From Blautia parvula (GTDB lineage: Bacteria > Bacillota > Clostridia > Lachnospirales > Lachnospiraceae), in the NCBI RefSeq assembly GCF_020215665.1, contig NZ_CP084061.1:4076501-4140500 (forward strand): 64,000 nucleotides of DNA, in the 5' to 3' direction. Position 1 is the stretch's first letter, and every line of letters starts with the position of its first letter. The notes beneath the pieces are model-generated. The model had not been told where the DNA came from, searched no databases, and saw only the letters and a list, made by a program, of their open reading frames with translations. Below, one piece after another: positions 1 through 64,000 of the stretch. Position numbers and translations under genes: made by a program.

Positions 1-482
1 TCTATGATCTTGGCGATCTCCACCGCATTGACGCAGTCCTCGGTAAATCCCTTTCTGATTTTGACCGTCAGAGGTTTCTGAATGGAGGATGCGACCTTTT
101 TCACAATCTCTCCCACCAGTTTCGGATTTTTCATAAGCGCGGAGCCTTCCCCGTTATTGACTACTTTCGGAACCGGGCAGCCCATGTTGATGTCCAGGAT
201 GTCAAAGGGCTGTTCCTCTATCTGCCGGGCAATAAATCCCATCAGTTCCGGTTCTGAACCGAAAAGCTGCAGAGAGACAGGCCGCTCCCGGGGAAGAATC
301 TGCATCAGACTCTTTGTATTCTTATTCTTAAAATAGATTGCCTTTGCGCTGACCATCTCTGTGCAGAGAAGTCCTGCGCCCTGCTCTTTGCAGAGCAAAC
401 GAAATGGCAGGTCCGTGACTCCTGCCATGGGTGCGAGTATCAGGTTGTTCTCAAGAGTTACATTTCCGATTGTGAGTTTCAT
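1..482 (-). CDS. dusB: tRNA-dihydrouridine synthase, DusB type (N-terminal part, cut by window edge)
   Basis: The reverse strand from 482 reads about 160 residues of a flavin-dependent tRNA-dihydrouridine synthase, which reduces uridines in the tRNA D-loop using FMN and NADPH. Visible hallmarks are the FMN-barrel start LAPMAGVTDLPFR near residue 16, QLFG near residue 72 and INMGCP with the catalytic Cys near residue 100, followed by VKIRKG. The stop and C-terminal RNA-binding domain lie outside the window. The start codon lies 1 bp after the coaX stop, so the two are probably co-transcribed. DusB is favoured over other Dus paralogues because Firmicutes usually carry this form; the exact subfamily is inference. 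Confidence 0.9.
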   Translation of the reverse strand, partial: MKLTIGNVTLENNLILAPMAGVTDLPFRLLCKEQGAGLLCTEMVSAKAIYFKNKNTKSLMQILPRERPVSLQLFGSEPELMGFIARQIEEQPFDILDINMGCPVPKVVNNGEGSALMKNPKLVGEIVKKVASSIQKPLTVKIRKGFTEDCVNAVEIAKII

Positions 483-483
483 A

Positions 484-1263
484 TTAACCTCTGCTCTTCT
501 TCGTTTTTTCAAAAATGATCCTGAGACCGGTCAGCGTAAGCTGTGTATCGTACACGTCGATCATATCCGTCTCATCTGCAATGATCTTGCCCAATCCTCC
601 GGTTGCCACTACTTTCAGGTTCTCTATCCCTGATTCTTCCTTTACTTTCCTGATAATGTATTCCACCTGCCCGATATATCCGTACACAAGCCCTGCCTGC
701 ATACTGGTGATGGTCTCCTTAGCCAGGATGGACGCCGGCTTCTCTATGGCGATCTTCGGAAGCTTGGCAGCATCCTGCCACAGTGCTTTTGCGCTGATCT
801 CAATGCCGGGTGAGGTGATGCCTGCTACAAAGCATCCGTCCTCTGTGATCAGGTCATATGTGGTGGCTGTCCCAAAATCAAGGACAAGAACAGGTCCGCC
901 GTACAGTTCATAGGCAGCCACAGCGTCCACGATCCTGTCCGCCCCAATCTCCTTGGGGTTCACAGATGTTACACGGATGCCTGTCTTACATCCGGGTCCC
1001 ACATGCAGCGGATAGGTGTTAAAATATTTTATGACGCCGCTTGCCAAAGAATGCATAACATCCGGCACAACTGAGCTGATAATGGCATCTTTTACCGCGT
1101 CTTTGGAAATTCCACGGTATTCCAGCATATTGCACATGAGAATACCGTACTCATCCGAAGTGCGGTTCTGTCTGGTCGTCATGCGGAAGGTTCCTTTTAA
1201 CTCCTCCCCGTCAAACACGCCCAGGGTAATATTGGTATTGCCCACATCGATCACTAAAAGCAT
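484..1263 (-). CDS. coaX: type III pantothenate kinase
   Basis: This 259-residue protein phosphorylates pantothenate, the first step of coenzyme A synthesis, in the cytosol. It has the acetate-kinase/Hsp70-like fold motifs of the CoaX family: DVGNTN (residues 6-11), GADRIVD (107-113) and DFGTATTYD (129-137). Length is normal for the family. It lies 3 bp downstream of a small conserved gene and 1 bp upstream of dusB, forming a compact minus-strand operon. CoaX enzymes need a monovalent cation and resist CoA feedback (family knowledge). It is next to the stand-alone birA gene, a common cofactor-gene neighbourhood in Clostridia. Identity is secure. Confidence 0.95.
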
Positions 1264-1266
1264 ATT

Positions 1267-1623
1267 CTATTCCTCCCCTTCATTCAGGGTTTCCTCCACA
1301 TCTTCTCCCAGGAAAAATACCCTGTAGTAGAGTTCCAACGATTCCAGCAGTTCCTGTTTGTCTGCTCTGATCTGCTTGATCCGCAGCACACTTCCTATAT
1401 CATCGTACATGGCATCTGATTCCAGAGCTTCTGTCTTGAACTCCAGACTGCCGTCCTCGTCAAATTCCAGTGTCAGCACTCCACCGATCTCCTCTGTGTA
1501 AAGCACGCACATAATATGCAGCTCATCCTGCACAGACTGGGGAAGTGCGGAAAAATCCTCATTAAAGTAGTATTTATGCTCATAGGCACTGGCGCCGCAC
1601 AGCACTATCTTATCCTTATACAT
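1267..1623 (-). CDS. small conserved acidic protein, function unknown
   Basis: A 118-residue soluble, acidic protein with no signal peptide, membrane segment or recognisable motif. It is probably alpha/beta, with hydrophobic strands around GGVLTLEF and a helical, charged C-terminal half ending in a Glu-rich tail. I cannot name its function. It is judged real because a ribosome site (AAGGAGAG) precedes the ATG at 1623, because its stop lies 3 bp before the coaX start, and because its codon use matches its neighbours. Co-transcription with coaX and dusB is likely. The mobile-like repeat at 1663-1796 sits immediately upstream and may lie in its leader. Confidence 0.7.
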   Translation of the reverse strand: MYKDKIVLCGASAYEHKYYFNEDFSALPQSVQDELHIMCVLYTEEIGGVLTLEFDEDGSLEFKTEALESDAMYDDIGSVLRIKQIRADKQELLESLELYYRVFFLGEDVEETLNEGEE

Positions 1624-1662
1624 AAACTCTCCTTATACCATCCGTCTTATACATCATAACTA

Positions 1663-1796
1663 GTAACTATTCAGCCAGCTGAATCGTTACGGGTATTCGC
1701 CCATTAAAAATCGCTTCGCGATGGGGCGAATACCTGCCACCACTACTCTTTTGCACGGTCAGCGCAGTAAATGCGCAGACCTGACTGAACAGTTAC
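1663..1796. repeat. MITE-like intergenic element, copy 1 (GTAAC-type ends)
   Basis: A 134-bp element bounded by GTAACTATTCAG (1663-1674) and CTGAACAGTTAC (1785-1796), imperfect terminal inverted repeats. It is flanked by CATAACTA (1655-1662) and CACAACTA (1797-1804), an 8-bp direct repeat with one transition. Inside are a long hairpin with arms GGTATTCGCCC and GGGCGAATACC and a second near GCGCAGTAAATGCGC. The right flank repeat contains the birA stop codon. It is related by ends and target duplication to the elements at 18520, 37970, 48655 and 57357, but the internal sequence differs. Confidence 0.75.
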
Positions 1797-1801
1797 CACA
1801 A

Positions 1802-2575
1802 CTATACATATCCATACAGCCCCCGCACAGATACTTCACCTGCAAAAATGGTCTCACAGGCACCTCCCGGGGTCTGCACAAGAAGCTCCCCTGCCTCATC
1901 AATACCCAGACAGGTTCCCACAAGCTCCCGTTCTTTTTCCATAACCTTTACTTCCCGTCCTCTGCTGGCAAGAAGCCTGTCATATTCCTTCTGAAAAGGC
2001 CGCAGATTCCCTGCATCTAAAAAGCGCTCATAATTCGCCTCAAAACGCTCCAGAACCGCTGCTGCCATCACATCCATCTCCGGTGCCCGGCCGCACTCCA
2101 GCTTCAGGGATGTGGCCTTGTTCTTTATCTCCTCAGGGAACTTCTCCTCTGTGAGGTTAATGCCCACTCCGATGACCACATGGGATATTTTCCCTCCCTC
2201 CATGGACATTTCCGTGAGGATTCCGCAGAGTTTTTTCCCTGACATGACAAGGTCATTGGGCCATTTGATCTGCGCTGTCCTGCCTGTCACATCCGCCACT
2301 GCCTGTGCCGCGGAAAGCCCCATGAGCACTGTCATCATGGGCGCACGCTCGGGGGGCATATCCGGACGCAGAAGCAGGGACATGGCAAGACCGCTCCCCT
2401 TGGGATCTGCCCAGCTTCTGCCCCTTCTTCCTTTTCCTTTTGTCTGGTTTCTCACCAGGAAGACCGCGCCGTGAGGCGCACCCTTCCCGGCTTCTCTTTT
2501 TGCCCAGTCATTGGTGGAATCTGTCTCCTCAGCAAAATTCCACGGTTTTCCCAGCCATACGGTCTTTAGTTCCAT
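1802..2575 (-). CDS. birA: biotin--[acetyl-CoA-carboxylase] ligase, monofunctional
   Basis: This 257-residue enzyme activates biotin to biotinyl-AMP and attaches it to the carrier lysine of biotin-dependent carboxylases/decarboxylases. The biotinoyl-AMP loop GKGRRGRSW (residues 47-55) and KWPND (104-108), followed by SGKKLCGILTE, are diagnostic. It lacks the N-terminal winged-helix DNA-binding domain of bifunctional BirA, so it should be an enzyme only and not the biotin repressor. It starts 6 bp downstream of the argF stop, suggesting transcription with argF. The stop codon lies inside the target duplication of the adjacent repeat element. Confidence 0.93.
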   Translation of the reverse strand: MELKTVWLGKPWNFAEETDSTNDWAKREAGKGAPHGAVFLVRNQTKGKGRRGRSWADPKGSGLAMSLLLRPDMPPERAPMMTVLMGLSAAQAVADVTGRTAQIKWPNDLVMSGKKLCGILTEMSMEGGKISHVVIGVGINLTEEKFPEEIKNKATSLKLECGRAPEMDVMAAAVLERFEANYERFLDAGNLRPFQKEYDRLLASRGREVKVMEKERELVGTCLGIDEAGELLVQTPGGACETIFAGEVSVRGLYGYV

Positions 2576-2581
2576 CTGTCC

Positions 2582-3571
2582 TTATGCCCCCAAAGTCGCT
2601 GCCATTACAGCTTTGATCGTATGCATACGGTTCTCCGCCTCATCGAAAACGACAGACTGTGCAGATTCGAATACTTCATCTGTCACTTCCATATCTGTCA
2701 GACCGAAGCGCTGTCCCATCTCTTTTCCGATGGTGGTCTCCAGATCATGGAATGCAGGCAGGCAGTGCAGGAATATCGCCTCACTTCCCGCGTTCTCCAT
2801 AACCCCGGCGGTCACCTTGTACGGGGTCAGCTCACGGATACGCTCTTCCCAGACTTCATCCGGTTCACCCATGGACACCCATACATCGGTATAGATCACA
2901 TCCGCATCCTTTGTCCCTGCTTCCACATCTTCCGTAAGTGTGATGGTACCGCCGGATTTCTGGGCAAATGCCTCACACTCTTTTACAAGCGCGTCATTTG
3001 GGAAGTATTTCTTCGGTGCGCAGGCAACAAAATGCATTCCCATCTTGGCACAGAGGATCATCAGGGAATTTCCCATGTTGTAGCGCGCATCACCCATGTA
3101 TACCAGTTTTACGCCCTTCACTCTGCCCAGGTGTTCCCGGATAGTCAGAAGGTCAGCCAGCATCTGTGTGGGGTGGTATTCGTTTGTCAGGCCGTTCCAC
3201 ACAGGCACACCTGCGTATTTTGCCAGCTCTTCCACGATCTCCTGTCCGAATCCGCGGTATTCAATTCCGTCATAGATTCTTCCCAGAACCCTGGCAGTGT
3301 CACGGATACTCTCTTTCTTGCCGATCTGGGAGCCTTTTGGATCCAGATAGGTGGTTCCCATTCCCAGGTCGTGGGCTGCCACCTCAAAGGAACAGCGAGT
3401 CCTGGTGCTGGTCTTTTCAAAGATAAGAGCTACATTTCTGCCCTTTAATGTGTCAACGGGAACTCCCTGTTTTTTCTTTTCCTTTAGCTCTGCCGCCAAA
3501 TCAATCAGATATTCAATTTCCTCAGCCGTAAAATCCTTCAGTGTCAGAAAACTGCGTCCTTTTAAATCCAT
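2582..3571 (-). CDS. argF: ornithine carbamoyltransferase
   Basis: Transfers the carbamoyl group to ornithine to give citrulline in arginine biosynthesis (or the reverse in arginine catabolism). The protein has the carbamoyl-phosphate loop STRTR (residues 55-59), HPTQ (133-136) and the ornithine-binding HCLP (269-272), and the family length of about 330. The start at 3571 is chosen because an in-frame ATG 18 bp upstream is itself part of the AGGAGG ribosome site. It is followed at 6 bp by birA. No arcA or arcC neighbours are present, which favours the anabolic role (inference). Confidence 0.93.
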
Positions 3572-3619
3572 CTTACTTATCCTCCTCATTTACCACGGCC
3601 CAGCCGCGTATCTCTTTAG

Positions 3620-4792
3620 TCAAATCAGAACATCCCTGGAAATCACCTGTACAAATGCAGGAATATCCATACCATGCAGCCGGTACAGCTTCCCATACAC
3701 TGCTTCCTGAAGCTGCTCCAGCGTATAGATCCTGTATTTTGATACCCTGCACAGCTTTGCGGTTGCCTCCAGTAAAGCCAGATACAATTCCCGGTAATTC
3801 CAGTCCTTGGAGAGCTTCATCTCCTCCGCCAGAACCGGCAGGATCACCTCTGTCATATTACGCAGAAACAGCCTGGGGTCTCTGGAAAGCTGGTACGTAT
3901 CCATCAGATATTCAAAGACCAAATCATCTAAGTCTGTCAACTGCTTTAAATAATAACACTCTTCTTCTGATTCATCAATATAATATATTTTTCCCTTCAG
4001 CCCGTATATTAAGCGCATGGTGTCATAATACCCGAGTTTCATATGCCGCCTGCTTTTTCTTCTGTCAAAATCTATGATGCTTCCCAGGCTCACTTTGGGA
4101 GCCACTGTATAAATTGTGGTTTCTTCGGGAATCTTTACCTTCTTCTCCCGTCCGATTCCGAAAATCCTTACCATAATAATATTTTCGTATCCACGGTCCA
4201 CCAGGGAACTTAAGGGTACATTGTTGATGGCTCCGCCGTCAATATAGCGTTTGCCGTGAAGACGTTCATTCTTAAACAGCGGAAAAATATAGGCGCTTGC
4301 CAGCAAAAAATCCTTAATAAGCTCCGGGTCACACTGCTTCACATCAATATCCAGCTCTTTCTTATCATCCACATTGAAGGTCAGGACATACAGATCCACA
4401 GGGGAATGGATGATCTTCTCCTCATCAATACATTCCGCGATCAGCTCCTTCAGCGGCGTCACATCAATACCGCCCTCTTTCATAAAATCAAAGGCGCTCT
4501 TCAGCATATCCACATCCAGCTTCTTCTGATGGAACAAAAGTTCCATTTTCTCATCTTCCACAGACATAATGCTGGAGTAGGAAATATTTTCCCAGACCTT
4601 CTCCGCATTGGTCAGATCATCCATGCAGATCAGGGCGCCGTTCAGTGCCCCCACGCTGGTGCCTGCAATGCCTTTGATCTTCACGCCCGCTTCCCGCATG
4701 GCTTTCCATGCGCCGATCTGGTATGCACCCTTTGCGCCGCCGCCCTCCAGAACAAGACCATATTCCTTTGTAAGGTCAATTACCGGTTTCAT
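3620..4792 (-). CDS. patatin-like phospholipase/acyl hydrolase
   Basis: A 390-residue protein whose N-terminal part is a patatin domain: oxyanion loop GGGAKG (17-22), nucleophile elbow GTSVG with Ser46, and the DGG motif with catalytic Asp185. Such proteins hydrolyse acyl esters of membrane lipids with a Ser-Asp dyad; the substrate is unknown here. No signal peptide is visible, so it is likely cytosolic or peripheral. The C-terminal 150 residues are helical and carry no motif I recognise. It stands alone, about 30 bp upstream of argF, and may be read into argF-birA. Confidence 0.85.
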   Translation of the reverse strand: MKPVIDLTKEYGLVLEGGGAKGAYQIGAWKAMREAGVKIKGIAGTSVGALNGALICMDDLTNAEKVWENISYSSIMSVEDEKMELLFHQKKLDVDMLKSAFDFMKEGGIDVTPLKELIAECIDEEKIIHSPVDLYVLTFNVDDKKELDIDVKQCDPELIKDFLLASAYIFPLFKNERLHGKRYIDGGAINNVPLSSLVDRGYENIIMVRIFGIGREKKVKIPEETTIYTVAPKVSLGSIIDFDRRKSRRHMKLGYYDTMRLIYGLKGKIYYIDESEEECYYLKQLTDLDDLVFEYLMDTYQLSRDPRLFLRNMTEVILPVLAEEMKLSKDWNYRELYLALLEATAKLCRVSKYRIYTLEQLQEAVYGKLYRLHGMDIPAFVQVISRDVLI

Positions 4793-4880
4793 GACTGATG
4801 CCTCCTCTTACCTATGATGCAGTCTGCATCCTGGATTTTTCACCCTGCCCTGCACACAATCATCCTGCTAATAAAATGCC

Positions 4881-4918
4881 GCAGAGGGGCTGTCACATAT
4901 CTGCAACTGCCCCTCTGT
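4881..4918. terminator. probable rho-independent terminator after the SPFH/NfeD pair
   Basis: Hairpin with arms CAGAGGGGC and GCCCCTCTG around an 18-nt loop. On the minus strand it is followed by a short T-rich run (GGCATTTTATT), so it probably ends the NfeD-SPFH transcript. The T tract is modest. Confidence 0.6.
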
Positions 4919-4953
4919 CTTTATCATGCCCGACAGTAAATGCCCGCCGGAAG

Positions 4954-5889
4954 TTAGTTTTCTTTATCTGTGACGATCTCTTTCAGAGATGCCGCAAGAC
5001 CTGCGATTCCCTGGATATCAGACGGAATTATGATTTTTGTCGCCTTGCCGTCCGCTGCCGCTTCAAATGCCTCCAGGCTCTTGATCGTCAGTACGCTCTG
5101 ATCTGCACCTGCGTCTTTAATAAAACGGATACCATCTGCTTTTGCCTGCTGTACCTTCAGAATTGCCAGCGCCTGGCCTTCTGCTTCCTTGATCTTCTTT
5201 TCCTTCTCAGCCTCTGCACGGAGAATAGCTGCCTGTTTCTCAGCCTCCGCATCCAGGATTGCAGATTCTTTCTTACCTTCTGCTACCAGAATAGTGGATT
5301 TTTTCTCACCTTCTGCTCTCAGAATGGATTCACGGCGTTCACGCTCTGCCTTCATCTGTTTCTCCATGGCCTCCTGAATGGCTGCCGGCGGAATGATATT
5401 TTTCAGTTCCACGCGGTTTACTTTGATTCCCCACGGGTCCGTTGCCACGTCCAGAGACGCACGCATCTTGGTATTAATGATCTCCCTGGAGGTCAGGGTA
5501 GCGTCCAGTTCCATATCACCAATGATGTTACGCAGTGTAGTGGCTGTCAGATTCTCAATTGCCATGATGGGATTCTCCACACCATAGGCAAACAGACGCG
5601 GGTCTGTGATCTGGAAGAATACAACCGTATCAATCCTCATGGTAACATTATCTTTTGTGATGACCGGCTGCGGTGCAAAATCCACAACCTGCTCTTTCAG
5701 ATTCACACGTTTTGCGATCCTGTCAACAAACGGAATTTTAAAGTGAAGTCCTGTTCCCCATGTCTCCTTATACATTCCCAGGCGTTCAATGATCATGGCG
5801 TGTGCCTGGGGCACGATCCTGATACAGGACGCTATCACGATAAGCAGAAGTATAACCGCAATAATCAGTAATACTGTTCCTACATTCAT
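4954..5889 (-). CDS. SPFH/stomatin-family membrane protein (QmcA/flotillin-like)
   Basis: A 311-residue protein with one N-terminal membrane helix (residues 4-24), an SPFH/band-7 domain (about 25-190) and a long charged coiled coil with repeated AEGEKKS/AEAEKQA-type heptads (about 190-250). SPFH proteins form large oligomeric scaffolds on the inner membrane and often recruit proteases or organise lipid domains. The gene starts immediately downstream (1 bp) of an NfeD-type gene; the SPFH-NfeD pair is a classic conserved operon in which NfeD is the partner. The precise client is unknown. Confidence 0.9.
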   Translation of the reverse strand: MNVGTVLLIIAVILLLIVIASCIRIVPQAHAMIIERLGMYKETWGTGLHFKIPFVDRIAKRVNLKEQVVDFAPQPVITKDNVTMRIDTVVFFQITDPRLFAYGVENPIMAIENLTATTLRNIIGDMELDATLTSREIINTKMRASLDVATDPWGIKVNRVELKNIIPPAAIQEAMEKQMKAERERRESILRAEGEKKSTILVAEGKKESAILDAEAEKQAAILRAEAEKEKKIKEAEGQALAILKVQQAKADGIRFIKDAGADQSVLTIKSLEAFEAAADGKATKIIIPSDIQGIAGLAASLKEIVTDKEN

Positions 5890-5890
5890 A

Positions 5891-6358
5891 TTATTTTTCC
5901 TCCTCTACAATTAGCTTTACTCCCTCGACCGCCACAATTCTCACGACTTTTCCTTCATCGATAATTGTTTCGTCCTTGGATTTAGCGGACCATTCCAGTC
6001 CATTTACCACAGCCTGCCCGGTACCTCTCAGATTATCTATGGTTTTTATAACCACGGCCTTTTCGCCGGGAAGACTGTCTACATTTGTCTTTGATACATT
6101 TTTGTTCATGTACTTTATTGCTATCGGCCTGGTAAAAATAAGCAGGAGTATAGAGACCGCAAAAAACAGTATGATCTGCAGCCATAAAGGTCCGCCTGCC
6201 AGCGCTGCAAGAAACGCGGCCAGTGCTCCTCCCGCAAACCAGATGGTTGTAAGCCCCAGGGTGATGATCTCAACCACCAGAAGCACCCCCAAAAGGATCA
6301 GCCACATCACTGCTATGGAACCTGCTGTAAAAGCTGTAAAGAATGTCAACATACCCAT
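5891..6358 (-). CDS. NfeD-like membrane protein
   Basis: A 155-residue protein with three closely spaced hydrophobic segments (about residues 10-90) and a small beta-barrel (OB-fold, NfeDC) at the C terminus with the typical GxGxxxxNGxEWxA pattern near residues 110-122. This is the short NfeD form lacking the ClpP-like protease domain. It precedes the SPFH gene by 1 bp. NfeD OB domains are thought to bind the SPFH partner and stabilise its oligomers. The ribosome site GGAGAG lies just upstream of the ATG. Confidence 0.87.
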   Translation of the reverse strand: MGMLTFFTAFTAGSIAVMWLILLGVLLVVEIITLGLTTIWFAGGALAAFLAALAGGPLWLQIILFFAVSILLLIFTRPIAIKYMNKNVSKTNVDSLPGEKAVVIKTIDNLRGTGQAVVNGLEWSAKSKDETIIDEGKVVRIVAVEGVKLIVEEEK

Positions 6359-6383
6359 CTCTCCTTTCCGGATGATTTCAGGT

Positions 6384-6445
6384 AAAAAAAATCAGTCCTT
6401 TACGAATAATATATCCATTTGTTGATATTATATCGTAAAAGACTG
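6384..6445 (-). terminator. terminator of the ABC exporter operon
   Basis: Arms CAGTCCTTTACGA and TCGTAAAAGACTG, extended by an AT-rich inverted repeat; on the minus strand the stem is followed by eight T residues. It lies 15 bp beyond the permease stop and separates it from nfeD. Confidence 0.85.
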
Positions 6446-6460
6446 AAAATAACAATATTT

Positions 6461-9043
6461 TTATTCCGCTTTTCTCATTCTTTCCGTCACGCTTGTCCTG
6501 CACATACTCCTATAACACAGCGCGGGAACTGCAAGCACAACCAGTACGAGAACCGGGAGACAGAGCAGTATGGGTGTGACCGTAAATCTCCAGCTATAGA
6601 AGAAAAGAGCGTCTCCTAAGCCGCGGATCGCTGTGGCATTCAGTATCCCGCCTAATATGACGGACGCTGCGCCTGTAAAAAGCGCGTACAGAAGGCCTTC
6701 ACATCCCAGCATCCGGCGGAGCTGTGTCCCGGTCATCCCCACTGCCTCCATCATGGCAAACTCCTGCTTTCTGGACAGGACTGACGTCACCATGGTATTG
6801 ATAAAGTTTAAAATACCAATGGCCGCCAGGATCAGTGACAGAAGCCCGCCAACTATGACGTACATATCTTTATCTTCCTCAAACTCTGCGGCTACTGTGG
6901 CTTTTGACGTATAATCCAAGTCTGCATTTACATTTTCGCAGTAGTTGGAAAGCCATTTTTCCATGTCAGCCTCTTTGTCCTTTTCCACATTGAAAAGTGT
7001 TCTCATGGGCAGCCTGTCTCCGATAAAATCCAGGTATTCCCGGTCAGGAAGTACGAAATTATATTCAAATACACCATAGGACTGAAGTCCGCAGGCATAG
7101 GGCAGATCCCCTACAGCCATCACCTCATACTCTCTGCTGCTGCCGTCATCCAGGCGGACCGTCACTTTGTCTCCGACTTCGTAATAATTGATCCGGTTCT
7201 CATCCGGGCCCAGATGTCCGAACTTTGAGGTTATCACGTATTTTCCCGTTTTAAACTTCTCCCAGTCCAGTTCCCCCTCCGAGAGTTCCATCTTCTCATA
7301 GATGAGGCGTCCGATTCCGAATATTTTGCCGTCTATAATGTCAAAGGTGCCGTTTGCAATGGATTCCTGGTAGGCTTCCTCTGCAAAATATTTTCCCAGA
7401 TATGGCTGTGCCTTTGGATTCTGCAGTATTTTCTTATTAAACGCAGACCGCTCTTCCTCCGTAAAATTGGGTTGATTTATATAATTCATGTAAACATTGG
7501 AGATTTCCTCCACCCTGCTCTGCTCTGACAGCACATCCAGAAATTCTCTTGTCACACCCTCCACCGGTTTATCAATGATCGTAGGGTTATCAAGACCGGC
7601 TTCATATACGGAATAATCGCTGACCGTGGCGGAGGCAATGAATTTATCCATATCAAATCCGCTTACAAGCCCGTAGACACTGTTCAGCAGCACCAGTCCC
7701 AGGGAAAGGGAGGTGGTCACAATGACAACTTTCTTTTTATTTCTCTGCATATTGGCTGCCGCCATGGTCCAGGGCTTTACCTTCTTTGTCTTCCTGCCCT
7801 TTTTCCCGGCCGCTTTGCTGTTCTGTCCTTCCGTATACCGTACAGCCTCCACAGGTGAGACGGAGGATGCGATACGGCACGGTTTAATGCAGCTTATATA
7901 GACCGTCAGAAGGGAAAAAACAGCGGAGGCAGCAAAGATCCACAGTTTTAAAGTCACCTTCGTATCCGCTGTACTGGAAAACACCAGATTTTGCATCACA
8001 ATGGGAAGTATCCATTTTCCTGTCACACCGCCCAGCAAAAGACCCAGAGGAATGCCGTACAGGCAGAGCATATAGGCCTGTCTGCGCACAATCTTCCTGA
8101 GCTGTCTGCCCGTTGTGCCGATGGTCTTCAAAAGACCGTACCGACGGATATCATGAAACACATTGATATAGAAAATGTTGTAGATGATCAGGTAGCCGGA
8201 TATCAGGATCACCAGCAGAAGGGCAGCCACAGGAAGCATATCTTCTATATTGATATCCATTCCCATGTAGGCCCAGTTGATTCCATCGCTTACTGTATCC
8301 TTGGGGAATCCGCACCTCTCTGCCAGCGCCTCCATCTTCCCGGTCAGATCAAAACTATTACGAAAATTAAAATCCGCCATAATCCTTCCCGTATAACCGG
8401 ATGCGTCTATATTGCTTCCCATGGCGGAAACCGTGGGTGTGGGCGCCAGCTCATCCGCCAGTTCTCTGGACACCAGCATGATCTGGGACATGGATATGGT
8501 ATCTCCCTTGAAATAGCCGGTAAGTGTAAAAGTCCTCTCGTATTCCCTGTCACTGACTGTAAACTTGAGAGGGACTTTTTGCCCGACTTCGCAGGGTATG
8601 CCCATGGCTTTTAAAACCAGGTCGCTGGTGACAATCTCATCCGCAGCCTCCGGCATGCTCCCTTCCTCAGGATAGCAGAAGCTGAACTTTGCTTCCAAAT
8701 CCTCGTAATATCCTATTTCTGTTCTCAGTTTTTTCAGCGACTCGTTCACAGCTTCGCCTACCACGATCCGATAGGACACTTCTTTTAACTTCTTATCCTT
8801 TTTGACTATATCGTACTCTTCCTGTGTCAGGTATTTGAATCTGCCGTGGGCGCTTCCTCCCACCTGGCGCATGGTGGCCTCCTGCTGCTTCTCCACAATA
8901 CTTCCGCCGATGGTAAAGACCGAGGTAAAAAGCAGGGCAGTCAGGGCTATGGCAAGAACAGCAATGAGGTTTCTGCTCTTGGCTGCCTTTCTGGTCCTGT
9001 CAGCCACGCGGCGGATGGCTTTCCGGTTCTTGACTTTACGCAT
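6461..9043 (-). CDS. ABC transporter permease with two FtsX domains (MacB/peptide-efflux type)
   Basis: About 860 residues: an N-terminal transmembrane helix after a basic start, a large extracytoplasmic domain (about 50-270), three helices (about 275-400), a cytoplasmic link, then a second copy of helix plus extracytoplasmic domain (about 445-735) and three final helices. This is the duplicated FtsX architecture of lipoprotein/antimicrobial-peptide exporters. The preceding ATPase gene overlaps it by 8 bp, so translation is coupled. GTG at 9052 is an alternative start; ATG at 9043 has the better GGTGAGG spacing. The RR/HK pair at 11.7-13.2 kb is the likely regulator (inference from the usual module). 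Confidence 0.88.
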   Translation of the reverse strand: MRKVKNRKAIRRVADRTRKAAKSRNLIAVLAIALTALLFTSVFTIGGSIVEKQQEATMRQVGGSAHGRFKYLTQEEYDIVKKDKKLKEVSYRIVVGEAVNESLKKLRTEIGYYEDLEAKFSFCYPEEGSMPEAADEIVTSDLVLKAMGIPCEVGQKVPLKFTVSDREYERTFTLTGYFKGDTISMSQIMLVSRELADELAPTPTVSAMGSNIDASGYTGRIMADFNFRNSFDLTGKMEALAERCGFPKDTVSDGINWAYMGMDINIEDMLPVAALLLVILISGYLIIYNIFYINVFHDIRRYGLLKTIGTTGRQLRKIVRRQAYMLCLYGIPLGLLLGGVTGKWILPIVMQNLVFSSTADTKVTLKLWIFAASAVFSLLTVYISCIKPCRIASSVSPVEAVRYTEGQNSKAAGKKGRKTKKVKPWTMAAANMQRNKKKVVIVTTSLSLGLVLLNSVYGLVSGFDMDKFIASATVSDYSVYEAGLDNPTIIDKPVEGVTREFLDVLSEQSRVEEISNVYMNYINQPNFTEEERSAFNKKILQNPKAQPYLGKYFAEEAYQESIANGTFDIIDGKIFGIGRLIYEKMELSEGELDWEKFKTGKYVITSKFGHLGPDENRINYYEVGDKVTVRLDDGSSREYEVMAVGDLPYACGLQSYGVFEYNFVLPDREYLDFIGDRLPMRTLFNVEKDKEADMEKWLSNYCENVNADLDYTSKATVAAEFEEDKDMYVIVGGLLSLILAAIGILNFINTMVTSVLSRKQEFAMMEAVGMTGTQLRRMLGCEGLLYALFTGAASVILGGILNATAIRGLGDALFFYSWRFTVTPILLCLPVLVLVVLAVPALCYRSMCRTSVTERMRKAE

Positions 9044-9719
9044 CTGCCTCACCGCCCTTTACGATTCTTCCGTCCTCTATGCGGATGATGCGGTCAGCCA
9101 TCTGAGCAATCTCTTCATTGTGAGTGATCATAACTATGGTCTGTCCGAATTTCTCACCCGTCACTTTAAGCAGTCCCAGTACATCCTGGCTGGTATGGGA
9201 ATCCAGGTTTCCGGTAGGCTCGTCAGCCAGAATAATGGCAGGCTTTGTGGCAAGCGCCCTGGCAATGGCAACTCTCTGCTGCTGTCCGCCGGAGAGCTGG
9301 CTGGGCAGACTGTTCAGCTTGCTCCCCAGACCAAGCACCTCCACTATTTGATTTACATAACTTTTATCCACGTCATTTCCGTCAAGTTCGATGGGCAGAA
9401 CAATATTCTCATACACGTTCAGGACAGGTACCAGGTTATAGCTCTGGAAAATAAAACCGATCTTGCGTCTGCGGAAGATACACAGGGAATCTTCCTTGAG
9501 CCGGGAGATATCCTTGTCATCCACATAGACCTTACCGGAGGAGGGACGGTCCAGACCGCCCAGCATGTGCAGCAGCGTGGATTTCCCGCTCCCGCTGGTC
9601 CCCACCACCGCCAGGAATTCGCCCCGCTCCACAGCCATATCCACGCCGTCCAGGGCCTTTACAAGGTTATCCCCTGTACCGTAATATTTTCTGAGTGCTT
9701 CTGTCTTCAATACTTCCAT
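9036..9719 (-). CDS. ABC transporter ATP-binding protein (LolD/MacB family)
   Basis: A 227-residue nucleotide-binding subunit with Walker [10 protein letters not shown] (40-48), Q-loop FQSYNL (91-96), signature LSGGQQQR (142-149) and Walker B ILADEP (163-168). It energises the FtsX-type permease encoded just downstream (8-bp overlap). ATPases of this family power mechanotransmission across the membrane, for example efflux or sensing of peptides and extraction of lipoproteins. The substrate cannot be read from sequence. Confidence 0.93.
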
Positions 9720-9892
9720 ATCTTCACCTTTCTGCTGCCCGTATCATGTGTATCTGCAGGGACAGGCAAGTAATTTTTTTTACTGTCCTTATCCTATCAT
9801 TTTATTCTTTCCACATTATTTCGGAAATCTAACACTTGTGAAAGAATTGCGGCTGCCGGTACTTGATGATTATAGAAAATTTCATTCTCCTA
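9720..9892. other. divergent intergenic region, no gene
   Basis: The stretch between the ABC ATPase (minus) and the promoter of the purine permease (plus) is AT-rich and non-coding. It must carry the promoter of the ABC operon, but I see no convincing -35/-10 pair or operator. Confidence 0.4.
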
Positions 9893-9921
9893 TTGCCTTT
9901 CCGTTAAAAATGTAGTATGCT
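9893..9921 (+). promoter_or_regulatory. probable sigma-A promoter of the purine permease
   Basis: TTGCCT (9893-9898) and TATGCT (9916-9921) are separated by 17 bp. The predicted transcription start lies about 45 nt before the riboswitch-like aptamer. Confidence 0.6.
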
Positions 9922-9972
9922 AGCATTATAAAGTCTTAATAAATTTTTTATGGAAATAAAATATTTGTGAAG

Positions 9973-10107
9973 TTTATATAGGCTCATAATTGGATGGGCG
10001 TCTCTACCAGCTACCGTAATAGCTGCCTATAAATTTCCGGATGAGGAATTGTGCCGGAAATCAGCAGTTTATGACCGGTAGTATTTTTTACGGAATTTTT
10101 TAAAGGA
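9973..10107 (+). promoter_or_regulatory. purine-riboswitch-like leader with very short P2
   Basis: The core (9973-10034) shows a closing stem TATAGGC/GCCTATA, a J1/2-like CTCATAAT, the signature J2/3 TCTCTACC, and a P3 stem-loop AGCT-ACCGTAAT-AGCT. These match the guanine-class purine aptamer, and the downstream gene is a purine permease. The P2 stem is almost missing: the loop-like GGATGGG follows the J1/2 directly. After the core come a hairpin with arms TTTCCGG/CCGGAAA and a weak CCGGTA...TACGG stem before TTTTTT (to about 10107), which could be the expression platform. Guanine/hypoxanthine OFF control is inferred by family. Confidence 0.7.
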
Positions 10108-10196
10108 AAGGAGGCAGAACTATAACGACCCGGCGGCGGTTCATCCATAAAAAATAACATTAGCTCGTATAATGAGTGGAGGCAGGAGGAAAATTT

Positions 10197-11570
10197 ATGA
10201 GTTTAGAAAAAATATTTCATTTAAAAGAAAATCACACGGACGTTAAGACTGAGATTCTGGCTGGTGTTACCACATTCATGACCATGGCGTACATCCTTGC
10301 CGTAAATCCCAATATCCTTTCAGAATCCGGTATGGACCGGGGTGCGGTCTTTACAGCTACCGCCCTGGCATCCTTTATCGCTACCTGTCTGATGGCAGCG
10401 CTGTCCAACTATCCTTTTGTATTGGCTCCCGGCATGGGGCTGAACGCGTATTTTACCTATACGGTTGTTATGGGCATGGGATTTTCCTGGCAGATGGCAC
10501 TGAGCGCGGTATTTGTGGAAGGTATCATCTTCATCGTACTGTCGCTGACCAATGTGCGTGAGGCTATATTCAACGCCATACCCATGAATCTGAAACATGC
10601 GGTATCCGTAGGTATCGGCCTTTTCATTGCATTTATAGGACTTCAGAATGCCAAGATCGTTGTGGACTCCTCAACACTTGTCACCCTGTTTTCCTTTAAG
10701 AGTTCCATCAAAAACGGGACTTTTCAGTCTGAGGGTATTACCGTGCTGTTAGCTCTCATCGGACTTTTGATCACAGCCATTCTTCTTGTAAAGAACATAA
10801 AGGGAAATATCCTGTGGGGCATTCTGAGTACCTGGATCCTTGGTATCCTCTGCCAGTTTGCAGGGATTTATGTGCCCAATCCAGAAGCCGGCTTCTACAG
10901 CCTGCTGCCGGATTTCTCCAACGGTATTTCCATCCCCAGCATAGCTCCTACTTTTATGCATATGGATTTCTCAAAAGTGTTTACCATGGACTTTGTAGTC
11001 ATCATGTTCGCATTCCTGTTCGTGGATATGTTCGATACACTGGGCACTCTGATCGGTGTAGCTTCCAAAGCTGACATGCTGGATGAAAACGGAAAGCTTC
11101 CGAAGATCAAAGGCGCTCTCATGGCAGACGCTGTCGGTACCGCTGCCGGTGCGGTTCTCGGTACCTCCACAACCACCACTTTCGTGGAAAGTGCTTCCGG
11201 CGTAGCAGAAGGCGGACGTACAGGACTTACAAGTCTGACAGCGGCCCTTTTATTCGGCCTCTCCCTGTTCCTGTCACCTATTTTTCTGGCTATTCCGTCC
11301 TTTGCAACGGCACCAGCGCTGATCATTGTAGGCTTCCTGATGCTGACATCCATCACGAAGATCAATTTTGAGAACTTCACAGAAGCGATCCCGGCATTCA
11401 TCTGTATTATCGCAATGCCGTTTATGTACAGTATCTCCGAAGGAATCTCCTTTGGCGTTATCTCCTACGTGGTCATCAACCTTGTATCCGGAAAGGCAAA
11501 GGAAAAGAAGATCAGCCTTCTGATGTATATACTGGCTGTGCTGTTTATCCTTAAATATATTATGATATAA
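10197..11570 (+). CDS. NCS2-family purine permease (AzgA/PbuG-like)
   Basis: A 457-residue integral membrane protein with about 13-14 hydrophobic segments, of the NCS2 subgroup that moves adenine, guanine and hypoxanthine with protons. Typical features are MTMAYILAVNP near residue 33, APGMGLNAYF near residue 80, and VDMFDTLGTLIGV and GTSTTTTFVESASGVAEGGR in the second half. The ATG at 10197 is chosen because GGAGGCAGGAGG lies just upstream; a GTG at 10176 is less likely. The riboswitch-like leader supports a purine substrate. It is oriented opposite to its neighbours and sits between an ABC exporter and its probable two-component regulator. Confidence 0.9.
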   Translation: MSLEKIFHLKENHTDVKTEILAGVTTFMTMAYILAVNPNILSESGMDRGAVFTATALASFIATCLMAALSNYPFVLAPGMGLNAYFTYTVVMGMGFSWQMALSAVFVEGIIFIVLSLTNVREAIFNAIPMNLKHAVSVGIGLFIAFIGLQNAKIVVDSSTLVTLFSFKSSIKNGTFQSEGITVLLALIGLLITAILLVKNIKGNILWGILSTWILGILCQFAGIYVPNPEAGFYSLLPDFSNGISIPSIAPTFMHMDFSKVFTMDFVVIMFAFLFVDMFDTLGTLIGVASKADMLDENGKLPKIKGALMADAVGTAAGAVLGTSTTTTFVESASGVAEGGRTGLTSLTAALLFGLSLFLSPIFLAIPSFATAPALIIVGFLMLTSITKINFENFTEAIPAFICIIAMPFMYSISEGISFGVISYVVINLVSGKAKEKKISLLMYILAVLFILKYIMI

Positions 11571-11606
11571 CCACAGCATCCGGTAACACAGCCGTTCCCC
11601 GGAATG

Positions 11607-11650
11607 TCCGGGAGAAAACCGCCCCCATGGTTTCTCTCCCGGGCATTTTT
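11607..11650 (+). terminator. terminator after the purine permease
   Basis: GC-rich stem, CCGGGAGAAAACC pairing with GGTTTCTCTCCCGG, followed by ATTTTT. It lies 37 bp after the permease stop. Confidence 0.85.
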
Positions 11651-11667
11651 AATTCTCATAAAATCTG

Positions 11668-12543
11668 TTATATCCTGCCGCGCTTAAGGTAAAGAAAAAA
11701 CTCCGATCCTTTCCCCTGCGTGGATTTCACCTTAATATACCCGTTCTGTTTTCTCAATATTTCCCTGGTAAGATAAAGCCCGATTCCTACCCCGTCCTCC
11801 TGCTGTACTGACTCAGCTCTGTAAAACCGCCGGAAGATTCCGGCTGTGTCCTCCTCCGCGATCCCGATACCCTCATCTCTCACAGAGACAGCAGTATACA
11901 GCTCATATTCTGTCACTGAGAGCGTGATCTTACCTCCCGGCCGGGAATATTTCACCGCATTGTCCAGCACATTGTAAAGCGCCTCCTTTGTCCACTTGAA
12001 ATCGTAAAATGCTGTGATGTTATCCACACAGTTGTTGATAACCTGTATCTGTTTCTTCTCCGCCTTTGGCGCCACATCCGCGATACATTCCTCCAGAAGC
12101 TTTCCCAGGTTCTGTTCCTTTGGCCGGACCTCCAGAATATTGCTCTCAAGTCTGGACATCTTCGTCAGGGACTGTATGAGGAAATCCAGCTTTTCCGCCT
12201 GTCTTGCTATCTCCTCAGCCATCCGGATCTCCTGCTGCCTTTCCGGTGTATCCTCCTCCCGGCAAAGCCGTTCTCTCAGCAGCTCTGTATAGAGCCTGAT
12301 ATTGGCAACCGGCGTTTTGGTCTGATGGGAAATGTCGGATACCAGGCTTTTCACATTCTCCTTCTCCCTCTCCAGGTGCTCTCTTGACAGTGCAGAAGTG
12401 CTCAAAAACCGCTTCCACTTTGTCTCCACCCTGGAAAGCTCCGACTCATCGTAGTCAGATTCCCGGAAACTGCCTGAGAGGGCTGCGTCCAGCATCTCCT
12501 CCACTTTTCTCGTCTTTCTGATCCTCAGCATGGACTTATTCAC
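11668..12543 (-). CDS. sensor histidine kinase without membrane segments
   Basis: A kinase of about 290 residues with an H-box (SDISHQTKTP, His73 from the GTG at 12543) and a HATPase domain with N-box NVLDNAVKYS, G1 VRDEGIGIAEED, F-box GIFRRFYR and G2 GVGIGLYLTRE. It begins with a basic helix and a short linker instead of transmembrane helices, so it is soluble or held through a partner. The GTG start overlaps the end of the response-regulator gene by 8 bp; an ATG at 12531 is possible. Together with the regulator it resembles sensors that read an ABC transporter (inference); the ABC genes at 6.5-9.7 kb are the obvious candidates. Confidence 0.87.
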   Translation of the reverse strand: MNKSMLRIRKTRKVEEMLDAALSGSFRESDYDESELSRVETKWKRFLSTSALSREHLEREKENVKSLVSDISHQTKTPVANIRLYTELLRERLCREEDTPERQQEIRMAEEIARQAEKLDFLIQSLTKMSRLESNILEVRPKEQNLGKLLEECIADVAPKAEKKQIQVINNCVDNITAFYDFKWTKEALYNVLDNAVKYSRPGGKITLSVTEYELYTAVSVRDEGIGIAEEDTAGIFRRFYRAESVQQEDGVGIGLYLTREILRKQNGYIKVKSTQGKGSEFFLYLKRGRI

Positions 12544-13222
12544 CTGCCCTTTCACGTCTCCACACATATCCCTGCCCATACACGGTCTGTATATAGGTAA
12601 TGCCTTCCCTCTTGTCCTCCAGCTTGCCCCGCAGTCTGTTAATCGTGACAGAGAGGGCATTCTCATCCACATACTCCGCACCGTCCGTCCAGAGCCTGTC
12701 CACAAGCACGGAACGGGTCAGAACCCTGCCCTCGTTCTCCAGAAAAAGTCTGAGCAGTCTCTGTTCATTTTTGCTGAGAGATATTTCCTGCCCTCTCTTT
12801 TCAAAAATGAGGCCTCCGAAATCAAAGATAAAACCATCAAACTCGAAACGCTCCGGCCTCGCTTTTTGCTGCCTGCGGAGCAGTACCCGGATCCTCGCAC
12901 GAAGAACAGCCAGGCTGAAGGGTTTTGTCATATAATCATCCGCTCCCAGGCTCAGTCCCATAACTTCGTCCATCTCCATATCATTGGCAGTAAGCATGAG
13001 TACAGGGGTATCCGCCCGGCTGCGGACCCATTTCAGGTAATCATATCCGCTCCCGTCCGGCAGGTTGATGTCCAGAATAATCAGATCCGGACTCTGCTCC
13101 CTGTAAACTTTCTCCGCGGATTTTACACCTGTGCACTGTACAAACTCCGTCCCCTGTTCCCCAAGCGCCAGGACGATTCCGTCACTTAATGCCCTGTCAT
13201 CCTCTACTATCTGAATCAGCAT
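12536..13222 (-). CDS. OmpR/PhoB-family response regulator
   Basis: A 228-residue regulator with an N-terminal receiver domain (acidic pocket EDD at 7-9; phospho-acceptor Asp in LIILDINLPDGSG near residue 52; TAND; KPF) and a C-terminal winged helix ending in the family signature YGQGYVWR. ATG 13222 is chosen because of AAAGGAGAGG just upstream; an in-frame start 51 bp earlier lacks one. It is translated coupled to the soluble kinase. Targets are inferred to be the ABC exporter genes. Confidence 0.93.
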   Translation of the reverse strand: MLIQIVEDDRALSDGIVLALGEQGTEFVQCTGVKSAEKVYREQSPDLIILDINLPDGSGYDYLKWVRSRADTPVLMLTANDMEMDEVMGLSLGADDYMTKPFSLAVLRARIRVLLRRQQKARPERFEFDGFIFDFGGLIFEKRGQEISLSKNEQRLLRLFLENEGRVLTRSVLVDRLWTDGAEYVDENALSVTINRLRGKLEDKREGITYIQTVYGQGYVWRRERAGE

Positions 13223-13282
13223 ATTTTCCTCTCCTTTGCACTTCATTCTAATACACATTAACCTGCAGGACAATGTTTCTCA

Positions 13283-13320
13283 TAAAAAAAGAACGGAACA
13301 GGTTCTCCCCGTTCCGCTCT
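13283..13320 (-). terminator. terminator of sleB-like gene
   Basis: Stem GAGCGGAAC/GTTCCGTTC on the minus strand followed by seven T residues, just beyond the hydrolase stop. Confidence 0.87.
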
Positions 13321-13332
13321 TGCTCGAATATT

Positions 13333-14298
13333 TTAGTAAAATGTCTGATTTCCAATAGTCAGACCGCTTCCGCCTCCTGCGTGGAAGAAAAGACGGTCTC
13401 CGATCGTATTTGCTCCTGCGAAGACATCCTGAGCGGCCGCATAACATGCCTCACTTGCTCCCCGTGAGAGTACGTTTGACAGTTTGCCCGTCCAAGTCGG
13501 TTCAAACTGGCCGCTCTGGTAGATGACTTCTGATAATGTATTTGGAAACTCCCCGCTTCTGATGCGGTTCATGATGACAGCACCGACGCCGACCTTTCCT
13601 TCATAAGATTCACCGCCTGCTTCACATTCAATGATCGCTGCCATCAGGTCAAGATCTGATGTTGAGACGGATACTTCCTGGGCTGCTGCCTGTGCGTTGT
13701 CCGTCTCTGTCTCCTCTGCTGCCTGTCCCTGCTCCGGCTGTTCCGCCTCGGCAGATGCCTGTACGGCCCGGGCTGCTGCCTCTGCTGCCGCTTCTGCCTC
13801 TGCATCCACAGTCACGGCCTCCACAGAGATATCACCTGCTCCATACATAGCTTCATATAAATTCCTGGCTTCGTCACCGGAAACCACCAAATCTTCTCGG
13901 ATATATCCATTGACTTCCCCGGAAGTCACCTGCAGCCATCCCTCATCATTTCCGACTACAGTTGCCACAGCTCCGGAGGGAAGTCTGCCGATACACTGGC
14001 TGCTCACATCTGCCCCTTCACGGATATTGGCATATGTAAGAACATTTGCCGCGACTTTATCGCTCCAGCTGTCATCCTGTGTATCCTCAGTCTGTGCTTC
14101 CTCATTCTCCTGCATATCTGCATCCTGTCCGTCCTCTGTATCCTGGACGTCAGTCTCTGTCTGTTCTGCTTCCTGCATCACTTCTATATTCTGATTATCT
14201 TCCGTAACGTCTGCTGCCATTGCCGGAACCGCCATCATAACTGTCATAACACCTGCAGTTCCCATACAGCATAAAATACGTCGCATTCTTTCTTTCAT
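13333..14298 (-). CDS. SleB/CwlJ-type cell-wall hydrolase with SH3 domain
   Basis: A secreted 321-residue protein: signal peptide (1-28, ending VPAMA), acidic low-complexity stretch (30-80), bacterial SH3 domain (about 83-145, TYANIREGADVSS), an Ala/Glu-rich linker (158-207) and a C-terminal SleB-type hydrolase domain (about 213-321) with the conserved acidic residues in IIECEAGGES and VGAVIMNRI. Family members cleave spore cortex or vegetative peptidoglycan glycan strands. The SH3 domain suggests action on the vegetative wall as well as spores. It has a strong promoter with flanking repeats of TTTGTTACAAA type (14333-14420) and its own terminator, so it is a single-gene unit. Confidence 0.88.
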   Translation of the reverse strand: MKERMRRILCCMGTAGVMTVMMAVPAMAADVTEDNQNIEVMQEAEQTETDVQDTEDGQDADMQENEEAQTEDTQDDSWSDKVAANVLTYANIREGADVSSQCIGRLPSGAVATVVGNDEGWLQVTSGEVNGYIREDLVVSGDEARNLYEAMYGAGDISVEAVTVDAEAEAAAEAAARAVQASAEAEQPEQGQAAEETETDNAQAAAQEVSVSTSDLDLMAAIIECEAGGESYEGKVGVGAVIMNRIRSGEFPNTLSEVIYQSGQFEPTWTGKLSNVLSRGASEACYAAAQDVFAGANTIGDRLFFHAGGGSGLTIGNQTFY

Positions 14299-14332
14299 AA
14301 AAAAGGGCCTCCTATCAGTCCATTTGTTTTTA

Positions 14333-14420
14333 TTTGTTACAAATTTATTAATTTTTGTTACGAATATATTGTATCAAGATTACATTTTATTGTCAAGCGG
14401 GTAATTTTTGTAACAAATTG
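14333..14420. promoter_or_regulatory. three GTTAC-centred operator candidates around the sleB promoter
   Basis: Near-palindromic motifs occur three times: TTTGTTACAAATTT (14333-14346), TTTTTGTTACGAA (14352-14364) and TTTTTGTAACAAATTG (14405-14420). Two lie downstream of the -10 and one upstream of the -35, an arrangement typical for repressor binding. The cognate regulator is not known. Confidence 0.55.
14368..14396 (-). promoter_or_regulatory. near-consensus sigma-A promoter of the sleB-like gene
   Basis: On the minus strand TTGACA (14396-14391) and TACAAT (14373-14368) are separated by exactly 17 bp, about 70 bp before the ATG. Confidence 0.8.
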
Positions 14421-14504
14421 TAGATATTTACAGAAAGCGAATCGTTTTTTGCAGCATTTGAACGATATATTGCTTGTACTGAAAAATGTACATGGCATCA
14501 CAAC

Positions 14505-14549
14505 AAAAAAAGGTTCTGTAAAAACGGATATCTCCGCCTTTACAGAACC
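14505..14549 (-). terminator. terminator overlapping the end of the rRNA methylase gene
   Basis: Stem GGTTCTGTAAA/TTTACAGAACC followed by seven T residues on the minus strand. The 5' arm contains the last codons and the TAA stop of the methylase gene. Confidence 0.88.
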
Positions 14550-15343
14550 TTTCTTCTCTGTCTTGATGTCTCATACATGAGTATCCCGGCAGCCATAGCT
14601 GCATTCAGGGATTCTACCTGTCCCTGCATGGGGATTTTAATGAGGCAGTCAGCCTGACCGGACAGTTCATCAGACAATCCGTTTCCCTCATTTCCTATAA
14701 AGAAGGCTGTCTTTCCCCTGAAATCCTCCTGGTCGTAAAAATGTTCCCCCCGCAGATGGGCCGCATATGTCCGCACACCCTGCTTTTTCAGTTCCGGCAG
14801 GATATCCGATATGCTGTCCACTGTCAGCACAGGCATACGGTACACGGAACCCATAGTGGAGCGAATCACTTTGGGGTTATATAAATCCACACAGTTCTTA
14901 TTCAAGATAACACCGGAGACACCTGCGCCTTCCCCTGTGCGCAGGATTGTCCCCAGATTGCCCGGGTCCTGCAGATCTTCCAATATCATGAGCAGAGGCT
15001 GCCGCGCCTCCAGCATGGAGGAAAGAGGGGTATCCACCTGTCTGACCAGACAAAGAATCCCCTGGGGCGTCACCGTATCGGAAAGGGAGCGGAACACCTT
15101 GTCATCCACTACCTCCATGTCCGGACTTTCACTCCCGAAACCTTTTTCTTCCAGAACTGCCCGGTTGTCCCCGGATTCCAGAAAGGATGTGGATGCATAT
15201 ACCTTTTCGATCCTATCCTTTGGCGCCTCCCGGAACATTTTCATACCTTCCACCACAAAAAGCCCGCTTTCCCGGCGGGCTTTGGCTTTTTTCATAAGCT
15301 GCTGTATGTGTTTTATCTGTGCGTTTGACATGCTTGTAATCAT
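14540..15343 (-). CDS. SpoU/TrmH-family RNA 2'-O-methyltransferase
   Basis: A 267-residue protein with an N-terminal L30e-like substrate-binding domain (about 1-95) and a C-terminal knotted SPOUT domain. Motif 1 is LEDLQDPGNLGTILRTG, motif 2 FFIGNEGNGLS and motif 3 IPMQGQVESLNAAMA. It transfers methyl from S-adenosylmethionine to the 2'-oxygen of a ribose in rRNA (or tRNA); the target base is not predictable. ATG 15343 is chosen because GAGG, overlapping the trkA stop region, precedes it. It follows the potassium-uptake genes by 10 bp and is probably their operon partner. Confidence 0.9.
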   Translation of the reverse strand: MITSMSNAQIKHIQQLMKKAKARRESGLFVVEGMKMFREAPKDRIEKVYASTSFLESGDNRAVLEEKGFGSESPDMEVVDDKVFRSLSDTVTPQGILCLVRQVDTPLSSMLEARQPLLMILEDLQDPGNLGTILRTGEGAGVSGVILNKNCVDLYNPKVIRSTMGSVYRMPVLTVDSISDILPELKKQGVRTYAAHLRGEHFYDQEDFRGKTAFFIGNEGNGLSDELSGQADCLIKIPMQGQVESLNAAMAAGILMYETSRQRRKVL

Positions 15344-15353
15344 ATGGAATACC

Positions 15354-16019
15354 TCAATCCTGATAATTGGTCTCGCTGAGCCTGGAAAGGATCTCATTCT
15401 TGCCTACGATTCCGAGAGTCTGTCCTGCCCTGAGCGGTTCCTGTGGATTCATCTCAATGGTGACGTTCTCCCCTTCCTTGATGGCGATCACGTTGATTCC
15501 GTAACGCCCGCGCAGGTCCAGTTCAATCAGGCTTTTGCCCACCCAGGTATCCGGCACGTGCATTTCCACCATGCTCACCTCATCCGACAGCTCAAAGAAG
15601 TCCTTGAATCTTCCGGAAATAAAATTCTTGGCAACCCGCACACCTGTATTGTATTCCGGAAAGATCACTTCATCCGCGCCGATCTTCTTCAGAATATGCC
15701 CGTGGAGCACGCCGTTTGCCTTGACCAGGACATAGGATACCCCGGCTTCCTTTGCGTACAATGTGGCTATAATGCTGGCCTCCATGTGGTCGGAAATACC
15801 GATGACTGCCACATCCACATTGGAAAAATCCAGAGACTCCATCACCCCCGGCTCCGTTACATCTGCACACAGGGGGTAGGAGGCATAGGGGGCAATCGCC
15901 TGCACCTTCTCATTGTCCCCGTCCACTGCCAGAACCTCATATCCGGATTTTGCCAGTGTCTCCGCCACAGCGTAGCCGAATTTTCCCAGACCGATGACTG
16001 CAAATGTTTTTTTCTTCAT
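15354..16019 (-). CDS. ktrA: potassium uptake regulatory subunit (RCK, KtrA/TrkA)
   Basis: A 221-residue cytosolic protein with an N-terminal Rossmann RCK domain (GLGKFGYAVAETL near residues 11-23, acidic VDGDN at the end of strand 2) and a C-terminal TrkA-C domain (about 140-221). It binds nucleotides and gates the partner membrane subunit encoded 12 bp upstream in the operon. Length matches KtrA of Bacillus. Regulation by c-di-AMP through the C-terminal domain is known in Firmicutes and plausible here. Confidence 0.9.
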   Translation of the reverse strand: MKKKTFAVIGLGKFGYAVAETLAKSGYEVLAVDGDNEKVQAIAPYASYPLCADVTEPGVMESLDFSNVDVAVIGISDHMEASIIATLYAKEAGVSYVLVKANGVLHGHILKKIGADEVIFPEYNTGVRVAKNFISGRFKDFFELSDEVSMVEMHVPDTWVGKSLIELDLRGRYGINVIAIKEGENVTIEMNPQEPLRAGQTLGIVGKNEILSRLSETNYQD

Positions 16020-16031
16020 ATCCTCATTCTC

Positions 16032-17429
16032 CTAGCCAATAAATATTTTCTGGTCCGGCAGATGCATACCCGAAGGTTTCTTCTCGCCGTGAATGGTAAG
16101 CGCTGTCGCCAGAGTTGTGGGGCCGATACGCCCGATATACATAGTCAGTATGATGATGAGCTTGCCTGCCGCAGGAAGAAGAGGGGTCAGCCCTCTGGAA
16201 AGCCCCACGGTAGCGCCCGCTGAAGTCACTTCGTACATAATATTGATCAGATACGCGCCTTCCTCCATCCCTTCCGTGGCGATCGCCAGCCCGATAGTGG
16301 ATGTAAGCACAACAGCCAGCCCCAGCATAAGAACCACCCAGGCTGTCCTGATGTTGTTCTCCGGGATTCTCCTGTTGAATACTTCAGTATCCTCCTTACC
16401 CTTGAAAAAGGAAGATCCGGTCAGAAGCAGAGCTGCCATGGTGGTAGTCTTCACACCGCCGGCTGTACCCAGAGGGGAGCCGCCTATGAACATGAGGATC
16501 ATACAGACCATAGCGGATGCCTCCTGAAGATTTTCCTGGGGAATCGTAAAGAAGCCCGCTGTCCTGCAGGTCACGGACTGGAAGACCGCAGCCATGCATT
16601 TTTCCCAGAAGGGCATATTACCCAGAGTTCCCGGATTTCTGTACTCCAGGATCAGGATCAGGAACGCACCGCCGAAGATCAGGATGACCGTAGCAGTGAC
16701 CGCTATTTTCGTGTTCAGCTCCAAAGCCCTCACCGCCTGCCGGAAGCCCATCTCCCTGCGAAACAGCCGTTTTGCGCATTTTATCAAATCCCACCAGACC
16801 AGGTAGCCGATGCCGCCCAGTACAATGAGAGTCATAGTTGTAATATTCACCAGAGGGCTGCCCGCATAATTTGCAAGGCTGTTGTCACCGATGATATCCA
16901 TACCCGCATTACAGAACGCGGACACAGAGTTGAACAGTGAGATCTGCAGTCCCCTCTGTATGCCGAACTCGGGAACAAACTGAAAGGAATAGAAGACCAT
17001 TCCCACACCTTCCACCAGAAGCGTTCCCAGTACGATCTTACGCACAAGAGCGATCAGTCCCTTCAGGGTATCCAGATTGTAGGATTCCTGGATCAGCCGC
17101 CTGTTGCGGATGCTCACACGCTTTCCCATTGCCAGAACCACCAGGGTCCCGCAGGTTATGACACCGAAACCTCCAAGCTGGATCAGAAACAGGATGACCA
17201 CATGCCCGAACCCGGACCACGCCGCGTAAGTGGACTCTGTCACCAGTCCTGTCACGCAGATAGAAGTCGTGGACGTAAAAAGGGCATCGATGAACTTAAT
17301 CTGATGCCCCGGTGCCCACGCGATGGGAAGGGAAAGCAGCAGTGCTCCCAGAAGGATAATGGCTGCAAATCCCAACGCGATGATTTGTGCAGTTTTAAAT
17401 TTTGTCTTTCTAACATGCATCTTTCTCAT
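16032..17429 (-). CDS. ktrB: potassium uptake membrane subunit (KtrB/TrkH)
   Basis: A 465-residue membrane protein with the four pseudo-repeated pore loops of the Trk/Ktr family: TSTTSICVTGL, SAFCNAGMD, VTCRTAGF and TSAGATVGLSRG. It forms the ion-conducting dimer that assembles with the RCK subunit. About ten membrane-spanning segments are visible. ATG at 17429 is favoured; a GTG two codons earlier is possible. The pair is probably the main K+ uptake route under osmotic change. It is followed directly by ktrA and an rRNA methylase. Confidence 0.9.
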   Translation of the reverse strand: MRKMHVRKTKFKTAQIIALGFAAIILLGALLLSLPIAWAPGHQIKFIDALFTSTTSICVTGLVTESTYAAWSGFGHVVILFLIQLGGFGVITCGTLVVLAMGKRVSIRNRRLIQESYNLDTLKGLIALVRKIVLGTLLVEGVGMVFYSFQFVPEFGIQRGLQISLFNSVSAFCNAGMDIIGDNSLANYAGSPLVNITTMTLIVLGGIGYLVWWDLIKCAKRLFRREMGFRQAVRALELNTKIAVTATVILIFGGAFLILILEYRNPGTLGNMPFWEKCMAAVFQSVTCRTAGFFTIPQENLQEASAMVCMILMFIGGSPLGTAGGVKTTTMAALLLTGSSFFKGKEDTEVFNRRIPENNIRTAWVVLMLGLAVVLTSTIGLAIATEGMEEGAYLINIMYEVTSAGATVGLSRGLTPLLPAAGKLIIILTMYIGRIGPTTLATALTIHGEKKPSGMHLPDQKIFIG

Positions 17430-17471
17430 ATACACACCTTAACTCCTGTCCCATATGCGGCAGGAAAAAAT

Positions 17472-18470
17472 TTATACGTTCTTGCTGTAATTGTGTGACA
17501 GAGAATAGCTGATCTCAAACTGATAATCCGGAATGGTTTTCTTCATAGCCAGTGCCTCGTTGATGTCAAAATCCACATACTCGCCATTCTTGTAACCGAT
17601 AACTCTCTTGGTCTTGCCTTCCAGCAGGACATCCACCGCTTTCGCGCCCATGATGGATGCATATACACGGTCCTTACATGTAGGGCTTCCGCCTCGCTGC
17701 ATGTGTCCCAGTATGGTAGCCCTTGTCTCAATGCCTGTGGCAGCCTCGATACGCTTTGCCATTGCCTCAGAATGTCCGATACCCTCGGCATTGATAATAA
17801 TATGATGCTTCTTGCCTTTTTTACGATTATCAATAATATTATTTATAATCTGCTGTTCGTCATAGTCATATTTTTCAGGAAGAAGAACATCCTCGGCGCC
17901 GTTGGCAATACCGCACCACAGTGCCAGATATCCGGCATTTCTTCCCATAACTTCGATAATGCTGACACGCTCATGTGAGGTGGAGGTATCACGCACTTTG
18001 TCGATGGCTTCCATAGCTGTATTCACAGCGGTATCAAAACCGATCGTATATTCCGTACATGCAATATCCAGGTCGATGGTTCCCGGAACACCTACAGCAT
18101 TGATTCCCAGATTGGCCAGCTTCTGCGCACCGGCAAAGGAACCGTCACCACCGATCACGACAAGGCCGTCAATTCCGTGCTTTCTGCACACTTCAGCACC
18201 GCGTCTCTGTCCTTCCTCTGTACGGAATTCTGCGCAGCGTGCCGTATAAAGAATCGTACCGCCTCTCTGGATGGTATCGGAAACGTCCACGGCTGTCAAA
18301 TCAATTATCTCTTCGTTTAATAATCCGTTATATCCCTTTAAAACACCTTTCATGTTAATACCGCGGCTCAGGCCTCGTCTTACAACTGCACGGATGGCAG
18401 CATTCATACCCGGGGCATCCCCGCCGCTGGTTAAAACACCGATTGTCTTGATTTCTTTATTCGCAGCCAT
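17472..18470 (-). CDS. pfkA: ATP-dependent 6-phosphofructokinase
   Basis: A 332-residue glycolytic kinase converting fructose 6-phosphate to the 1,6-bisphosphate. Motifs: GGDAPGMNA (16-24), ATP-binding GGDGS (107-111; the Gly after Asp favours ATP over PPi), catalytic TIDLD (131-135) and substrate-binding MGRNAG (175-180). It lies downstream of dnaE, an order (dnaE-pfkA) widely conserved in Firmicutes. A short GTTAC-type repeat remnant lies between the two genes. Confidence 0.95.
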   Translation of the reverse strand: MAANKEIKTIGVLTSGGDAPGMNAAIRAVVRRGLSRGINMKGVLKGYNGLLNEEIIDLTAVDVSDTIQRGGTILYTARCAEFRTEEGQRRGAEVCRKHGIDGLVVIGGDGSFAGAQKLANLGINAVGVPGTIDLDIACTEYTIGFDTAVNTAMEAIDKVRDTSTSHERVSIIEVMGRNAGYLALWCGIANGAEDVLLPEKYDYDEQQIINNIIDNRKKGKKHHIIINAEGIGHSEAMAKRIEAATGIETRATILGHMQRGGSPTCKDRVYASIMGAKAVDVLLEGKTKRVIGYKNGEYVDFDINEALAMKKTIPDYQFEISYSLSHNYSKNV

Positions 18471-18519
18471 TTTTCTCCTCCATTACTGTATTTTCATGAT
18501 TCCCTCTTGACCTCTAATC

Positions 18520-18548
18520 TTAAACTGTTCAGCAATCTGAATAGTTAC
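18520..18548. repeat. MITE-like element, minimal derivative
   Basis: A 29-bp remnant with ends TTAAACTGTTCAG and CTGAATAGTTAC almost head to head. It is flanked by an exact 8-bp direct repeat CTCTAATC (18512-18519 and 18549-18556). It looks like an internal deletion product of the family seen at 1663 and 37970. Confidence 0.65.
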
Positions 18549-18565
18549 CTCTAATCTTCCTTATT

Positions 18566-21500
18566 TTAATGCATTTTGGTAAGTTTTTCAATACTCTTTT
18601 CCACAACTTTTACGTTGTCAGAGCCGTACTTTTCGTACAGTTTGCCAAGAAGTTCTCCATTTATCTTTACATTCCTGGACGGGCCGAGCCGTTTTACAGC
18701 CTTGGGAGAGCGGATATATACCACCACAGAGTCCCTTCCGTCCGAGTCATTCAACAGCCTGTAAAATTCTTCCTCACCTGACAGAAAATCCTCTTTTGTG
18801 GCAAACTGCACCCACAGTTCACTGGGTACATCGTCAAAGGAACGTATATTTTCACAGATCAGTTTGCTGGCCTTTTCATCCTCCGCCGACACTCTTCCCT
18901 GGATAAATACTTTGTCGTCCACCTCCATGAGCTGGGCATTCTTCTCATAATCCCTTGGGAAAACAACAATCTCCACGGTTCCCACAAGATCCTCCACTGT
19001 GAGGAAGGCCATTACCTTGTTGGTCTTGGTATATTTGATGGTCTTGCCTGTGATCATGCCGCCCACAGTGACCTTGGAATTATCCATGACCCTGGGCATT
19101 CCGGTCTCATCATCAGGCAGGAAATCCGTGGTTACTGCAGTGATGTTGTTTCTCCACCTCTGTTCATATTCTTCCAGAGGATGACCGCTGATATACACAC
19201 CCAGCACTTCTTTTTCAAATGCCAGTTTTGCTTCCTTGGGATACTCCTCCACATTCGGCATACGGATCTCGTAGGCTTCCTTTTCCTCCTCGGAGACCAG
19301 GTCAAAAAGGCTCATCTGCCCGGTCATGGCAGTTTTTTTCTCCTGGTTCACCGCATCCAGTATCTGTACATAGACCATCATCTTCTGGCGTCGGTTGCCG
19401 GGAATACCGTCAAATGCACCTGCCTTGATGAAGTTCTCTATGGTCCGCTTATTTATGTCACGCCCGGACATGCGCTCTATGAAATCCCGGAGTGTTTTAA
19501 ACTCTCCCCGCAGGTTTCTCTCCTCCACAAGTCCCTCAATGACGGGTCTTCCGATGCTCTTAATGGCGGAAAGGCCGTAACGTATGGAACCTCCGTCCAC
19601 AGAAAAGGAACTTTCTCCCTTGTTGATATCAGGGGGGAGAATGTCGATTCCCATCCTTCTGCTGGAGAGGATATATTCAGACACCTTGGATGGATTGTCG
19701 ATCACAGATGTCATGAGGGCTGCCATAAATTCCACGGGATAGTAATATTTTAAAAACGCGGTCTGGTAGGCCACAACCGCATAGGCTGCCGCATGGGATT
19801 TGTTGAAAGCATATTTTGCAAAGTCTATCATTTCGTCATAGATCTTGTTAGCCACCTGTTCGCTGATCCCCCGGTTGACGCAGCCGGGAACCCCTTCGTC
19901 CTCGTTGCCGTAGACGAAGTTCTGACGCTCCTTCTCCATGACGGACGCTTTCTTTTTACTCATGGCGCGGCGCACCATATCACTTCTTCCCAGGGTATAG
20001 CCGCCCAGGCTCCGCACGATCTGCATAACCTGCTCCTGGTATACAATACAGCCGTAGGTAGCATCCAGAATAGGCTCCAGCTCCGGACAATCGTATGTGA
20101 TGCTCCCGGGATTGTTCTTTCCTCTGATATACTGGGGGATAAAATCCATAGGGCCCGGACGGTATAGGGAGATTCCCGCAATGACATCCTCCAGATTACC
20201 GGGCTTTAACTCCTTCATAAAGCTTGTCATCCCGCCGCTCTCAAGCTGGAACACGCCTTCCGTCTTACCGGCTCCCAGCATGGCATACACTTTCTTGTCA
20301 TCATAGTCTATGTGGTCCATATCCAAATCCACACCCTTGTCACGCGCCACCAGTTTTGCCGCATTCTGGATAACCGTCAGGGTACGCAGGCCCAGAAAGT
20401 CCATCTTCAGAAGACCCAGCTCCTCCAGCGTGGTCATGGTAAACTGCGTCACCAGGGAACCATCGGATGCCCTGGAGAGGGGGACATACTCCACTACGGG
20501 CTTCTGGCTGATCACCACGCCCGCCGCGTGCATGGAGGTATGTCTCGGAAGCCCCTCCAGCCTCTTGCTCATGTCAATGAGCTTTTTCACCGTCTCATCC
20601 GTCTCATAGAGACCCCTCAGCTCAGGATTCATCTTCATGGCCTTGTCAATGGTGATGTTCAGCTCTGTGGGGATCATCTTGGCAATAGCGTCGCACTGGG
20701 CATAGGGCAGGTCCATAACACGGCCCACATCCCGGATAACGCCTCTGGCAGCCATGGTACCGAAGGTGACGATCTGCACCACCCGGTCCTTGCCGTACTT
20801 CTCCACCACATAATCAATGACCTCCTGCCTCCGCTCGAAGCAGAAGTCCACGTCAATATCAGGCATGGACACACGTTCCGGATTCAGGAAACGCTCAAAG
20901 AGCAGATTGTATTTGATAGGGTCCAGCTTGGTGATTCCCAGAGTGTATGACACAAGGCTTCCTGCAGCGGAACCACGCCCCGGTCCCACAATGATATCGT
21001 GGTCCCTGGCATACCGGATAAAATCCCATACGATCAGGAAATAATCCACATATCCCATATTCTTAATAACATTAAGCTCATAGTTCAGACGCTCTTCCAG
21101 CTCTTCCATATTGCCGCTGTACCTCTCGGCAAGCCCGTCAAAACACAGCTTGTTCAGGTATTCCCAGGCTGTATAGCCCTCCGGGACATCGAATTTCGGC
21201 AGCTTTGTCACGCCGAATTCTATCTCCACATTACAGCGCTTGGCTATCTTGTGGGTATTTTCCAGAGCCTCCGGTGCATAGGGAAACAGAGCTGCCATCT
21301 CCTCCACGGATTTCACATAATACTGGCCGCCCTCATAGCGCATTCTGTCCTCGTCCTGAAGCCTTTTGCCGGTCTGCACGCACAGGAGAATGTCATGGGC
21401 CTCCGCGTCTGTGCTGTAGGTATAGTGGATATCATTGGTAGCCACCAGTTCGATTCCCGTCTCCCTGCTCATACGCACAAGCTGCTGATTCACTCTGTGC

Positions 21501-22048
21501 TGCTCCGGTATACCGTGGTCCTGCAGTTCCAGGAAAAAATTCCCCTTTCCGAAAATCTCTTCATATCGCAGAGCCGCCTTTTTGGACTCCTCATAAAAAC
21601 CTTTTGTGATATCTCTTGCAACTTCTCCTGCAAGGCAAGCGCTTAATGCAATAATTCCTTCATGGTATTTTTCCAGAATCTCCAGGTCTACACGTGGTTT
21701 GTAATAAAAACCGTCCACGAAACCCGTGGATACGATCTTCATCAGATTCTGGTAGCCCTCCTGGTTTTCAGCTAAAAGTACCAGGTGATAGTAACGGTCC
21801 TCTTCTCTGCCAATCTCCTTGTCAAACCGGGAACCGGGCGCCACATAGACTTCACATCCCAGAATAGGCTTGATTCCTGCAGCTTTTGCCGCCCTATAAA
21901 AATCTATGCAGCCAAACATGACACCGTGGTCCGTTATGGCTGCACTATCCATTCCCAGTTCTTTTACTCTGGCTACATATTCATTTATTTTATTAGAACC
22001 GTCCAACAGGCTGTACTCTGTATGTACATGTAAATGGGTAAATTCCAC
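18566..22048 (-). CDS. dnaE: DNA polymerase III subunit alpha (DnaE)
   Basis: An 1160-residue replicative polymerase of the DnaE1-like type. It starts with a PHP domain (FTHLHVHTEYSLLDG, residues 3-17) and continues with the C-family polymerase core, including GPGRGSAAGSLV and the acidic PDIDVDFCFERR (about residue 400). A helix-hairpin-helix region and an OB fold (VGGMITGKTIKYTKTNK, about 990) follow, and a C-terminal tail. No intein is present. In Firmicutes DnaE works with PolC, extending primers on the lagging strand. The ribosome site AGGAG precedes the ATG. pfkA lies 95 bp downstream. Confidence 0.95.
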   Translation of the reverse strand: MEFTHLHVHTEYSLLDGSNKINEYVARVKELGMDSAAITDHGVMFGCIDFYRAAKAAGIKPILGCEVYVAPGSRFDKEIGREEDRYYHLVLLAENQEGYQNLMKIVSTGFVDGFYYKPRVDLEILEKYHEGIIALSACLAGEVARDITKGFYEESKKAALRYEEIFGKGNFFLELQDHGIPEQHRVNQQLVRMSRETGIELVATNDIHYTYSTDAEAHDILLCVQTGKRLQDEDRMRYEGGQYYVKSVEEMAALFPYAPEALENTHKIAKRCNVEIEFGVTKLPKFDVPEGYTAWEYLNKLCFDGLAERYSGNMEELEERLNYELNVIKNMGYVDYFLIVWDFIRYARDHDIIVGPGRGSAAGSLVSYTLGITKLDPIKYNLLFERFLNPERVSMPDIDVDFCFERRQEVIDYVVEKYGKDRVVQIVTFGTMAARGVIRDVGRVMDLPYAQCDAIAKMIPTELNITIDKAMKMNPELRGLYETDETVKKLIDMSKRLEGLPRHTSMHAAGVVISQKPVVEYVPLSRASDGSLVTQFTMTTLEELGLLKMDFLGLRTLTVIQNAAKLVARDKGVDLDMDHIDYDDKKVYAMLGAGKTEGVFQLESGGMTSFMKELKPGNLEDVIAGISLYRPGPMDFIPQYIRGKNNPGSITYDCPELEPILDATYGCIVYQEQVMQIVRSLGGYTLGRSDMVRRAMSKKKASVMEKERQNFVYGNEDEGVPGCVNRGISEQVANKIYDEMIDFAKYAFNKSHAAAYAVVAYQTAFLKYYYPVEFMAALMTSVIDNPSKVSEYILSSRRMGIDILPPDINKGESSFSVDGGSIRYGLSAIKSIGRPVIEGLVEERNLRGEFKTLRDFIERMSGRDINKRTIENFIKAGAFDGIPGNRRQKMMVYVQILDAVNQEKKTAMTGQMSLFDLVSEEEKEAYEIRMPNVEEYPKEAKLAFEKEVLGVYISGHPLEEYEQRWRNNITAVTTDFLPDDETGMPRVMDNSKVTVGGMITGKTIKYTKTNKVMAFLTVEDLVGTVEIVVFPRDYEKNAQLMEVDDKVFIQGRVSAEDEKASKLICENIRSFDDVPSELWVQFATKEDFLSGEEEFYRLLNDSDGRDSVVVYIRSPKAVKRLGPSRNVKINGELLGKLYEKYGSDNVKVVEKSIEKLTKMH

Positions 22049-22085
22049 TGTTGTTCTCCTCTGTTTTACTGTTCCTGTATGGTGT

Positions 22086-22685
22086 CTATTCTTCTTTATT
22101 TTTTACTTTCCGAAGCAGCACATTGTACCACCTGTTATTGTGATCCTCGCCGCGGGCATCGCTGGTCTTCCAGATGTCCAGCACTTTGATATTCGGAATT
22201 GAATCCAGAAGGTCATCCAGGGAATCCCTGCTGTAATCGTAGTAATAACGACCGTTGTATCTGCCGTTCCTGTCGCCTTTGCGCACAGAAAAATACAGAA
22301 CACCGTCATCCTTCAGTGCATTGAGAATCTTCTGCATCACTTCCTGGATCTTGTCCGGCGGGAAATGCCCCAATACGGCACACGCCCAGATACCATGGAA
22401 TACATCGTCAAACTCCATGTCTTCCACGCGCAGATGCAGGATATCCCGGCCCGTATGAATCTCTGCCAGCTCACACATTCTGGCGGAGCCGTCCATTGCG
22501 GTTACGCTGAATCCTTCGTCTTCGAGAAACAAGGTGTCTCTTCCCGACCCACAGCCCAAATCAAGAACCTCTGCATTCTCAGGCAGCAGGTCCATAAAAC
22601 GCTGAAGCTGCTCCTCCATGCTCAGTTCTACAGTTTCTTCATAATAAGGTACCGCGTATCGGTCATAATAATCTATCGAGTCCAC
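22086..22685 (-). CDS. class I SAM-dependent methyltransferase
   Basis: A 199-residue Rossmann methyltransferase. The SAM-binding motif I is LDLGCGSGRDTLFLE (about 42-56), motif II acidic TAMDGSARM, and motif IV GIWACAVLGHFP. The fold is of the Methyltransf_11/25 type; such small enzymes methylate metabolites or tellurite/bile-type small molecules, and the substrate is unknown. The gene lies 37 bp upstream of dnaE on the same strand and may be cotranscribed. Confidence 0.82.
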   Translation of the reverse strand: MDSIDYYDRYAVPYYEETVELSMEEQLQRFMDLLPENAEVLDLGCGSGRDTLFLEDEGFSVTAMDGSARMCELAEIHTGRDILHLRVEDMEFDDVFHGIWACAVLGHFPPDKIQEVMQKILNALKDDGVLYFSVRKGDRNGRYNGRYYYDYSRDSLDDLLDSIPNIKVLDIWKTSDARGEDHNNRWYNVLLRKVKNKEE

Positions 22686-22777
22686 TTATTTTCCTCCTTC
22701 TGGACAAGTACAAAAAAGAATTTGATAAATTGATTTACGGTACAAGTATATCATACCTTTTCCTATTCGTGAAGCAT

Positions 22778-23614
22778 CTAACGTATATAAATTTTATGGT
22801 TTTTCAGTTCTATTTTCTCTTCTTTGAGCAAATGCCCCACAGCGCGTTTGAACGCATTCTTGCTCAGGCCGAACTCACGCTTTATGATTTCCGGTGAAGC
22901 CTTGTCATCAAAGGGCAGAACACCTTCAAACTCCCTGATGATCTCATACACGCTCTCGGCATCTTCATGGAGCTGGATATGGGCCTTCTGCTTTGCGCTC
23001 AAATTCAGCTTGCCGTCTTCCCTGACCTGAGTGACACGCAGTGTCAGCTCCTCGCCCACCTTATAATTGCCCTGGGCCTCCTGTTTTGGAATCAGGCCGG
23101 AATACTGCCCGTCCACTGCCACAAATACGCCGAAGTTGTCACTGTGCTCATACACCACACCTGTCACAGTATCTCCTATAATGTAGGGAGAATTTGTCTT
23201 GAGGTAGTGATACACTTTCATGGTAGCGCACAGACGGCTGCTCTTGTCTATATAGAGGGATACCAGCACTTCCTCCCCCTCATGCACCTTCTTTGTCTGT
23301 TCTTTATATGGAAGGAACAGGTCTTTTTCCAATCCCCAGTCCAGGAATGCTCCGATCTTCGTCACCTGGGCAACTTTCAAAAATCCCACCTGGTCCATCA
23401 TCAGTGCCGGAGTCCTGGTGGTTGCGATCAGACGGTCAGAGGAATCCTTATAGAGGAATACCTCCATCTGGTCCCCTTCCTTCGTCCCCTCCGGCACCTC
23501 TTTGCCGGGAAGGAGCACTCTGTCCGTTTCCCCTGCGTCCGGTCTGTCTCCCAGATACACACCGAAATCCACAGTCTTCACAACAACCAGTTTCTGTTTT
23601 CTGCCTAATTCCAT
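22778..23614 (-). CDS. cvfB: CvfB-type S1 RNA-binding protein
   Basis: A 278-residue protein built of three S1-like OB folds followed by a winged-helix domain (about 215-278, EFGLSKNAFKRAVGHLLKE). This order matches CvfB of staphylococci/YitL of Bacillus, an RNA-binding factor that influences virulence and stress gene expression. Its start overlaps the end of the thioesterase gene by 10 bp, indicating translational coupling. Confidence 0.85.
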   Translation of the reverse strand: MELGRKQKLVVVKTVDFGVYLGDRPDAGETDRVLLPGKEVPEGTKEGDQMEVFLYKDSSDRLIATTRTPALMMDQVGFLKVAQVTKIGAFLDWGLEKDLFLPYKEQTKKVHEGEEVLVSLYIDKSSRLCATMKVYHYLKTNSPYIIGDTVTGVVYEHSDNFGVFVAVDGQYSGLIPKQEAQGNYKVGEELTLRVTQVREDGKLNLSAKQKAHIQLHEDAESVYEIIREFEGVLPFDDKASPEIIKREFGLSKNAFKRAVGHLLKEEKIELKNHKIYIR

Positions 23615-24327
23615 TCTTTTTTCTCCTTTAATTCCACAACCGCATAGGGTTCGCCGTTCTCACTGCAGAGAGCCACGGTACATACCCCCTGCTCCTGCTT
23701 CACTTTTGGTACTATGATATCTCCCAGCACTGCCTGTCCCTTGTACTCCGCCCGCATCTGGTGCACACAGAATCCGGCGGGCACGTATTCCTCTGCCATA
23801 GCCACGTACTGTCCGTTGTTTACATGGTGATTGGTATCCAGATGGTGGGGACGCACGGGAAAGCTCTCATACTCTGCCGTGTCCACAGGCATTTTGATCT
23901 TCCTGGGCGCATATTCCATGGGATATCTTTCTTCCAGTGTATAGGCCTCGATCTGCTGCTCTGATACATTTGCCGGCATACCGGTCTCCAGATCCAGATA
24001 TGTCCACAGAGAGTTGGCATAGGCAACCGTTGCCCCGCTCTCATCCTCCATGGTAAAATTCCTGCTTCCCAGAAAACGCTTAAACGCATAGGGCCAGGTA
24101 GTTATTTTTATTTTCTCGCAGAGCTTTGGATACCGGTCCACAACAATCTGCCAGGAGGAAAGGACCCATACCCGGTTCTTCTCCTGCAGATAATCAATCC
24201 CCACACCTGTATGTTCCGAATGAAAGGTACTGCAGTCCTGGAAATAATTGATGACGGAATTCAGGGTCAGATTCCTGTCCTCCCCAATCTCACTGTAGCG
24301 GACATAACTTTCAAAAGAGTATTTCAT
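23605..24327 (-). CDS. acyl-ACP thioesterase (FatA-like, double hot-dog)
   Basis: A 240-residue acyl-ACP thioesterase with two hot-dog folds. The N-terminal half contains VINYFQDCSTFHSEHTGVG and the central helix region, and the second half has HHLDTNHHVNNGQYV, the conserved Asn/His segment of the bacterial family. It releases free fatty acids from acyl carrier protein. ATG 24327 follows GGGAGG at good spacing; an upstream in-frame start is discarded. It is transcribed with cvfB. Confidence 0.87.
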   Translation of the reverse strand: MKYSFESYVRYSEIGEDRNLTLNSVINYFQDCSTFHSEHTGVGIDYLQEKNRVWVLSSWQIVVDRYPKLCEKIKITTWPYAFKRFLGSRNFTMEDESGATVAYANSLWTYLDLETGMPANVSEQQIEAYTLEERYPMEYAPRKIKMPVDTAEYESFPVRPHHLDTNHHVNNGQYVAMAEEYVPAGFCVHQMRAEYKGQAVLGDIIVPKVKQEQGVCTVALCSENGEPYAVVELKEKKEWN

Positions 24328-24370
24328 TTTTTCTGCCTCCCGGGTATATAACAATTATTCCTGTATACCA

Positions 24371-24400
24371 AAATATCCCAGACACTTAGTCTGGGATATT
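24371..24400 (-). terminator. terminator of the tRNA-Gln transcript
   Basis: Stem AATATCCCAGAC/GTCTGGGATATT with a 5-nt loop, followed by TTTT on the minus strand, 9 bp beyond the tRNA. Confidence 0.75.
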
Positions 24401-24409
24401 GATTCTTAG

Positions 24410-24481
24410 CTGGGCTACAAGGATTCGAACCTTGAAATGACGGAGTCAGAGTCCGTTGCCTTACCATTTGGCGATAGCCCA
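24410..24481 (-). tRNA. tRNA-Gln (anticodon CUG)
   Basis: The minus strand folds as a 72-nt cloverleaf: acceptor TGGGCTA/TAGCCCA, anticodon stem ACGGA/TCCGT with loop CTCTGAC (anticodon CTG, reading CAG), and T-arm AAGG-TTCGAAT-CCTT. The 3' CCA is not encoded. It is a single tRNA with its own terminator. Confidence 0.95.
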
Positions 24482-24566
24482 TTGTTTTGCAACAAAATAA
24501 ATTATAAAGGATAACTCAAAAAAAATCAAGTCCTTTTTTTAATTTTTTTAAAAAAATTTTTTTCAC

Positions 24567-24618
24567 TGTCCCGGAAGGCCCAAATACCGCATTTTCCGGC
24601 CTGGTTTCTTCCGGGACA
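24567..24618 (-). terminator. terminator of pgi
   Basis: Stem TGTCCCGGAAG/CTTCCGGGACA, 25 bp beyond the pgi stop. The minus-strand tail is first A-rich, then T7, unusual but workable. Confidence 0.7.
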
Positions 24619-24643
24619 AACAGAATACAAACAACTTTTAAGT

Positions 24644-25993
24644 CTACAGTCTTTCCATTAACTCCGCATGCTTTTCCTCATATCCCGGCTTTCCCAGCAG
24701 AGCGAACATGTTGCTCTTATAACTCTCAACGCCCGGCTGGTTAAAGGGATTCACTCCCAGCAGATAACCGCTGACGCCGCAGGCAAATTCAAAGAAATAG
24801 AATAACTGCCCCAGACAGAACTCATTCTGTTCCGGTATATTTACCCGAAGGTTTGGCACATTGCCGTCAGTATGAGCCAGCGCCGTGCCGTTCATTGCGC
24901 TTTTATTGATGAAGTCAACGGTTTTTCCCGCCAGATAATTGAGGCCGTCAAGATCTGCCGCTTCTTCTTTGATGACCAGTTCCTCCCTGGGTTTCTCCAC
25001 ATTGAGGACTGTCTCGAACATGATTCTGGATCCGTCCTGGATGAACTGACCCATGGAATGAAGGTCTGTGGTCAGGTCAACGGAAGCGGGCATGAGTCCT
25101 TTCTGGTCTTTGCCTTCGCTCTCCCCGTAGAGCTGCTTCCACCATTCCGACACGTAGTGCACGCTGGGTTCATAGTTTGCCAACAGCTCTACGGATTTGC
25201 CTTTGCGCAGAAGAATATTGCGGACTGCCGCGTAAAGGAGTGCGTCGTTCTCTTCATATGGAAGATGCAGGGCATTTTCCCGTCCAAAAGCGGCTCCTTC
25301 CATAAGCCTGTCAAGATCTGCGCCGCTGACTGCGATGGGAAGCAGACCCACTGCGGTCAGCACGGAGAAACGGCCGCCCACATCGTCAGGCACTACAAAT
25401 GTCTCATAGCCTTCCGCTTCTGCCAGACTCTTTAAAGCTCCCCGGGCCTTGTCCGTGGTGGCATAGATTCTGCCTGCAGCTTCTTTCCTGCCGTATTTCT
25501 TCTCCAGCATTTCCTTGAATACACGAAAAGCGATCGCCGGTTCCGTGGTGGTTCCTGACTTGGAGATCACGTTGACGGAAAAATCCCGGTCCCCTATCAC
25601 ATCGATCAGCCCTTTCAGATAGGTACTGCTGATATTGTTGCCTGCAAAATAAATCTCAGGCGTTTTTCTCAGTTCTCTGCTGATATTATTATAGAATCCA
25701 TGTCTCAGAAATTCAATGGCTGCCCTGGCACCCAGGTAGGAACCGCCGATGCCGATCACCACCAGAACCTCTGAATCGGACTGGATCTTTTCAGCCGCCT
25801 TTTTGATAGCCGCGAACTCTTCTCTGTCATAATCAACAGGCAGGTTGATCCATCCCAGGAAATCGTTTCCCACGCCGTTTTTTGCTGCCAGCGCAGCTCT
25901 GGCTCTTTCGGCGGCTTCTTTCATATATTCTACTTCATGGGCACTGACAAAGCCCGCTGCCTTAGAATAGTCAAATGATACCTTATTCCCCAC
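24644..25993 (-). CDS. pgi: glucose-6-phosphate isomerase
   Basis: A 449-residue enzyme interconverting glucose 6-phosphate and fructose 6-phosphate. Motifs are GIGGSYLG (81-88) and the sugar-phosphate loop [10 protein letters not shown] (about 144-153), with the family's catalytic Glu in the central QLYGESEGK region and Lys near the C terminus. The length is that of the short Firmicutes form. The gene follows the hydroxyacid-dehydrogenase gene by 28 bp on the same strand and may be read through from the catabolic operon, but is likely also independently expressed. Confidence 0.95.
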
Positions 25994-26021
25994 TGCACTT
26001 CACTCCTCTCTCCACATTGCT

Positions 26022-26987
26022 TTACTTATTCACAACATTCACAGGACTGCCTTCTGCATAAGCCCTGATATTGTCAGCGGTAATGTCCATGATCCGCTGG
26101 CGGGATGCCTGGGCTGCCCAGGAAATGTGGGGTGTAATGAAGCAGTTCTTTGCCTTCAGCAGCGGATTACTGCCTTTGATCGGCTCTGTGGACACAACGT
26201 CCAGACCTGCGGCATATACTTTCCCGCTGTTAAGGGCATCCGCCAGATCCTGTTCCACTACCAGTTGTCCACGGCTGTTGTTGATGAGAATCACGCCGTC
26301 TTTCATTTTCGAGATATTTTCTTTATTGATTATGCCTTCTGTCTCCGGGAAGAGAGGACAGTGAAGGAAGATCACATCCGACCGGGCAAACAGGGTGTCT
26401 AAGTCCACATACTCTGCCAGCTTTTTCCCTGCCTCGCTCTGGTAAGCGTCGTAGGCGAGCACCTTCATATCCATTGCCTGAAGGATTTTTGCTGTTGCCT
26501 GACCGATCCGTCCCAGTCCGATAATGCCTGCCGTCTTGCCGTAAAGCTCTATCATGGGGTAGTCCCAGTAGCACCAGTCCGCATTGCTCTCCCATCTGCC
26601 CTCAGCTACCGTCTGCGCATGATGTCCATAGTGGGAGCAGATTTCCAGAAGAAGGCCCACTGCATACTGGCCTACGATCTGTGTCCCGTAGGTCGGCACA
26701 TTCACCACCGGGATTCCTTTTTCCTTTGCATAAGCGCAGTCTACCACATTGTATCCGGTAGCCAGCACGGCGATCAGTTTAATGTTCGGGCATTTCTCTA
26801 TGGTCTCTCTGGTGATCGGTGTCTTATTCATGACTACCACTTCCGCGTCTCCGATCCTCTCGGCGATCAGCGGTGAGTCCACATAGGAAGTACGGTCATA
26901 TACCGTAAGCTCCCCGTATTTTTCAAGAGGTTCCCAGCTTAAATCTCCCGGGTTCTCTGTATATCCGTCCAACACTACAATTTTCAT
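26022..26987 (-). CDS. NAD-dependent D-2-hydroxyacid dehydrogenase (hydroxypyruvate/glycerate reductase-like)
   Basis: A 321-residue member of the D-isomer 2-hydroxyacid dehydrogenases. It has the NAD motif GLGRIGQATA, the substrate/catalytic Arg in NNSRGQLVVEQDL, Glu in VVSTEP and His in ITPHISW. It reduces a 2-oxoacid such as hydroxypyruvate, glyoxylate or a longer sugar-derived keto acid. ATG 26987 follows AAGGAGGAA. As the last gene of the TRAP-aldolase operon it may process an oxoacid from the aldolase reaction (inference). Residue-level substrate choice is not readable. Confidence 0.87.
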   Translation of the reverse strand: MKIVVLDGYTENPGDLSWEPLEKYGELTVYDRTSYVDSPLIAERIGDAEVVVMNKTPITRETIEKCPNIKLIAVLATGYNVVDCAYAKEKGIPVVNVPTYGTQIVGQYAVGLLLEICSHYGHHAQTVAEGRWESNADWCYWDYPMIELYGKTAGIIGLGRIGQATAKILQAMDMKVLAYDAYQSEAGKKLAEYVDLDTLFARSDVIFLHCPLFPETEGIINKENISKMKDGVILINNSRGQLVVEQDLADALNSGKVYAAGLDVVSTEPIKGSNPLLKAKNCFITPHISWAAQASRQRIMDITADNIRAYAEGSPVNVVNK

Positions 26988-27092
26988 AACAATTCCTCCT
27001 TGAATGTTCCCTGTCCTGTGTCCCGGCACACGTCCCTTATCACACCTGCTTGTATGCTTTCTAAGGGGCGGCGCCGTTTTCTGTCAGTGCTG

Positions 27093-28376
27093 TCAGCCGA
27101 ATATGAGGCCCACAGGCACTGTGATGATAGATGGAAATACTATAAAGATACATAACGCAACTGCGATCAGAATGATCCACGGCACGGATGCCTTGATGAT
27201 CTTCTCCAATTCAAGTCCCGTGACATTCTGCGCCGCGTAAAGACATACTCCCACCGGCGGGGTGATCAGTCCGAAGGACAGGGTGATTACCAGGAATACC
27301 ACGAAGAACAGCGGAGATACACCGACTGCCTGCACTGCAGGAAGAAGGATGGGAACCAGAATGAAGATTGCCGCTGTGGCATCCATGAACATGCCCACAC
27401 AGATCAGGAACAGGTAAAGCACAAACATGATGACAATACGGTTGTCGGAAATACCTGTGATCATATTCGCCACTGCGCTTGGAAGTCCGTCCAGCTCAAA
27501 GATCAGTGATGCAGGCTTTGCCGCGATGGCCACAAAGAGGATCGTTCCTGTGGAACGGGCATTTTTGCAGATAATGCGGGGGATATCTCTCCATTTCAGG
27601 TTCTTATAAACATATACGGAAACCAGTATGGTGTAGACAACAGCGATCGCTGCACCCTCTGTGGGGGTATAAAATCCTGTATATACGCCGCCCAGCAGGA
27701 TCACAGGTGTCAGCAGCGCGGGAATGGCGCTCACAAATGCTTTGCCCAGGCGTTTTCCCTGGAAAGGAGTACGGTCACCGATATTATGCTTTTTACAATA
27801 GAAGTAATTGTAAACCATAAAAATGAGACCGATAATGATTCCGGGGATCAGTCCTGCCAGCAGTGCCTGTCCAATGGACACATTGGCGGTTGCCGCTGCG
27901 TTGATCATCAGGATACTGGGGGGAATCACTGACGCCAGCATGGAACCCGACAGGTTGATGGCTGTGGCATAATCCTTGGGGTAGCCTTTCTTCTCCAGGG
28001 CATTGATACTCATCTTACCGATGGATGCGATGGCCGCTACAGAGGAACCGGACATACCCGCAAAGAGCATATTTACCACAACAGATACATGGCCCAGGCC
28101 TCCGAAGATCCAGCCAACCATGGACTCAGCCAGATCATAGATCTTATCCGCAACTCCGCCTTCATCCATAAGGGAACCGCACAGAATAAACAGCGGGACC
28201 GCAACCATAATAAAGCTGTTCATAGATGTAAACATGGACTGTGCCGCCATGGAAAGAGGCAGAGAAGACATTGTCACAATTGTAAACACAGATGCCGCAC
28301 CAAGGGAAATCGCAATGGGAACTCCCAGGAACATCAGCAGCATGAAAACCACCAATAACGTAATACTCATTACCAT
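27093..28376 (-). CDS. dctM: TRAP transporter large permease (DctM)
   Basis: A 427-residue protein with about 12 hydrophobic segments, the large membrane subunit of a tripartite ATP-independent periplasmic-type transporter. It contains the family landmarks FAGMSGSSVAAIASIGK and ITPPVGVCLY. It uses the sodium gradient to bring in the ligand delivered by the solute-binding protein. It is 6 bp after the small permease in the order dctP-dctQ-dctM. Confidence 0.93.
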   Translation of the reverse strand: MVMSITLLVVFMLLMFLGVPIAISLGAASVFTIVTMSSLPLSMAAQSMFTSMNSFIMVAVPLFILCGSLMDEGGVADKIYDLAESMVGWIFGGLGHVSVVVNMLFAGMSGSSVAAIASIGKMSINALEKKGYPKDYATAINLSGSMLASVIPPSILMINAAATANVSIGQALLAGLIPGIIIGLIFMVYNYFYCKKHNIGDRTPFQGKRLGKAFVSAIPALLTPVILLGGVYTGFYTPTEGAAIAVVYTILVSVYVYKNLKWRDIPRIICKNARSTGTILFVAIAAKPASLIFELDGLPSAVANMITGISDNRIVIMFVLYLFLICVGMFMDATAAIFILVPILLPAVQAVGVSPLFFVVFLVITLSFGLITPPVGVCLYAAQNVTGLELEKIIKASVPWIILIAVALCIFIVFPSIITVPVGLIFG

Positions 28377-28382
28377 CTGCTG

Positions 28383-28922
28383 TCACCCCTCCTTCTCTTC
28401 TGTTTCTTTATCTTTTTTGCTTTTTCCTGCAATCTCCACATTTCCGTGATATTCCATAAAGCTCTGCAGGACACCGATGATACCCAGTACACCGGCGATC
28501 GGCTGGCAAATGCCGATCAGATACATGGGAATCATAAGCGCTGTTCCCATTTCCTTCATCATGATCTGCTGCTGCACGACTTCCCATCCGTAAATGATCA
28601 TGAAGCCGAAAAACAGAGTCACTATCACCGCATATAATATTTCGCTGAACTTTCTAAGCCATTTGGGTCCCTTTGCCACAAACAGGGTGACACGGGAAGA
28701 TTCCGCCTGGTTAAAGCCTGCCGCCAGTGCCACGAACATCATCCACAGGAAGAGATACCTGCTGGTCTCCTCTGTCCAGGGAAAAGGATGTCCGATGACA
28801 CGCCCGATGATCTGCACCAGGATCGTGAATATCATGCCCACCACCATAACGGCAAGGACTGCATTCTCCACTCCGTCGATCACATCAAAGAATCTGGACA
28901 GGGCTGTTTTCTTTCGTTCCAT
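28383..28922 (-). CDS. dctQ: TRAP transporter small permease (DctQ)
   Basis: A 179-residue protein with four membrane helices and the conserved FPWTEETSRYLFLWMMF motif after helix 1, as in DctQ. It helps to couple the binding protein with DctM. It lies 21 bp after dctP and 6 bp before dctM. The charged C-terminal tail (residues 160-179) is cytosolic. Confidence 0.92.
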   Translation of the reverse strand: MERKKTALSRFFDVIDGVENAVLAVMVVGMIFTILVQIIGRVIGHPFPWTEETSRYLFLWMMFVALAAGFNQAESSRVTLFVAKGPKWLRKFSEILYAVIVTLFFGFMIIYGWEVVQQQIMMKEMGTALMIPMYLIGICQPIAGVLGIIGVLQSFMEYHGNVEIAGKSKKDKETEEKEG

Positions 28923-28943
28923 AAGAACACCTCCACCATTTTC

Positions 28944-29987
28944 TTAGTTTTTACCGCAGAATTTTGCCGTAGCGTCGAACAGCTCATCGTCATCGATCAG
29001 TTCTTTGAACTTATCGTAGCAGGACTGGGATACTTTAACGAATTCCTCACGACCTTCGTCGGAAATGTCATTGTACTCCATGCCGTTGTCAAGCAGGGTC
29101 TGCAGGGCAGTCTCATCTTCTTTTTCCATAAAATCAACATTCCACTGCTGTACTTCCTCACCGGCCTTTGTGATGGCATCCTGCTGTTTCTCGGATAAAC
29201 CTTTGAAAACTTCGCTGTTGATCCCTACCAGCCATGCGTCTGCCATATGGTCTGTTCCGGAGATGTATTTCTGTACTTCATAGAACTTGTTGGAGAAGGG
29301 AACATCCACCGGATTTTCCTGTCCGTCCAGAGTATTTAACTGAAGCGCATTATAAACCTCACTGAAGTTCATGGGTGTTGTCACCGCACCGCAGGCACCA
29401 AAGAATTCCACATACAGTGCATTATTGGGTACTCTGAGGACCATACCCTTTAAATCCTCCGGTTTGCTCACAGGGTTTTTGGAATTGGTGATCTTACGGA
29501 AGGATCTGGTCCAGCTTCCCACCGTGGTGATTCCCATATCGGAAACACGGTTCATCAGTTCTTTTCCTGTGTCGCTGTTCAAATAATCCAGAAGCTGCTG
29601 CTGGTCATCAAACATATAAGGTACGGATATCACATTATAACCCGGTTCAAAGCTGGCATATACGCTGCTTGCCAGGATCAGCATCTGCAGGGAACCTGCT
29701 GAGAGCTGTTTGATACCTGCAGCGGTATCGCCGCCATAGAGGGAACCGTTTCCGGAAACCGTAAATTCCAAAGTTCCGTCAGAATACTCACTGGCCCGGT
29801 CTGCGAATTCCTGTGCTGCCTGATATATGTAAGACGCTTCCGGGTCCGGAACAGCGATGGTGATTTTTGTCTTCTTTTCCGCTTTGCCTGAAGCATCTGT
29901 GCTTCCGGAAGCGTTTCCTCCGCATCCTGCCAGACCGGTACAGATCATTGCTGCTGTCATTATTGCTGCTAATACTCTTTTCTTCAT
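28944..29987 (-). CDS. dctP: TRAP solute-binding lipoprotein (DctP)
   Basis: A 347-residue lipoprotein: signal sequence with lipobox LAGC (Cys22), then a DctP-type binding domain. The conserved Arg of GMVLRVPNN (Arg185), which in the family pairs with a ligand carboxylate, is present, as is NTLDGQENP. This suggests an acidic ligand such as an aldonate or uronate (family rule, not proof). It delivers ligand to DctQM encoded downstream. Confidence 0.92.
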   Translation of the reverse strand: MKKRVLAAIMTAAMICTGLAGCGGNASGSTDASGKAEKKTKITIAVPDPEASYIYQAAQEFADRASEYSDGTLEFTVSGNGSLYGGDTAAGIKQLSAGSLQMLILASSVYASFEPGYNVISVPYMFDDQQQLLDYLNSDTGKELMNRVSDMGITTVGSWTRSFRKITNSKNPVSKPEDLKGMVLRVPNNALYVEFFGACGAVTTPMNFSEVYNALQLNTLDGQENPVDVPFSNKFYEVQKYISGTDHMADAWLVGINSEVFKGLSEKQQDAITKAGEEVQQWNVDFMEKEDETALQTLLDNGMEYNDISDEGREEFVKVSQSCYDKFKELIDDDELFDATAKFCGKN

Positions 29988-30005
29988 TTTTCTTCTCCTT
30001 TTTTA

Positions 30006-31544
30006 CTAATGTAAATTACTCCCAATCTTATATAATTCCTTAATCTGTGGATATAACTGTATATATACCTGATACCTTTTGTTGTAGATATCATCATGTG
30101 CCCGGCTGCTTCGGATAACTTTATATACTTTCTTCTCCACCTTATCAGCAGCTTCATAGACATCTTTGAAAATTCCGGCTCCCACTCCGGCAAGCAGTGC
30201 TGCGCCGATGGGGGCCATATCATTCATATCCAGAATCTTGATATCTTTTCCTGTGATATCCGCTTTGATCTGTGCCCAGGTCTCACTCTTGGCACCGCCT
30301 CCGATAGAGGTGAATTCCTTGATTTCCCGGCCTGTAACACGTTCGGCGATCTCTGAGAGCTGTCTCAGTCCGTATCCGCAGCCCTCCATGACCGCCCGGT
30401 TCATTTCTTTTCTGGTGGTCTGCAGGGATATGCCGAAGAAGACGCCCCTGGCGTAAGGGTCCCAGATGGGGCTTCTCTCACCAAGCATGTAGGGAAGGAA
30501 TACAAGGCCGCCGCTTCCCGGCTCTGCCATGTCGGCTTCCTCATTCATGAACTGAAAGGCTGTCTTATCTGTACCTACTGCCCTGTCCACCAGGTCCTGG
30601 CAGAAATTGTCCCGGAACCATTGGTAGGAAGCGCCTGTGTGGGACAGTGCGCCCTGATAGATCCAGGTTCCCTCCACCACATGGCACCTGTTGATAAATC
30701 CCTTGTCGAATTTCGGCTGGTCCACGCAGATAGTAAGGACATTGGTGGTACCCACGGACTCACACACCTGCCCGGCTTTGGTCACGCCCGCAGCCAGAGT
30801 CGCGCAGGCTGTGTCACCGCCGCCGATAATAACCGGGGTATCTCTGGGAATTCCCATCTGGATCAGGTCGGGATGGATAAGCCCTCCCACAACGTCAGTG
30901 GAAGCGTGAAGCGGAGGCAGCTTCTCCATATCGATCCCAATCTTTTCACAGAGAACTTCGGACCACTGAAAGCCGCCTGTTGTCTCGAACAGATCCGTAT
31001 AGGACGCATTGGAATAATCAATAGCAAAATTACCCGACATCCTCTGGGCCAGCAGTGTGTTTACATGACCGAAATATTTTGTTTTCTCATAAACTTCCGG
31101 CAGGTTCCGCTTGATCCACAGCATAGAGGTTCCTGACATGGCACCTGCCATGGCTGTGTTCGCCGTGATCTCAAAAAGTTTTTCGCGGCCCACGGCTTCC
31201 AGGATCATCTCCGCCTCCTCGGTGCTGCGCCTGTCTGAATATATGATGGGGTCTGTAAGCACCTCTCCGTTTTCCCCCAGGGCAGCCAGTCCGGGACACA
31301 GGCTGGAAATGCTGATTCCTGCCACCCGGGACATGTCAATGTTCTTTCCCTCCTGAAGCAGACGGATACATTTTAAATACGCTCTCCACATATCCTCTGT
31401 GTCGATCTGCGCATAATCCTGATTTGGCGTGATCAGCCGGTATGAGCTGCTGCTCATGCCCAAAACCCTGGCCTGTTCGTCTATAATCGCTACTTTGATG
31501 CTGGTGGTTCCCACATCCACCCCCAATAAGTATCTATTTCCCAT
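30006..31544 (-). CDS. FGGY-family carbohydrate kinase (xylulokinase/LsrK-like)
   Basis: About 512 residues with the two actin-like domains of the FGGY family: phosphate-1 loop GVDVGTTSIKVAI at the start, the central GGGDTACATLAAGV and the C-terminal SIGGGAKSETWAQIKADITGK. It phosphorylates a sugar, ketose or polyol with ATP. The substrate is not assignable: the usual xylulokinase partner xylA is absent. ATG 31544 is preferred over an in-frame GTG nine bases earlier. It lies between the aldolase and dctP genes, so the substrate is presumably what the TRAP transporter imports or a keto derivative of it. Confidence 0.87.
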   Translation of the reverse strand: MGNRYLLGVDVGTTSIKVAIIDEQARVLGMSSSSYRLITPNQDYAQIDTEDMWRAYLKCIRLLQEGKNIDMSRVAGISISSLCPGLAALGENGEVLTDPIIYSDRRSTEEAEMILEAVGREKLFEITANTAMAGAMSGTSMLWIKRNLPEVYEKTKYFGHVNTLLAQRMSGNFAIDYSNASYTDLFETTGGFQWSEVLCEKIGIDMEKLPPLHASTDVVGGLIHPDLIQMGIPRDTPVIIGGGDTACATLAAGVTKAGQVCESVGTTNVLTICVDQPKFDKGFINRCHVVEGTWIYQGALSHTGASYQWFRDNFCQDLVDRAVGTDKTAFQFMNEEADMAEPGSGGLVFLPYMLGERSPIWDPYARGVFFGISLQTTRKEMNRAVMEGCGYGLRQLSEIAERVTGREIKEFTSIGGGAKSETWAQIKADITGKDIKILDMNDMAPIGAALLAGVGAGIFKDVYEAADKVEKKVYKVIRSSRAHDDIYNKRYQVYIQLYPQIKELYKIGSNLH

Positions 31545-31578
31545 TTCATACACCCGTTTCGTTCTTTATTGGTTTTTC

Positions 31579-32421
31579 TTAGAATTCGCTGTAGTTTTTG
31601 TCGTTTTCAAGCTGAGCTAAAAGCTCTTTTGCTTCTTTTACGCTGTATCCCTCGTGGATAATGTAACGAAGAGCAATCACAAGTGCTGTCACATCTTTGT
31701 AATCCCATACGAATCTTCCCATGGTCACACCGCCGACACCACAGTCCATAGCGTCTCTTGTCATCTGCAGATAGTCATCCAGTGTCTTGCAGGCATCGCC
31801 GCCCTGGATAACGATACGGAAGGTGGAAGGTACGGTTGCCACTACTTTTGCCATGCTTTCCGGGTCACCTGTATAGGTTGTCTTGATGATATCCATACCC
31901 AGCTCACAGGCACTTCTCACACAGTATGCAATGTTTTCCCAGGCTGTTCTGTCTTCCGGTTTTACGCTCTCTCCCTTGGGATATACATGTCCGATCAGCG
32001 GCATTCCTTTTCTCATACATTCCTCTGAAACCCTGCCGATGGCCTCAAACTGCTCGCCCTGGAAATCTCCCAGTGTCATGCATCCCATAGATACAGCGTC
32101 AGCGCCCATGCGGATGGCTTCATCTACAGTGCCGAAGATGGTGTCTTTGGTGGGGGCTACCGGGGAATAGTTGGAGATTTTCATGAGCATTGCCACTTCG
32201 CCTGCGTGGTTCCACATGCAGTGTTCTGCGATTCCCTTTGTCAGTGTCATGGCATCCGGTCTTCCCAGAATGATCTTATCAATAGTATCCTGCACATGAT
32301 GCAGTCCTGTCAGAGGTGCGATTCCCCTGGAAGTTGCATGGTCAACTGTGATTGCCATCATTTTGTTGCTCTTCGGGTTAACCAGTCTGCTCATTCTTAC
32401 TTCTTTACCTAACATTGCCAT
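31579..32421 (-). CDS. class I aldolase of the DhnA/LacD-LsrF family
   Basis: A 280-residue TIM-barrel aldolase. The predicted Schiff-base lysine is in MDIIKTTYTGD (Lys180 from the chosen start), with VTVDHATSRG-like metal-free phosphate-site features at the start and IQGGDAC near residue 205. Relatives cleave ketose phosphates (fructose-1,6-bisphosphate, tagatose-bisphosphate, sulfofructose-phosphate) or act as thiolases (LsrF). It lies between the FGGY kinase and the zinc dehydrogenase. RBS AAGGAG supports ATG 32421. Chemistry is proposed as cleavage of a phosphorylated sugar (inference). Confidence 0.85.
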   Translation of the reverse strand: MAMLGKEVRMSRLVNPKSNKMMAITVDHATSRGIAPLTGLHHVQDTIDKIILGRPDAMTLTKGIAEHCMWNHAGEVAMLMKISNYSPVAPTKDTIFGTVDEAIRMGADAVSMGCMTLGDFQGEQFEAIGRVSEECMRKGMPLIGHVYPKGESVKPEDRTAWENIAYCVRSACELGMDIIKTTYTGDPESMAKVVATVPSTFRIVIQGGDACKTLDDYLQMTRDAMDCGVGGVTMGRFVWDYKDVTALVIALRYIIHEGYSVKEAKELLAQLENDKNYSEF

Positions 32422-32492
32422 AATTTTAATCTCCTTTTTTATCATAAAATATTGTAGTTTTTCTGCTGCTGTTCACACGCTGCTGCGTGATC

Positions 32493-33530
32493 CTATGGTT
32501 CAATGATCACTTTCAGGCCCTGGCCGCTTTTACACATCTCGTAAGCCTGCTGGAAATCATCAATTTTATATGTATGTGTTGCGATCTTATCCAGATTGAT
32601 CTTGCCTGACATGACCATGTCCGCCGCTTCCAGATAATCAGCGCGCTTATAAGCTGTACTGCCGTTGACCGTTATTTCATTATAATGGATGGTATTTACC
32701 TCTATGGTGCACTCGCCTGTTCCGGCAAAGCCTGCGAAGAGGTTTACAGTACCGCCTTTTTTACAGAGCTTCAAAGTGGAATTCACAAGTGCCGGTACGC
32801 CGATGGCCATAACGATCACATCTGCTCCCATGCCGCCGGTGGCTTCCTTGATGATCTGTTCCAGGTTCTCACTGGTGGGGTCTACCACTCTGTCTGCGCC
32901 CAGTTCAAGGGCAACCTGGCGTCTCATCTCGTTGGGTTCGCTGACGATCACCTGCTTTGCTCCGGCAATCCTGGAAAGCTGCATGTGCATCAGTCCGATC
33001 GGTCCGGCTCCTACTATCAGCACGGTATCATTGAATCCGGTACCGGCATTTTTAAGACCGCGGATACAGCAGGCCAGAGGTTCTATCAAAGCGCCTGCGG
33101 TGAAGGATACATGATCCGGAAGTTTGATGACATTGCCGCTCTTGATGGCGATCTCCGGGATCAGCACATATTCTTCAAAGCCTCCGTCAAACTCATATCC
33201 CACTGCCTTACGGTTCATACAGGCGTTTTCCCTTCCCGCCAGACAGGCCGGACAGGAGCCGCAGGGGATCACATTGGCGATGGAAACCTTGTCTCCCGCC
33301 TGGAATCCTGAAACATTCTTTCCCACCTCACTGATGACACCGCACATCTCATGGCCGATCACGGACGGATAACGGACACCTTTTGTCTTGGTTCCTGCAA
33401 GAATCCGCATATCTGTTCCGCAGATCGCGGCTTTCTTCATCTCCAGAAGTATGTCATTATCTCCGATTTGAGGCTTCGGCAGATCTGTTGGTGCGAAATC
33501 ATTCGGACCGTTCAAAACAACTGCTCTCAT
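32493..33530 (-). CDS. zinc-dependent medium-chain alcohol/polyol dehydrogenase
   Basis: A 345-residue MDR enzyme with a complete catalytic zinc set (Cys37 in AAICGTD, His60-Glu61 in GHE) and the structural-zinc quartet CGSCPACLAGRENAC (Cys90, 93, 96, 104). The Rossmann motif is VGAGPIGLM. It resembles sorbitol/threonine dehydrogenases, oxidising a secondary alcohol with NAD. It is the first gene of the catabolic operon and has the operon promoter directly upstream (33562-33590). It would turn a polyol or aldonate into a keto compound for the kinase (inference). Confidence 0.9.
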   Translation of the reverse strand: MRAVVLNGPNDFAPTDLPKPQIGDNDILLEMKKAAICGTDMRILAGTKTKGVRYPSVIGHEMCGVISEVGKNVSGFQAGDKVSIANVIPCGSCPACLAGRENACMNRKAVGYEFDGGFEEYVLIPEIAIKSGNVIKLPDHVSFTAGALIEPLACCIRGLKNAGTGFNDTVLIVGAGPIGLMHMQLSRIAGAKQVIVSEPNEMRRQVALELGADRVVDPTSENLEQIIKEATGGMGADVIVMAIGVPALVNSTLKLCKKGGTVNLFAGFAGTGECTIEVNTIHYNEITVNGSTAYKRADYLEAADMVMSGKINLDKIATHTYKIDDFQQAYEMCKSGQGLKVIIEP

Positions 33531-33561
33531 ACTTTCTCACTCCTTTTTTTATCTTGATGAC

Positions 33562-33590
33562 ATCATAGCATGTTTAAAAATAATTTTCAA
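33562..33590 (-). promoter_or_regulatory. promoter of the dehydrogenase-aldolase-kinase-TRAP operon
   Basis: TTGAAA (33590-33585) and TATGAT (33567-33562) with a 17-bp spacer on the minus strand. The -35 box is inside the proximal TTGAAAAT operator candidate. Confidence 0.75.
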
Positions 33591-33623
33591 TAGTATTTTT
33601 ATTTTTTGTAAATTATTTTCAAT
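33579..33623. promoter_or_regulatory. pair of RpiR-type operator candidates
   Basis: AATAATTTTCAAT (33579-33591) and AAATTATTTTCAAT (33610-33623) repeat the same half-site about 32 bp apart, three helical turns. A palindromic relative, TTGAAAAAAATTTTCAA, lies before the rpiR gene (34810-34826). The rest of 33624-33849 is AT-rich and contains one further weak match (33690-33704) but no gene. Confidence 0.5.
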
Positions 33624-33849
33624 TTAGGACTCTATTTTTGTCTATATTGCTGTATTTTCATTGTTTTTCATCTTTGCAAAGGACTAAATAAAAATATTTT
33701 TCAAAAAGTATTCCACTTTATTTTCACATTATTTTTGTCTTTTCTGTAATTTTTTTTCAGTTACAGCCATAAAATCCCCATCTGACTGACCACCTGACAG
33801 CGTGCAGACCTGCGCAGTCATCCTGCTGTCCGGACCGGAGAGCCTGAAC

Positions 33850-33884
33850 AAAAAACCGCTGCAGATCACAACGACCTGCAGCGG
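33850..33884 (-). terminator. terminator of the rpiR-type gene
   Basis: Stem CCGCTGCAG/CTGCAGCGG followed by six T residues on the minus strand, 22 bp after the gene stop. Confidence 0.87.
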
Positions 33885-33905
33885 CATTCGATTTGTATTA
33901 CCTGT

Positions 33906-34754
33906 TTACAATTTATTTTCTGAAGTGGCTTTTCTGGTTTTCTGGATAGCCATGTAGGAGTTTTCATAATCTTCAAAGGCTACGATTGCTACCAATGTAT
34001 CTATCATGGCCAATTGTGCGATCCTTGTACTGACAGACTCTGACTGGAATATAGTCTCCTCTGCCGAGGAATACAGAACCGTATCCGCAATTTTGGACAG
34101 AGGCGTCTTTCCCTGACTCACCAGAGCCACCGTATCCGCTCCATTCTCTCTGGCGTTCCGCAGACAATTCATTACATTGTAGTTGCTTCCGCTGTGGGAA
34201 ATGCCGAAGGCAAGCTCACCCTCCTCCATAAGAGACGATACCATAAGCTGCATATCCGCATCATCATAGACAAAAGCCCTGATGCCTATCTTCATAAACT
34301 TATGCTGGGCATCCCTTCCCACCAGAAGGCTGCCGCCGCTGCCGAAGAAGATCAGCCGCTTTGCACTGCGTATCTGGTCTGCCACCTTTGTCAGCAAAGG
34401 CAGGTCAATACCCGCAAGGGTCCTGTTTAATACATTTACCTCTGAGGCAAAGATTTTCCTGCAGATGGTCTCCGGATCATCTCCCTGCTCCAGGCTGGGA
34501 TTAAAGTGCTTGTCCCTGGGCAGCACATCTCTGGCTGCATTCACCTTGAAGTCCTGGTACCCTTTATATCCCACACTTTTACAGAACCTCACCACAGACG
34601 CATCACTCACGCCTGCCTCTTCCGCAAGCTCTGTTATATTATAGTTCAGCACTTCCTCATAATGCTCCAGTATATAAGATGCCAGTTTCATTTCTGTATT
34701 GGTAAGCAAGTGCATTCTCCCCAAAATTTTTTCCTTGCAGCTTCCTCCTACCAC
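33906..34754 (-). CDS. RpiR-family transcriptional regulator
   Basis: A 282-residue regulator with the N-terminal HTH_6 domain (LTNTEMKLASYILEH and VSDASVVRFCKSVGYKGYQDFK) and a C-terminal SIS sugar-phosphate isomerase-like domain (about 120-260, IFFGSGGSLLVGRDAQHK and SHSGSNYNVMNCL). SIS domains sense phosphosugars, so the phosphorylated intermediate made by the FGGY kinase is a natural effector (inference). GTG 34754 is chosen because GAGGAG precedes it. It is upstream of, and in the same direction as, the catabolic operon, with its own terminator. Confidence 0.9.
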   Translation of the reverse strand: MVGGSCKEKILGRMHLLTNTEMKLASYILEHYEEVLNYNITELAEEAGVSDASVVRFCKSVGYKGYQDFKVNAARDVLPRDKHFNPSLEQGDDPETICRKIFASEVNVLNRTLAGIDLPLLTKVADQIRSAKRLIFFGSGGSLLVGRDAQHKFMKIGIRAFVYDDADMQLMVSSLMEEGELAFGISHSGSNYNVMNCLRNARENGADTVALVSQGKTPLSKIADTVLYSSAEETIFQSESVSTRIAQLAMIDTLVAIVAFEDYENSYMAIQKTRKATSENKL

Positions 34755-34809
34755 AATCCACGCTCCTCTTTGAACTATTTTTACAATTTACAGAAAAATC
34801 ATATCATAT

Positions 34810-34826
34810 TTGAAAAAAATTTTCAA
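34810..34826. promoter_or_regulatory. palindromic operator candidate before rpiR gene
   Basis: TTGAAAA-AAA-TTTTCAA, a perfect 7-bp inverted repeat, 55 bp upstream of the rpiR start; likely autoregulatory site. Confidence 0.5.
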
Positions 34827-34876
34827 CACCAATTTCTTTTTACACATGCGCAGCTCAAACCCCTGTGTTCTTTTCT

Positions 34877-37243
34877 CTATGATTCCCATCCCGTAAGATC
34901 CCGTAACGTACTGATGATCTTCTCCATATCGATTGGTTTGGCAATATGGGCGTTCATGCCGGAATCCAGGGACTTCTTCACATCCTCTGAAAAGGCGTTG
35001 GCTGTCATGGCAATGATCGGGAGCTGGTCTGTATCCTGTCTCCCCAGGGCACGGATGCGGCGGGCCGCCTCGCATCCGTTCATGACCGGCATGCGGATAT
35101 CCATAAGGACCGCGTGGTATCTCTCCGGATTCTCCCGCACCATATCCACTGCCTCTCTTCCGTTCACGGCCTGTTCCACCTGCGCTCCGGCCATACTGAG
35201 CAGCTCCCGGGCGATTTCCCGGTTCAGCTCATTGTCCTCGACCAACAGGACCTTCATATCCCTGAGGGGCGTTTTATCCAGGATATCTGTGACCTTTCTG
35301 TCTGTATCCGGCTTCTGGGAAACTGCATTCCTGTCCTGTAACTCCAGATACAGCGTCACTGTAAAACGAGTCCCTTTTCCCGGACTGCTGTGAACCTGCA
35401 CATCACCCTGCATCATGCTGACAAGCCCTTTTACAATGGACATGCCAAGGCCGGTCCCCTGGATGTTCTTCACGCGCTCATCGTTGGCGCGCTCAAAGGG
35501 ATCATAGACATGCTCCAGAAATCCCTCATCCATTCCGATGCCGTTATCCTCCACAATGAACTCAAATTTACCATAACCGCATATGTCAGACGCCTTCTCT
35601 CTGACGGCAATACCGATACATCCGCCGTCCGGGGTATATTTCACCGCATTTGTTATGAGATTCAGCAGGATCTGCCGGATACGGCCGGTGTCCCCCTGCA
35701 CATTCCCGTGTATGATCTCATCTGTACATACGGTAAGCCTATGGCTCTTTTCCTCTGTCTCATGCCCGATTATAGTGCCGATATCACGCATCAGTTCCTG
35801 CAGGCAAATAGATTCCCGGGCAAGGATTATTTTGCCCGTCTCAATCCTGGTCATATCCAAAACTTCATTGAGAAGCTTCAGAAGATGCTCACTGGAAACA
35901 CTGATCTTATCCAGGCAGTCCTGTATCTTCTCCGAATCCCCCGCATTTGCCTGGGCTATGGCGGTCATCCCCACAATGGCATTCATAGGGGTCCGGATGT
36001 CATGGGACATTCTGGCAAGGAAGCTGGTCTTGGCCTCATTGGCAGTCCTGGCTGATTCGTAGGCTGTTAAAAGGGCCTGGCGGTTCTTCTCATCCTCCGC
36101 ACGTCTGGCATCCACGTTCCGCATCAGCAGCAAAAAACCGCCGCCGGTATCCTGCTCTATGAGCGCTGAATAATACGAATAGTAGTGAAGCTGGTGTCTC
36201 TTATCCCACATGCGCAGTTCGCCTTCCAGCCACCTTCTGTCCCGGTAGCTCTCCTCCCGGTAGAGGCTTTCCAGGACTTCCCTGTCCTCCTCATAGACAC
36301 ACTTCCTAAGCTGCGCCGTATAGTCCGCAAAACTGCCGTTCCGCCTGAACTCCATACTCTTCTCCGCATAGTGGACACAGTGGTATTCCGTTCTTCCCAC
36401 ATCCACACTGACAGCCAGCGTGTACATTCTGGACACTGCCACCTGGGCGATCATCTGGTCATAATGCTGCTCCATCTCCGCATTCTGGTCGTCAAAAGCC
36501 ATGATGACAATAGGACTTTCCACACCGGATACGGCAAAGGGCAGAAGGAGTATCTGCCTCCAGTCACCGGATGCCACACGGTAGGTATATTCCACACGGC
36601 TCCCCTGGCCGTTCAGCCGCTCCGGCAGCCTGTTTCCTGATGCCAGCTCCAGAAAATATTTTCTGTACTCCGGAAGCACACTCCCTGAGGCATAGACGCA
36701 CAGGAACTCCCGAAGGCTGGAACAGCCGCTCACGTATCTGCCGATTTCCTGGTAATCCTTTATGGTCTTGATCTCCTCTGTCTCTATATTGCACAGATAA
36801 ATCCCTTTGTACCGTTCACTTAACGTCCTGATGACCGCATCGGATTCCTGCTCGGCCCTGATGGTGTCTGTGATATTCTGGTGATAACCCCGCAGCCGGA
36901 TTCCCTCTTTATAGCTGTCATCCTGTACACCGCCGCAGCGGACATAGATCCTTCCCCATTTCGGATGTCTCCAGGGGTATTGTACCTCCGCACGCCTGTG
37001 GCTTATCATCTGCTCCACCACTTCCTGGACCTGCGGATAATATTCCGGCACGATCCTGTCATACCAGGCCCTGTAGCAGACCTCCGGTTCCGGCTCCTCA
37101 TCCAGACCCAGCAGCCCCAGCATGGCTCTGTCTGCGTACATCCTGGGTTCTTTCCCTTCTTCTATCTCTATGATCCAGAGTCCTGTCTGCGCCTGCTGAA
37201 GGACCTCCTGAATCATTGTTATATCCCCGAAATGTTCCAGCAT
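34877..37243 (-). CDS. soluble hybrid sensor histidine kinase with receiver domain
   Basis: A 788-residue protein without membrane helices. Two or more PAS-like regions (about 10-130, 150-260 and 270-380) precede a HisKA dimerisation domain (FLARMSHDIRTPMNAIVGM, His near residue 415), a HATPase domain (NLITNAVKYTPDG, EDNGIGM, GTGLGMSIVKG) and a C-terminal receiver with the acceptor Asp in VLMDIRMPVMNG. No output domain is seen, so it would act through phosphorelay to an HPt or a response regulator not encoded here. The stop is 120 bp beyond the rpiR start, no operon partner. Ligand unknown. Confidence 0.9.
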   Translation of the reverse strand: MLEHFGDITMIQEVLQQAQTGLWIIEIEEGKEPRMYADRAMLGLLGLDEEPEPEVCYRAWYDRIVPEYYPQVQEVVEQMISHRRAEVQYPWRHPKWGRIYVRCGGVQDDSYKEGIRLRGYHQNITDTIRAEQESDAVIRTLSERYKGIYLCNIETEEIKTIKDYQEIGRYVSGCSSLREFLCVYASGSVLPEYRKYFLELASGNRLPERLNGQGSRVEYTYRVASGDWRQILLLPFAVSGVESPIVIMAFDDQNAEMEQHYDQMIAQVAVSRMYTLAVSVDVGRTEYHCVHYAEKSMEFRRNGSFADYTAQLRKCVYEEDREVLESLYREESYRDRRWLEGELRMWDKRHQLHYYSYYSALIEQDTGGGFLLLMRNVDARRAEDEKNRQALLTAYESARTANEAKTSFLARMSHDIRTPMNAIVGMTAIAQANAGDSEKIQDCLDKISVSSEHLLKLLNEVLDMTRIETGKIILARESICLQELMRDIGTIIGHETEEKSHRLTVCTDEIIHGNVQGDTGRIRQILLNLITNAVKYTPDGGCIGIAVREKASDICGYGKFEFIVEDNGIGMDEGFLEHVYDPFERANDERVKNIQGTGLGMSIVKGLVSMMQGDVQVHSSPGKGTRFTVTLYLELQDRNAVSQKPDTDRKVTDILDKTPLRDMKVLLVEDNELNREIARELLSMAGAQVEQAVNGREAVDMVRENPERYHAVLMDIRMPVMNGCEAARRIRALGRQDTDQLPIIAMTANAFSEDVKKSLDSGMNAHIAKPIDMEKIISTLRDLTGWES

Positions 37244-37400
37244 AACTCTATCCCCTTTTCTGAATGCTGCCCGTTCACGCGCTAAAACCTATGTACAGTA
37301 TACTACAAAATATTTCCCAATACTATCCTGGAGCAGTGTTTTTTTCTCCTCCCTCTGCATAGAATACTGGTTGAATACGAATAATAAGGCTGGTCAATCC

Positions 37401-37955
37401 ATGTCGAAATTTTCCATACTGGTCAATCGGGAGCGCCCCCTGCCAAAAGGCTGCATTCCGCAAAATCTGACTGAACCCGCGATTCCCTTTCAAGCACCTC
37501 CCGGTGACGCCAAACGGCTCCTGGTCAGGGAGGCAGCCGCAGCCGCTGAAAAACTGTTTGCCCGTGCCCGGGAGGAGGGGCTCTGTCTGTGCGGTATCTC
37601 AGGCTACCGTCCCTACACCCGCCAAAGTGAACTGTACCGGGCAGCTCTTGCGAAAAACACCTCCATGACCGCCGTAGCGCCTCCGGGATGCAGTGAACAC
37701 CAGACAGGCCTTGCCCTGGATGTATCCTGTCCCTCTGAAGACTACGAGCTGGAGGAGACCTTCGCCCTGACGCCGGAGGGCAAATGGCTCAATACCTATG
37801 CCTCCCACTTCGGTTTTATCCTCCGCTACCCAAAAGGAAAGGAGTCGGTCACCGGATTTCCCTATGAGCCCTGGCATATCCGCTATGTAGGGGACCCCCT
37901 TGCCCTTTACCTGTCCCTCACCGGATTGACCCTGGAAGAATACTACTTGTTATAA
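37401..37955 (+). CDS. VanY/DacY-type D-Ala-D-Ala carboxypeptidase (LAS family), no signal peptide
   Basis: About 184 residues with the zinc-peptidase motifs SEHQTGLALDV (His and Asp ligands) and EPWHIRY (third His) of the M15B family that trims terminal D-Ala from peptidoglycan stems. No signal peptide or membrane anchor is visible, unusual for a wall enzyme: it may act on cytosolic recycled peptides or precursors. Start 37401 (ATG) is preferred; an upstream TTG at 37371 would add ten residues without giving a signal. Stop is 15 bp before the repeat element at 37970. Confidence 0.82.
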   Translation: MSKFSILVNRERPLPKGCIPQNLTEPAIPFQAPPGDAKRLLVREAAAAAEKLFARAREEGLCLCGISGYRPYTRQSELYRAALAKNTSMTAVAPPGCSEHQTGLALDVSCPSEDYELEETFALTPEGKWLNTYASHFGFILRYPKGKESVTGFPYEPWHIRYVGDPLALYLSLTGLTLEEYYLL

Positions 37956-37969
37956 TTAGACGAAAATAT

Positions 37970-38112
37970 GTTACTGTTCACTGCGTGCCCAGCAACACGC
38001 TTCGCGATGCACAGATATGGAGCATTTTGCTCCACATCGCGCTGGCTGCCTCGGGATTTTCATGCCTTCGGCCTGAAAACACCTCGCGGGACAGTGGTAT
38101 GTGAACAGTAAC
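37970..38112. repeat. MITE-like element, full-length copy (143 bp)
   Basis: Perfect 12-bp terminal inverted repeats GTTACTGTTCAC / GTGAACAGTAAC. Flanks are GAAAATAT (37962-37969) and GAAAATAC (38113-38120), an 8-bp direct repeat with one transition. It is in inverse orientation to the 143-bp copy at 57357, with about 14 differences by eye. Internal hairpins: GATATGGAGCA/TGCTCCACATC type and CGGGATTTTCATGC...AAAACACCTCG. It ends 40 bp before the pncB -35 box. Confidence 0.85.
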
Positions 38113-38152
38113 GAAAATACACCAAACAATCCGGCAAAATGCCAGTGTATCC

Positions 38153-38180
38153 TTGCATTTTGCACAAAAAGTGCTATAAT
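38153..38180 (+). promoter_or_regulatory. promoter of pncB
   Basis: TTGCAT (38153-38158) and TATAAT (38175-38180), 16-bp spacer; transcript leader about 80 nt. Confidence 0.75.
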
Positions 38181-38267
38181 ATCACCAAGGCTGACGCAAT
38201 CCCGGAGAACAGACTGATTTTCAAGGGAAGGCAGACAGATAAAGCTATTGCAAAGGAGCACTATAGT

Positions 38268-39731
38268 ATGAGAGCTTTGAATTTAACATTACTGACCGAT
38301 TTATATGAGCTGACCATGATGCAGGGTTATTTTAAGAACCCTACTGACCAGGTAGTCGTTTTCGATGCCTTTTACCGAAAAAATCCGTGTGACGGAGGAT
38401 ACGCCATTGCTGCCGGACTTGAACAGATTATCGAATATATTCGCGACCTCCACTTCACCCCGGATGACATCGACTACCTGAAATCTCTGAAGATCTTCGA
38501 CGCAGATTTTCTGGAATACCTGCGGGGCTTCCATTTTACAGGTGATATCTACGCCATTCCGGAGGGGACCGTAATCTTCCCAAGGGAACCTCTTGTGAAG
38601 GTCATTGCCCCTGTTATGGAGGCCCAGCTTATTGAGACAGCTCTGCTGAACATTCTGAACCACCAGAGCCTGATCGCCACAAAGGCCTCACGGGTGGTAT
38701 ATGCTGCCAAAGGGGACGGAATCATGGAATTCGGCCTGCGCCGCGCTCAGGGCCCGGACGCGGGGATCTACGGCGCCAGAGCCGCTATGATCGGCGGCTG
38801 TATCGGAACTTCCAATGTGCTGACCGGTCAGATGTTCGACGTGCCCGTAAAAGGAACCCATGCCCATAGCTGGATCATGAGTTTCCCTGACGAATACACC
38901 GCGTTTAAGGCGTACGCAAAACAGTACCCCAACGCCTGCATTCTGCTGGTGGATACCTATGACGTGCTGGATTCCGGCGTGCCCAATGCCATCCGTGTAT
39001 TTAAGGAAATGCAGGAGGAGGGCATAGAGCTGAAAGGCTACGGTATCCGCATTGACAGCGGTGACCTTGCCTACCTCTCCAAACAGGCCTACAAGATGCT
39101 GGCTGACGCCGGTTTTGAGGATGCCATTATCTCCGCCTCCAGCGATCTGGACGAGTACCTGATCGACAGCCTGAAGGCCCAGGGAGCCAAGATCAATTCC
39201 TGGGGCGTGGGCACCAATCTGATCACCTCCAACGGCCATCCGGCTTTCGGCGGTGTGTACAAGCTGGCTGCCATAAAGGAAAAGGATGACGAGGACTTTG
39301 TTCCCAAGATCAAGCTTTCCGAAAATGTAGAAAAGGTGACAAACCCGGGAAACAAGACCGTTTACCGGATATATGACAAGGCCACCGGTAAAATCCGGGC
39401 GGACCTGATCTGCCTGGCGGACGAGACCTTTGACACGGAAAAAGACATGATTATTTTTGACCCCATGGCTACCTGGAAGAAGACCAAGATTGCCGGCGGC
39501 ACCTATACACTGCGCGAACTTCTGGTTCCTGTATTCCTGAAGGGTGAATGTGTCTACACCTCCCCCTCCGTCATGGAGATCCGCGATATATGCGCCAAAG
39601 AAAAGGAAACTCTCTGGAGTGAGACCATGCGTCTCGTCAATCCCCAGGAAGTCTACGTGGACTTATCTGACAAGCTGTACGCGATCAAATCCAGACTTCT
39701 GGAGGAGATGGGCGAAGCTGCCATCGAATAA
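38268..39731 (+). CDS. pncB: nicotinate phosphoribosyltransferase
   Basis: A 487-residue enzyme that makes nicotinate mononucleotide from nicotinate and PRPP with ATP hydrolysis, in the NAD salvage pathway. The family's phosphorylatable His is in GTHAHSWIMSF, with YELTMMQGYF at the N terminus and the PRPP-site region GIRIDSGDL. ATG 38268 has AAAGGAG 9 bp upstream; the upstream reading frame is not used. It is transcribed from its own promoter. Convergent with spoVT through a shared terminator. Confidence 0.95.
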   Translation: MRALNLTLLTDLYELTMMQGYFKNPTDQVVVFDAFYRKNPCDGGYAIAAGLEQIIEYIRDLHFTPDDIDYLKSLKIFDADFLEYLRGFHFTGDIYAIPEGTVIFPREPLVKVIAPVMEAQLIETALLNILNHQSLIATKASRVVYAAKGDGIMEFGLRRAQGPDAGIYGARAAMIGGCIGTSNVLTGQMFDVPVKGTHAHSWIMSFPDEYTAFKAYAKQYPNACILLVDTYDVLDSGVPNAIRVFKEMQEEGIELKGYGIRIDSGDLAYLSKQAYKMLADAGFEDAIISASSDLDEYLIDSLKAQGAKINSWGVGTNLITSNGHPAFGGVYKLAAIKEKDDEDFVPKIKLSENVEKVTNPGNKTVYRIYDKATGKIRADLICLADETFDTEKDMIIFDPMATWKKTKIAGGTYTLRELLVPVFLKGECVYTSPSVMEIRDICAKEKETLWSETMRLVNPQEVYVDLSDKLYAIKSRLLEEMGEAAIE

Positions 39732-39749
39732 AGATTTGTACATGAAAAA

Positions 39750-39805
39750 TGCACCTGTCCCCGAATCCCTCTTACCGATTCCGGACAGGTGCACTGTTTT
39801 TTTCT
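39750..39805. terminator. bidirectional terminator between pncB and spoVT
   Basis: Stem TGCACCTGTCC/GGACAGGTGCA; T8 on the plus strand, T5 on the minus strand. Serves both converging genes. Confidence 0.85.
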
Positions 39806-39810
39806 TTTCC

Positions 39811-40353
39811 CTACTGTTCCATCTGACGTCCCAGAAATCCGGAAGCCGCCTGGGCAAGCTTCAGCTCTGTCTCCGTAAATGCCCTGCCGCCCTCTCTTCC
39901 AAGCAGGATCACAATGCCGATGCTGTCCCCGGCGCATGTGATGGTGCTGTATGCCTGCGAGCTGTAATCATACCGGTCATCCTCCACCACTTTCAGGAAC
40001 CCCTTGTCTGTGACAACATCATTTCCCCTGTCAGCGATCACATCCTCCAGCTCAGAATGTATCCTTTTTCCCAAATATTCCTTGGAACCGCTTCCTGCAG
40101 CGGCGATCACCTGGTCATGGTCACAGATGCATACCATACATCCGGCTACCTGGGCCAGGCTCTCTGCATACTCCTTTGCAAAATTCCCAAGCTCTCCAAT
40201 GGGTGAATATTTTTTCAGGATGATCTCCCCTTCCCGGTCCGTAAAAATCTCCAGGGGGTCACTCTCTCTTATACGCAGTGTTCTTCTGATTTCTTTCGGA
40301 ATTACCACACGCCCCAAATCGTCGATTCTTCTGACTATACCTGTAGCTTTCAT
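39811..40353 (-). CDS. spoVT: stage V sporulation protein T
   Basis: A 180-residue regulator with an N-terminal AbrB swapped-hairpin DNA-binding domain (GIVRRIDDLGRVVIPKEIRR, residues 5-24) and a C-terminal GAF-like domain (about 55-180). SpoVT modulates forespore sigma-G genes and spore coat/cortex maturation. It is strong evidence that the organism forms endospores. The gene is monocistronic, converging on pncB. RBS AATGGAGGAAA before the ATG. Confidence 0.95.
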   Translation of the reverse strand: MKATGIVRRIDDLGRVVIPKEIRRTLRIRESDPLEIFTDREGEIILKKYSPIGELGNFAKEYAESLAQVAGCMVCICDHDQVIAAAGSGSKEYLGKRIHSELEDVIADRGNDVVTDKGFLKVVEDDRYDYSSQAYSTITCAGDSIGIVILLGREGGRAFTETELKLAQAASGFLGRQMEQ

Positions 40354-40489
40354 AAAAAAATTTCCTCCATTTTACACTATGACATTTATCTTCTTTAACT
40401 TCACCTTCGCCTGAACGAATGGTAACTTTGGCAGTTAAATGTAGTATTTGTAAAATAGAGGAAACTATACATTTTTTGTTATTTTTAAT

Positions 40490-41431
40490 CTATGCTGTTT
40501 TCGCCTTCATCCCAAAGACTTCCTTTAAATCAGCCGCTGCCGTAAGTGAACCCAGCAGGATCACGATCCCGCAGATGACGCTCTTCACATCCGGCATCTG
40601 GCCCAGGAACACAAGTGCCAGCACGATGGACCAGGCAGAGTATGTAATATCCAGAGCCATGCCTCTGGCGGCTCCCAGTGTGTTGATGGCTTTATAGTAG
40701 CACAGGTAAGAAGCTGTGCCGAAAAATGCGGATATGAGAATGATCGCCGTAGTTTTTGTAAACGCAATATCCGCGGTGAATCCCCATCCCTTAATGACCG
40801 TGAGGATCACAGCCCCATAGAAAACAGCGCTGGTCATCTGACGGATCATCAGGGCATGTTCGTTGTTCACATTCGGGTCCTTCATGCCGTAAGCACAGAT
40901 CACCACCTCAACAGCCCAGCCCACCACACAGAGTAGCGCGCACGCAAATCCCAGTCCGAAATTGCTGATCTGATTGCCGCCCGGTGTATATCCAAGGGCC
41001 ACCATACCGCCGATACTCACAATAAATCCCGCGATCTGAACAGGCTTCATCCGCTCTTTCAGGAAAATATAGGACAATACCGCGCCCAATGCCGGAAACA
41101 TGGCGGAGATCATGGCTGTGTAGGTCGCACCCAGATACTTGATGGCAAATACATACCCGGTCATACCAATCGGCCCGCCGAACAGAGCACCCAGTATAAT
41201 GAATTTGCCGCTCCTGGTCTTCAGTGCCCGCACCACATTTTTCATCTGTTTTCTGACTCCCATATAGAAGAGCATCCATACTGCAGAGCAGAAATCATGC
41301 AGAAAGGTACTCACAAAAGGCGCCAGAAAAATTGCCTGTTCCGTGCTCACAAAGGGTGTCATAGCAAGGGCGATTCCCAAAATAATGGTATCTGCCGCCC
41401 AGAAGATACCTGCTGCCAAACCTGTAATCAT
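40490..41431 (-). CDS. DMT/EamA-family transporter, probable LicB-type choline permease
   Basis: A 313-residue protein with ten membrane helices and two EamA repeats. It belongs to the drug/metabolite transporter superfamily, which includes the choline permease LicB. Its position 56 bp downstream of two cytidylyltransferase genes, one fused to a choline kinase, makes choline uptake the best guess, but EamA transporters move many substrates and the sequence alone does not decide. Confidence 0.75.
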   Translation of the reverse strand: MITGLAAGIFWAADTIILGIALAMTPFVSTEQAIFLAPFVSTFLHDFCSAVWMLFYMGVRKQMKNVVRALKTRSGKFIILGALFGGPIGMTGYVFAIKYLGATYTAMISAMFPALGAVLSYIFLKERMKPVQIAGFIVSIGGMVALGYTPGGNQISNFGLGFACALLCVVGWAVEVVICAYGMKDPNVNNEHALMIRQMTSAVFYGAVILTVIKGWGFTADIAFTKTTAIILISAFFGTASYLCYYKAINTLGAARGMALDITYSAWSIVLALVFLGQMPDVKSVICGIVILLGSLTAAADLKEVFGMKAKTA

Positions 41432-41487
41432 CTTATACTCTCCATTCTTTCAAAACCACACACCGGACTGCCCTGCTGCTTTCAGGC

Positions 41488-42384
41488 CTATGACCTGCCG
41501 CTTCCCTGCATTGCATATCTGGCGATATTTCCTGCTTCGTAATCATACTGGTAGGCACCGCCCGGTGCCAGAAACTGTATGCCCGATACGGAACCGTCCG
41601 CGCGCTTTGCCGGATTGATACTGTGTATCTCACTTTCCCTGCATCCCAGCGTCTCTGCTATGTATTCCATGATGCGGGAACCGGAATGATCCCTGTAGAC
41701 ACTGTCAAATTCCCGCAGCTCCTCCAGGGAATCGAACTCGTAGATATTCCTCTCATCACATTTTTTCAGTTTCATGGGAAGCTTCTCTATGTTCTCCAGA
41801 TAGATATTCTCCCACAATTTTTCCGCAGTCTCCGGCTTCCCGTACGCCTCATCCAGAATCTCCAGAAACTGCCGGGTGTACTCCTCTGTCCAGAAGGCAG
41901 GACCGTTCATGTACCAGGAATCCCTGCCTCCGATCACCACTGAGGTGATGATTCCCTCCTCATTTTCCTGCATACACCACTCATTCGTCTCGCCCTCCGC
42001 ATAAAGAGCGGAGTAAAAGCTGCCGTCCGCTTTCTTCTCAAAAGGGTTCTCATTAAAGTAATTATCTGCGCAGCATATATAGGTATTGTGCAGATATTCC
42101 CTCACCGCGTAGATGGAGCTGTGGTTGTTCTTCCTGTCATACTCCGGGTTGTGGACCAGAGTGACACCCAGCTTTTCCTTCAGATACTCAAACATTTCTG
42201 CCTTGTAGCCCGTCACCACGATGACTTCATCAATACCCGCCTCGCGGAGCTGGCAGATCTGACGTTCGATCAACACTTCACCTCTGACGGGAATCAGAGC
42301 TTTGGGCATCTCATATGAGATCGGGGCAAATCTGCTGGACAGACCCGCTGCCAGAATCACTGCATTTTCTGCCTGATAAGACAT
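41488..42384 (-). CDS. LicC-like phosphocholine cytidylyltransferase with vestigial kinase tail
   Basis: A 298-residue nucleotidyltransferase (VILAAGLSSRFAP, residues 9-21; KALIPV; NNHSSIYA). It shares the LicC hallmarks TNEW near residue 135 and NIYEFDSLEELREFD near residue 210. LicC makes CDP-choline from phosphocholine and CTP. The last 65 residues do not belong to the transferase: they align with the linker and first strands of the kinase in the neighbouring fusion protein (SRIMEYIAETLGCRESEI versus SGILQEIAGALDCELKEI), so this is probably a truncated LicC-LicA fusion. It starts 1 bp after the fusion gene's stop, so the two are coupled. Confidence 0.82.
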   Translation of the reverse strand: MSYQAENAVILAAGLSSRFAPISYEMPKALIPVRGEVLIERQICQLREAGIDEVIVVTGYKAEMFEYLKEKLGVTLVHNPEYDRKNNHSSIYAVREYLHNTYICCADNYFNENPFEKKADGSFYSALYAEGETNEWCMQENEEGIITSVVIGGRDSWYMNGPAFWTEEYTRQFLEILDEAYGKPETAEKLWENIYLENIEKLPMKLKKCDERNIYEFDSLEELREFDSVYRDHSGSRIMEYIAETLGCRESEIHSINPAKRADGSVSGIQFLAPGGAYQYDYEAGNIARYAMQGSGRS

Positions 42385-42385
42385 A

Positions 42386-44146
42386 TCACTGTTCTCCTTC
42401 CAATCCCTGCTTTACATACCTGTAATATTCTTTTGCATATCCGTACTGTCTCAGAGAGTATTCCCCGAACTCCACGCCTTCATGCCTCTTGAACTCACAC
42501 CAGTTGCTCCACAGAAAACCGCAGACCGCAATGTAGGCGTATATCTTAAGCCTTACCTCTTCCCTGCACCCTTCCGTATAGTAGGCATCTATCAGCTCGT
42601 CCACCTTATCCTTCTCGTACAGGGCATAAATGGCGAACATGGCAATATCCACATCCTCATCCTGCATGCCGGCATACTCCCAGTCGATCAGGGATATTTT
42701 CTCATTCTCCCCCTCACCCTGCATCAGGAAATTATCCGGAACTGAGTCTATATGGCACAGAATCCAGTTCTTGGGCTGTTCGTCAATAAATTTCTTTAAT
42801 TCATATACCTTTTCCTTGGTCCTGTCGTAGTCGCGGTAACAGGATGGCTCTCCTTTCCACAGACTCTCGTAGAACTCGATCCTCTCAAAGATATCAAAGG
42901 TATGTCCCGCCTTAAGGCCGCTGCTGTGGAATTTCCTCAGCACCTTCATGCACTTCTTCACATCCTCAGGGTTTTCCGAGTCGCAGCACCTGGCGCCTTC
43001 CAGGTACTCCGTCAGCTTGCAGCCGCTGTCCGGGTCAAAGTAACGGATGGTATCGCTGAGCTTTAAATCCTTTATGACCTGATACACCTCATATTCCTGC
43101 CTGCGGTTGATGAGCTGTTCGGTTCCCTCCCCCGGGATTCTCATAATATAGCTCCTGCCCCTGCAGGAAAACCGGAATGAACGGTTTGTCATGCCCTTCT
43201 TCAAAACCTCTATCTGTTCAATCTCTTTCAATTCACAGTCCAGTGCCCCTGCGATCTCCTGCAGAATTCCGGAGTTGAGCTGCTTTGACTCCTCGTCCAG
43301 CTCTCTGAGCTGCTCATATGTATTAATCTCATACACTTCCCTGGCCGGAACCACTCTGGCGGAGACCGTCATCTTCTCCCTGTCCATAAGGGCCGCCTCC
43401 CAGAACGCATTGTTGAAGGATTTTCTCCCGGTCAACTCCCGGATCCTGGTTCTGAGCCGCTCCGCGTCCCGTTCCAGAATATAGGCAATCCCTATCATGC
43501 CGTTTCCGCTCTTCTCCGCATCCACTGCCACCAGCTCCAGCTTCCGGTTCACCCGCACATCGCTCTCGTCATCCACCAGATCGGTGACCATATACCAGGA
43601 ATACAGTTCTCTGTCGGAAAAAGGATTAAAGCTGCACCACACATCACAGGGAATGATATATGTATTGGAAATCCTGTCTGCTGCCAGCTTCAGAGAGTGG
43701 AGATTGTTCTTATCCCCGTATTCCCGGTTGACGATCAGATTGACGCCGTACTGGTCAATCAGGTATTCATACTGCTCCTTCATAAATCCCACAACGATAT
43801 CAATCTTATGTATGCCCGCCTCATGAAGCTGCCGGATCAGGCGCTCTATAAGCGGTTCTCCGCCTACCTCTATGAGTCCCTTGGGAATCTCACGGTTGAT
43901 GGGGACCATGCGCACCCCGTATCCAGCCGCCAGGATAATGGCGTTCTTTGGCTTCTTCTGCTGTATTTCCTCCACTGCCCTGTCTGTCAGAGTATACTCC
44001 TTATTCAGATACCCGTCCTTCACCAGAGCGGCCAGCGACTGATTGACTTTTCCCAGGGAATATCCTGTGCTCTCTGACAGGGTTCTCTGGTTGTGGTAGC
44101 CTTTATCTATAATTGCGTTCATTACGTCGTATTCTTGTATATTCAT
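42386..44146 (-). CDS. wHTH - phosphocholine cytidylyltransferase - choline kinase fusion (LicC-LicA type)
   Basis: A 586-residue three-part protein. Residues 1-55 form a winged helix (NIQEYDVMNAIIDKG, SLGKVNQSLAALVKDGYL). Residues 68-290 form a LicC-type nucleotidyltransferase (IILAAGYGVRMVP, PKGLIEVGG). Residues 315-580 form a choline/ethanolamine kinase of the APH fold (catalytic HIDSVPDN 465-472 and metal-binding IDWEYAG 487-493). It would phosphorylate choline and activate it to CDP-choline. The HTH suggests self-regulation. Start 44146 gives the first helix of the wHTH; RBS AAAAGGAG is 13 nt away. It is followed by a second LicC and an EamA transporter. Confidence 0.85.
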   Translation of the reverse strand: MNIQEYDVMNAIIDKGYHNQRTLSESTGYSLGKVNQSLAALVKDGYLNKEYTLTDRAVEEIQQKKPKNAIILAAGYGVRMVPINREIPKGLIEVGGEPLIERLIRQLHEAGIHKIDIVVGFMKEQYEYLIDQYGVNLIVNREYGDKNNLHSLKLAADRISNTYIIPCDVWCSFNPFSDRELYSWYMVTDLVDDESDVRVNRKLELVAVDAEKSGNGMIGIAYILERDAERLRTRIRELTGRKSFNNAFWEAALMDREKMTVSARVVPAREVYEINTYEQLRELDEESKQLNSGILQEIAGALDCELKEIEQIEVLKKGMTNRSFRFSCRGRSYIMRIPGEGTEQLINRRQEYEVYQVIKDLKLSDTIRYFDPDSGCKLTEYLEGARCCDSENPEDVKKCMKVLRKFHSSGLKAGHTFDIFERIEFYESLWKGEPSCYRDYDRTKEKVYELKKFIDEQPKNWILCHIDSVPDNFLMQGEGENEKISLIDWEYAGMQDEDVDIAMFAIYALYEKDKVDELIDAYYTEGCREEVRLKIYAYIAVCGFLWSNWCEFKRHEGVEFGEYSLRQYGYAKEYYRYVKQGLEGEQ

Positions 44147-44279
44147 GTAATTATATTTTCTCCTTTTCATGAACATTGTGGTTTTATAATAGCACTCCCT
44201 CTGCCCTATTGTCAAGATTTTTCTACCCACAAAGTGCCGCTCTCCCGGCACATATTCTTTTTCCAAGAGCTTTCCACGC

Positions 44280-44325
44280 AAAAAAAGACCCGCCAGACGG
44301 AAAATTTCATCCGAATCTGACAGGT
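44280..44325 (-). terminator. terminator of the HAD-type gene
   Basis: Stem ACCTGTCAGA/TCTGGCGGGT (two G.U pairs) followed by T7 on the minus strand. It separates the HAD gene from the lic-like operon. Confidence 0.7.
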
Positions 44326-44354
44326 ACTTTCTCCATTATTTATCTTCCGGACGG

Positions 44355-45200
44355 TTATATGTCCAGATTGGCGTAAAATTCTTTTATTTTTGCCTCCTGG
44401 TAGGTTCCGGCAAAGGTGCCCTCCAGGAAATGCTGCAGCCCTTTCTCCGCAAATTCCTCCCAGGACTCCGTCTCCTGGTATGCCAGAACAGGGTAAAACA
44501 GGACACCTGTGCTCTCTGCCGCCATTTTGTCTGCAGGGGCATCCCCGATCATGAGCACATGGTCTTTCTCATAGCCCCGCTCTGTCAGGGACTGAAGGCA
44601 TGCCTCCTTTGTGCCGGACTCCTGGGACAGAAGCAGATCTGCGTATTCCATAAGACCGCTGTCCTCCCATTCCCTGCGGATTTCTTTGCCGTTGGAGGCT
44701 GTGACGATCACCACATCAGCTTTGCCTTTCATGAGCTTCAGGGCATCCTCCACACCGTCAAAGGGTGACTTTCTGCTGTTGGAGAGCATCACAATGGAAT
44801 CATTGACCAGTCTTGACCACTCCAATGCTTTCTTCATGCAGATACTGTCTGTTCTCTCATATGCCTCCCTGAGGCTTTCATCTGACAGCTCATCTGTTGT
44901 CTGGACCCAGTAGATCAGCTCATCCAGACCGTCCACCCTGGCGTAATTCTCGTTAATCTCCACCAGAATCTTAGCCAGCCCCTTAAACCGGTTGATTCCC
45001 CGGCTTCTGCTCAGCAGGTTGATCTTCCTCCAAAGCCGTACAATATCCTCCCTGTAATCCCCCAGATCCCATTCATGCACAAGGCACGGCGCAAAGCAGC
45101 GCATATGTTTTACATCCATAGTGTCCATGGCACAGCCATCAGAGTCAATACATATCAAAAAGTCCCTGGACTTTTCAAAATCCTTTGCTACATTTTTCAT
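44355..45200 (-). CDS. HAD-superfamily hydrolase
   Basis: A 281-residue HAD-like protein. Motif I is ICIDSDGCAMDT (nucleophile Asp with the +2 Asp), motif II VIVTASNG, motif III Lys within GTKEACLQ and motif IV MIGDAPADK. The 115-residue helical insert after motif I is a C1 cap. It should be a phosphatase of a small phosphorylated compound, perhaps linked to choline metabolism by position, though a terminator separates it from the lic-like operon. ATG 45200 follows GGAGGGCAGGAG. Confidence 0.8.
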   Translation of the reverse strand: MKNVAKDFEKSRDFLICIDSDGCAMDTMDVKHMRCFAPCLVHEWDLGDYREDIVRLWRKINLLSRSRGINRFKGLAKILVEINENYARVDGLDELIYWVQTTDELSDESLREAYERTDSICMKKALEWSRLVNDSIVMLSNSRKSPFDGVEDALKLMKGKADVVIVTASNGKEIRREWEDSGLMEYADLLLSQESGTKEACLQSLTERGYEKDHVLMIGDAPADKMAAESTGVLFYPVLAYQETESWEEFAEKGLQHFLEGTFAGTYQEAKIKEFYANLDI

Positions 45201-45406
45201 TCTCCTGCCCTCCATTTACAACATAATAATTATATCTATTATACTATCTTCTTATTCATGCCGCAATAAACATACTTCCGGCACTTTGCAGAAATATTGA
45301 AGTTATCTTTGTATAACTTGCAGAATCATGTTTTTCCGGTAGGAATTTTTCAAAAAAAATGTTATACTGTTGCAAGCAAATACCGTTACGCAAAGGAGAA
45401 CAAGAT

Positions 45407-46597
45407 ATGCCAGAATACAATTTCGACGAATATATTGACCGGACCGGGTCCAATTCCATAAAACACGCATTTAAAAAGGAATATCATGTGCCGGAGGACG
45501 TTATCCCCCTGTGGGTAGCCGACATGGATTTCCGCTCACCCAAAGAAGTCTGTGACGTGATCGCGGAGGCCGGAAAATTCGGTATCTTCGGCTATGCCGG
45601 TGTGCACGATGATTATTTTGAAGCCATCCACGCCTGGATGCTGAAACGCCACGGCTGGGATGTGAAAGAGGAGTGGATGGTCCGCATCCCCGGTGTTGTC
45701 TGCGCCATTGCCACGGCTGTGCGCGCTTTGACGAAGGAGGGGGACGGCGTCATGATCATGCAGCCGGTCTATCATCCCTTTAAGAATGTACTTGTGGCCA
45801 ATAACAGAAAGGTAGTGAAGCACTGCCTGAAAACCGGAGAGGACGGCCGTTTCCATATTGATTTTCAGGAAATGGAGCGCCAGATAGCTGAGGAGGACGT
45901 CAAAATGCTGGTCCTCTGCACGCCCCACAACCCGGGCGGCCGTATCTGGGATAAGGAAGAGCTTGAGAAGATCGCGGATATCTGTCTGCGCCATCAGGTC
46001 TATGTGGTCGCCGATGAGATCCACCACGATTTCATCCTGCCGGGCCACACCTTCACAGAGTGGGCATCTGTAAGCGAGGAGATGAACCAGCACAGCCTTA
46101 TCTGCACTGCTCCCAGCAAAACCTTCAATATTGCGGGCCTGGGCCTGTCCAACATCTTCATTCCGAATGAAGAGATCCGCAAAGCCTTTGAAAAAGAGAT
46201 CTCGCGCGCCAGCATAGAGGCCGGCAATGTCATCGCCCTGGACGCCTGCAAGGCAGCCTATACTTACGGCGAGAACTGGCTGAATGAGCTGCTGGAATAC
46301 CTGGAAGGAAACGTTGCACTTGTCCGCAGCTTCCTGAAAGAGAATCTGCCCCAGATTAAACTCATGGAGCCGGACGGCACCTATCTGATTTGGCTGGATT
46401 TCTCCGCCCTCGGAATGGACAGTGACGCCCTGGATGAATTTCTTATCCACAAAGCCAAAGTATGGCTGAACAAAGGCTCCATGTTCGGTGACGGGGGCGA
46501 GCGCTGCTTCCGGATGAACCTGGGAAGCCCACGCCATGTGATCTTAAAGGCACTGGAACAGATCAAAGAGGCAGTTGACACACTGGAAATCCAATAA
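45407..46597 (+). CDS. patB: PatB/MalY-type C-S lyase (cystathionine beta-lyase-like aminotransferase)
   Basis: A 396-residue PLP enzyme of the class I/II fold. It opens with NFDEYIDRTGSNSIKH and WVADMDF, the typical PatB start, and has the PLP lysine in TAPSKTFNIAGLG. MalY/PatB enzymes cleave cystathionine or other sulfur compounds to pyruvate, ammonia and a thiol. ATG 45407 is chosen because AAAGGAG lies 8 nt upstream. It stands alone with a strong terminator. Substrate is not certain. Confidence 0.9.
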   Translation: MPEYNFDEYIDRTGSNSIKHAFKKEYHVPEDVIPLWVADMDFRSPKEVCDVIAEAGKFGIFGYAGVHDDYFEAIHAWMLKRHGWDVKEEWMVRIPGVVCAIATAVRALTKEGDGVMIMQPVYHPFKNVLVANNRKVVKHCLKTGEDGRFHIDFQEMERQIAEEDVKMLVLCTPHNPGGRIWDKEELEKIADICLRHQVYVVADEIHHDFILPGHTFTEWASVSEEMNQHSLICTAPSKTFNIAGLGLSNIFIPNEEIRKAFEKEISRASIEAGNVIALDACKAAYTYGENWLNELLEYLEGNVALVRSFLKENLPQIKLMEPDGTYLIWLDFSALGMDSDALDEFLIHKAKVWLNKGSMFGDGGERCFRMNLGSPRHVILKALEQIKEAVDTLEIQ

Positions 46598-46605
46598 AAT
46601 AATTA

Positions 46606-46655
46606 CGGGCAGTTCCGCCGGAAGCTGTATCTTCCCGGCGGGACTGCCCTTTTTG
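46606..46655 (+). terminator. terminator of patB
   Basis: GC-rich stem GGGCAGTTCCGCCGG/CCGGCGGGACTGCCC followed by T5 on the plus strand. Confidence 0.87.
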
Positions 46656-46660
46656 ATTTC

Positions 46661-46918
46661 TCATAGCTCTCTCTCCTGCTGCCGGCCCCGGCTTATGCGC
46701 CTGGCATCCTGAAACAGCTCGATATCTTCCCTTGTGACTTTAATATTCGTGATATAATTCTTTCCCTGGGGCGTTGTCACGCTAACTTCCACCACGGTCC
46801 CCTCCTGAAGTGCATCCGCGGATACGGATTCCAGAAATCCCCGGACTTTTGGATGGCGTTTTTCAAACTGTGCCATGGCCGATCTGGCCTGCATCATTTT
46901 TATCGGATTGAATCCCAT
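46661..46918 (-). CDS. small conserved protein of unknown function (85 aa)
   Basis: An 85-residue basic protein. Its N-terminal third is helical (NPIKMMQARSAMAQFEKRHP) and its C-terminal part has beta-strand-rich EGTVVEVSVTTPQGKNYITN. No signal peptide or membrane segment. I recognise no family. ATG 46918 is supported by AAAGGAG at the correct distance; an upstream reading frame extends but without a ribosome site. It lies between patB and melA with no operon partner. Confidence 0.7.
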   Translation of the reverse strand: MGFNPIKMMQARSAMAQFEKRHPKVRGFLESVSADALQEGTVVEVSVTTPQGKNYITNIKVTREDIELFQDARRISRGRQQEREL

Positions 46919-47123
46919 ACTGTTTTTCTCCTTTATCCGCCTTACACAAGTCTCCCAGACCTGCCCGCCGGCTTTTGCCGTCTGCCGTTTATTCTTCCGG
47001 GCATCATGCATTCTGTGTACTTTTGGCATAGTCATTGTTTGATAAAGTATTATATCATGAATTTTCTGCATTAATATGCCATTTCCCTAATTTATTGAAA
47101 TTTAATATTTACCGGGGAAGAAT

Positions 47124-47168
47124 CCGGCCTGAAAACACCTCGGGGGACAGTGGCATATGAACAGTAAC
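47124..47168. repeat. MITE-like element, truncated copy
   Basis: A 45-bp right-end fragment matching the last third of the 37970 copy (CGGCCTGAAAACACCTCG...ATGAACAGTAAC). The left end and any target duplication on that side are lost. It lies against the melA terminator. Confidence 0.65.
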
Positions 47169-47199
47169 AAAAGGGTACCGCAAATCTGCAGTACCCTTG
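47169..47199 (-). terminator. terminator of the melA-type gene
   Basis: Stem AAGGGTAC/GTACCCTT followed by TTTTGTT on the minus strand, 23 bp after the stop. Confidence 0.7.
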
Positions 47200-47221
47200 A
47201 ATATCCGTATATTTTGATTTT

Positions 47222-48544
47222 TTATTTGTACATTTTCATGTAGTCGCCGTGTGCGTCAATAAGCTCGTCACACATTTTCACAATATCATCAATGCTCAGC
47301 TCTGCACCTGTATGCGGGTCCATCATGGCAGCCTGGTAGATGTATTCTTTCTTCTTGGTCGCTGCTGCTTCAATGGTAAGTAACTGTACATTGATATTGC
47401 TCATGTTCATGGCTGCAAGCTGTACCGGCAGTCTTCCGACTCTGCAGGGGTTCACACCTGTTCCGTCAACCAGGCAGGGAACTTCCACACAGGCGTCTGC
47501 CGGAAGGTTCTCAATGGAACCGTTGTTGATCACATTGCCGCCGATCTTGTACGGCTGGTTGGTCACAACTGCCTCCATAATATAGGAAGCATATTCCTTG
47601 CTTCTGTCATGGGTGATCTTACCGTCTTTGAGGATGCTGTTTCTCTCCTCTTCCCATCCCTTGATCTGCTCAATACATCTTCTCGGATACTCATCCAGCG
47701 GAATATTGAATTTCTCGATCAGTTCCGGATATTTGGATTTGATGAAGAACGGATTGTACTCTGCATTGTGCTCGCTGGACTCTGTGCAGTAATATCCAAG
47801 GTGTTTGATATATTCAAAACGAACCATGTCGTCATGTTTCTGTGCTGCATTCATCTCTGCTGCTCTTCTGCGGATCTCCGGATACAGATCATTGCCGTCC
47901 TTATCCTTGATGTCCAGCAGCCATGCCATATGGTTGATACCCGCAATGGTCTCCACACGGCCTTCCAGCTTGTCCTTCATATCCAGCTTTTCAAGCAGCT
48001 TCTCTGAACATACCTGAACGCTGTGGCACAGACCTACGGTCTTCACGCCTGTGTAACGCTGCATATATCCGGACAGAATGCCCATGGGGTTTGTGTAGTT
48101 TAAGAAAAGCGCTTCCGGGCAGACCTCTTCCATATCTCTTGCAAAACCTTCCAGTACCGGAATGGTACGGAGCCCTCTCATGATACCGCCGATTCCCAGT
48201 GTATCTGCAATGGTCTGACGAAGGCCGAATTTCTTCGGGATCTCAAAATCTGTGATGGTGCAGGGATCATATCCGCCCACCTGGATAGCATCTACAACAA
48301 ATGTTGCATCCCGCAGCGCTTCTTTTCTGTTCTCCACGCCCAGATAAGTTTTGATATGTGCACGTCCCTCGTTTACATTTTTGTTGATTGCATTGAGGAT
48401 GATCTCGGAATCCTCCAGACGTTTTCTGTCAATATCATATAATGCGATCTCGCTGTCACACAGTGCCGGGCTGCACATACAGTCGCCAAGTACATTTCTT
48501 GCAAATACGGTGCTTCCTGCACCCATAAAAGTAATCTTAGCCAT
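47222..48544 (-). CDS. melA: GH4 alpha-galactosidase (MelA type)
   Basis: A 440-residue NAD- and Mn-dependent glycosidase of family GH4: Rossmann motif MGAGSTVFARN (7-17), the metal-site motif CHSV (173-176) that marks alpha-galactosidases within GH4, NYTNPMG and GINHMAWLL. It hydrolyses terminal alpha-galactosides such as melibiose or raffinose. It is divergent from an AraC regulator (48845) across a MITE-like element, the likely regulator. The second GH4 in the window carries CHGE instead and differs in specificity. Confidence 0.9.
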   Translation of the reverse strand: MAKITFMGAGSTVFARNVLGDCMCSPALCDSEIALYDIDRKRLEDSEIILNAINKNVNEGRAHIKTYLGVENRKEALRDATFVVDAIQVGGYDPCTITDFEIPKKFGLRQTIADTLGIGGIMRGLRTIPVLEGFARDMEEVCPEALFLNYTNPMGILSGYMQRYTGVKTVGLCHSVQVCSEKLLEKLDMKDKLEGRVETIAGINHMAWLLDIKDKDGNDLYPEIRRRAAEMNAAQKHDDMVRFEYIKHLGYYCTESSEHNAEYNPFFIKSKYPELIEKFNIPLDEYPRRCIEQIKGWEEERNSILKDGKITHDRSKEYASYIMEAVVTNQPYKIGGNVINNGSIENLPADACVEVPCLVDGTGVNPCRVGRLPVQLAAMNMSNINVQLLTIEAAATKKKEYIYQAAMMDPHTGAELSIDDIVKMCDELIDAHGDYMKMYK

Positions 48545-48654
48545 TTTATCATTTCCTCCGTTTCTGTTGTTTTCTGATGGTTCTTATTATATAATCAGAG
48601 CAGAAAATATTCTATCTTATTTGTTTCTTATAATTGTAAAAATGTTGCATGTAG

Positions 48655-48807
48655 GTTACGATTCACGACCAATGTTCCGGGAGGTGTTTTGCGAAGCAAA
48701 ATCCCGAGGCAGCCAGCGCCAAAATGCAATTTATTGCATTTTGTGTGCATCGCGAAGCGTGTTACTGTTCACAGAACTGCGCTTTTTGCAGGGCTGTGAA
48801 TAGTAAC
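48655..48807. repeat. MITE-like element, long copy (153 bp)
   Basis: Ends GTTACGATTCAC and GTGAATAGTAAC, flanked by GCATGTAG (48647-48654) and GCATATAG (48808-48815), an 8-bp repeat with one transition. It shares linkers CCCGAGGCAGCCAGCG and GTGCATCGCGAAGCGTGTT with the 37970/57357 copies but has different hairpin arms (AAAATGCAAT/ATTGCATTTT). It fills most of the melA/AraC intergenic region. Confidence 0.8.
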
Positions 48808-48844
48808 GCATATAGGTAATTATTCGGATAAAGGAGTGAGCAAA

Positions 48845-49666
48845 ATGAACCCAGAACCATCCGGTACCCTGTCCATCTATTTCTGCGGCACCGAGCCATG
48901 CGCCCCCGGACATGCCTTTGGCCCGGCTGTCCGTCCCCACTATCTCATCCACGTGGTGCTGGACGGAAAGGGGATCTATAAGCGAAACGGGGAAACCTAT
49001 CATCTGAAAGCAGGGGATGCTTTCCTCATCTCCCCCATGGAGTCCACCTATTACCAGGCTGACGAAAAGGAACCGTGGCGGTACGCCTGGGTGGGATTTG
49101 ACGGCATGAGTGCGAAAGACCTGCTGGAGAGAACATGTTTCCGGAACTCCTGTGTGTACTTCTGTCCCGATGACGAAAAAAAGAGAGAGGCTGTCATTGC
49201 CCATGTTCTGGAACTTCTGGATTCCTTTCTCTCCCGGGGGCAGAACAGCCTGACTCTGTTAGGACATTTTTTCCAGCTCCTGGGCACCATGCAGAGCCCG
49301 GAGCCGGCCGGACGGGAAGAATATCCCCGCCAGTATCTGGCAAAAGCCATGGAATATATGAACAACAACTACAGCTACAATATACGAATCTCTGATATTG
49401 CATCCTATATCGGTGTGGACCGCTCTTATCTGTACCGCATTTTTATGGAGGAGGAACACATCTCACCCAAACAGTACCTGATGCGTCTGCGGCTTCGCAC
49501 CGCTGCCAGTATGCTGCGCTCACCCCGGTATACCATCACGGAGATTGCCTACTCCTGCGGGTTTCGGGATGCGGCTGCCTTCTGCAGCCAGTTCCGCAGG
49601 GCCATGGGATTTACGCCCAGCCAGTTTCGGGAATACCTAAAAGAGGAGACAAAATATACCCAGTAG
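48845..49666 (+). CDS. AraC-family transcriptional regulator (cupin sensor)
   Basis: A 273-residue regulator with an N-terminal cupin-like ligand domain (about 10-140) and a C-terminal two-helix-turn-helix domain (about 175-270: IRISDIASYIGVDRSYLYRIFMEE and ITEIAYSCGFRDAAAFCSQFRRAMGFTPSQFR). ATG 48845 follows AAAGGAG. It is divergent to melA and convergent with the next AraC gene (7-bp gap), so it probably responds to an alpha-galactoside. AraC proteins usually bind direct repeats. Confidence 0.87.
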   Translation: MNPEPSGTLSIYFCGTEPCAPGHAFGPAVRPHYLIHVVLDGKGIYKRNGETYHLKAGDAFLISPMESTYYQADEKEPWRYAWVGFDGMSAKDLLERTCFRNSCVYFCPDDEKKREAVIAHVLELLDSFLSRGQNSLTLLGHFFQLLGTMQSPEPAGREEYPRQYLAKAMEYMNNNYSYNIRISDIASYIGVDRSYLYRIFMEEEHISPKQYLMRLRLRTAASMLRSPRYTITEIAYSCGFRDAAAFCSQFRRAMGFTPSQFREYLKEETKYTQ

Positions 49667-49673
49667 CTGAGGT

Positions 49674-50492
49674 TTAAAACCCTGTATTTCTGAACTCCTT
49701 TGGGGAGATTCCGGCCTTTTCCGTGAAAAACCTGGTGAACACCGCATGTTCGGAAAATCCCAGCTCCTCGGAAATCTCATTTATATTCATGGCAGAGGAC
49801 AGCAGATAGTCCTTCGCCTTCTCAAACAACATATTTCTCTGCAGAAAAATAGGGGATATTCCGAAATACTCCTTGAATTTGTTGGAGATATAGGTGGGAT
49901 TCATGTGGTATTTCTCTGCCAGTGTCTTCAGATTCATGCCTGCTGTGGGTCTCTGGGAGATATCGTCAAAAATATCCATAAACACCGCCGGAATATCCGG
50001 TGCAAGCTGGGTTTTTTCTGATTTCAGAAAGCTGTCAAAGATGCATGCCAGGACTTCAAGCGCTTTTGCATTTTTATATATCATATCGGCAATCGTCTCT
50101 TCATTCTGTATAGCTTCCATATAGTCAAAGAATTTCTGTTCAAACTCGCTGCTGTTTTCCATATGGACTTTGCAGGGCAGTTTGAGCAGACTCAGCACAT
50201 CTATGTTGTAAGCTGTCCTGAAGTTAAAATGCCACCACAAAAATTCCGACTCCTCCCTGGATACCTTTACATGGTCATGGATCACATTGGGAGGCACAAA
50301 AATAGCATCCCCGTCCCTGCAGCGGTACTCTCTGCCCTGAATGCGCAGAAGGGCCTCTCCTTTTTTCAGATAGGACATTACACAAAACGGCATCTGCCGG
50401 TTAAGCTGCACCATTTCTGTTCTGGTCTGGTAATCATACTCCACGATATCCAGCACCGCACGCTGTATCAAAGGTCTTAAACGTTCACTCAT
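49674..50492 (-). CDS. AraC-family transcriptional regulator of the ABC sugar operon
   Basis: A 272-residue AraC protein with an N-terminal cupin sensing domain (VPPNVIHDHVKVSREE near residue 70) and two C-terminal HTHs (LKTLAEKYHMNPTYISNKFKEYFGISP and INEISEELGFSEHAVFTRFFTEKAGISPKEFR). It is the last gene of the operon at 49.7-55.9 kb. Two direct repeats in that operon's promoter (55982-56032) are its plausible binding sites (inference). Confidence 0.87.
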   Translation of the reverse strand: MSERLRPLIQRAVLDIVEYDYQTRTEMVQLNRQMPFCVMSYLKKGEALLRIQGREYRCRDGDAIFVPPNVIHDHVKVSREESEFLWWHFNFRTAYNIDVLSLLKLPCKVHMENSSEFEQKFFDYMEAIQNEETIADMIYKNAKALEVLACIFDSFLKSEKTQLAPDIPAVFMDIFDDISQRPTAGMNLKTLAEKYHMNPTYISNKFKEYFGISPIFLQRNMLFEKAKDYLLSSAMNINEISEELGFSEHAVFTRFFTEKAGISPKEFRNTGF

Positions 50493-50570
50493 GCTGTCTC
50501 CTCTCTCTGCGTCCCGGACTGCCCCCTCTGCAGTCCCTCCCGTCAGGCTGTCTGAATCTTGCCTCGAAAT

Positions 50571-51611
50571 TTACTGATTCTTAAAAGCAACCCCCATCTT
50601 CACACTCTCCTGCGGGTTTTCCACAATATAGTGCAGATAGCTCTCATCACAGGTATCAAAATCCACCACGGGATCAACGATATTTTCACAGGAGAACATG
50701 CCTTTACAGAGCATATCCCATGCCTCTTGGCATATTCTGTCAAAGCTCCATCTCGGATAGTCATTGTTCGGCTCACTGCATGCCCGTGAAAAGTAAAAAT
50801 GACACTGGTTAAAATGTCCCTCATATCCCAGATTGATGGGAATATGGCATTCTCCCAGCCAGCCCACCATGGCAAAATTTCCTCCATAGGCAAGAGCCCG
50901 GATTCCCTGCTCCACTGCCTTATAATTTCCGCTTGTCTCGATCACAACATCCATACCGATTCCGTTTGTCTTATCCCTTAAAATCAGCCCGAAATCCTCC
51001 TTCGTCGGGTCAAACGCCATATCCGCGCCATTATCCAGCGCAGCCTGCCGCCTTTTCTCTATGGGGTCTGTTACCACAACAAGGGAAGCCCCCGCCGCTT
51101 TTGCAGCCTGGGCAGCCATAAGTCCAATAGCCCCAAGACCGGAGATCAGCACTTTATCGCCCAGACGTACATGGCCGTCCCGCATTCCCCCCAGGGCAAA
51201 CTGAAGGGGATCATAGCAGACTGCCTCCTTCCAGGTCATACTTTCCGGCATGACCAGGACATCCTCTGCCTTTACTGTGTGGGTGTTTTTCAGATTGCCG
51301 TATCCGGCAACCCTCTGCCCTGTCTCCAGGCCCTCTACGCCCTGGCCGATCTCGGTGATTCTGCCCACCCACATATTTCCCAGGCCGGATGTTCCGTCAT
51401 ACACAAGCTCCTTTTCTCTCGGTCTGAAAATGTGTGTGCTCTCATCGTAGTAAACCTTTGCAAAAGGATTTTTCTCATATCCGTGCAGTTCTGTGCCGTG
51501 TTTCGGCGCACCGTAATCCGATACCACTCTTACATAACCTGCCTGCAGAGGCATTTCCTGATATTCTTCCAAAACAGGCTTTCCGTTTCGTCCTAAGAGT
51601 AATTGTTTCAT
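50571..51611 (-). CDS. MDR-superfamily dehydrogenase lacking zinc ligands
   Basis: A 346-residue medium-chain dehydrogenase-like protein with a good Rossmann motif (ISGLGAIGLMAAQAAKAAG). The catalytic zinc Cys is replaced by Lys-His in PKHGTELH, and the structural-zinc loop is absent (the region reads GNLKNTHTV). It therefore works without zinc, or with other catalysis, perhaps as a sugar dehydrogenase/epimerase partner of the adjacent Gfo/Idh protein (15 bp upstream). Substrate unknown. Confidence 0.8.
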   Translation of the reverse strand: MKQLLLGRNGKPVLEEYQEMPLQAGYVRVVSDYGAPKHGTELHGYEKNPFAKVYYDESTHIFRPREKELVYDGTSGLGNMWVGRITEIGQGVEGLETGQRVAGYGNLKNTHTVKAEDVLVMPESMTWKEAVCYDPLQFALGGMRDGHVRLGDKVLISGLGAIGLMAAQAAKAAGASLVVVTDPIEKRRQAALDNGADMAFDPTKEDFGLILRDKTNGIGMDVVIETSGNYKAVEQGIRALAYGGNFAMVGWLGECHIPINLGYEGHFNQCHFYFSRACSEPNNDYPRWSFDRICQEAWDMLCKGMFSCENIVDPVVDFDTCDESYLHYIVENPQESVKMGVAFKNQ

Positions 51612-51626
51612 AATGTGTGTCCTCCT

Positions 51627-52625
51627 TTATTTATGTAAACCTACTTTTATGCCGTCCATGCCTGCGGATTCCACCACGGTCTCCACATAACAGAGGCTTT
51701 TATAACCTTCTTTGATGTCGCATGTTGTCTGTTTCTTTTCTCTGACACATTCCAGGAACTCTCTGACCTCATCCAGATATGCGTCCTCTTCAGAATCTAC
51801 CGTCTCTGTCCTTAACCCGCCTTCACCCGTGTAAGTAAAGACCGCATGGTTAAAGTCACGGAAATCAGCGGTGACTTTCTCGTATACCACCTTGAATCTG
51901 CCAATCCATTCTCCCGGGACCTCACAGTTATTGGCAGTGATAGCGGCCACAGCACCGTTGGTAAATCCGGCAAAGGAGGCACTTACATCCTCTACTGTGT
52001 AGTTATGGATATGGTTGTGGCATACATTTCCCATGACACCTGCGGCGTATTTTGGTTCTCCCATCAGGTAACGGCATAAGTCATAGACATGAATTGCCTG
52101 CTCATAGATCTGTCCGCCGCACAGATCAACATTGATCCACCAGGGTGTGTGAAGGGAATTGCAGGAATAATGTCCGTGAAACAGCACCGGCCTTCCCGCC
52201 TCACCGGACGCGATCAGCTCCTTCATTTTTTTAACCGCTGTCCCCTGTCTCATGTGAAATCCGACTCTGGTGATAATCCCGCTTTTCGCGGCACTCTCCA
52301 CCATTCTTTTCCCTGTCTCTGTATTTAGAGCAATCGGTTTCTCTATGAAAATGTGCTTTCCTCTCTCTGCGGCACGCTCAAACTGATGGTCCTGGGCAAA
52401 GGGCGGAAGACAGATGAACAATACATCAAAATCACCTTCATCCAGCATTTTGTCAAAGTCATCGTATTCCTGTATATTTTCCTGCGGTATTTCCTCACAG
52501 AAAGCCTCTCTGGCTGCCCTGCTCTTGTCGCATACGCAGGATATCTGTGCACCTGATTCCAGGAGCCTTTTGGCATGGCCTTTTCCCATATTTCCGGCCC
52601 CCAGTATTGCTGCTTTTACACTCAT
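51627..52625 (-). CDS. Gfo/Idh/MocA-family oxidoreductase
   Basis: A 332-residue NAD-dependent sugar oxidoreductase. The N-terminal Rossmann domain has GAGNMGKGHAKR (residues 10-21) and the EKPIALNTE motif (about 94-102); the C-terminal domain carries the catalytic-type EQAIHVYDLCRY with the conserved His. Family members oxidise sugars or polyols such as inositol or glucosides. It lies between the permease and dehydrogenase genes and should act on the sugar brought in by the ABC system. Confidence 0.87.
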   Translation of the reverse strand: MSVKAAILGAGNMGKGHAKRLLESGAQISCVCDKSRAAREAFCEEIPQENIQEYDDFDKMLDEGDFDVLFICLPPFAQDHQFERAAERGKHIFIEKPIALNTETGKRMVESAAKSGIITRVGFHMRQGTAVKKMKELIASGEAGRPVLFHGHYSCNSLHTPWWINVDLCGGQIYEQAIHVYDLCRYLMGEPKYAAGVMGNVCHNHIHNYTVEDVSASFAGFTNGAVAAITANNCEVPGEWIGRFKVVYEKVTADFRDFNHAVFTYTGEGGLRTETVDSEEDAYLDEVREFLECVREKKQTTCDIKEGYKSLCYVETVVESAGMDGIKVGLHK

Positions 52626-52684
52626 TAAATTTTTCCTCCTCTATTTTAAATCGTTCTTTGCTCCGGCTGCTGCCTTTTCTGCTG

Positions 52685-53527
52685 CTATCCCTTCACGGCT
52701 CCGGCAGTGATACCGTCAACGAAACTTCTCTGGAATATGGAATATACAATGATGATCGGCACCGTACAAATGGTCACTCCCGCCGCTATCAGCGATGTAT
52801 TCATGGTATATTCCCCCTGGAAATACATAAGCCCCAGAGGCAGCGTCCTGTATTTATCGTCATACACCATCAGCATGGGCAGAAGATAATCATTCCAGGA
52901 CCACATAAATTCAAAAATCAGCAGGGAAGTCAGAGCAGGTTTTGTCAGCGGAATCATAACATACAGCCACGCCTTCCACTTTCCGGCCCCGTCAATGGTG
53001 GCCGACTCTATCAGTTCATCCGGCAGTTCCCGGAAAAATGACCGCATCATAAAGCAGGCAAACGGCATGGACAGCCCAAAGTACGGCAATATCATAGCCT
53101 GCAGTGTGTTGATCATGCCAAGCTGCTGTACATTATAGTAAAGCGGTATGATCATGGCATTGATCGGTATCATCATACCTATGAGAATAAAATAAAAAAT
53201 CTGGTTTCTCCCTTTCCATTTCAGTTTGCCAAAGGCATACCCTGCCATGGACGAAAGCAGCAGCACCACAAAAACCCTGGGTACAGCCACTAAAATGCTG
53301 TTTTTCATATAGCCGCCCATGCGCCCGGTTGTCCATGCTTCTTTTATGTATTCAAAGGTCACTGAAGTCGGAAATGCAAACGGATCGTTTACGGAAGGGT
53401 CAAAGGGCTTTATTGCTGCCATCCACATCCAGAAGATGGGAAGAACGGAGACCAGCACAAATAAGATCAATATGGCATGTGTCAGAATACTGACCAGGTG
53501 CCGCCTGGCCGCTGTGTGTTCACTCAT
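52685..53527 (-). CDS. ABC sugar transporter permease, MalG-like
   Basis: A 280-residue permease with six membrane helices and the EAA-type loop ELIESATIDGAGKWKAWL that contacts the ATPase. It is the second permease of a CUT1 transporter. The operon lacks an ATPase gene, so a shared MsmX-type ATPase from elsewhere is likely (known practice in Firmicutes). Confidence 0.9.
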   Translation of the reverse strand: MSEHTAARRHLVSILTHAILILFVLVSVLPIFWMWMAAIKPFDPSVNDPFAFPTSVTFEYIKEAWTTGRMGGYMKNSILVAVPRVFVVLLLSSMAGYAFGKLKWKGRNQIFYFILIGMMIPINAMIIPLYYNVQQLGMINTLQAMILPYFGLSMPFACFMMRSFFRELPDELIESATIDGAGKWKAWLYVMIPLTKPALTSLLIFEFMWSWNDYLLPMLMVYDDKYRTLPLGLMYFQGEYTMNTSLIAAGVTICTVPIIIVYSIFQRSFVDGITAGAVKG

Positions 53528-53540
53528 ATTTTCCCCTCCT

Positions 53541-54431
53541 CTACTCTTTGTCTGTCAGTTTCATGAAAATTCCGGAGCATACCGCAATGATCACAGCCAG
53601 AACCACAGCAAGTGCCGAACCATATCCGTAATCATTCATATTAAAAGCTGAATTATACATGTAGGTGGAAATAACCTCTGACGAGTGATAAGGCCCACCC
53701 TTCGTCATAATATAGATCAAGTCAAATACTTTAAACGAACCGATCAGTGAATTGGATACCAAAAGTACGATCGTCCCCTTAATAAGCGGAACAATGACAT
53801 AGATAAACTTCTGAAAGGCATTGGCCCCCTCCAGTTTTGCCACTTCCAGATAGCTGGTATCAATCCCCTGCAGCGCCGCAAGAAATACCACCATATTAAA
53901 TCCGTAACAGGTCCAGCTTCCCGCAAGCACCAGGAACCATATGACCATTTTCTCATCCCCGAGAAAATCGATTCCCGCGGCCCCATGCATTCCCAGAGCA
54001 TTCAGCATCCTTCCCAGGATTCCGAATTCCGGATTGTAGATCCATCCCCATACGATGCCGACTGCAACAAGCGAAACCACATTCGGCATGAAATAGGTAA
54101 GCCGGTACAGAAATTTTCCTTTTACATACTTCTGTGTCAGCATCACCGCAAAGATCAGCCCCAGAAGTACAGGAACAAAAATGGTAAACAGTATCCAGAT
54201 GACATTGTTCCCCAATGCTTTATAAAAAATGGGGTCCTTCAGTACCCTTGCATAATTATCCAGACCCACAAACTTCATGAAAGGAGCCGCTCCGTTCCAT
54301 TCATGAAAACTGATCCTCACAGTTGAAAAAATAGGTATCACCAGAAACAGGCAGTAGAACAGCAGTGCCGGAAGTGCAAAAGCAAAGCATCCCATCCAGT
54401 TTTTCAGCAACATCCTTTTTCTTTTATCCAT
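53541..54431 (-). CDS. ABC sugar transporter permease, MalF-like
   Basis: A 296-residue permease with six or seven helices and the EAA loop LEVAKLEGANAFQKFIYVIV. It pairs with the MalG-like subunit 13 bp downstream and with the binding protein 100 bp upstream. Confidence 0.9.
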   Translation of the reverse strand: MDKRKRMLLKNWMGCFAFALPALLFYCLFLVIPIFSTVRISFHEWNGAAPFMKFVGLDNYARVLKDPIFYKALGNNVIWILFTIFVPVLLGLIFAVMLTQKYVKGKFLYRLTYFMPNVVSLVAVGIVWGWIYNPEFGILGRMLNALGMHGAAGIDFLGDEKMVIWFLVLAGSWTCYGFNMVVFLAALQGIDTSYLEVAKLEGANAFQKFIYVIVPLIKGTIVLLVSNSLIGSFKVFDLIYIMTKGGPYHSSEVISTYMYNSAFNMNDYGYGSALAVVLAVIIAVCSGIFMKLTDKE

Positions 54432-54531
54432 AAAAACACCCTTCCCGCTGCACGTGACAGGGCTGCAGCAGAATCCTGCAGCCCCTCACTGATTTATAAC
54501 AATAGAATGTTCACAGGTATGCTTCTGCCGC

Positions 54532-55890
54532 CTATTCTACTGAGTAGTTTCCTGCCTCGATCTCTTCCTCAAATGCCTTCTGCTTCTGTTCCATACAGGC
54601 AGCTCCGTCAATCTTGCCCGCAATAAGCTGCTGCACGTAGTTCTGTGTCACATCATTTACCTTAGGCGGCATAAGCACGTCTATATTCTCGCCAAGGTTC
54701 TCGGACGCGTTGATCTCATCCACCACATCTTTGAACAGCTCACTGACTTCGTAGGCGCTGTAATCCACATCTTTTACAGAGGGGATCAGACCTGCTTCAT
54801 ACCAGAGTTCCATGTTGTCAGGCTGGAACATATAGTCCAGGAATTTTACTGTCTCTTCCGGATATTTCGTCTTAGAATTTACAACTACAGCTTCACCAAG
54901 TCCCCCCGGAGGGCAGTTGTCCAGATCATCCGACGCTACCGGTACGAAGAAGAATCCCACATTGTCCTTCATATTCTCCACACACGCGGATACCAGCCAG
55001 GTACCGGTCACACGCATGGCACCTTCCCCTGCGTAGAATGCTTTATTTGCATCTTCGGATGCCAGGCTCAGAGGCTTCTCTGTGGCATATCCCTTTTCAA
55101 ACACACTGTAAAGTTCATCAAGAGCTGCCCCGAATCCTTCGCTTGTCCAGGGTATTTTTCCCGCTACCGCTTCTTTTACTCTGTCCGCTCCCACAAAACT
55201 GTTCAGCCAGATTGACTCATAGTGAAATCCCGGCCACTGCTCTTTGTCATCCATGATAAGCGGCGTGATGCCTTTGTCTTTGAATTTCTGGCATATCTGC
55301 ATAAACTCTTCGTAAGTCTCCGGTACTTCAATGCCTTCCTCCTCGAACATTTTCTTGTTGTAATATACGCCCAGCATTTCCAGCTCATTGGCTACACCGT
55401 ACAGTTTGCCGTCGTATACGGTTTTCTCCAGAGCCCAGTCATGGAACCTGTCATCCCATTTATACTGTTCCCTGTAGTCGCTCAGATCCATTGCCAGACC
55501 GGCATTTGCCAGAACGCCCAGATAACCGGCACCGGCGTCATAACTGAAGATATCCGGGCCTTCTCCGCTGTTGATGGCAGGCTTGATGGTATTTCTCAGG
55601 TCTGCAACCTTGAAAGCGGTACGCTTGATGGTGACATTGGGATTTTCCTTCTCAAAATTCTCGATGATGGTGTCTATCATTTTCGCTCCGGCACCCTCTG
55701 TCCTTAAATCCCACATGTTCAGTTCAATTTTTTCTGTGGAAGCAGCATTATCCCCCGAGTCACCTGCATCCGTTTTTGTCTCTGTCTTGCTTTCAGCCGT
55801 ATCGCCCTCTTTTGCCGTTCCGGGCGTACATCCTGCCAACATTGTCCCCACAAGCACCAAACCGGTCAATACCTTCCATTTTCTTCCCAT
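54532..55890 (-). CDS. ABC sugar-binding lipoprotein
   Basis: A 452-residue extracellular binding protein with lipobox MLAGC (Cys21) and a low-complexity linker (25-50), then the family-1 solute-binding fold with NPNVTIKRTAF and GPDIFSYDAGAGYL. It captures an oligosaccharide or glycoside. It is the first gene of the transport operon, preceded by the AraC-like repeats. Ligand not readable. Confidence 0.9.
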   Translation of the reverse strand: MGRKWKVLTGLVLVGTMLAGCTPGTAKEGDTAESKTETKTDAGDSGDNAASTEKIELNMWDLRTEGAGAKMIDTIIENFEKENPNVTIKRTAFKVADLRNTIKPAINSGEGPDIFSYDAGAGYLGVLANAGLAMDLSDYREQYKWDDRFHDWALEKTVYDGKLYGVANELEMLGVYYNKKMFEEEGIEVPETYEEFMQICQKFKDKGITPLIMDDKEQWPGFHYESIWLNSFVGADRVKEAVAGKIPWTSEGFGAALDELYSVFEKGYATEKPLSLASEDANKAFYAGEGAMRVTGTWLVSACVENMKDNVGFFFVPVASDDLDNCPPGGLGEAVVVNSKTKYPEETVKFLDYMFQPDNMELWYEAGLIPSVKDVDYSAYEVSELFKDVVDEINASENLGENIDVLMPPKVNDVTQNYVQQLIAGKIDGAACMEQKQKAFEEEIEAGNYSVE

Positions 55891-55934
55891 AAATACATCT
55901 CCTTTGCATAATATTTAATATTTTTGGTATGTTT

Positions 55935-56032
55935 AATATAGCATTTCTTGTAGAAAATGTACTTACCACTCCTTTTCCTGTTCTTTGCAGTTTTACATAT
56001 TTTGGTAATATCTTTGCAGATTTACATATTTT
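55935..56032 (-). promoter_or_regulatory. promoter region with AraC-type direct repeats
   Basis: On the minus strand two direct repeats AAATATGTAAA-C/T-CTGCAAAGA lie at 56032-56011 and 56003-55982, 29 bp apart. Downstream is a -10-like TATATT (55940-55935) without a good -35. The layout fits an activator replacing the -35, as for many AraC systems. Beyond (56033-56224) I see only AT-rich sequence. Confidence 0.6.
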
Positions 56033-56224
56033 TCTTCGATTTTGGCTGTTTGCATGGTGTATTTTTCTGCGGAAATACTGTAGAATTGCAAAGGAATTTG
56101 TTATTGATTAATTTTTCTGATAAATACGATTATTTAATTATCAGATACTTTTTCTAAATTAAATACTTTTTGCGCTGAATAGCCAAATAATCATCAAAGG
56201 GATTTCCTTTTGGAAAAAGAAATG

Positions 56225-56271
56225 CAAAAAAGCAACTGTCCGGCAATTTTATGCCGGGCAGTTGCTTTTTT
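56225..56271. terminator. bidirectional terminator of the Cof-type HAD gene
   Basis: AAAAAAGCAACTGTCCGGCA and its complement, loop TTTTA, T6 on both strands. Confidence 0.88.
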
Positions 56272-56357
56272 GGGTGGGACTCTATTATTATTGATTGTTT
56301 AAGAGCGTGTCTTGTGTCTGATAATTGATTTTGATAAGCTGTGCATGACAATGCGCA

Positions 56358-57146
56358 TCATATTATTCCGTAATGTTTCAGCGCATAATGGATTCCATCT
56401 TCCTCGATTCCCTTTGTCACATAACTGCAGTACGGGAGGATCTCTTCTTTGGCATTTCCCATTGCTATGCTGTTCTTTACTGCTTTCAGCATATCCAGAT
56501 CATTCTCACTGTCGCCTACAGCAAAGCAGTTCTCCATATCTGCATCCAGATGGCTGCACATAAACCGGATTCCTGTAGCCTTTGTGTAATCTTTCTGCGT
56601 CACCTCCCAGACATTGCCGCCCCGGGGGATGCAGTAAAAATGTTCATCCAGAAATACTTTTATCTCCCCGGCTGCTTCTGTGTCCGGAAGGAATATAAGA
56701 CATTTATCATAAGTCTGGTTTTCATCGCGAAATAACTCTTCGATATTTCTCCCTTTCGCCGCAAATATCTGTATTGCCTCCTGAAGCCATGGATTGGGGT
56801 AACTGAAATCAAAATATATAGCCTTGTCAGCCTCATAAAATACAGGGATCTTGGCATCCCTCAGCATTTTTGCAACTTTCACGCACATATCATGGGGAAT
56901 TGCGGATTCCAGCAGCTTTTTGCCTCTGTAATAAATGTGGGTGCCGCAGCCACAGACATATCCGTCAAAGTCCATGGAACGGATTTCCTCACTGATACTG
57001 TAATACGTCCTTCCGGTATTGACAAACACCTGGTGCCCGTTTCTCTTTGCCCCGGCAATCGCAGCCCTGGTACTGTCGGGTATGATCCCGGAGGGCTCCA
57101 TTGCAAGTGTGCCGTCTATGTCAAAAAATATTAGTTTACTGTCCAT
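56358..57146 (-). CDS. Cof-type HAD hydrolase
   Basis: A 262-residue HAD phosphatase of the Cof/YidA type: DIDGTLA (9-15), VNTGRTY (motif II, about 37-43), Lys within YTKATGIRF (motif III), and GDSENDLDML (motif IV). The large C2 cap lies between motifs II and III. Such enzymes dephosphorylate sugar phosphates, FMN or phosphoramidates. The leader carries a terminator-like hairpin. Confidence 0.88.
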   Translation of the reverse strand: MDSKLIFFDIDGTLAMEPSGIIPDSTRAAIAGAKRNGHQVFVNTGRTYYSISEEIRSMDFDGYVCGCGTHIYYRGKKLLESAIPHDMCVKVAKMLRDAKIPVFYEADKAIYFDFSYPNPWLQEAIQIFAAKGRNIEELFRDENQTYDKCLIFLPDTEAAGEIKVFLDEHFYCIPRGGNVWEVTQKDYTKATGIRFMCSHLDADMENCFAVGDSENDLDMLKAVKNSIAMGNAKEEILPYCSYVTKGIEEDGIHYALKHYGII

Positions 57147-57201
57147 AATCTCTCCTTAATGTTAAAGTCCGCTTTTTTTAGGTGTCTTACTGCATATAAA
57201 A

Positions 57202-57233
57202 ACCACCCTTAAACCTTTGCATGTCAGGGTGGT
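57202..57233 (-). terminator. terminator-like hairpin in the leader of the HAD gene
   Basis: Minus strand ACCACCCT/AGGGTGGT stem with T5 after it, about 55 nt before the start codon. No upstream gene ends there, so it could be an attenuator. Confidence 0.45.
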
Positions 57234-57356
57234 ATCCTTTACTTTCAGAGGTCAGCCGCGCTTGGCTGTTGTGTTCTTTTCCGTCTTCAATTTATCATAT
57301 TTCTGTTAAGAATTCAAGCGATTATTGCCGGTCGTTATTGACGCTGTTATTGCTGT

Positions 57357-57499
57357 GTTGCTGTCCACACGCCACTGTCCCGCGAGGTATTTTCAGGCCG
57401 AGGGCACGAAAATCCCGAGGCAGCCAGCGCGATATGGAGCATTCTGCTCCATATCTGTGCATCGCGAAGCGTGTTGCCGGGCACACAGTAAACAGTAAC
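57357..57499. repeat. MITE-like element, full-length copy (143 bp)
   Basis: Ends GTTGCTGTCCAC and GTAAACAGTAAC, flanked by ATTGCTGT (57349-57356) and ATTGCTGC (57500-57507), an 8-bp repeat with one transition. It is the reverse orientation of the 37970 copy, with about 14 differences in 143 bp. The hairpin GATATGGAGCA/TGCTCCATATC is retained. Confidence 0.85.
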
Positions 57500-57836
57500 A
57501 TTGCTGCGCCGGCAAGTGGTTACTGACTGCGCCGCGCCCGGCAGTTACCAATCCATTCTCCTGCTAAACTACACTAAGTTTTACATGTAAACCGGAAATA
57601 CCTGTTGCCGGCAGAAAAGGCCTGTGCTAAAATTAAAAAAGCATATTTTCTGGATCATCTTTCTATTTTTGAATCAGTCTTGGGATTCATAATATCTTAT
57701 ATCATTTCATAATAACGGGTCGACGTATGTCCGGCCTGTCCTTTCGGAAAATTCGTGCTTTTCACCACATTTTTTGCAGGAGTTTTCGGAAAGGTTAGAA
57801 ACCTCCTGCGTCTATAATTAAAAAAGGAGGTTTTAT
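57500..57836. other. gene-free stretch before the Rpn-like gene
   Basis: Apart from a small imperfect inverted repeat with GTTACTGACTGC and GGCAGTTAC (57519-57548) the sequence shows no coding region. A promoter for the next gene (57837) must lie here; I see no clear one. Confidence 0.35.
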
Positions 57837-58778
57837 ATGGAAAAACGGAAACAGCAGCCGCATGCCCTGCAGTGGCATCCTGCTTTTTACGCCGGGATTC
57901 AAATTGAACTGGAAGCAGAGGCAGATCTGCTGCTCTTTGAAAACGAACATCAATTGGGTACAAAACCAAAGGAAATCGATGTGCTGATCGTAAAAAAAGA
58001 AAGAGATGTTTCTATCCGGAAAAATATCGGAAGGATTTTCAGGACGCACAATATTGTGGAATATAAAAGTCCTAAAGATTATCTGAGTGTGGATGATTTT
58101 TATAAGGTTTATGGTTATACTTGTTTTTATAAGGCAGATACCGCGCAGGCTGACAGCATCGCCATCCATGATATTACCATAACCTTTGTATGCCACCGGT
58201 ATCCGCGCAGTCTCATGCGGCACTTGACAGAGGAACGGGGCTATGAAATCCACAGAGAAGAGGATGGCATTTATTATATCACCGGAGATAATATCCCAAT
58301 TCAGCTGATCCTGACAAAGGAACTGTCTGAGGAACAGAATCTATGGCTGAAAAGCCTGACAGATGAACTGGAAGAAACAGAGACGGCAAAACATTTGATT
58401 GAGCAGTATGGAAAGCATAAAGGTAATAACCTGTATAAATCCGTTATGGATCTTATTGTCCGTGCAAACAAAGATAAATTCAAGGAGGCGAAGATTATGT
58501 GTGAAGCATTAGAAGAATTAATGGAGGATGAACTGGAAGCTAAAAGGACTCAGGGACTGGCAGAAGGACTGGCTTTGGGAGAGGCAAAAGGACTGGCCTT
58601 GGGAGAGGCTTTGGGAAAGGCAGAGAGTATTGTGGTTCTGCTGAAGGATCTGGGTGATGTATCTGAGAAACTGCAGCGAAATATTATGGAACAAAATGAC
58701 ACTGAAATTCTGAACCAGTGGCTCAAATACGCGGCCAGGGCCAAGACAATCCGGGACTTTGAACAGAAAATTCAATAA
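57837..58778 (+). CDS. Rpn-like PD-(D/E)XK nuclease-family protein
   Basis: A 313-residue protein with a nuclease core at residues 15-120: EIDVLIV and NIVEYKSPKDYLS supply Asp, Glu and Lys of the PD-(D/E)XK site. The middle region is alpha-helical, and the C-terminal third has repeats GLAEGLALGEAKGLALGEAL, a low-complexity Gly/Ala/Leu/Glu-rich stretch. Such proteins are annotated as Rpn/transposase-like in Clostridia and are abundant and variable. A strong ribosome site precedes the ATG (AAAGGAGG). Confidence 0.8.
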   Translation: MEKRKQQPHALQWHPAFYAGIQIELEAEADLLLFENEHQLGTKPKEIDVLIVKKERDVSIRKNIGRIFRTHNIVEYKSPKDYLSVDDFYKVYGYTCFYKADTAQADSIAIHDITITFVCHRYPRSLMRHLTEERGYEIHREEDGIYYITGDNIPIQLILTKELSEEQNLWLKSLTDELEETETAKHLIEQYGKHKGNNLYKSVMDLIVRANKDKFKEAKIMCEALEELMEDELEAKRTQGLAEGLALGEAKGLALGEALGKAESIVVLLKDLGDVSEKLQRNIMEQNDTEILNQWLKYAARAKTIRDFEQKIQ

Positions 58779-58880
58779 CGGCTAACCGGAAGCATGCTCC
58801 GCATCCGCAAACTTTAAGTCCTGTCATAAAACCTCTGCAAAGGAAATATGATAGAATAAACAACCCTTCCAGGACTTATT

Positions 58881-59729
58881 ATGCTACATAACATTCCAAT
58901 TAAAAAATTTCTGGCAATCGCTCTTCTCTTTGCCGCAGCCTACTTTGCCGGCTGTTTTATTGCCGAGGCGGTAAACGGCAGGCAGGCAGAATCCGTCTCC
59001 ACCTCCGCTGACGGCAACTGGGGCCTTAGTTTTCAGGAGGAGGGCAAACCGCCTGTGGCAAACGCCACCTTCGATGAATTGAAACAGTACGATGCCTATT
59101 ATGCCGAAAATACAGAAGAGAAAGTCATTTACCTCACCTTTGACTGCGGCTATGAAAACGGAAATACAGCCACCATCCTGGACGCACTGAAAAAGCACAA
59201 TGCCCCGGCCACCTTCTTTGTGGTTGGAAATTTCATCTCCACCAGCCCTGATCTGGTGAAACGGATGGTCAAGGAAGGCCACACCGTGGGCAATCATTCC
59301 TTCCATCACCCGGATATGTCCAAAATATCCACCATAGATTCCTTCTCCAAGGAACTTCAGGAGTTGGAAGACCTCTACACAGAGACTACCGGTAAGCCCA
59401 TGACCAAGTTCTATCGCCCGCCCCAGGGCAAATACAGTGAAAGCAACCTGAAAATGGCACAGGAACTGGGCTATAAGACTTTCTTCTGGAGTCTTGCCTA
59501 TGTAGACTGGTATCAGGATAAGCAGCCTTCAAAAGAGGAGGCCTTCAGTAAACTTATCGGAAGAATCCACCCCGGCGCCGTCGTACTCCTGCACAGCACC
59601 TCCAGCACAAATGCCCAGATTCTCGATGAACTGCTGAGCAAATGGGAAGAGATGGGGTATACTTTCCAGTCATTGGATCAGTTGGTGGAAAAGAGCGGGA
59701 CGGTAAAGAAGACATCTAATATTGTCTGA
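58881..59729 (+). CDS. pdaA: polysaccharide deacetylase, PdaA-like (spore cortex delta-lactam)
   Basis: A 282-residue NodB deacetylase with an N-terminal membrane anchor/signal (about 10-30). Motif TFDCG (86-90, catalytic Asp88), metal-binding His139 and His143 in GNHSFHHPDMS, FYRPPQGKYSE and VVLLHSTSS. The pattern TFDCGYENG is typical of PdaA, which removes acetyl groups so the cortex muramic delta-lactam can form. A sporulation role is inferred by family. Starts 102 bp after the Rpn-like gene. Confidence 0.88.
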   Translation: MLHNIPIKKFLAIALLFAAAYFAGCFIAEAVNGRQAESVSTSADGNWGLSFQEEGKPPVANATFDELKQYDAYYAENTEEKVIYLTFDCGYENGNTATILDALKKHNAPATFFVVGNFISTSPDLVKRMVKEGHTVGNHSFHHPDMSKISTIDSFSKELQELEDLYTETTGKPMTKFYRPPQGKYSESNLKMAQELGYKTFFWSLAYVDWYQDKQPSKEEAFSKLIGRIHPGAVVLLHSTSSTNAQILDELLSKWEEMGYTFQSLDQLVEKSGTVKKTSNIV

Positions 59730-59791
59730 TACAGATTATCTGACATCTCCGGCCAGGATAAACGTATGAAATAAGAATAGCAGACAAACGT

Positions 59792-59833
59792 CAATAAGCC
59801 TGCCCTGTACTTAACCGTCAGGCAGGCTTATTG
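59792..59833. terminator. convergent terminator between pdaA and the GH4 gene
   Basis: Stem CAATAAGCCTGCC/GGCAGGCTTATTG; the T tracts are short and sit within the stem. Confidence 0.55.
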
Positions 59834-59906
59834 CTTACTTAAGGTCAGCCGCTTTACGTGCGGCTGTTCCTTTTCTAACTATAATATAGCATTATGGAGG
59901 TAATAT

Positions 59907-61373
59907 TTATACCGTAATTTTCCTCTTTTCATGCTCCGCAGCAACTTCCTCAACAGATTTCTCCTGAAGTCTCACTGCTCCTTTATATCCCTCTTTCGTA
60001 GGAATCAAATCGCCCTTTGCCAAGTTCTCTTTTGCCTGTGCAATGGCTTCTTTATACTGCGGCAGCCATTGTTCCTGCGCAACCAGCATTTCGTCGATCA
60101 TCTGCCATACTTCCGGCGGGTTGCAGACTGCGCCTGTGAGCGGATCCATTAATGCAGCCTGTTTCAGCAGTTTTGCATCTCCATGCACGGCTGCCTCTAC
60201 TGCCAGTTTCTGAACCCAGATGGACTGTGAACACACTGCAGCACATCCCAGAGGAAGGTCTCCCACCTTAGGAACACTGATTCCGTTTCCATCTACATAA
60301 CAGGGAACTTCCACTACGCTTTCATAAGGAAGGTTCGTGATGCAGCCCTCATTCATCATATTGAAATGTCCTCTGTATTTTTTACCCGTTTCAAGTGATT
60401 CAATGATGTAAGAACAGTGCTCTTTTCCTCTCTCGGAACCGTCCAGTTTCTTCGGCTCCTCAGCCAGGATCTTCGGATAATCGGTATCAAACCAGTTTCT
60501 CTCCTCTCTGGTCACGCGCAGATATCCGCCTGTCTCTCCGTTGATCCAGTTGTCCAGATTGATCCAGTCTTTGATCTCATCCGGACGTTTGCGGTACCAG
60601 GAAACGTACTCGGAAAGGTGTCCGTTGGATTCTGTGGAATAATAACCAAAACGTTTCAGCATATCAATACGCACTTTTTCTTCTTCGCTGAATTTTTCAT
60701 GCGCTTCAAATCCCGGCAGGATTTTCGGCAGCATATCTTCTCCGTGATGTTTTACGGAAATATACCATGTCTGGTGGTTGATACCTGCGCAGATAATATC
60801 CAGCTCTTCTCTGGGGATTCCAAGAACTTCCGCAATCTGCAGTTCGCCGTGGATCTCACCGTGGCAAAGGCCGATGGTCTTCACGCCGCCGTATTTATTG
60901 CAGGCCCAGGTAGCCATTGCATTGGGGTTTGAGTAATTGAGCATAATTGCTCCCTCCTCAGCCACCTCACGGATATCCTTACAGAAATCCAGCATGGCAG
61001 CAATCACTCTCTGTCCGTACATGATCCCGCCTGTGCAGAGTGTATCACCTACACACTGGTCAACACCGTATTTCAGCGGAATCTCAATATCTGTCTCAAA
61101 GCCCTCCAGACCGCCGACACGTACACAGTTAATGATGTAGCGGGCATTTCTGAATGCCTCTCTTCTGTCTGTGGTTGCCTGAATCTTCACAGGGATTCCA
61201 TTGGCATCCAGGTCTCTCTGGCATAATGCTCTTGTTCTCTCCAGGTTCTCCCCATTGATATCTGTAAATGCGATCTCCACATCGCGAAGCTCCGGCACTG
61301 ACATGATATCTGTGAATAATGTCCTTGCAAATACAAGGCTTCCCGCTCCGATAAATGCTATTTTAAAACTCAT
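59907..61373 (-). CDS. GH4 glycosidase of the CHG type (LplD-like alpha-galacturonidase or alpha-glucosidase)
   Basis: A 488-residue GH4 enzyme: Rossmann GAGSLVFAR (9-17), NYSNPNA (146-152), metal-site Cys170 in CHGE (170-173), GINHQTW and ESNGHLSEY. The CHG(x) signature was linked with alpha-galacturonidases such as LplD, and some alpha-glucosidases; the CHSV of MelA is absent. It is next to an AraC gene (plus) and close to galK. Substrate is inferred, not proven. Confidence 0.85.
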   Translation of the reverse strand: MSFKIAFIGAGSLVFARTLFTDIMSVPELRDVEIAFTDINGENLERTRALCQRDLDANGIPVKIQATTDRREAFRNARYIINCVRVGGLEGFETDIEIPLKYGVDQCVGDTLCTGGIMYGQRVIAAMLDFCKDIREVAEEGAIMLNYSNPNAMATWACNKYGGVKTIGLCHGEIHGELQIAEVLGIPREELDIICAGINHQTWYISVKHHGEDMLPKILPGFEAHEKFSEEEKVRIDMLKRFGYYSTESNGHLSEYVSWYRKRPDEIKDWINLDNWINGETGGYLRVTREERNWFDTDYPKILAEEPKKLDGSERGKEHCSYIIESLETGKKYRGHFNMMNEGCITNLPYESVVEVPCYVDGNGISVPKVGDLPLGCAAVCSQSIWVQKLAVEAAVHGDAKLLKQAALMDPLTGAVCNPPEVWQMIDEMLVAQEQWLPQYKEAIAQAKENLAKGDLIPTKEGYKGAVRLQEKSVEEVAAEHEKRKITV

Positions 61374-61642
61374 AACATAACCTCCCGTTTTTCTTTTGGT
61401 TTTTATGATGTTTATTATAAACGGTGGTTTTTATTGATGTGGAAAGTATTGTTGTGCAAATTTGAAAATGCAAGATATTGCCGTATATATTTTTCTTGAC
61501 AACCGACGGGCCAGCTCTCACAATAAAAGTAACCGAAATGATCCTACCCAAAATGCATAAGCGCCGGAAACCATGTCACCTTATCATCCTCATAGATATT
61601 CTGAATACGGATGACCGCGCGATCGCTGAAAGGAGAACTGCC

Positions 61643-62593
61643 ATGAGCATTTTTAATCCCACACATCATTTCATTTCCATAACTGCTTTTTACGCCCTTT
61701 CCCTGACAGAATATGATATGCACGCTCATGCCCATGCCAGTTGTGAAATCATGTATGTCACAAAAGGAAATTGTCATATTTATGTAAACCATGAAGCGCA
61801 CTGTCTGGAAGAAAGACAGTTTATATTTCTGGACGCTGAAGTGCCTCACCGTTTATGGATTCCCAAAGGCTCTCCCTGCTCCCTGCTGAATCTGGAGTTT
61901 CGCTGCCAGGAGGAGAAGACTACACTGGACATCTTAGAACCAAGGAGGGAAAGTGCGTCTTTTGACCGTTTCTGCCGTTCCAAAAAGGCTATCTGGATTT
62001 CCAATGACACAGGAAATCTGGGGTATTCCCTGAAAGACCTGATCTCTCAGTTAGAGCAGAAGATTCCGTATTCCAAAGATGTACATATGTCCCGCAAATT
62101 CACTGCCCCGGACACGGATTACCTTATCCGGCTGCTGTTTTTCCGCACCATGCTGGAGCTGTCCCAGTGTCTTCTGGAAAATAACAAGGCAACAGGTGCC
62201 GTATACCTGAAAAAAGCCTTACTGTATATCTCTGCGCATCTGACAGAAGATATACGGATTCCGGAACTGGCTGCTTACGCCGGAATTAACAAATCTTATC
62301 TCCAATCCCTGTTTTCCAGACATATGCACTGCACGATTACAGATTATGTCAACCGAAAAAGATTGGAACAGGCTGCTTTTCTGCTGACAAACAGTTCTCT
62401 GTCCGTGACAGATATTGCGTTCCATGCAGGATACAACAGCCGCCAGCATTTTGGCAGCACTTTTGAAAAATATTATGGAACAAGCCCCAGGGCTTACCGT
62501 CAGCTTCATGAAAAGAAGATAGATACTTCTACCGGACATGGACAGTATACGATTCGGGAGGATGGAACCTGGGATACGGAACCGCTGGAATAA
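61643..62593 (+). CDS. AraC-family regulator of the GH4/galK region
   Basis: A 316-residue AraC regulator with cupin sensing region (about 25-90: HAHAHASCEIMYVTKG and DAEVPHRLWIP) and two C-terminal HTHs (IRIPELAAYAGINKSYLQSLFS and VTDIAFHAGYNSRQHFGSTFEKYYGTSP). ATG 61643 follows GAAAGGAG; the reading frame upstream is not used. It is divergent from the GH4 gene and convergent with galK. Confidence 0.88.
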   Translation: MSIFNPTHHFISITAFYALSLTEYDMHAHAHASCEIMYVTKGNCHIYVNHEAHCLEERQFIFLDAEVPHRLWIPKGSPCSLLNLEFRCQEEKTTLDILEPRRESASFDRFCRSKKAIWISNDTGNLGYSLKDLISQLEQKIPYSKDVHMSRKFTAPDTDYLIRLLFFRTMLELSQCLLENNKATGAVYLKKALLYISAHLTEDIRIPELAAYAGINKSYLQSLFSRHMHCTITDYVNRKRLEQAAFLLTNSSLSVTDIAFHAGYNSRQHFGSTFEKYYGTSPRAYRQLHEKKIDTSTGHGQYTIREDGTWDTEPLE

Positions 62594-62686
62594 AAAAACA
62601 GGAGAGTGAAGTAACCGTTATGGTTATCCGGCAACAGCTCAGCTATCCGAATTTTGCTGAGCTGTTACGTTATCTTCACTCTCCTG
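62591..62686. terminator. terminator of galK (and AraC), nested hairpin
   Basis: Outer stem CAGGAGAGTGAA (62599-62610)/TTCACTCTCCTG (62675-62686) encloses an inner hairpin CAACAGCTCAGC/GCTGAGCTGTT. T7 follows on the minus strand (62598-62592). The plus-strand tail is weak. Confidence 0.75.
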
Positions 62687-62715
62687 GCTTATTTATGATT
62701 CTGCCTTCAGAAATT

Positions 62716-63972
62716 TTAGAAATCCATATGTACTGCGCCTGTCTGGCGAATCTGCATTACATAAATATTTTCTTTACCCATGTATGGTGTCATGTATTCT
62801 ACATAATCTGCTGTCATATCTTTAGGAAGCACTGCTGCGATCACACCGGCAAATCCACCGCCGTGGACTCTGCAGTAACCTCTTCCGGCCTCTTCGATGA
62901 ACATTTCTGTCAGAGCCAGGGCTACCGGAACCGCCTGTTCTGTCTCATCCTTAGTTGCAAAACAGTTCTGCAGCCATTTCCAAGAACTATTACCTGATTT
63001 TGTGATGCACTGTAAAAAGGTATCGTAATCCTTTTCTTTGATCGCTTTCACTGCAGCATCCACACGGTTCTGCTCCGCGAAGAAATGCAGTGCGCGCATA
63101 ACAGCTCTGTCTCCGGCTTCTTTTCTGACTTTGTTCAGATTCTGCATAAACTCTTTTTCATCCACATCGGCAAGCACTTCTTTGCCCATAACCTGTGCTG
63201 CTTTTTTCATTTCGATGGGGACAGAGGAATACTCTGCACTTAAATCCGCATGGCCTTTTCCTGTATTTACAATGATCAGGTCATATCCAAGCTGGTCATA
63301 TCCGAAATCCAGCTTCTCTACTTTCGGCATTTCCTCTTTGAAATCAATGGTGATCACACCGCCCACTGCACATGCCATCTGATCCAGCAGACCGGACTGT
63401 TTTTCCCAGTATTCATGCTCTGCGTACTGGCCGATCTTAGCGTATTCAACATAATCTATTTTTCCGTCATTGCTGAAATAATCAACGATGGCACAGATAA
63501 GCATTTCAAATGATGCGGAGGAGCTTACCCCTGCTGCGCCGATAACATCTGTGGACACATATGCGTCAAAGCCTTCCACTTTATATCCCTTTTTCACAAA
63601 TCCCTCAAACATACCGATCAGCAGGGAAAGTGTTCCCTGGCATTTACAGGTTGTGTCCATATTGTCTAAATCAACGGTAATGCTCTGGTTATAATTCTCG
63701 CTGATCACGTGAACCAGTGAGGTGCCGTTCTTCCTTGCCGCAGCAATCGTATCCATAGCAATACTTCCGGTCAGCACCTTACCATGGTTGTGGTCCGTAT
63801 GGTTGCCCAGGATCTCTGTTCTTCCCGGTGATGTGAAGAAGTCAGCTTCACCTTCGCCAAATGCTTTCACAAATTCCCGGTACAGATGATTGTAGCGCTC
63901 CTGCTCCATCTGCAATTTCTCTTCACCGTAAACTGTTTTCAGAGTTGCAACTGCTTTTTCATTTTCAAACAT
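62716..63972 (-). CDS. galK: galactokinase
   Basis: A 418-residue GHMP kinase that phosphorylates galactose at C1 (Leloir pathway). The galactokinase signature GRTEILGNHTDHNHG (near residue 50) and the ATP loop GAAGVSSSASFE (near 140) are intact, with a C-terminal GGGFAGVI. It could use galactose released by the GH4 enzymes. It lies at the right edge of the window, complete, with GGGAGG before the ATG. Confidence 0.95.
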   Translation of the reverse strand: MFENEKAVATLKTVYGEEKLQMEQERYNHLYREFVKAFGEGEADFFTSPGRTEILGNHTDHNHGKVLTGSIAMDTIAAARKNGTSLVHVISENYNQSITVDLDNMDTTCKCQGTLSLLIGMFEGFVKKGYKVEGFDAYVSTDVIGAAGVSSSASFEMLICAIVDYFSNDGKIDYVEYAKIGQYAEHEYWEKQSGLLDQMACAVGGVITIDFKEEMPKVEKLDFGYDQLGYDLIIVNTGKGHADLSAEYSSVPIEMKKAAQVMGKEVLADVDEKEFMQNLNKVRKEAGDRAVMRALHFFAEQNRVDAAVKAIKEKDYDTFLQCITKSGNSSWKWLQNCFATKDETEQAVPVALALTEMFIEEAGRGYCRVHGGGFAGVIAAVLPKDMTADYVEYMTPYMGKENIYVMQIRQTGAVHMDF

Positions 63973-64000
63973 TGTAAAATACCTCCCGTTTTTCTTGACT

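Follow-up and report, generated by a model that had tools for sequence, protein, structure and literature searches.

Several described systems come close to the elements reported here. Nezha is a bacterial MITE. REP/REPIN sequences, which occur with RAYT transposases, are short, palindromic, intergenic and multi-copy, and REPINs are not known for target duplications. In the nearly precise excision of Tn10, a hairpin-forming element is lost by deletion between short repeats close to its ends, and a small palindrome stays behind. Published IS66-family examples have ends beginning GTAA; ISDge4 of Deinococcus geothermalis (IS66/ISBst12 group) has the ends GTGACTACTCAGCA / GTAACTGCTCAGCA, an 8-bp repeat and a single ORF of 449 aa (PMC12898284), and 8-bp repeats are listed for the IS66 elements ISPpa5a and ISPpa7 (PMC3281130). 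No description of a family like the present one was found in the open-licence PMC literature.

The stretch analysed here (the window) comprises 64,000 nucleotides of the genome of Blautia parvula (contig NZ_CP084061.1, positions 4,076,501 to 4,140,500). A preliminary description had recognised six sites in it, five of them flanked by 8-bp direct repeats whose mismatches were all said to be transitions. All six are present where they had been placed, and five carry 8-bp duplications, of which one pair is identical and four differ by a single transition each. The six sites belong to a multi-copy, non-autonomous, MITE-type mobile family of Lachnospiraceae. Their features are as follows (duplication copies as read from the sequence; strand given where assigned):

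1655–1662: left 8-bp target duplication, CATAACTA
1663–1796, + strand: full 134-bp MITE of subfamily B, ends GTAACTATTCAG / GTAACTGTTCAG, left-end 28-bp palindrome at 1663–1690; one of 20 copies in the own genome at 96–100%
1797–1804: right duplication copy, CACAACTA
18512–18519: left duplication copy, CTCTAATC
18520–18548: 29-bp palindrome, read as the footprint of a B-type element after internal deletion (from the G007 and G008 alleles)
18549–18556: right duplication copy, CTCTAATC
37962–37969: left duplication copy, GAAAATAT
37970–38112, + strand: full 143-bp MITE of subfamily A, ends GTTACTGTTCAC, left-end palindrome at 37970–37996 (from the sequence and sister-species empty sites)
38113–38120: right duplication copy, GAAAATAC
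47124–47168, + strand: right-end fragment of subfamily A, lacking a duplication; 92% over 48 nt to 38069–38116
48647–48654: left duplication copy, GCATGTAG
48655–48807, − strand: 153-bp copy of subfamily A with a 47-bp hairpin module (48761–48807) as its palindromic end (from the sequence; site unoccupied in G007 and G008)
48808–48815: right duplication copy, GCATATAG
57349–57356: left duplication copy, ATTGCTGT
57357–57499, − strand: subfamily A copy of 143 bp with 90% complementarity to 37968–38112
57500–57507: right duplication copy, ATTGCTGC

The end motif described earlier does recur: with up to two mismatches allowed, GTTACTGTTCAC is matched 13 times in the window where 2.88 matches are expected, a number reached in 0 of 100 shuffles. 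The copy at 57357 departs from the motif (GTTGCTGTCCAC), and the sites form two subfamilies rather than one, namely the GTTACTGTTCAC-ended subfamily A (37970, 47124, 48655 and 57357) and the GTAACTATTCAG-ended subfamily B (1663 and 18520). No member lies in a likely gene: with likely genes picked from the ORF list, all six sites are intergenic, and three mechanical ORFs (48351–48803, 48731–49204 and 57221–57526) overlap two of them.

The family extends well beyond the window. Among the copies scored in a sequence search, the 143-bp copy gave 46 matches and the 134-bp copy 54 (self-palindrome matches included), and the exact motif GTTACTRTTCA occurs 60 times genome-wide, against 8 occurrences of the reversed control. 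Twenty near-identical 134-bp copies of subfamily B, at 96–100%, imply a recent burst; 17 of these 20 are flanked by 8-bp duplications whose two copies differ at no more than one position, compared with 0 of 380 swapped pairs. Among 49 listed candidate end pairs, drawn from 60 stitched pieces of the own genome and spanning up to 5 kb with nested and chance pairs counted, 26 are less than 250 bp apart with 8-mers differing by at most one position. The 27-bp left-end pattern was found in 23 of 299 sampled Lachnospiraceae genomes; phages gave five partial matches per subfamily query, to unannotated faecal records, viral contigs gave one match, and neither query matched a plasmid. The elements are thus short, dispersed and multi-copy, lack a transposase gene, and have terminal inverted repeats with a target duplication of fixed length, as is typical of MITEs.

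Empty target sites in the sister species G007 and G008, which the preliminary description had proposed to look for, were observed, including sites with a single 8-mer. Twenty sites were tried, with empty alleles shown for part of them. The site orthologous to 37970 is empty in both species and holds a single GAAAATAC; that of 48655 is unoccupied in both, as is genome position 4226131, and genome positions 5505183 and 5991412 are empty in G008. At 1663–1796, the element is missing at the orthologous place in both species, where the target 8-mer is unreadable. No orthologous site with both flanks was found for 57357, and nothing comparable to 47124–47168 was found in G007 or G008, whose intergenic region does not align. 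At 18520–18548, three states were observed: G007 is empty with a single CTCTAATC, in G008 the site is occupied by a B-like element of 133 bp (G008:C1:4092175-4092302, 81% to the 134-bp query), and the own genome has 29 bp.

The search for a transposase gene lying between such ends, another proposed check, succeeded in other Lachnospiraceae genomes. This candidate autonomous partner consists of a divergent IS66-type transposase and a small ORF in a unit of about 2.2–2.4 kb. Sixty-four loci of the clade were found, with the left end in 41 of 51, the right end in 45 of 51 and both in 33, whereas not one locus had the two ends together in any of five shuffles. An 8-bp duplication is present at 10 of 26 testable loci (16 of 26 have no matching 8-mer), and L145 and L150 are further partner loci with the same ends and 8-bp duplications. 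The large ORFs encode transposases of about 555–580 aa and are preceded in 15 listed elements by a predicted short ORF (about 52–124 aa), several of these being broken. PF03050 (DDE_Tnp_IS66) and NF033517 are both matched by 9 of 9 A2 members; the NF033517 scores of L136 (137.1 bits) and L228 (138.4 bits) lie below its equivalog cut-off of 180 bits. D329, D380 and E505 are invariant in A2 and probably form the catalytic triad. Ordinary IS66 elements were also considered as partners and rejected: in a screen of 20 PF03050 loci (L123–L142) in element-bearing genomes, two had an end pair at no more than one mismatch, the divergent clade member L136, the only locus whose matching ends bound the gene, and L137, a chance end pair with no matching 8-mer. 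The ends are therefore clade-specific among IS66 loci. Several features speak against this partnership: matching 8-mers are missing at the 16 testable loci just mentioned, most partner loci begin GTTAC and MITE subfamily B begins GTAAC, similarity between MITEs and autonomous units hardly extends past the ends, and the left palindrome is absent from the autonomous ends.

Between their ends, the MITEs have a modular hairpin architecture. A left palindrome of at least 7 of 12 is present in 34 of 44 elements, compared with 1 of 44 shuffled ones, and its inner arm is nearly a direct repeat of the right end. In subfamily A, stem pairing is kept across five unrelated stem sequences, as judged from per-element stems and z-scores, with the stem search missing 3 of 34 elements. 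From a MAFFT alignment of these 34 A elements, RNAalifold recovered hardly any consensus structure (−6.1), because the swapped hairpins fail to align. The kept pairing may stem from templated correction of palindromes, not from selection. Chimeric A/B subfamilies were considered, and automatic module classification found no mixed A/B pair; judged by eye, L065 suggests a B-like left half and an A-like right half. A preference for terminator T-tracts was likewise rejected, since 7 of 88 sites exceeded the threshold of 12, while rates at neighbouring offsets ranged from 0 to 5.7% and peaked 20 bp away from the sites; an earlier genome-wide control (6 of 71 vs 0.75%) had seemed to indicate enrichment and was not confined to intergenic DNA.

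We consider it probable (about 0.83) that this is a MITE family of Lachnospiraceae on which a DDE transposase of the divergent IS66-type clade acts in trans. The enzyme would recognise the 12-bp ends GTTAC[TA]RTTCA[CG] / GTAACTRTTCAG and insert the element, creating the 8-bp duplication. The palindromic left end of 27/28 bp (or 47 bp) is followed by one or two more hairpins, whose sequences are swapped with pairing retained. Slipped replication across the hairpin could then delete the DNA between the inner arm of the left palindrome and the right end, and the product would be a 25–30-bp palindrome that keeps both target copies.

The copies in the own genome were presumably moved by a transposase of this clade that has since been lost or came from outside. 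The preliminary description had placed the transposase elsewhere in the same genome, a proposal that found no support: PF03050 gave only two matches there, covering 26–27 of 284 positions (IS66 relics), and two partner-clade profiles gave none at E ≤ 0.01 and E ≤ 0.05, respectively. Element-bearing genomes with no partner-clade match number 19 of 25 and 18 of 25 at these thresholds, although the elements in such genomes can be recent; this counts against the clade as mover, and the true mobiliser may be a transposase not yet seen. That no intact IS66-type gene was found in the own genome, although 20 copies point to a recent burst, would fit an unrelated resident transposase with similar ends and an 8-bp duplication. 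Such a mover is nevertheless improbable, as the IS66-type clade has the identical end motif and duplication length in many genera. Seventeen lone ends with inward ORFs were listed in the own genome as possible ends of autonomous copies, and the six adjoining ORFs scanned from this longer list are ROK, M18 peptidase, protein kinase, PucR, MFS and WYL, none of them a transposase. The strong folding of the 34 A elements (mean z −5.8, range −8.6 to −2.8) and the pairing kept over unrelated stems could also point to a fixed structured RNA or regulatory repeat (REP- or riboswitch-like) that does not transpose; the 8-bp duplications and empty sites contradict this, Rfam at its gathering threshold gave no family at these sites, and we regard it as scarcely credible.

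The short palindromes raise a further alternative, that they are mobile minimal elements. Thirteen palindromes of 25–30 bp are flanked by 8-bp repeats that differ at one position or none, and two in the own genome (5505183 and 4226131) lie at sites that are empty in sister species. Perfect duplications flank 6 of the 13, compared with 33 of 54 full copies, so these duplications are not clearly older. Some 27 bp, a transposase end that folds back onto its own sequence, would then suffice as a transposable unit, to which larger elements add exchangeable hairpin cargo between two ends; we find both propositions unlikely. The near direct repeat of inner arm and right end means that deletion predicts short palindromes, and second halves do occur in both versions, inner-arm and right-end (L107, L104). 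The 61-bp forms also resemble deletion products, between CGCGA repeats. The 25–30-bp palindromes hence look like internal-deletion footprints, with one direct case at 18520–18548, which is read as the remnant of a longer element, not a full element, given the 133-bp element at the same site in G008.

A widespread non-autonomous family of Lachnospiraceae now has a named candidate enzyme, and an explanation is offered for short palindromes that might otherwise pass for regulatory sites. Footprint formation and hairpin exchange can be tested directly on the sister-species alleles, and a recent burst with no resident transposase raises the question of the enzyme's source. Taken together, the elements form a new family within the known class of MITEs, and a likely mobiliser has been identified for it. 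Bacterial MITEs such as MITEPsy1 (PMC3189936) are likewise short, non-coding and dispersed, with inverted ends, target duplications and a transposase needed in trans, whereas the present family has a left end that is palindromic, hairpin modules that can be exchanged, a probable IS66-type mobiliser and decay to 25–30-bp footprints. ISDge4 has ends resembling GTAACTGTTCAG, an 8-bp repeat and an IS66-type DDE transposase as in the partners; in contrast, the MITEs lack a transposase, and the partner units have a predicted second small ORF and a longer transposase than the single ISDge4 ORF. The elements are short, palindromic, intergenic and multi-copy like REP/REPIN sequences, a class not known for target duplications, and membership in it was rejected because 8-bp duplications, together with terminal inverted repeats, are present. 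As in the nearly precise excision of Tn10, deletion between short repeats would leave a small palindrome, but there the events are laboratory excisions, whereas here they are natural alleles in sister species.

Reading the sequence confirmed the six window sites of the preliminary description, five of them with 8-bp duplications. The window spans G000:C1:4076501-4140500, within a one-contig genome of 6.25 Mb. The sites fall into two subfamilies. Subfamily A, typified by the 143-bp copy, has ends GTTACTGTTCAC and occupies window sites 37970, 47124, 48655 and 57357, and subfamily B, typified by a 134-bp copy, has ends GTAACTATTCAG and occupies 1663 and 18520. The family is a real MITE group with two subfamilies and has been active recently. 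A search with the 143-bp copy found at least 46 matches in the genome it comes from, where 40 of 71 first-look candidates were scored, and 40 in G007 and 24 in G008, both sister species of the same genus; across the genus, 4 of 20 genomes gave a match, G010 with one weak hit only. For the 134-bp copy, there are at least 54 own-genome matches (40 of 101 candidates scored), including those of the left palindrome to itself. Twenty own-genome B copies, among them the window copy, are 96-100% identical over essentially full length, and B was therefore active recently. With fixed boundaries, their flanking 8-mers agree with at most one mismatch in 17 of 20 copies, and swapped left/right pairs do so in 0 of 380; the same agreement was seen in 18 of 20 further fetched B copies when boundaries could shift by up to 2 bases. 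Two other features lie in the window:

9954-10049, plus strand, purine riboswitch aptamer (RF00167, 53.2 bits)
24410-24481, minus strand, tRNA-Gln

Orthologous places for 20 own-genome sites were sought in stretches of G007 and G008, and empty alleles were found for part of them. At window 37970-38112 both sisters are empty with a single GAAAATAC, at 48655-48807 both are unoccupied with a somewhat altered target, and at genome position 4226131 both are again empty. At 5505183 G008 is empty, and at 5991412 G008 is empty and G007 has a truncated copy. The element at window 1663 is missing from both, with an unreadable 8-mer. Sites 47124, 5018474 and 5058117 aligned poorly, and 57357 and several others had no usable flanks in the stretches compared. 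The duplications and empty sister sites bear out the earlier claim of non-autonomous mobile elements. The G007 orthologue of 5505183 carries, 4 bp off, a different element flanked by a duplication of its own, GAATGGAC, and that of 5258914 has a truncated copy of another subfamily. Such insertions of different subfamilies within a few bases suggest insertion hot spots; a preference for terminators was tested and not shown.

In A elements, the fold is strong: 34 elements with duplications gave a mean z of -5.8 against shuffles (range -8.6 to -2.8). At a single place, that of the second hairpin, these elements show at least five unrelated stem sequences, each self-complementary. The left end is palindromic: in 34 of 44 elements its arms match at no fewer than 7 of 12 bases, compared with 1 of 44 when interiors were shuffled. 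In the alignment of B copies, outer and inner arms covary (GTAACGATTCAG with CTGAATCGTTAC; GTAACTATTCAG with CTGAATAGTTAC), with exceptions that include the window's own copy; either templated correction or selection could account for this. In one G010 element (L065, 1486-1628) the left half looks B-like and the right half A-like when read by eye; automatic classification flagged no mixed A/B elements.

The right end and the inner arm of the left palindrome form a near direct repeat, so that deletion between them would give a footprint of 25-30 bp. The one direct case is window 18520-18548, where three species hold three states: G007 is empty, G008 has a 133-bp element between CTCTGAGC and CTCTAATC, and the own genome retains 29 bp. 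At two other footprints the sister sites are only empty, which does not discriminate. Thirteen solo forms of 25-30 bp lie between 8-bp duplications that differ at no more than one base; perfect duplications flank 6 of 13 footprints versus 33 of 54 full copies, and the footprint duplications are not clearly the older ones. By pattern, 27-bp palindromes occur in 23 of 299 family genomes, one with up to 78 per strand, counts that take in left ends of full copies. The 61-bp forms look like deletions between CGCGA repeats; two are in the own genome and one is at 151-211 of a contig filed as viral (IMGVR_UViG_3300012162_000123), where its 8-mer pair has one mismatch. Hairpin exchange and tiny footprints are the features of interest in this MITE group.

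A transposase bounded by the same ends was found in genomes other than the own one. A PF03050 scan of element-bearing genomes led to L136 in G069, a 2308-bp unit with 21-bp inverted ends GTTACTTTTCACGGGGTGGGG that carries a 100-aa ORF besides the gene for an IS66-type protein of 581 aa. At E<=1e-20, relatives are present in 11 of the 299 family genomes sampled; two of them, L145 and L150, have GTTACTGTTCACACCC / GTTACAGTTCACACCC-type ends on both sides and identical flanking 8-mers, GCCGGAAT and GTATTAGA. Scanning named genomes gave 64 partner loci, whose record titles place almost all of them in Lachnospiraceae or elsewhere among Clostridia, including Blautia schinkii, B. hansenii, B. caecimuris and B. 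glucerasea. Where the flank suffices, the left end is present in 41 of 51 loci and the right end in 45 of 51; 33 loci have both (0 loci with both in five shuffled sets), and identical 8-bp duplications flank 10 of 26 testable loci. A short ORF lies 5' of the large ORF in the 15 partner elements listed; the large ORF is broken in some. All nine aligned clade members match PF03050 and NF033517, the two with known NF033517 scores (137.1 and 138.4 bits) both lying under the NCBIfam cut-off of 180. The ends and duplications thus identify a candidate mobiliser class, and we infer from sequence that this IS66-type clade would mobilise the MITEs.

The preliminary description had placed the transposase elsewhere in the same genome, which the searches did not support. 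PF03050 found just two IS66 matches there, each of 26-27 profile positions, and neither of two partner-clade profiles matched. Both matches are remnants of ordinary IS66 transposases, short stretches of the C-terminal part (G000:C1:3438465-3438542, with relic stretches on both strands, and 1324147-1324227). In G007, six IS66 copies of equal score and length (555 aa; L123, L129, L134, L138, L140 and L141 on C1) are without MITE ends. Of 25 element-bearing genomes, 6 or 7, depending on the profile, had any match: intact in G069, relics in G075, G151, G281 and G299, and weak matches or ordinary IS66 in the remainder. Most MITE hosts are therefore without a visible partner, as is common for MITEs. 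The own genome is one such host, despite its recent B burst.

Among the open-licence papers searched on MITEs with IS66, Blautia, Lachnospiraceae or the end sequence, we found no account of this family. Published sources treat MITEs (PMC3189936), 8-bp repeats at IS66 elements (PMC3281130) and IS66 ends of the form GTAAGCG... (PMC12888890); PMC9769881 and PMC8024623 were consulted as well. The likeness is to the IS66/ISBst12 group: ISDge4, of the ISBst12 group, is described with ends GTGACTACTCAGCA / GTAACTGCTCAGCA and an 8-bp repeat (PMC12898284); these ends resemble those of the family, and the MITEs and their partner elements have 8-bp duplications too.
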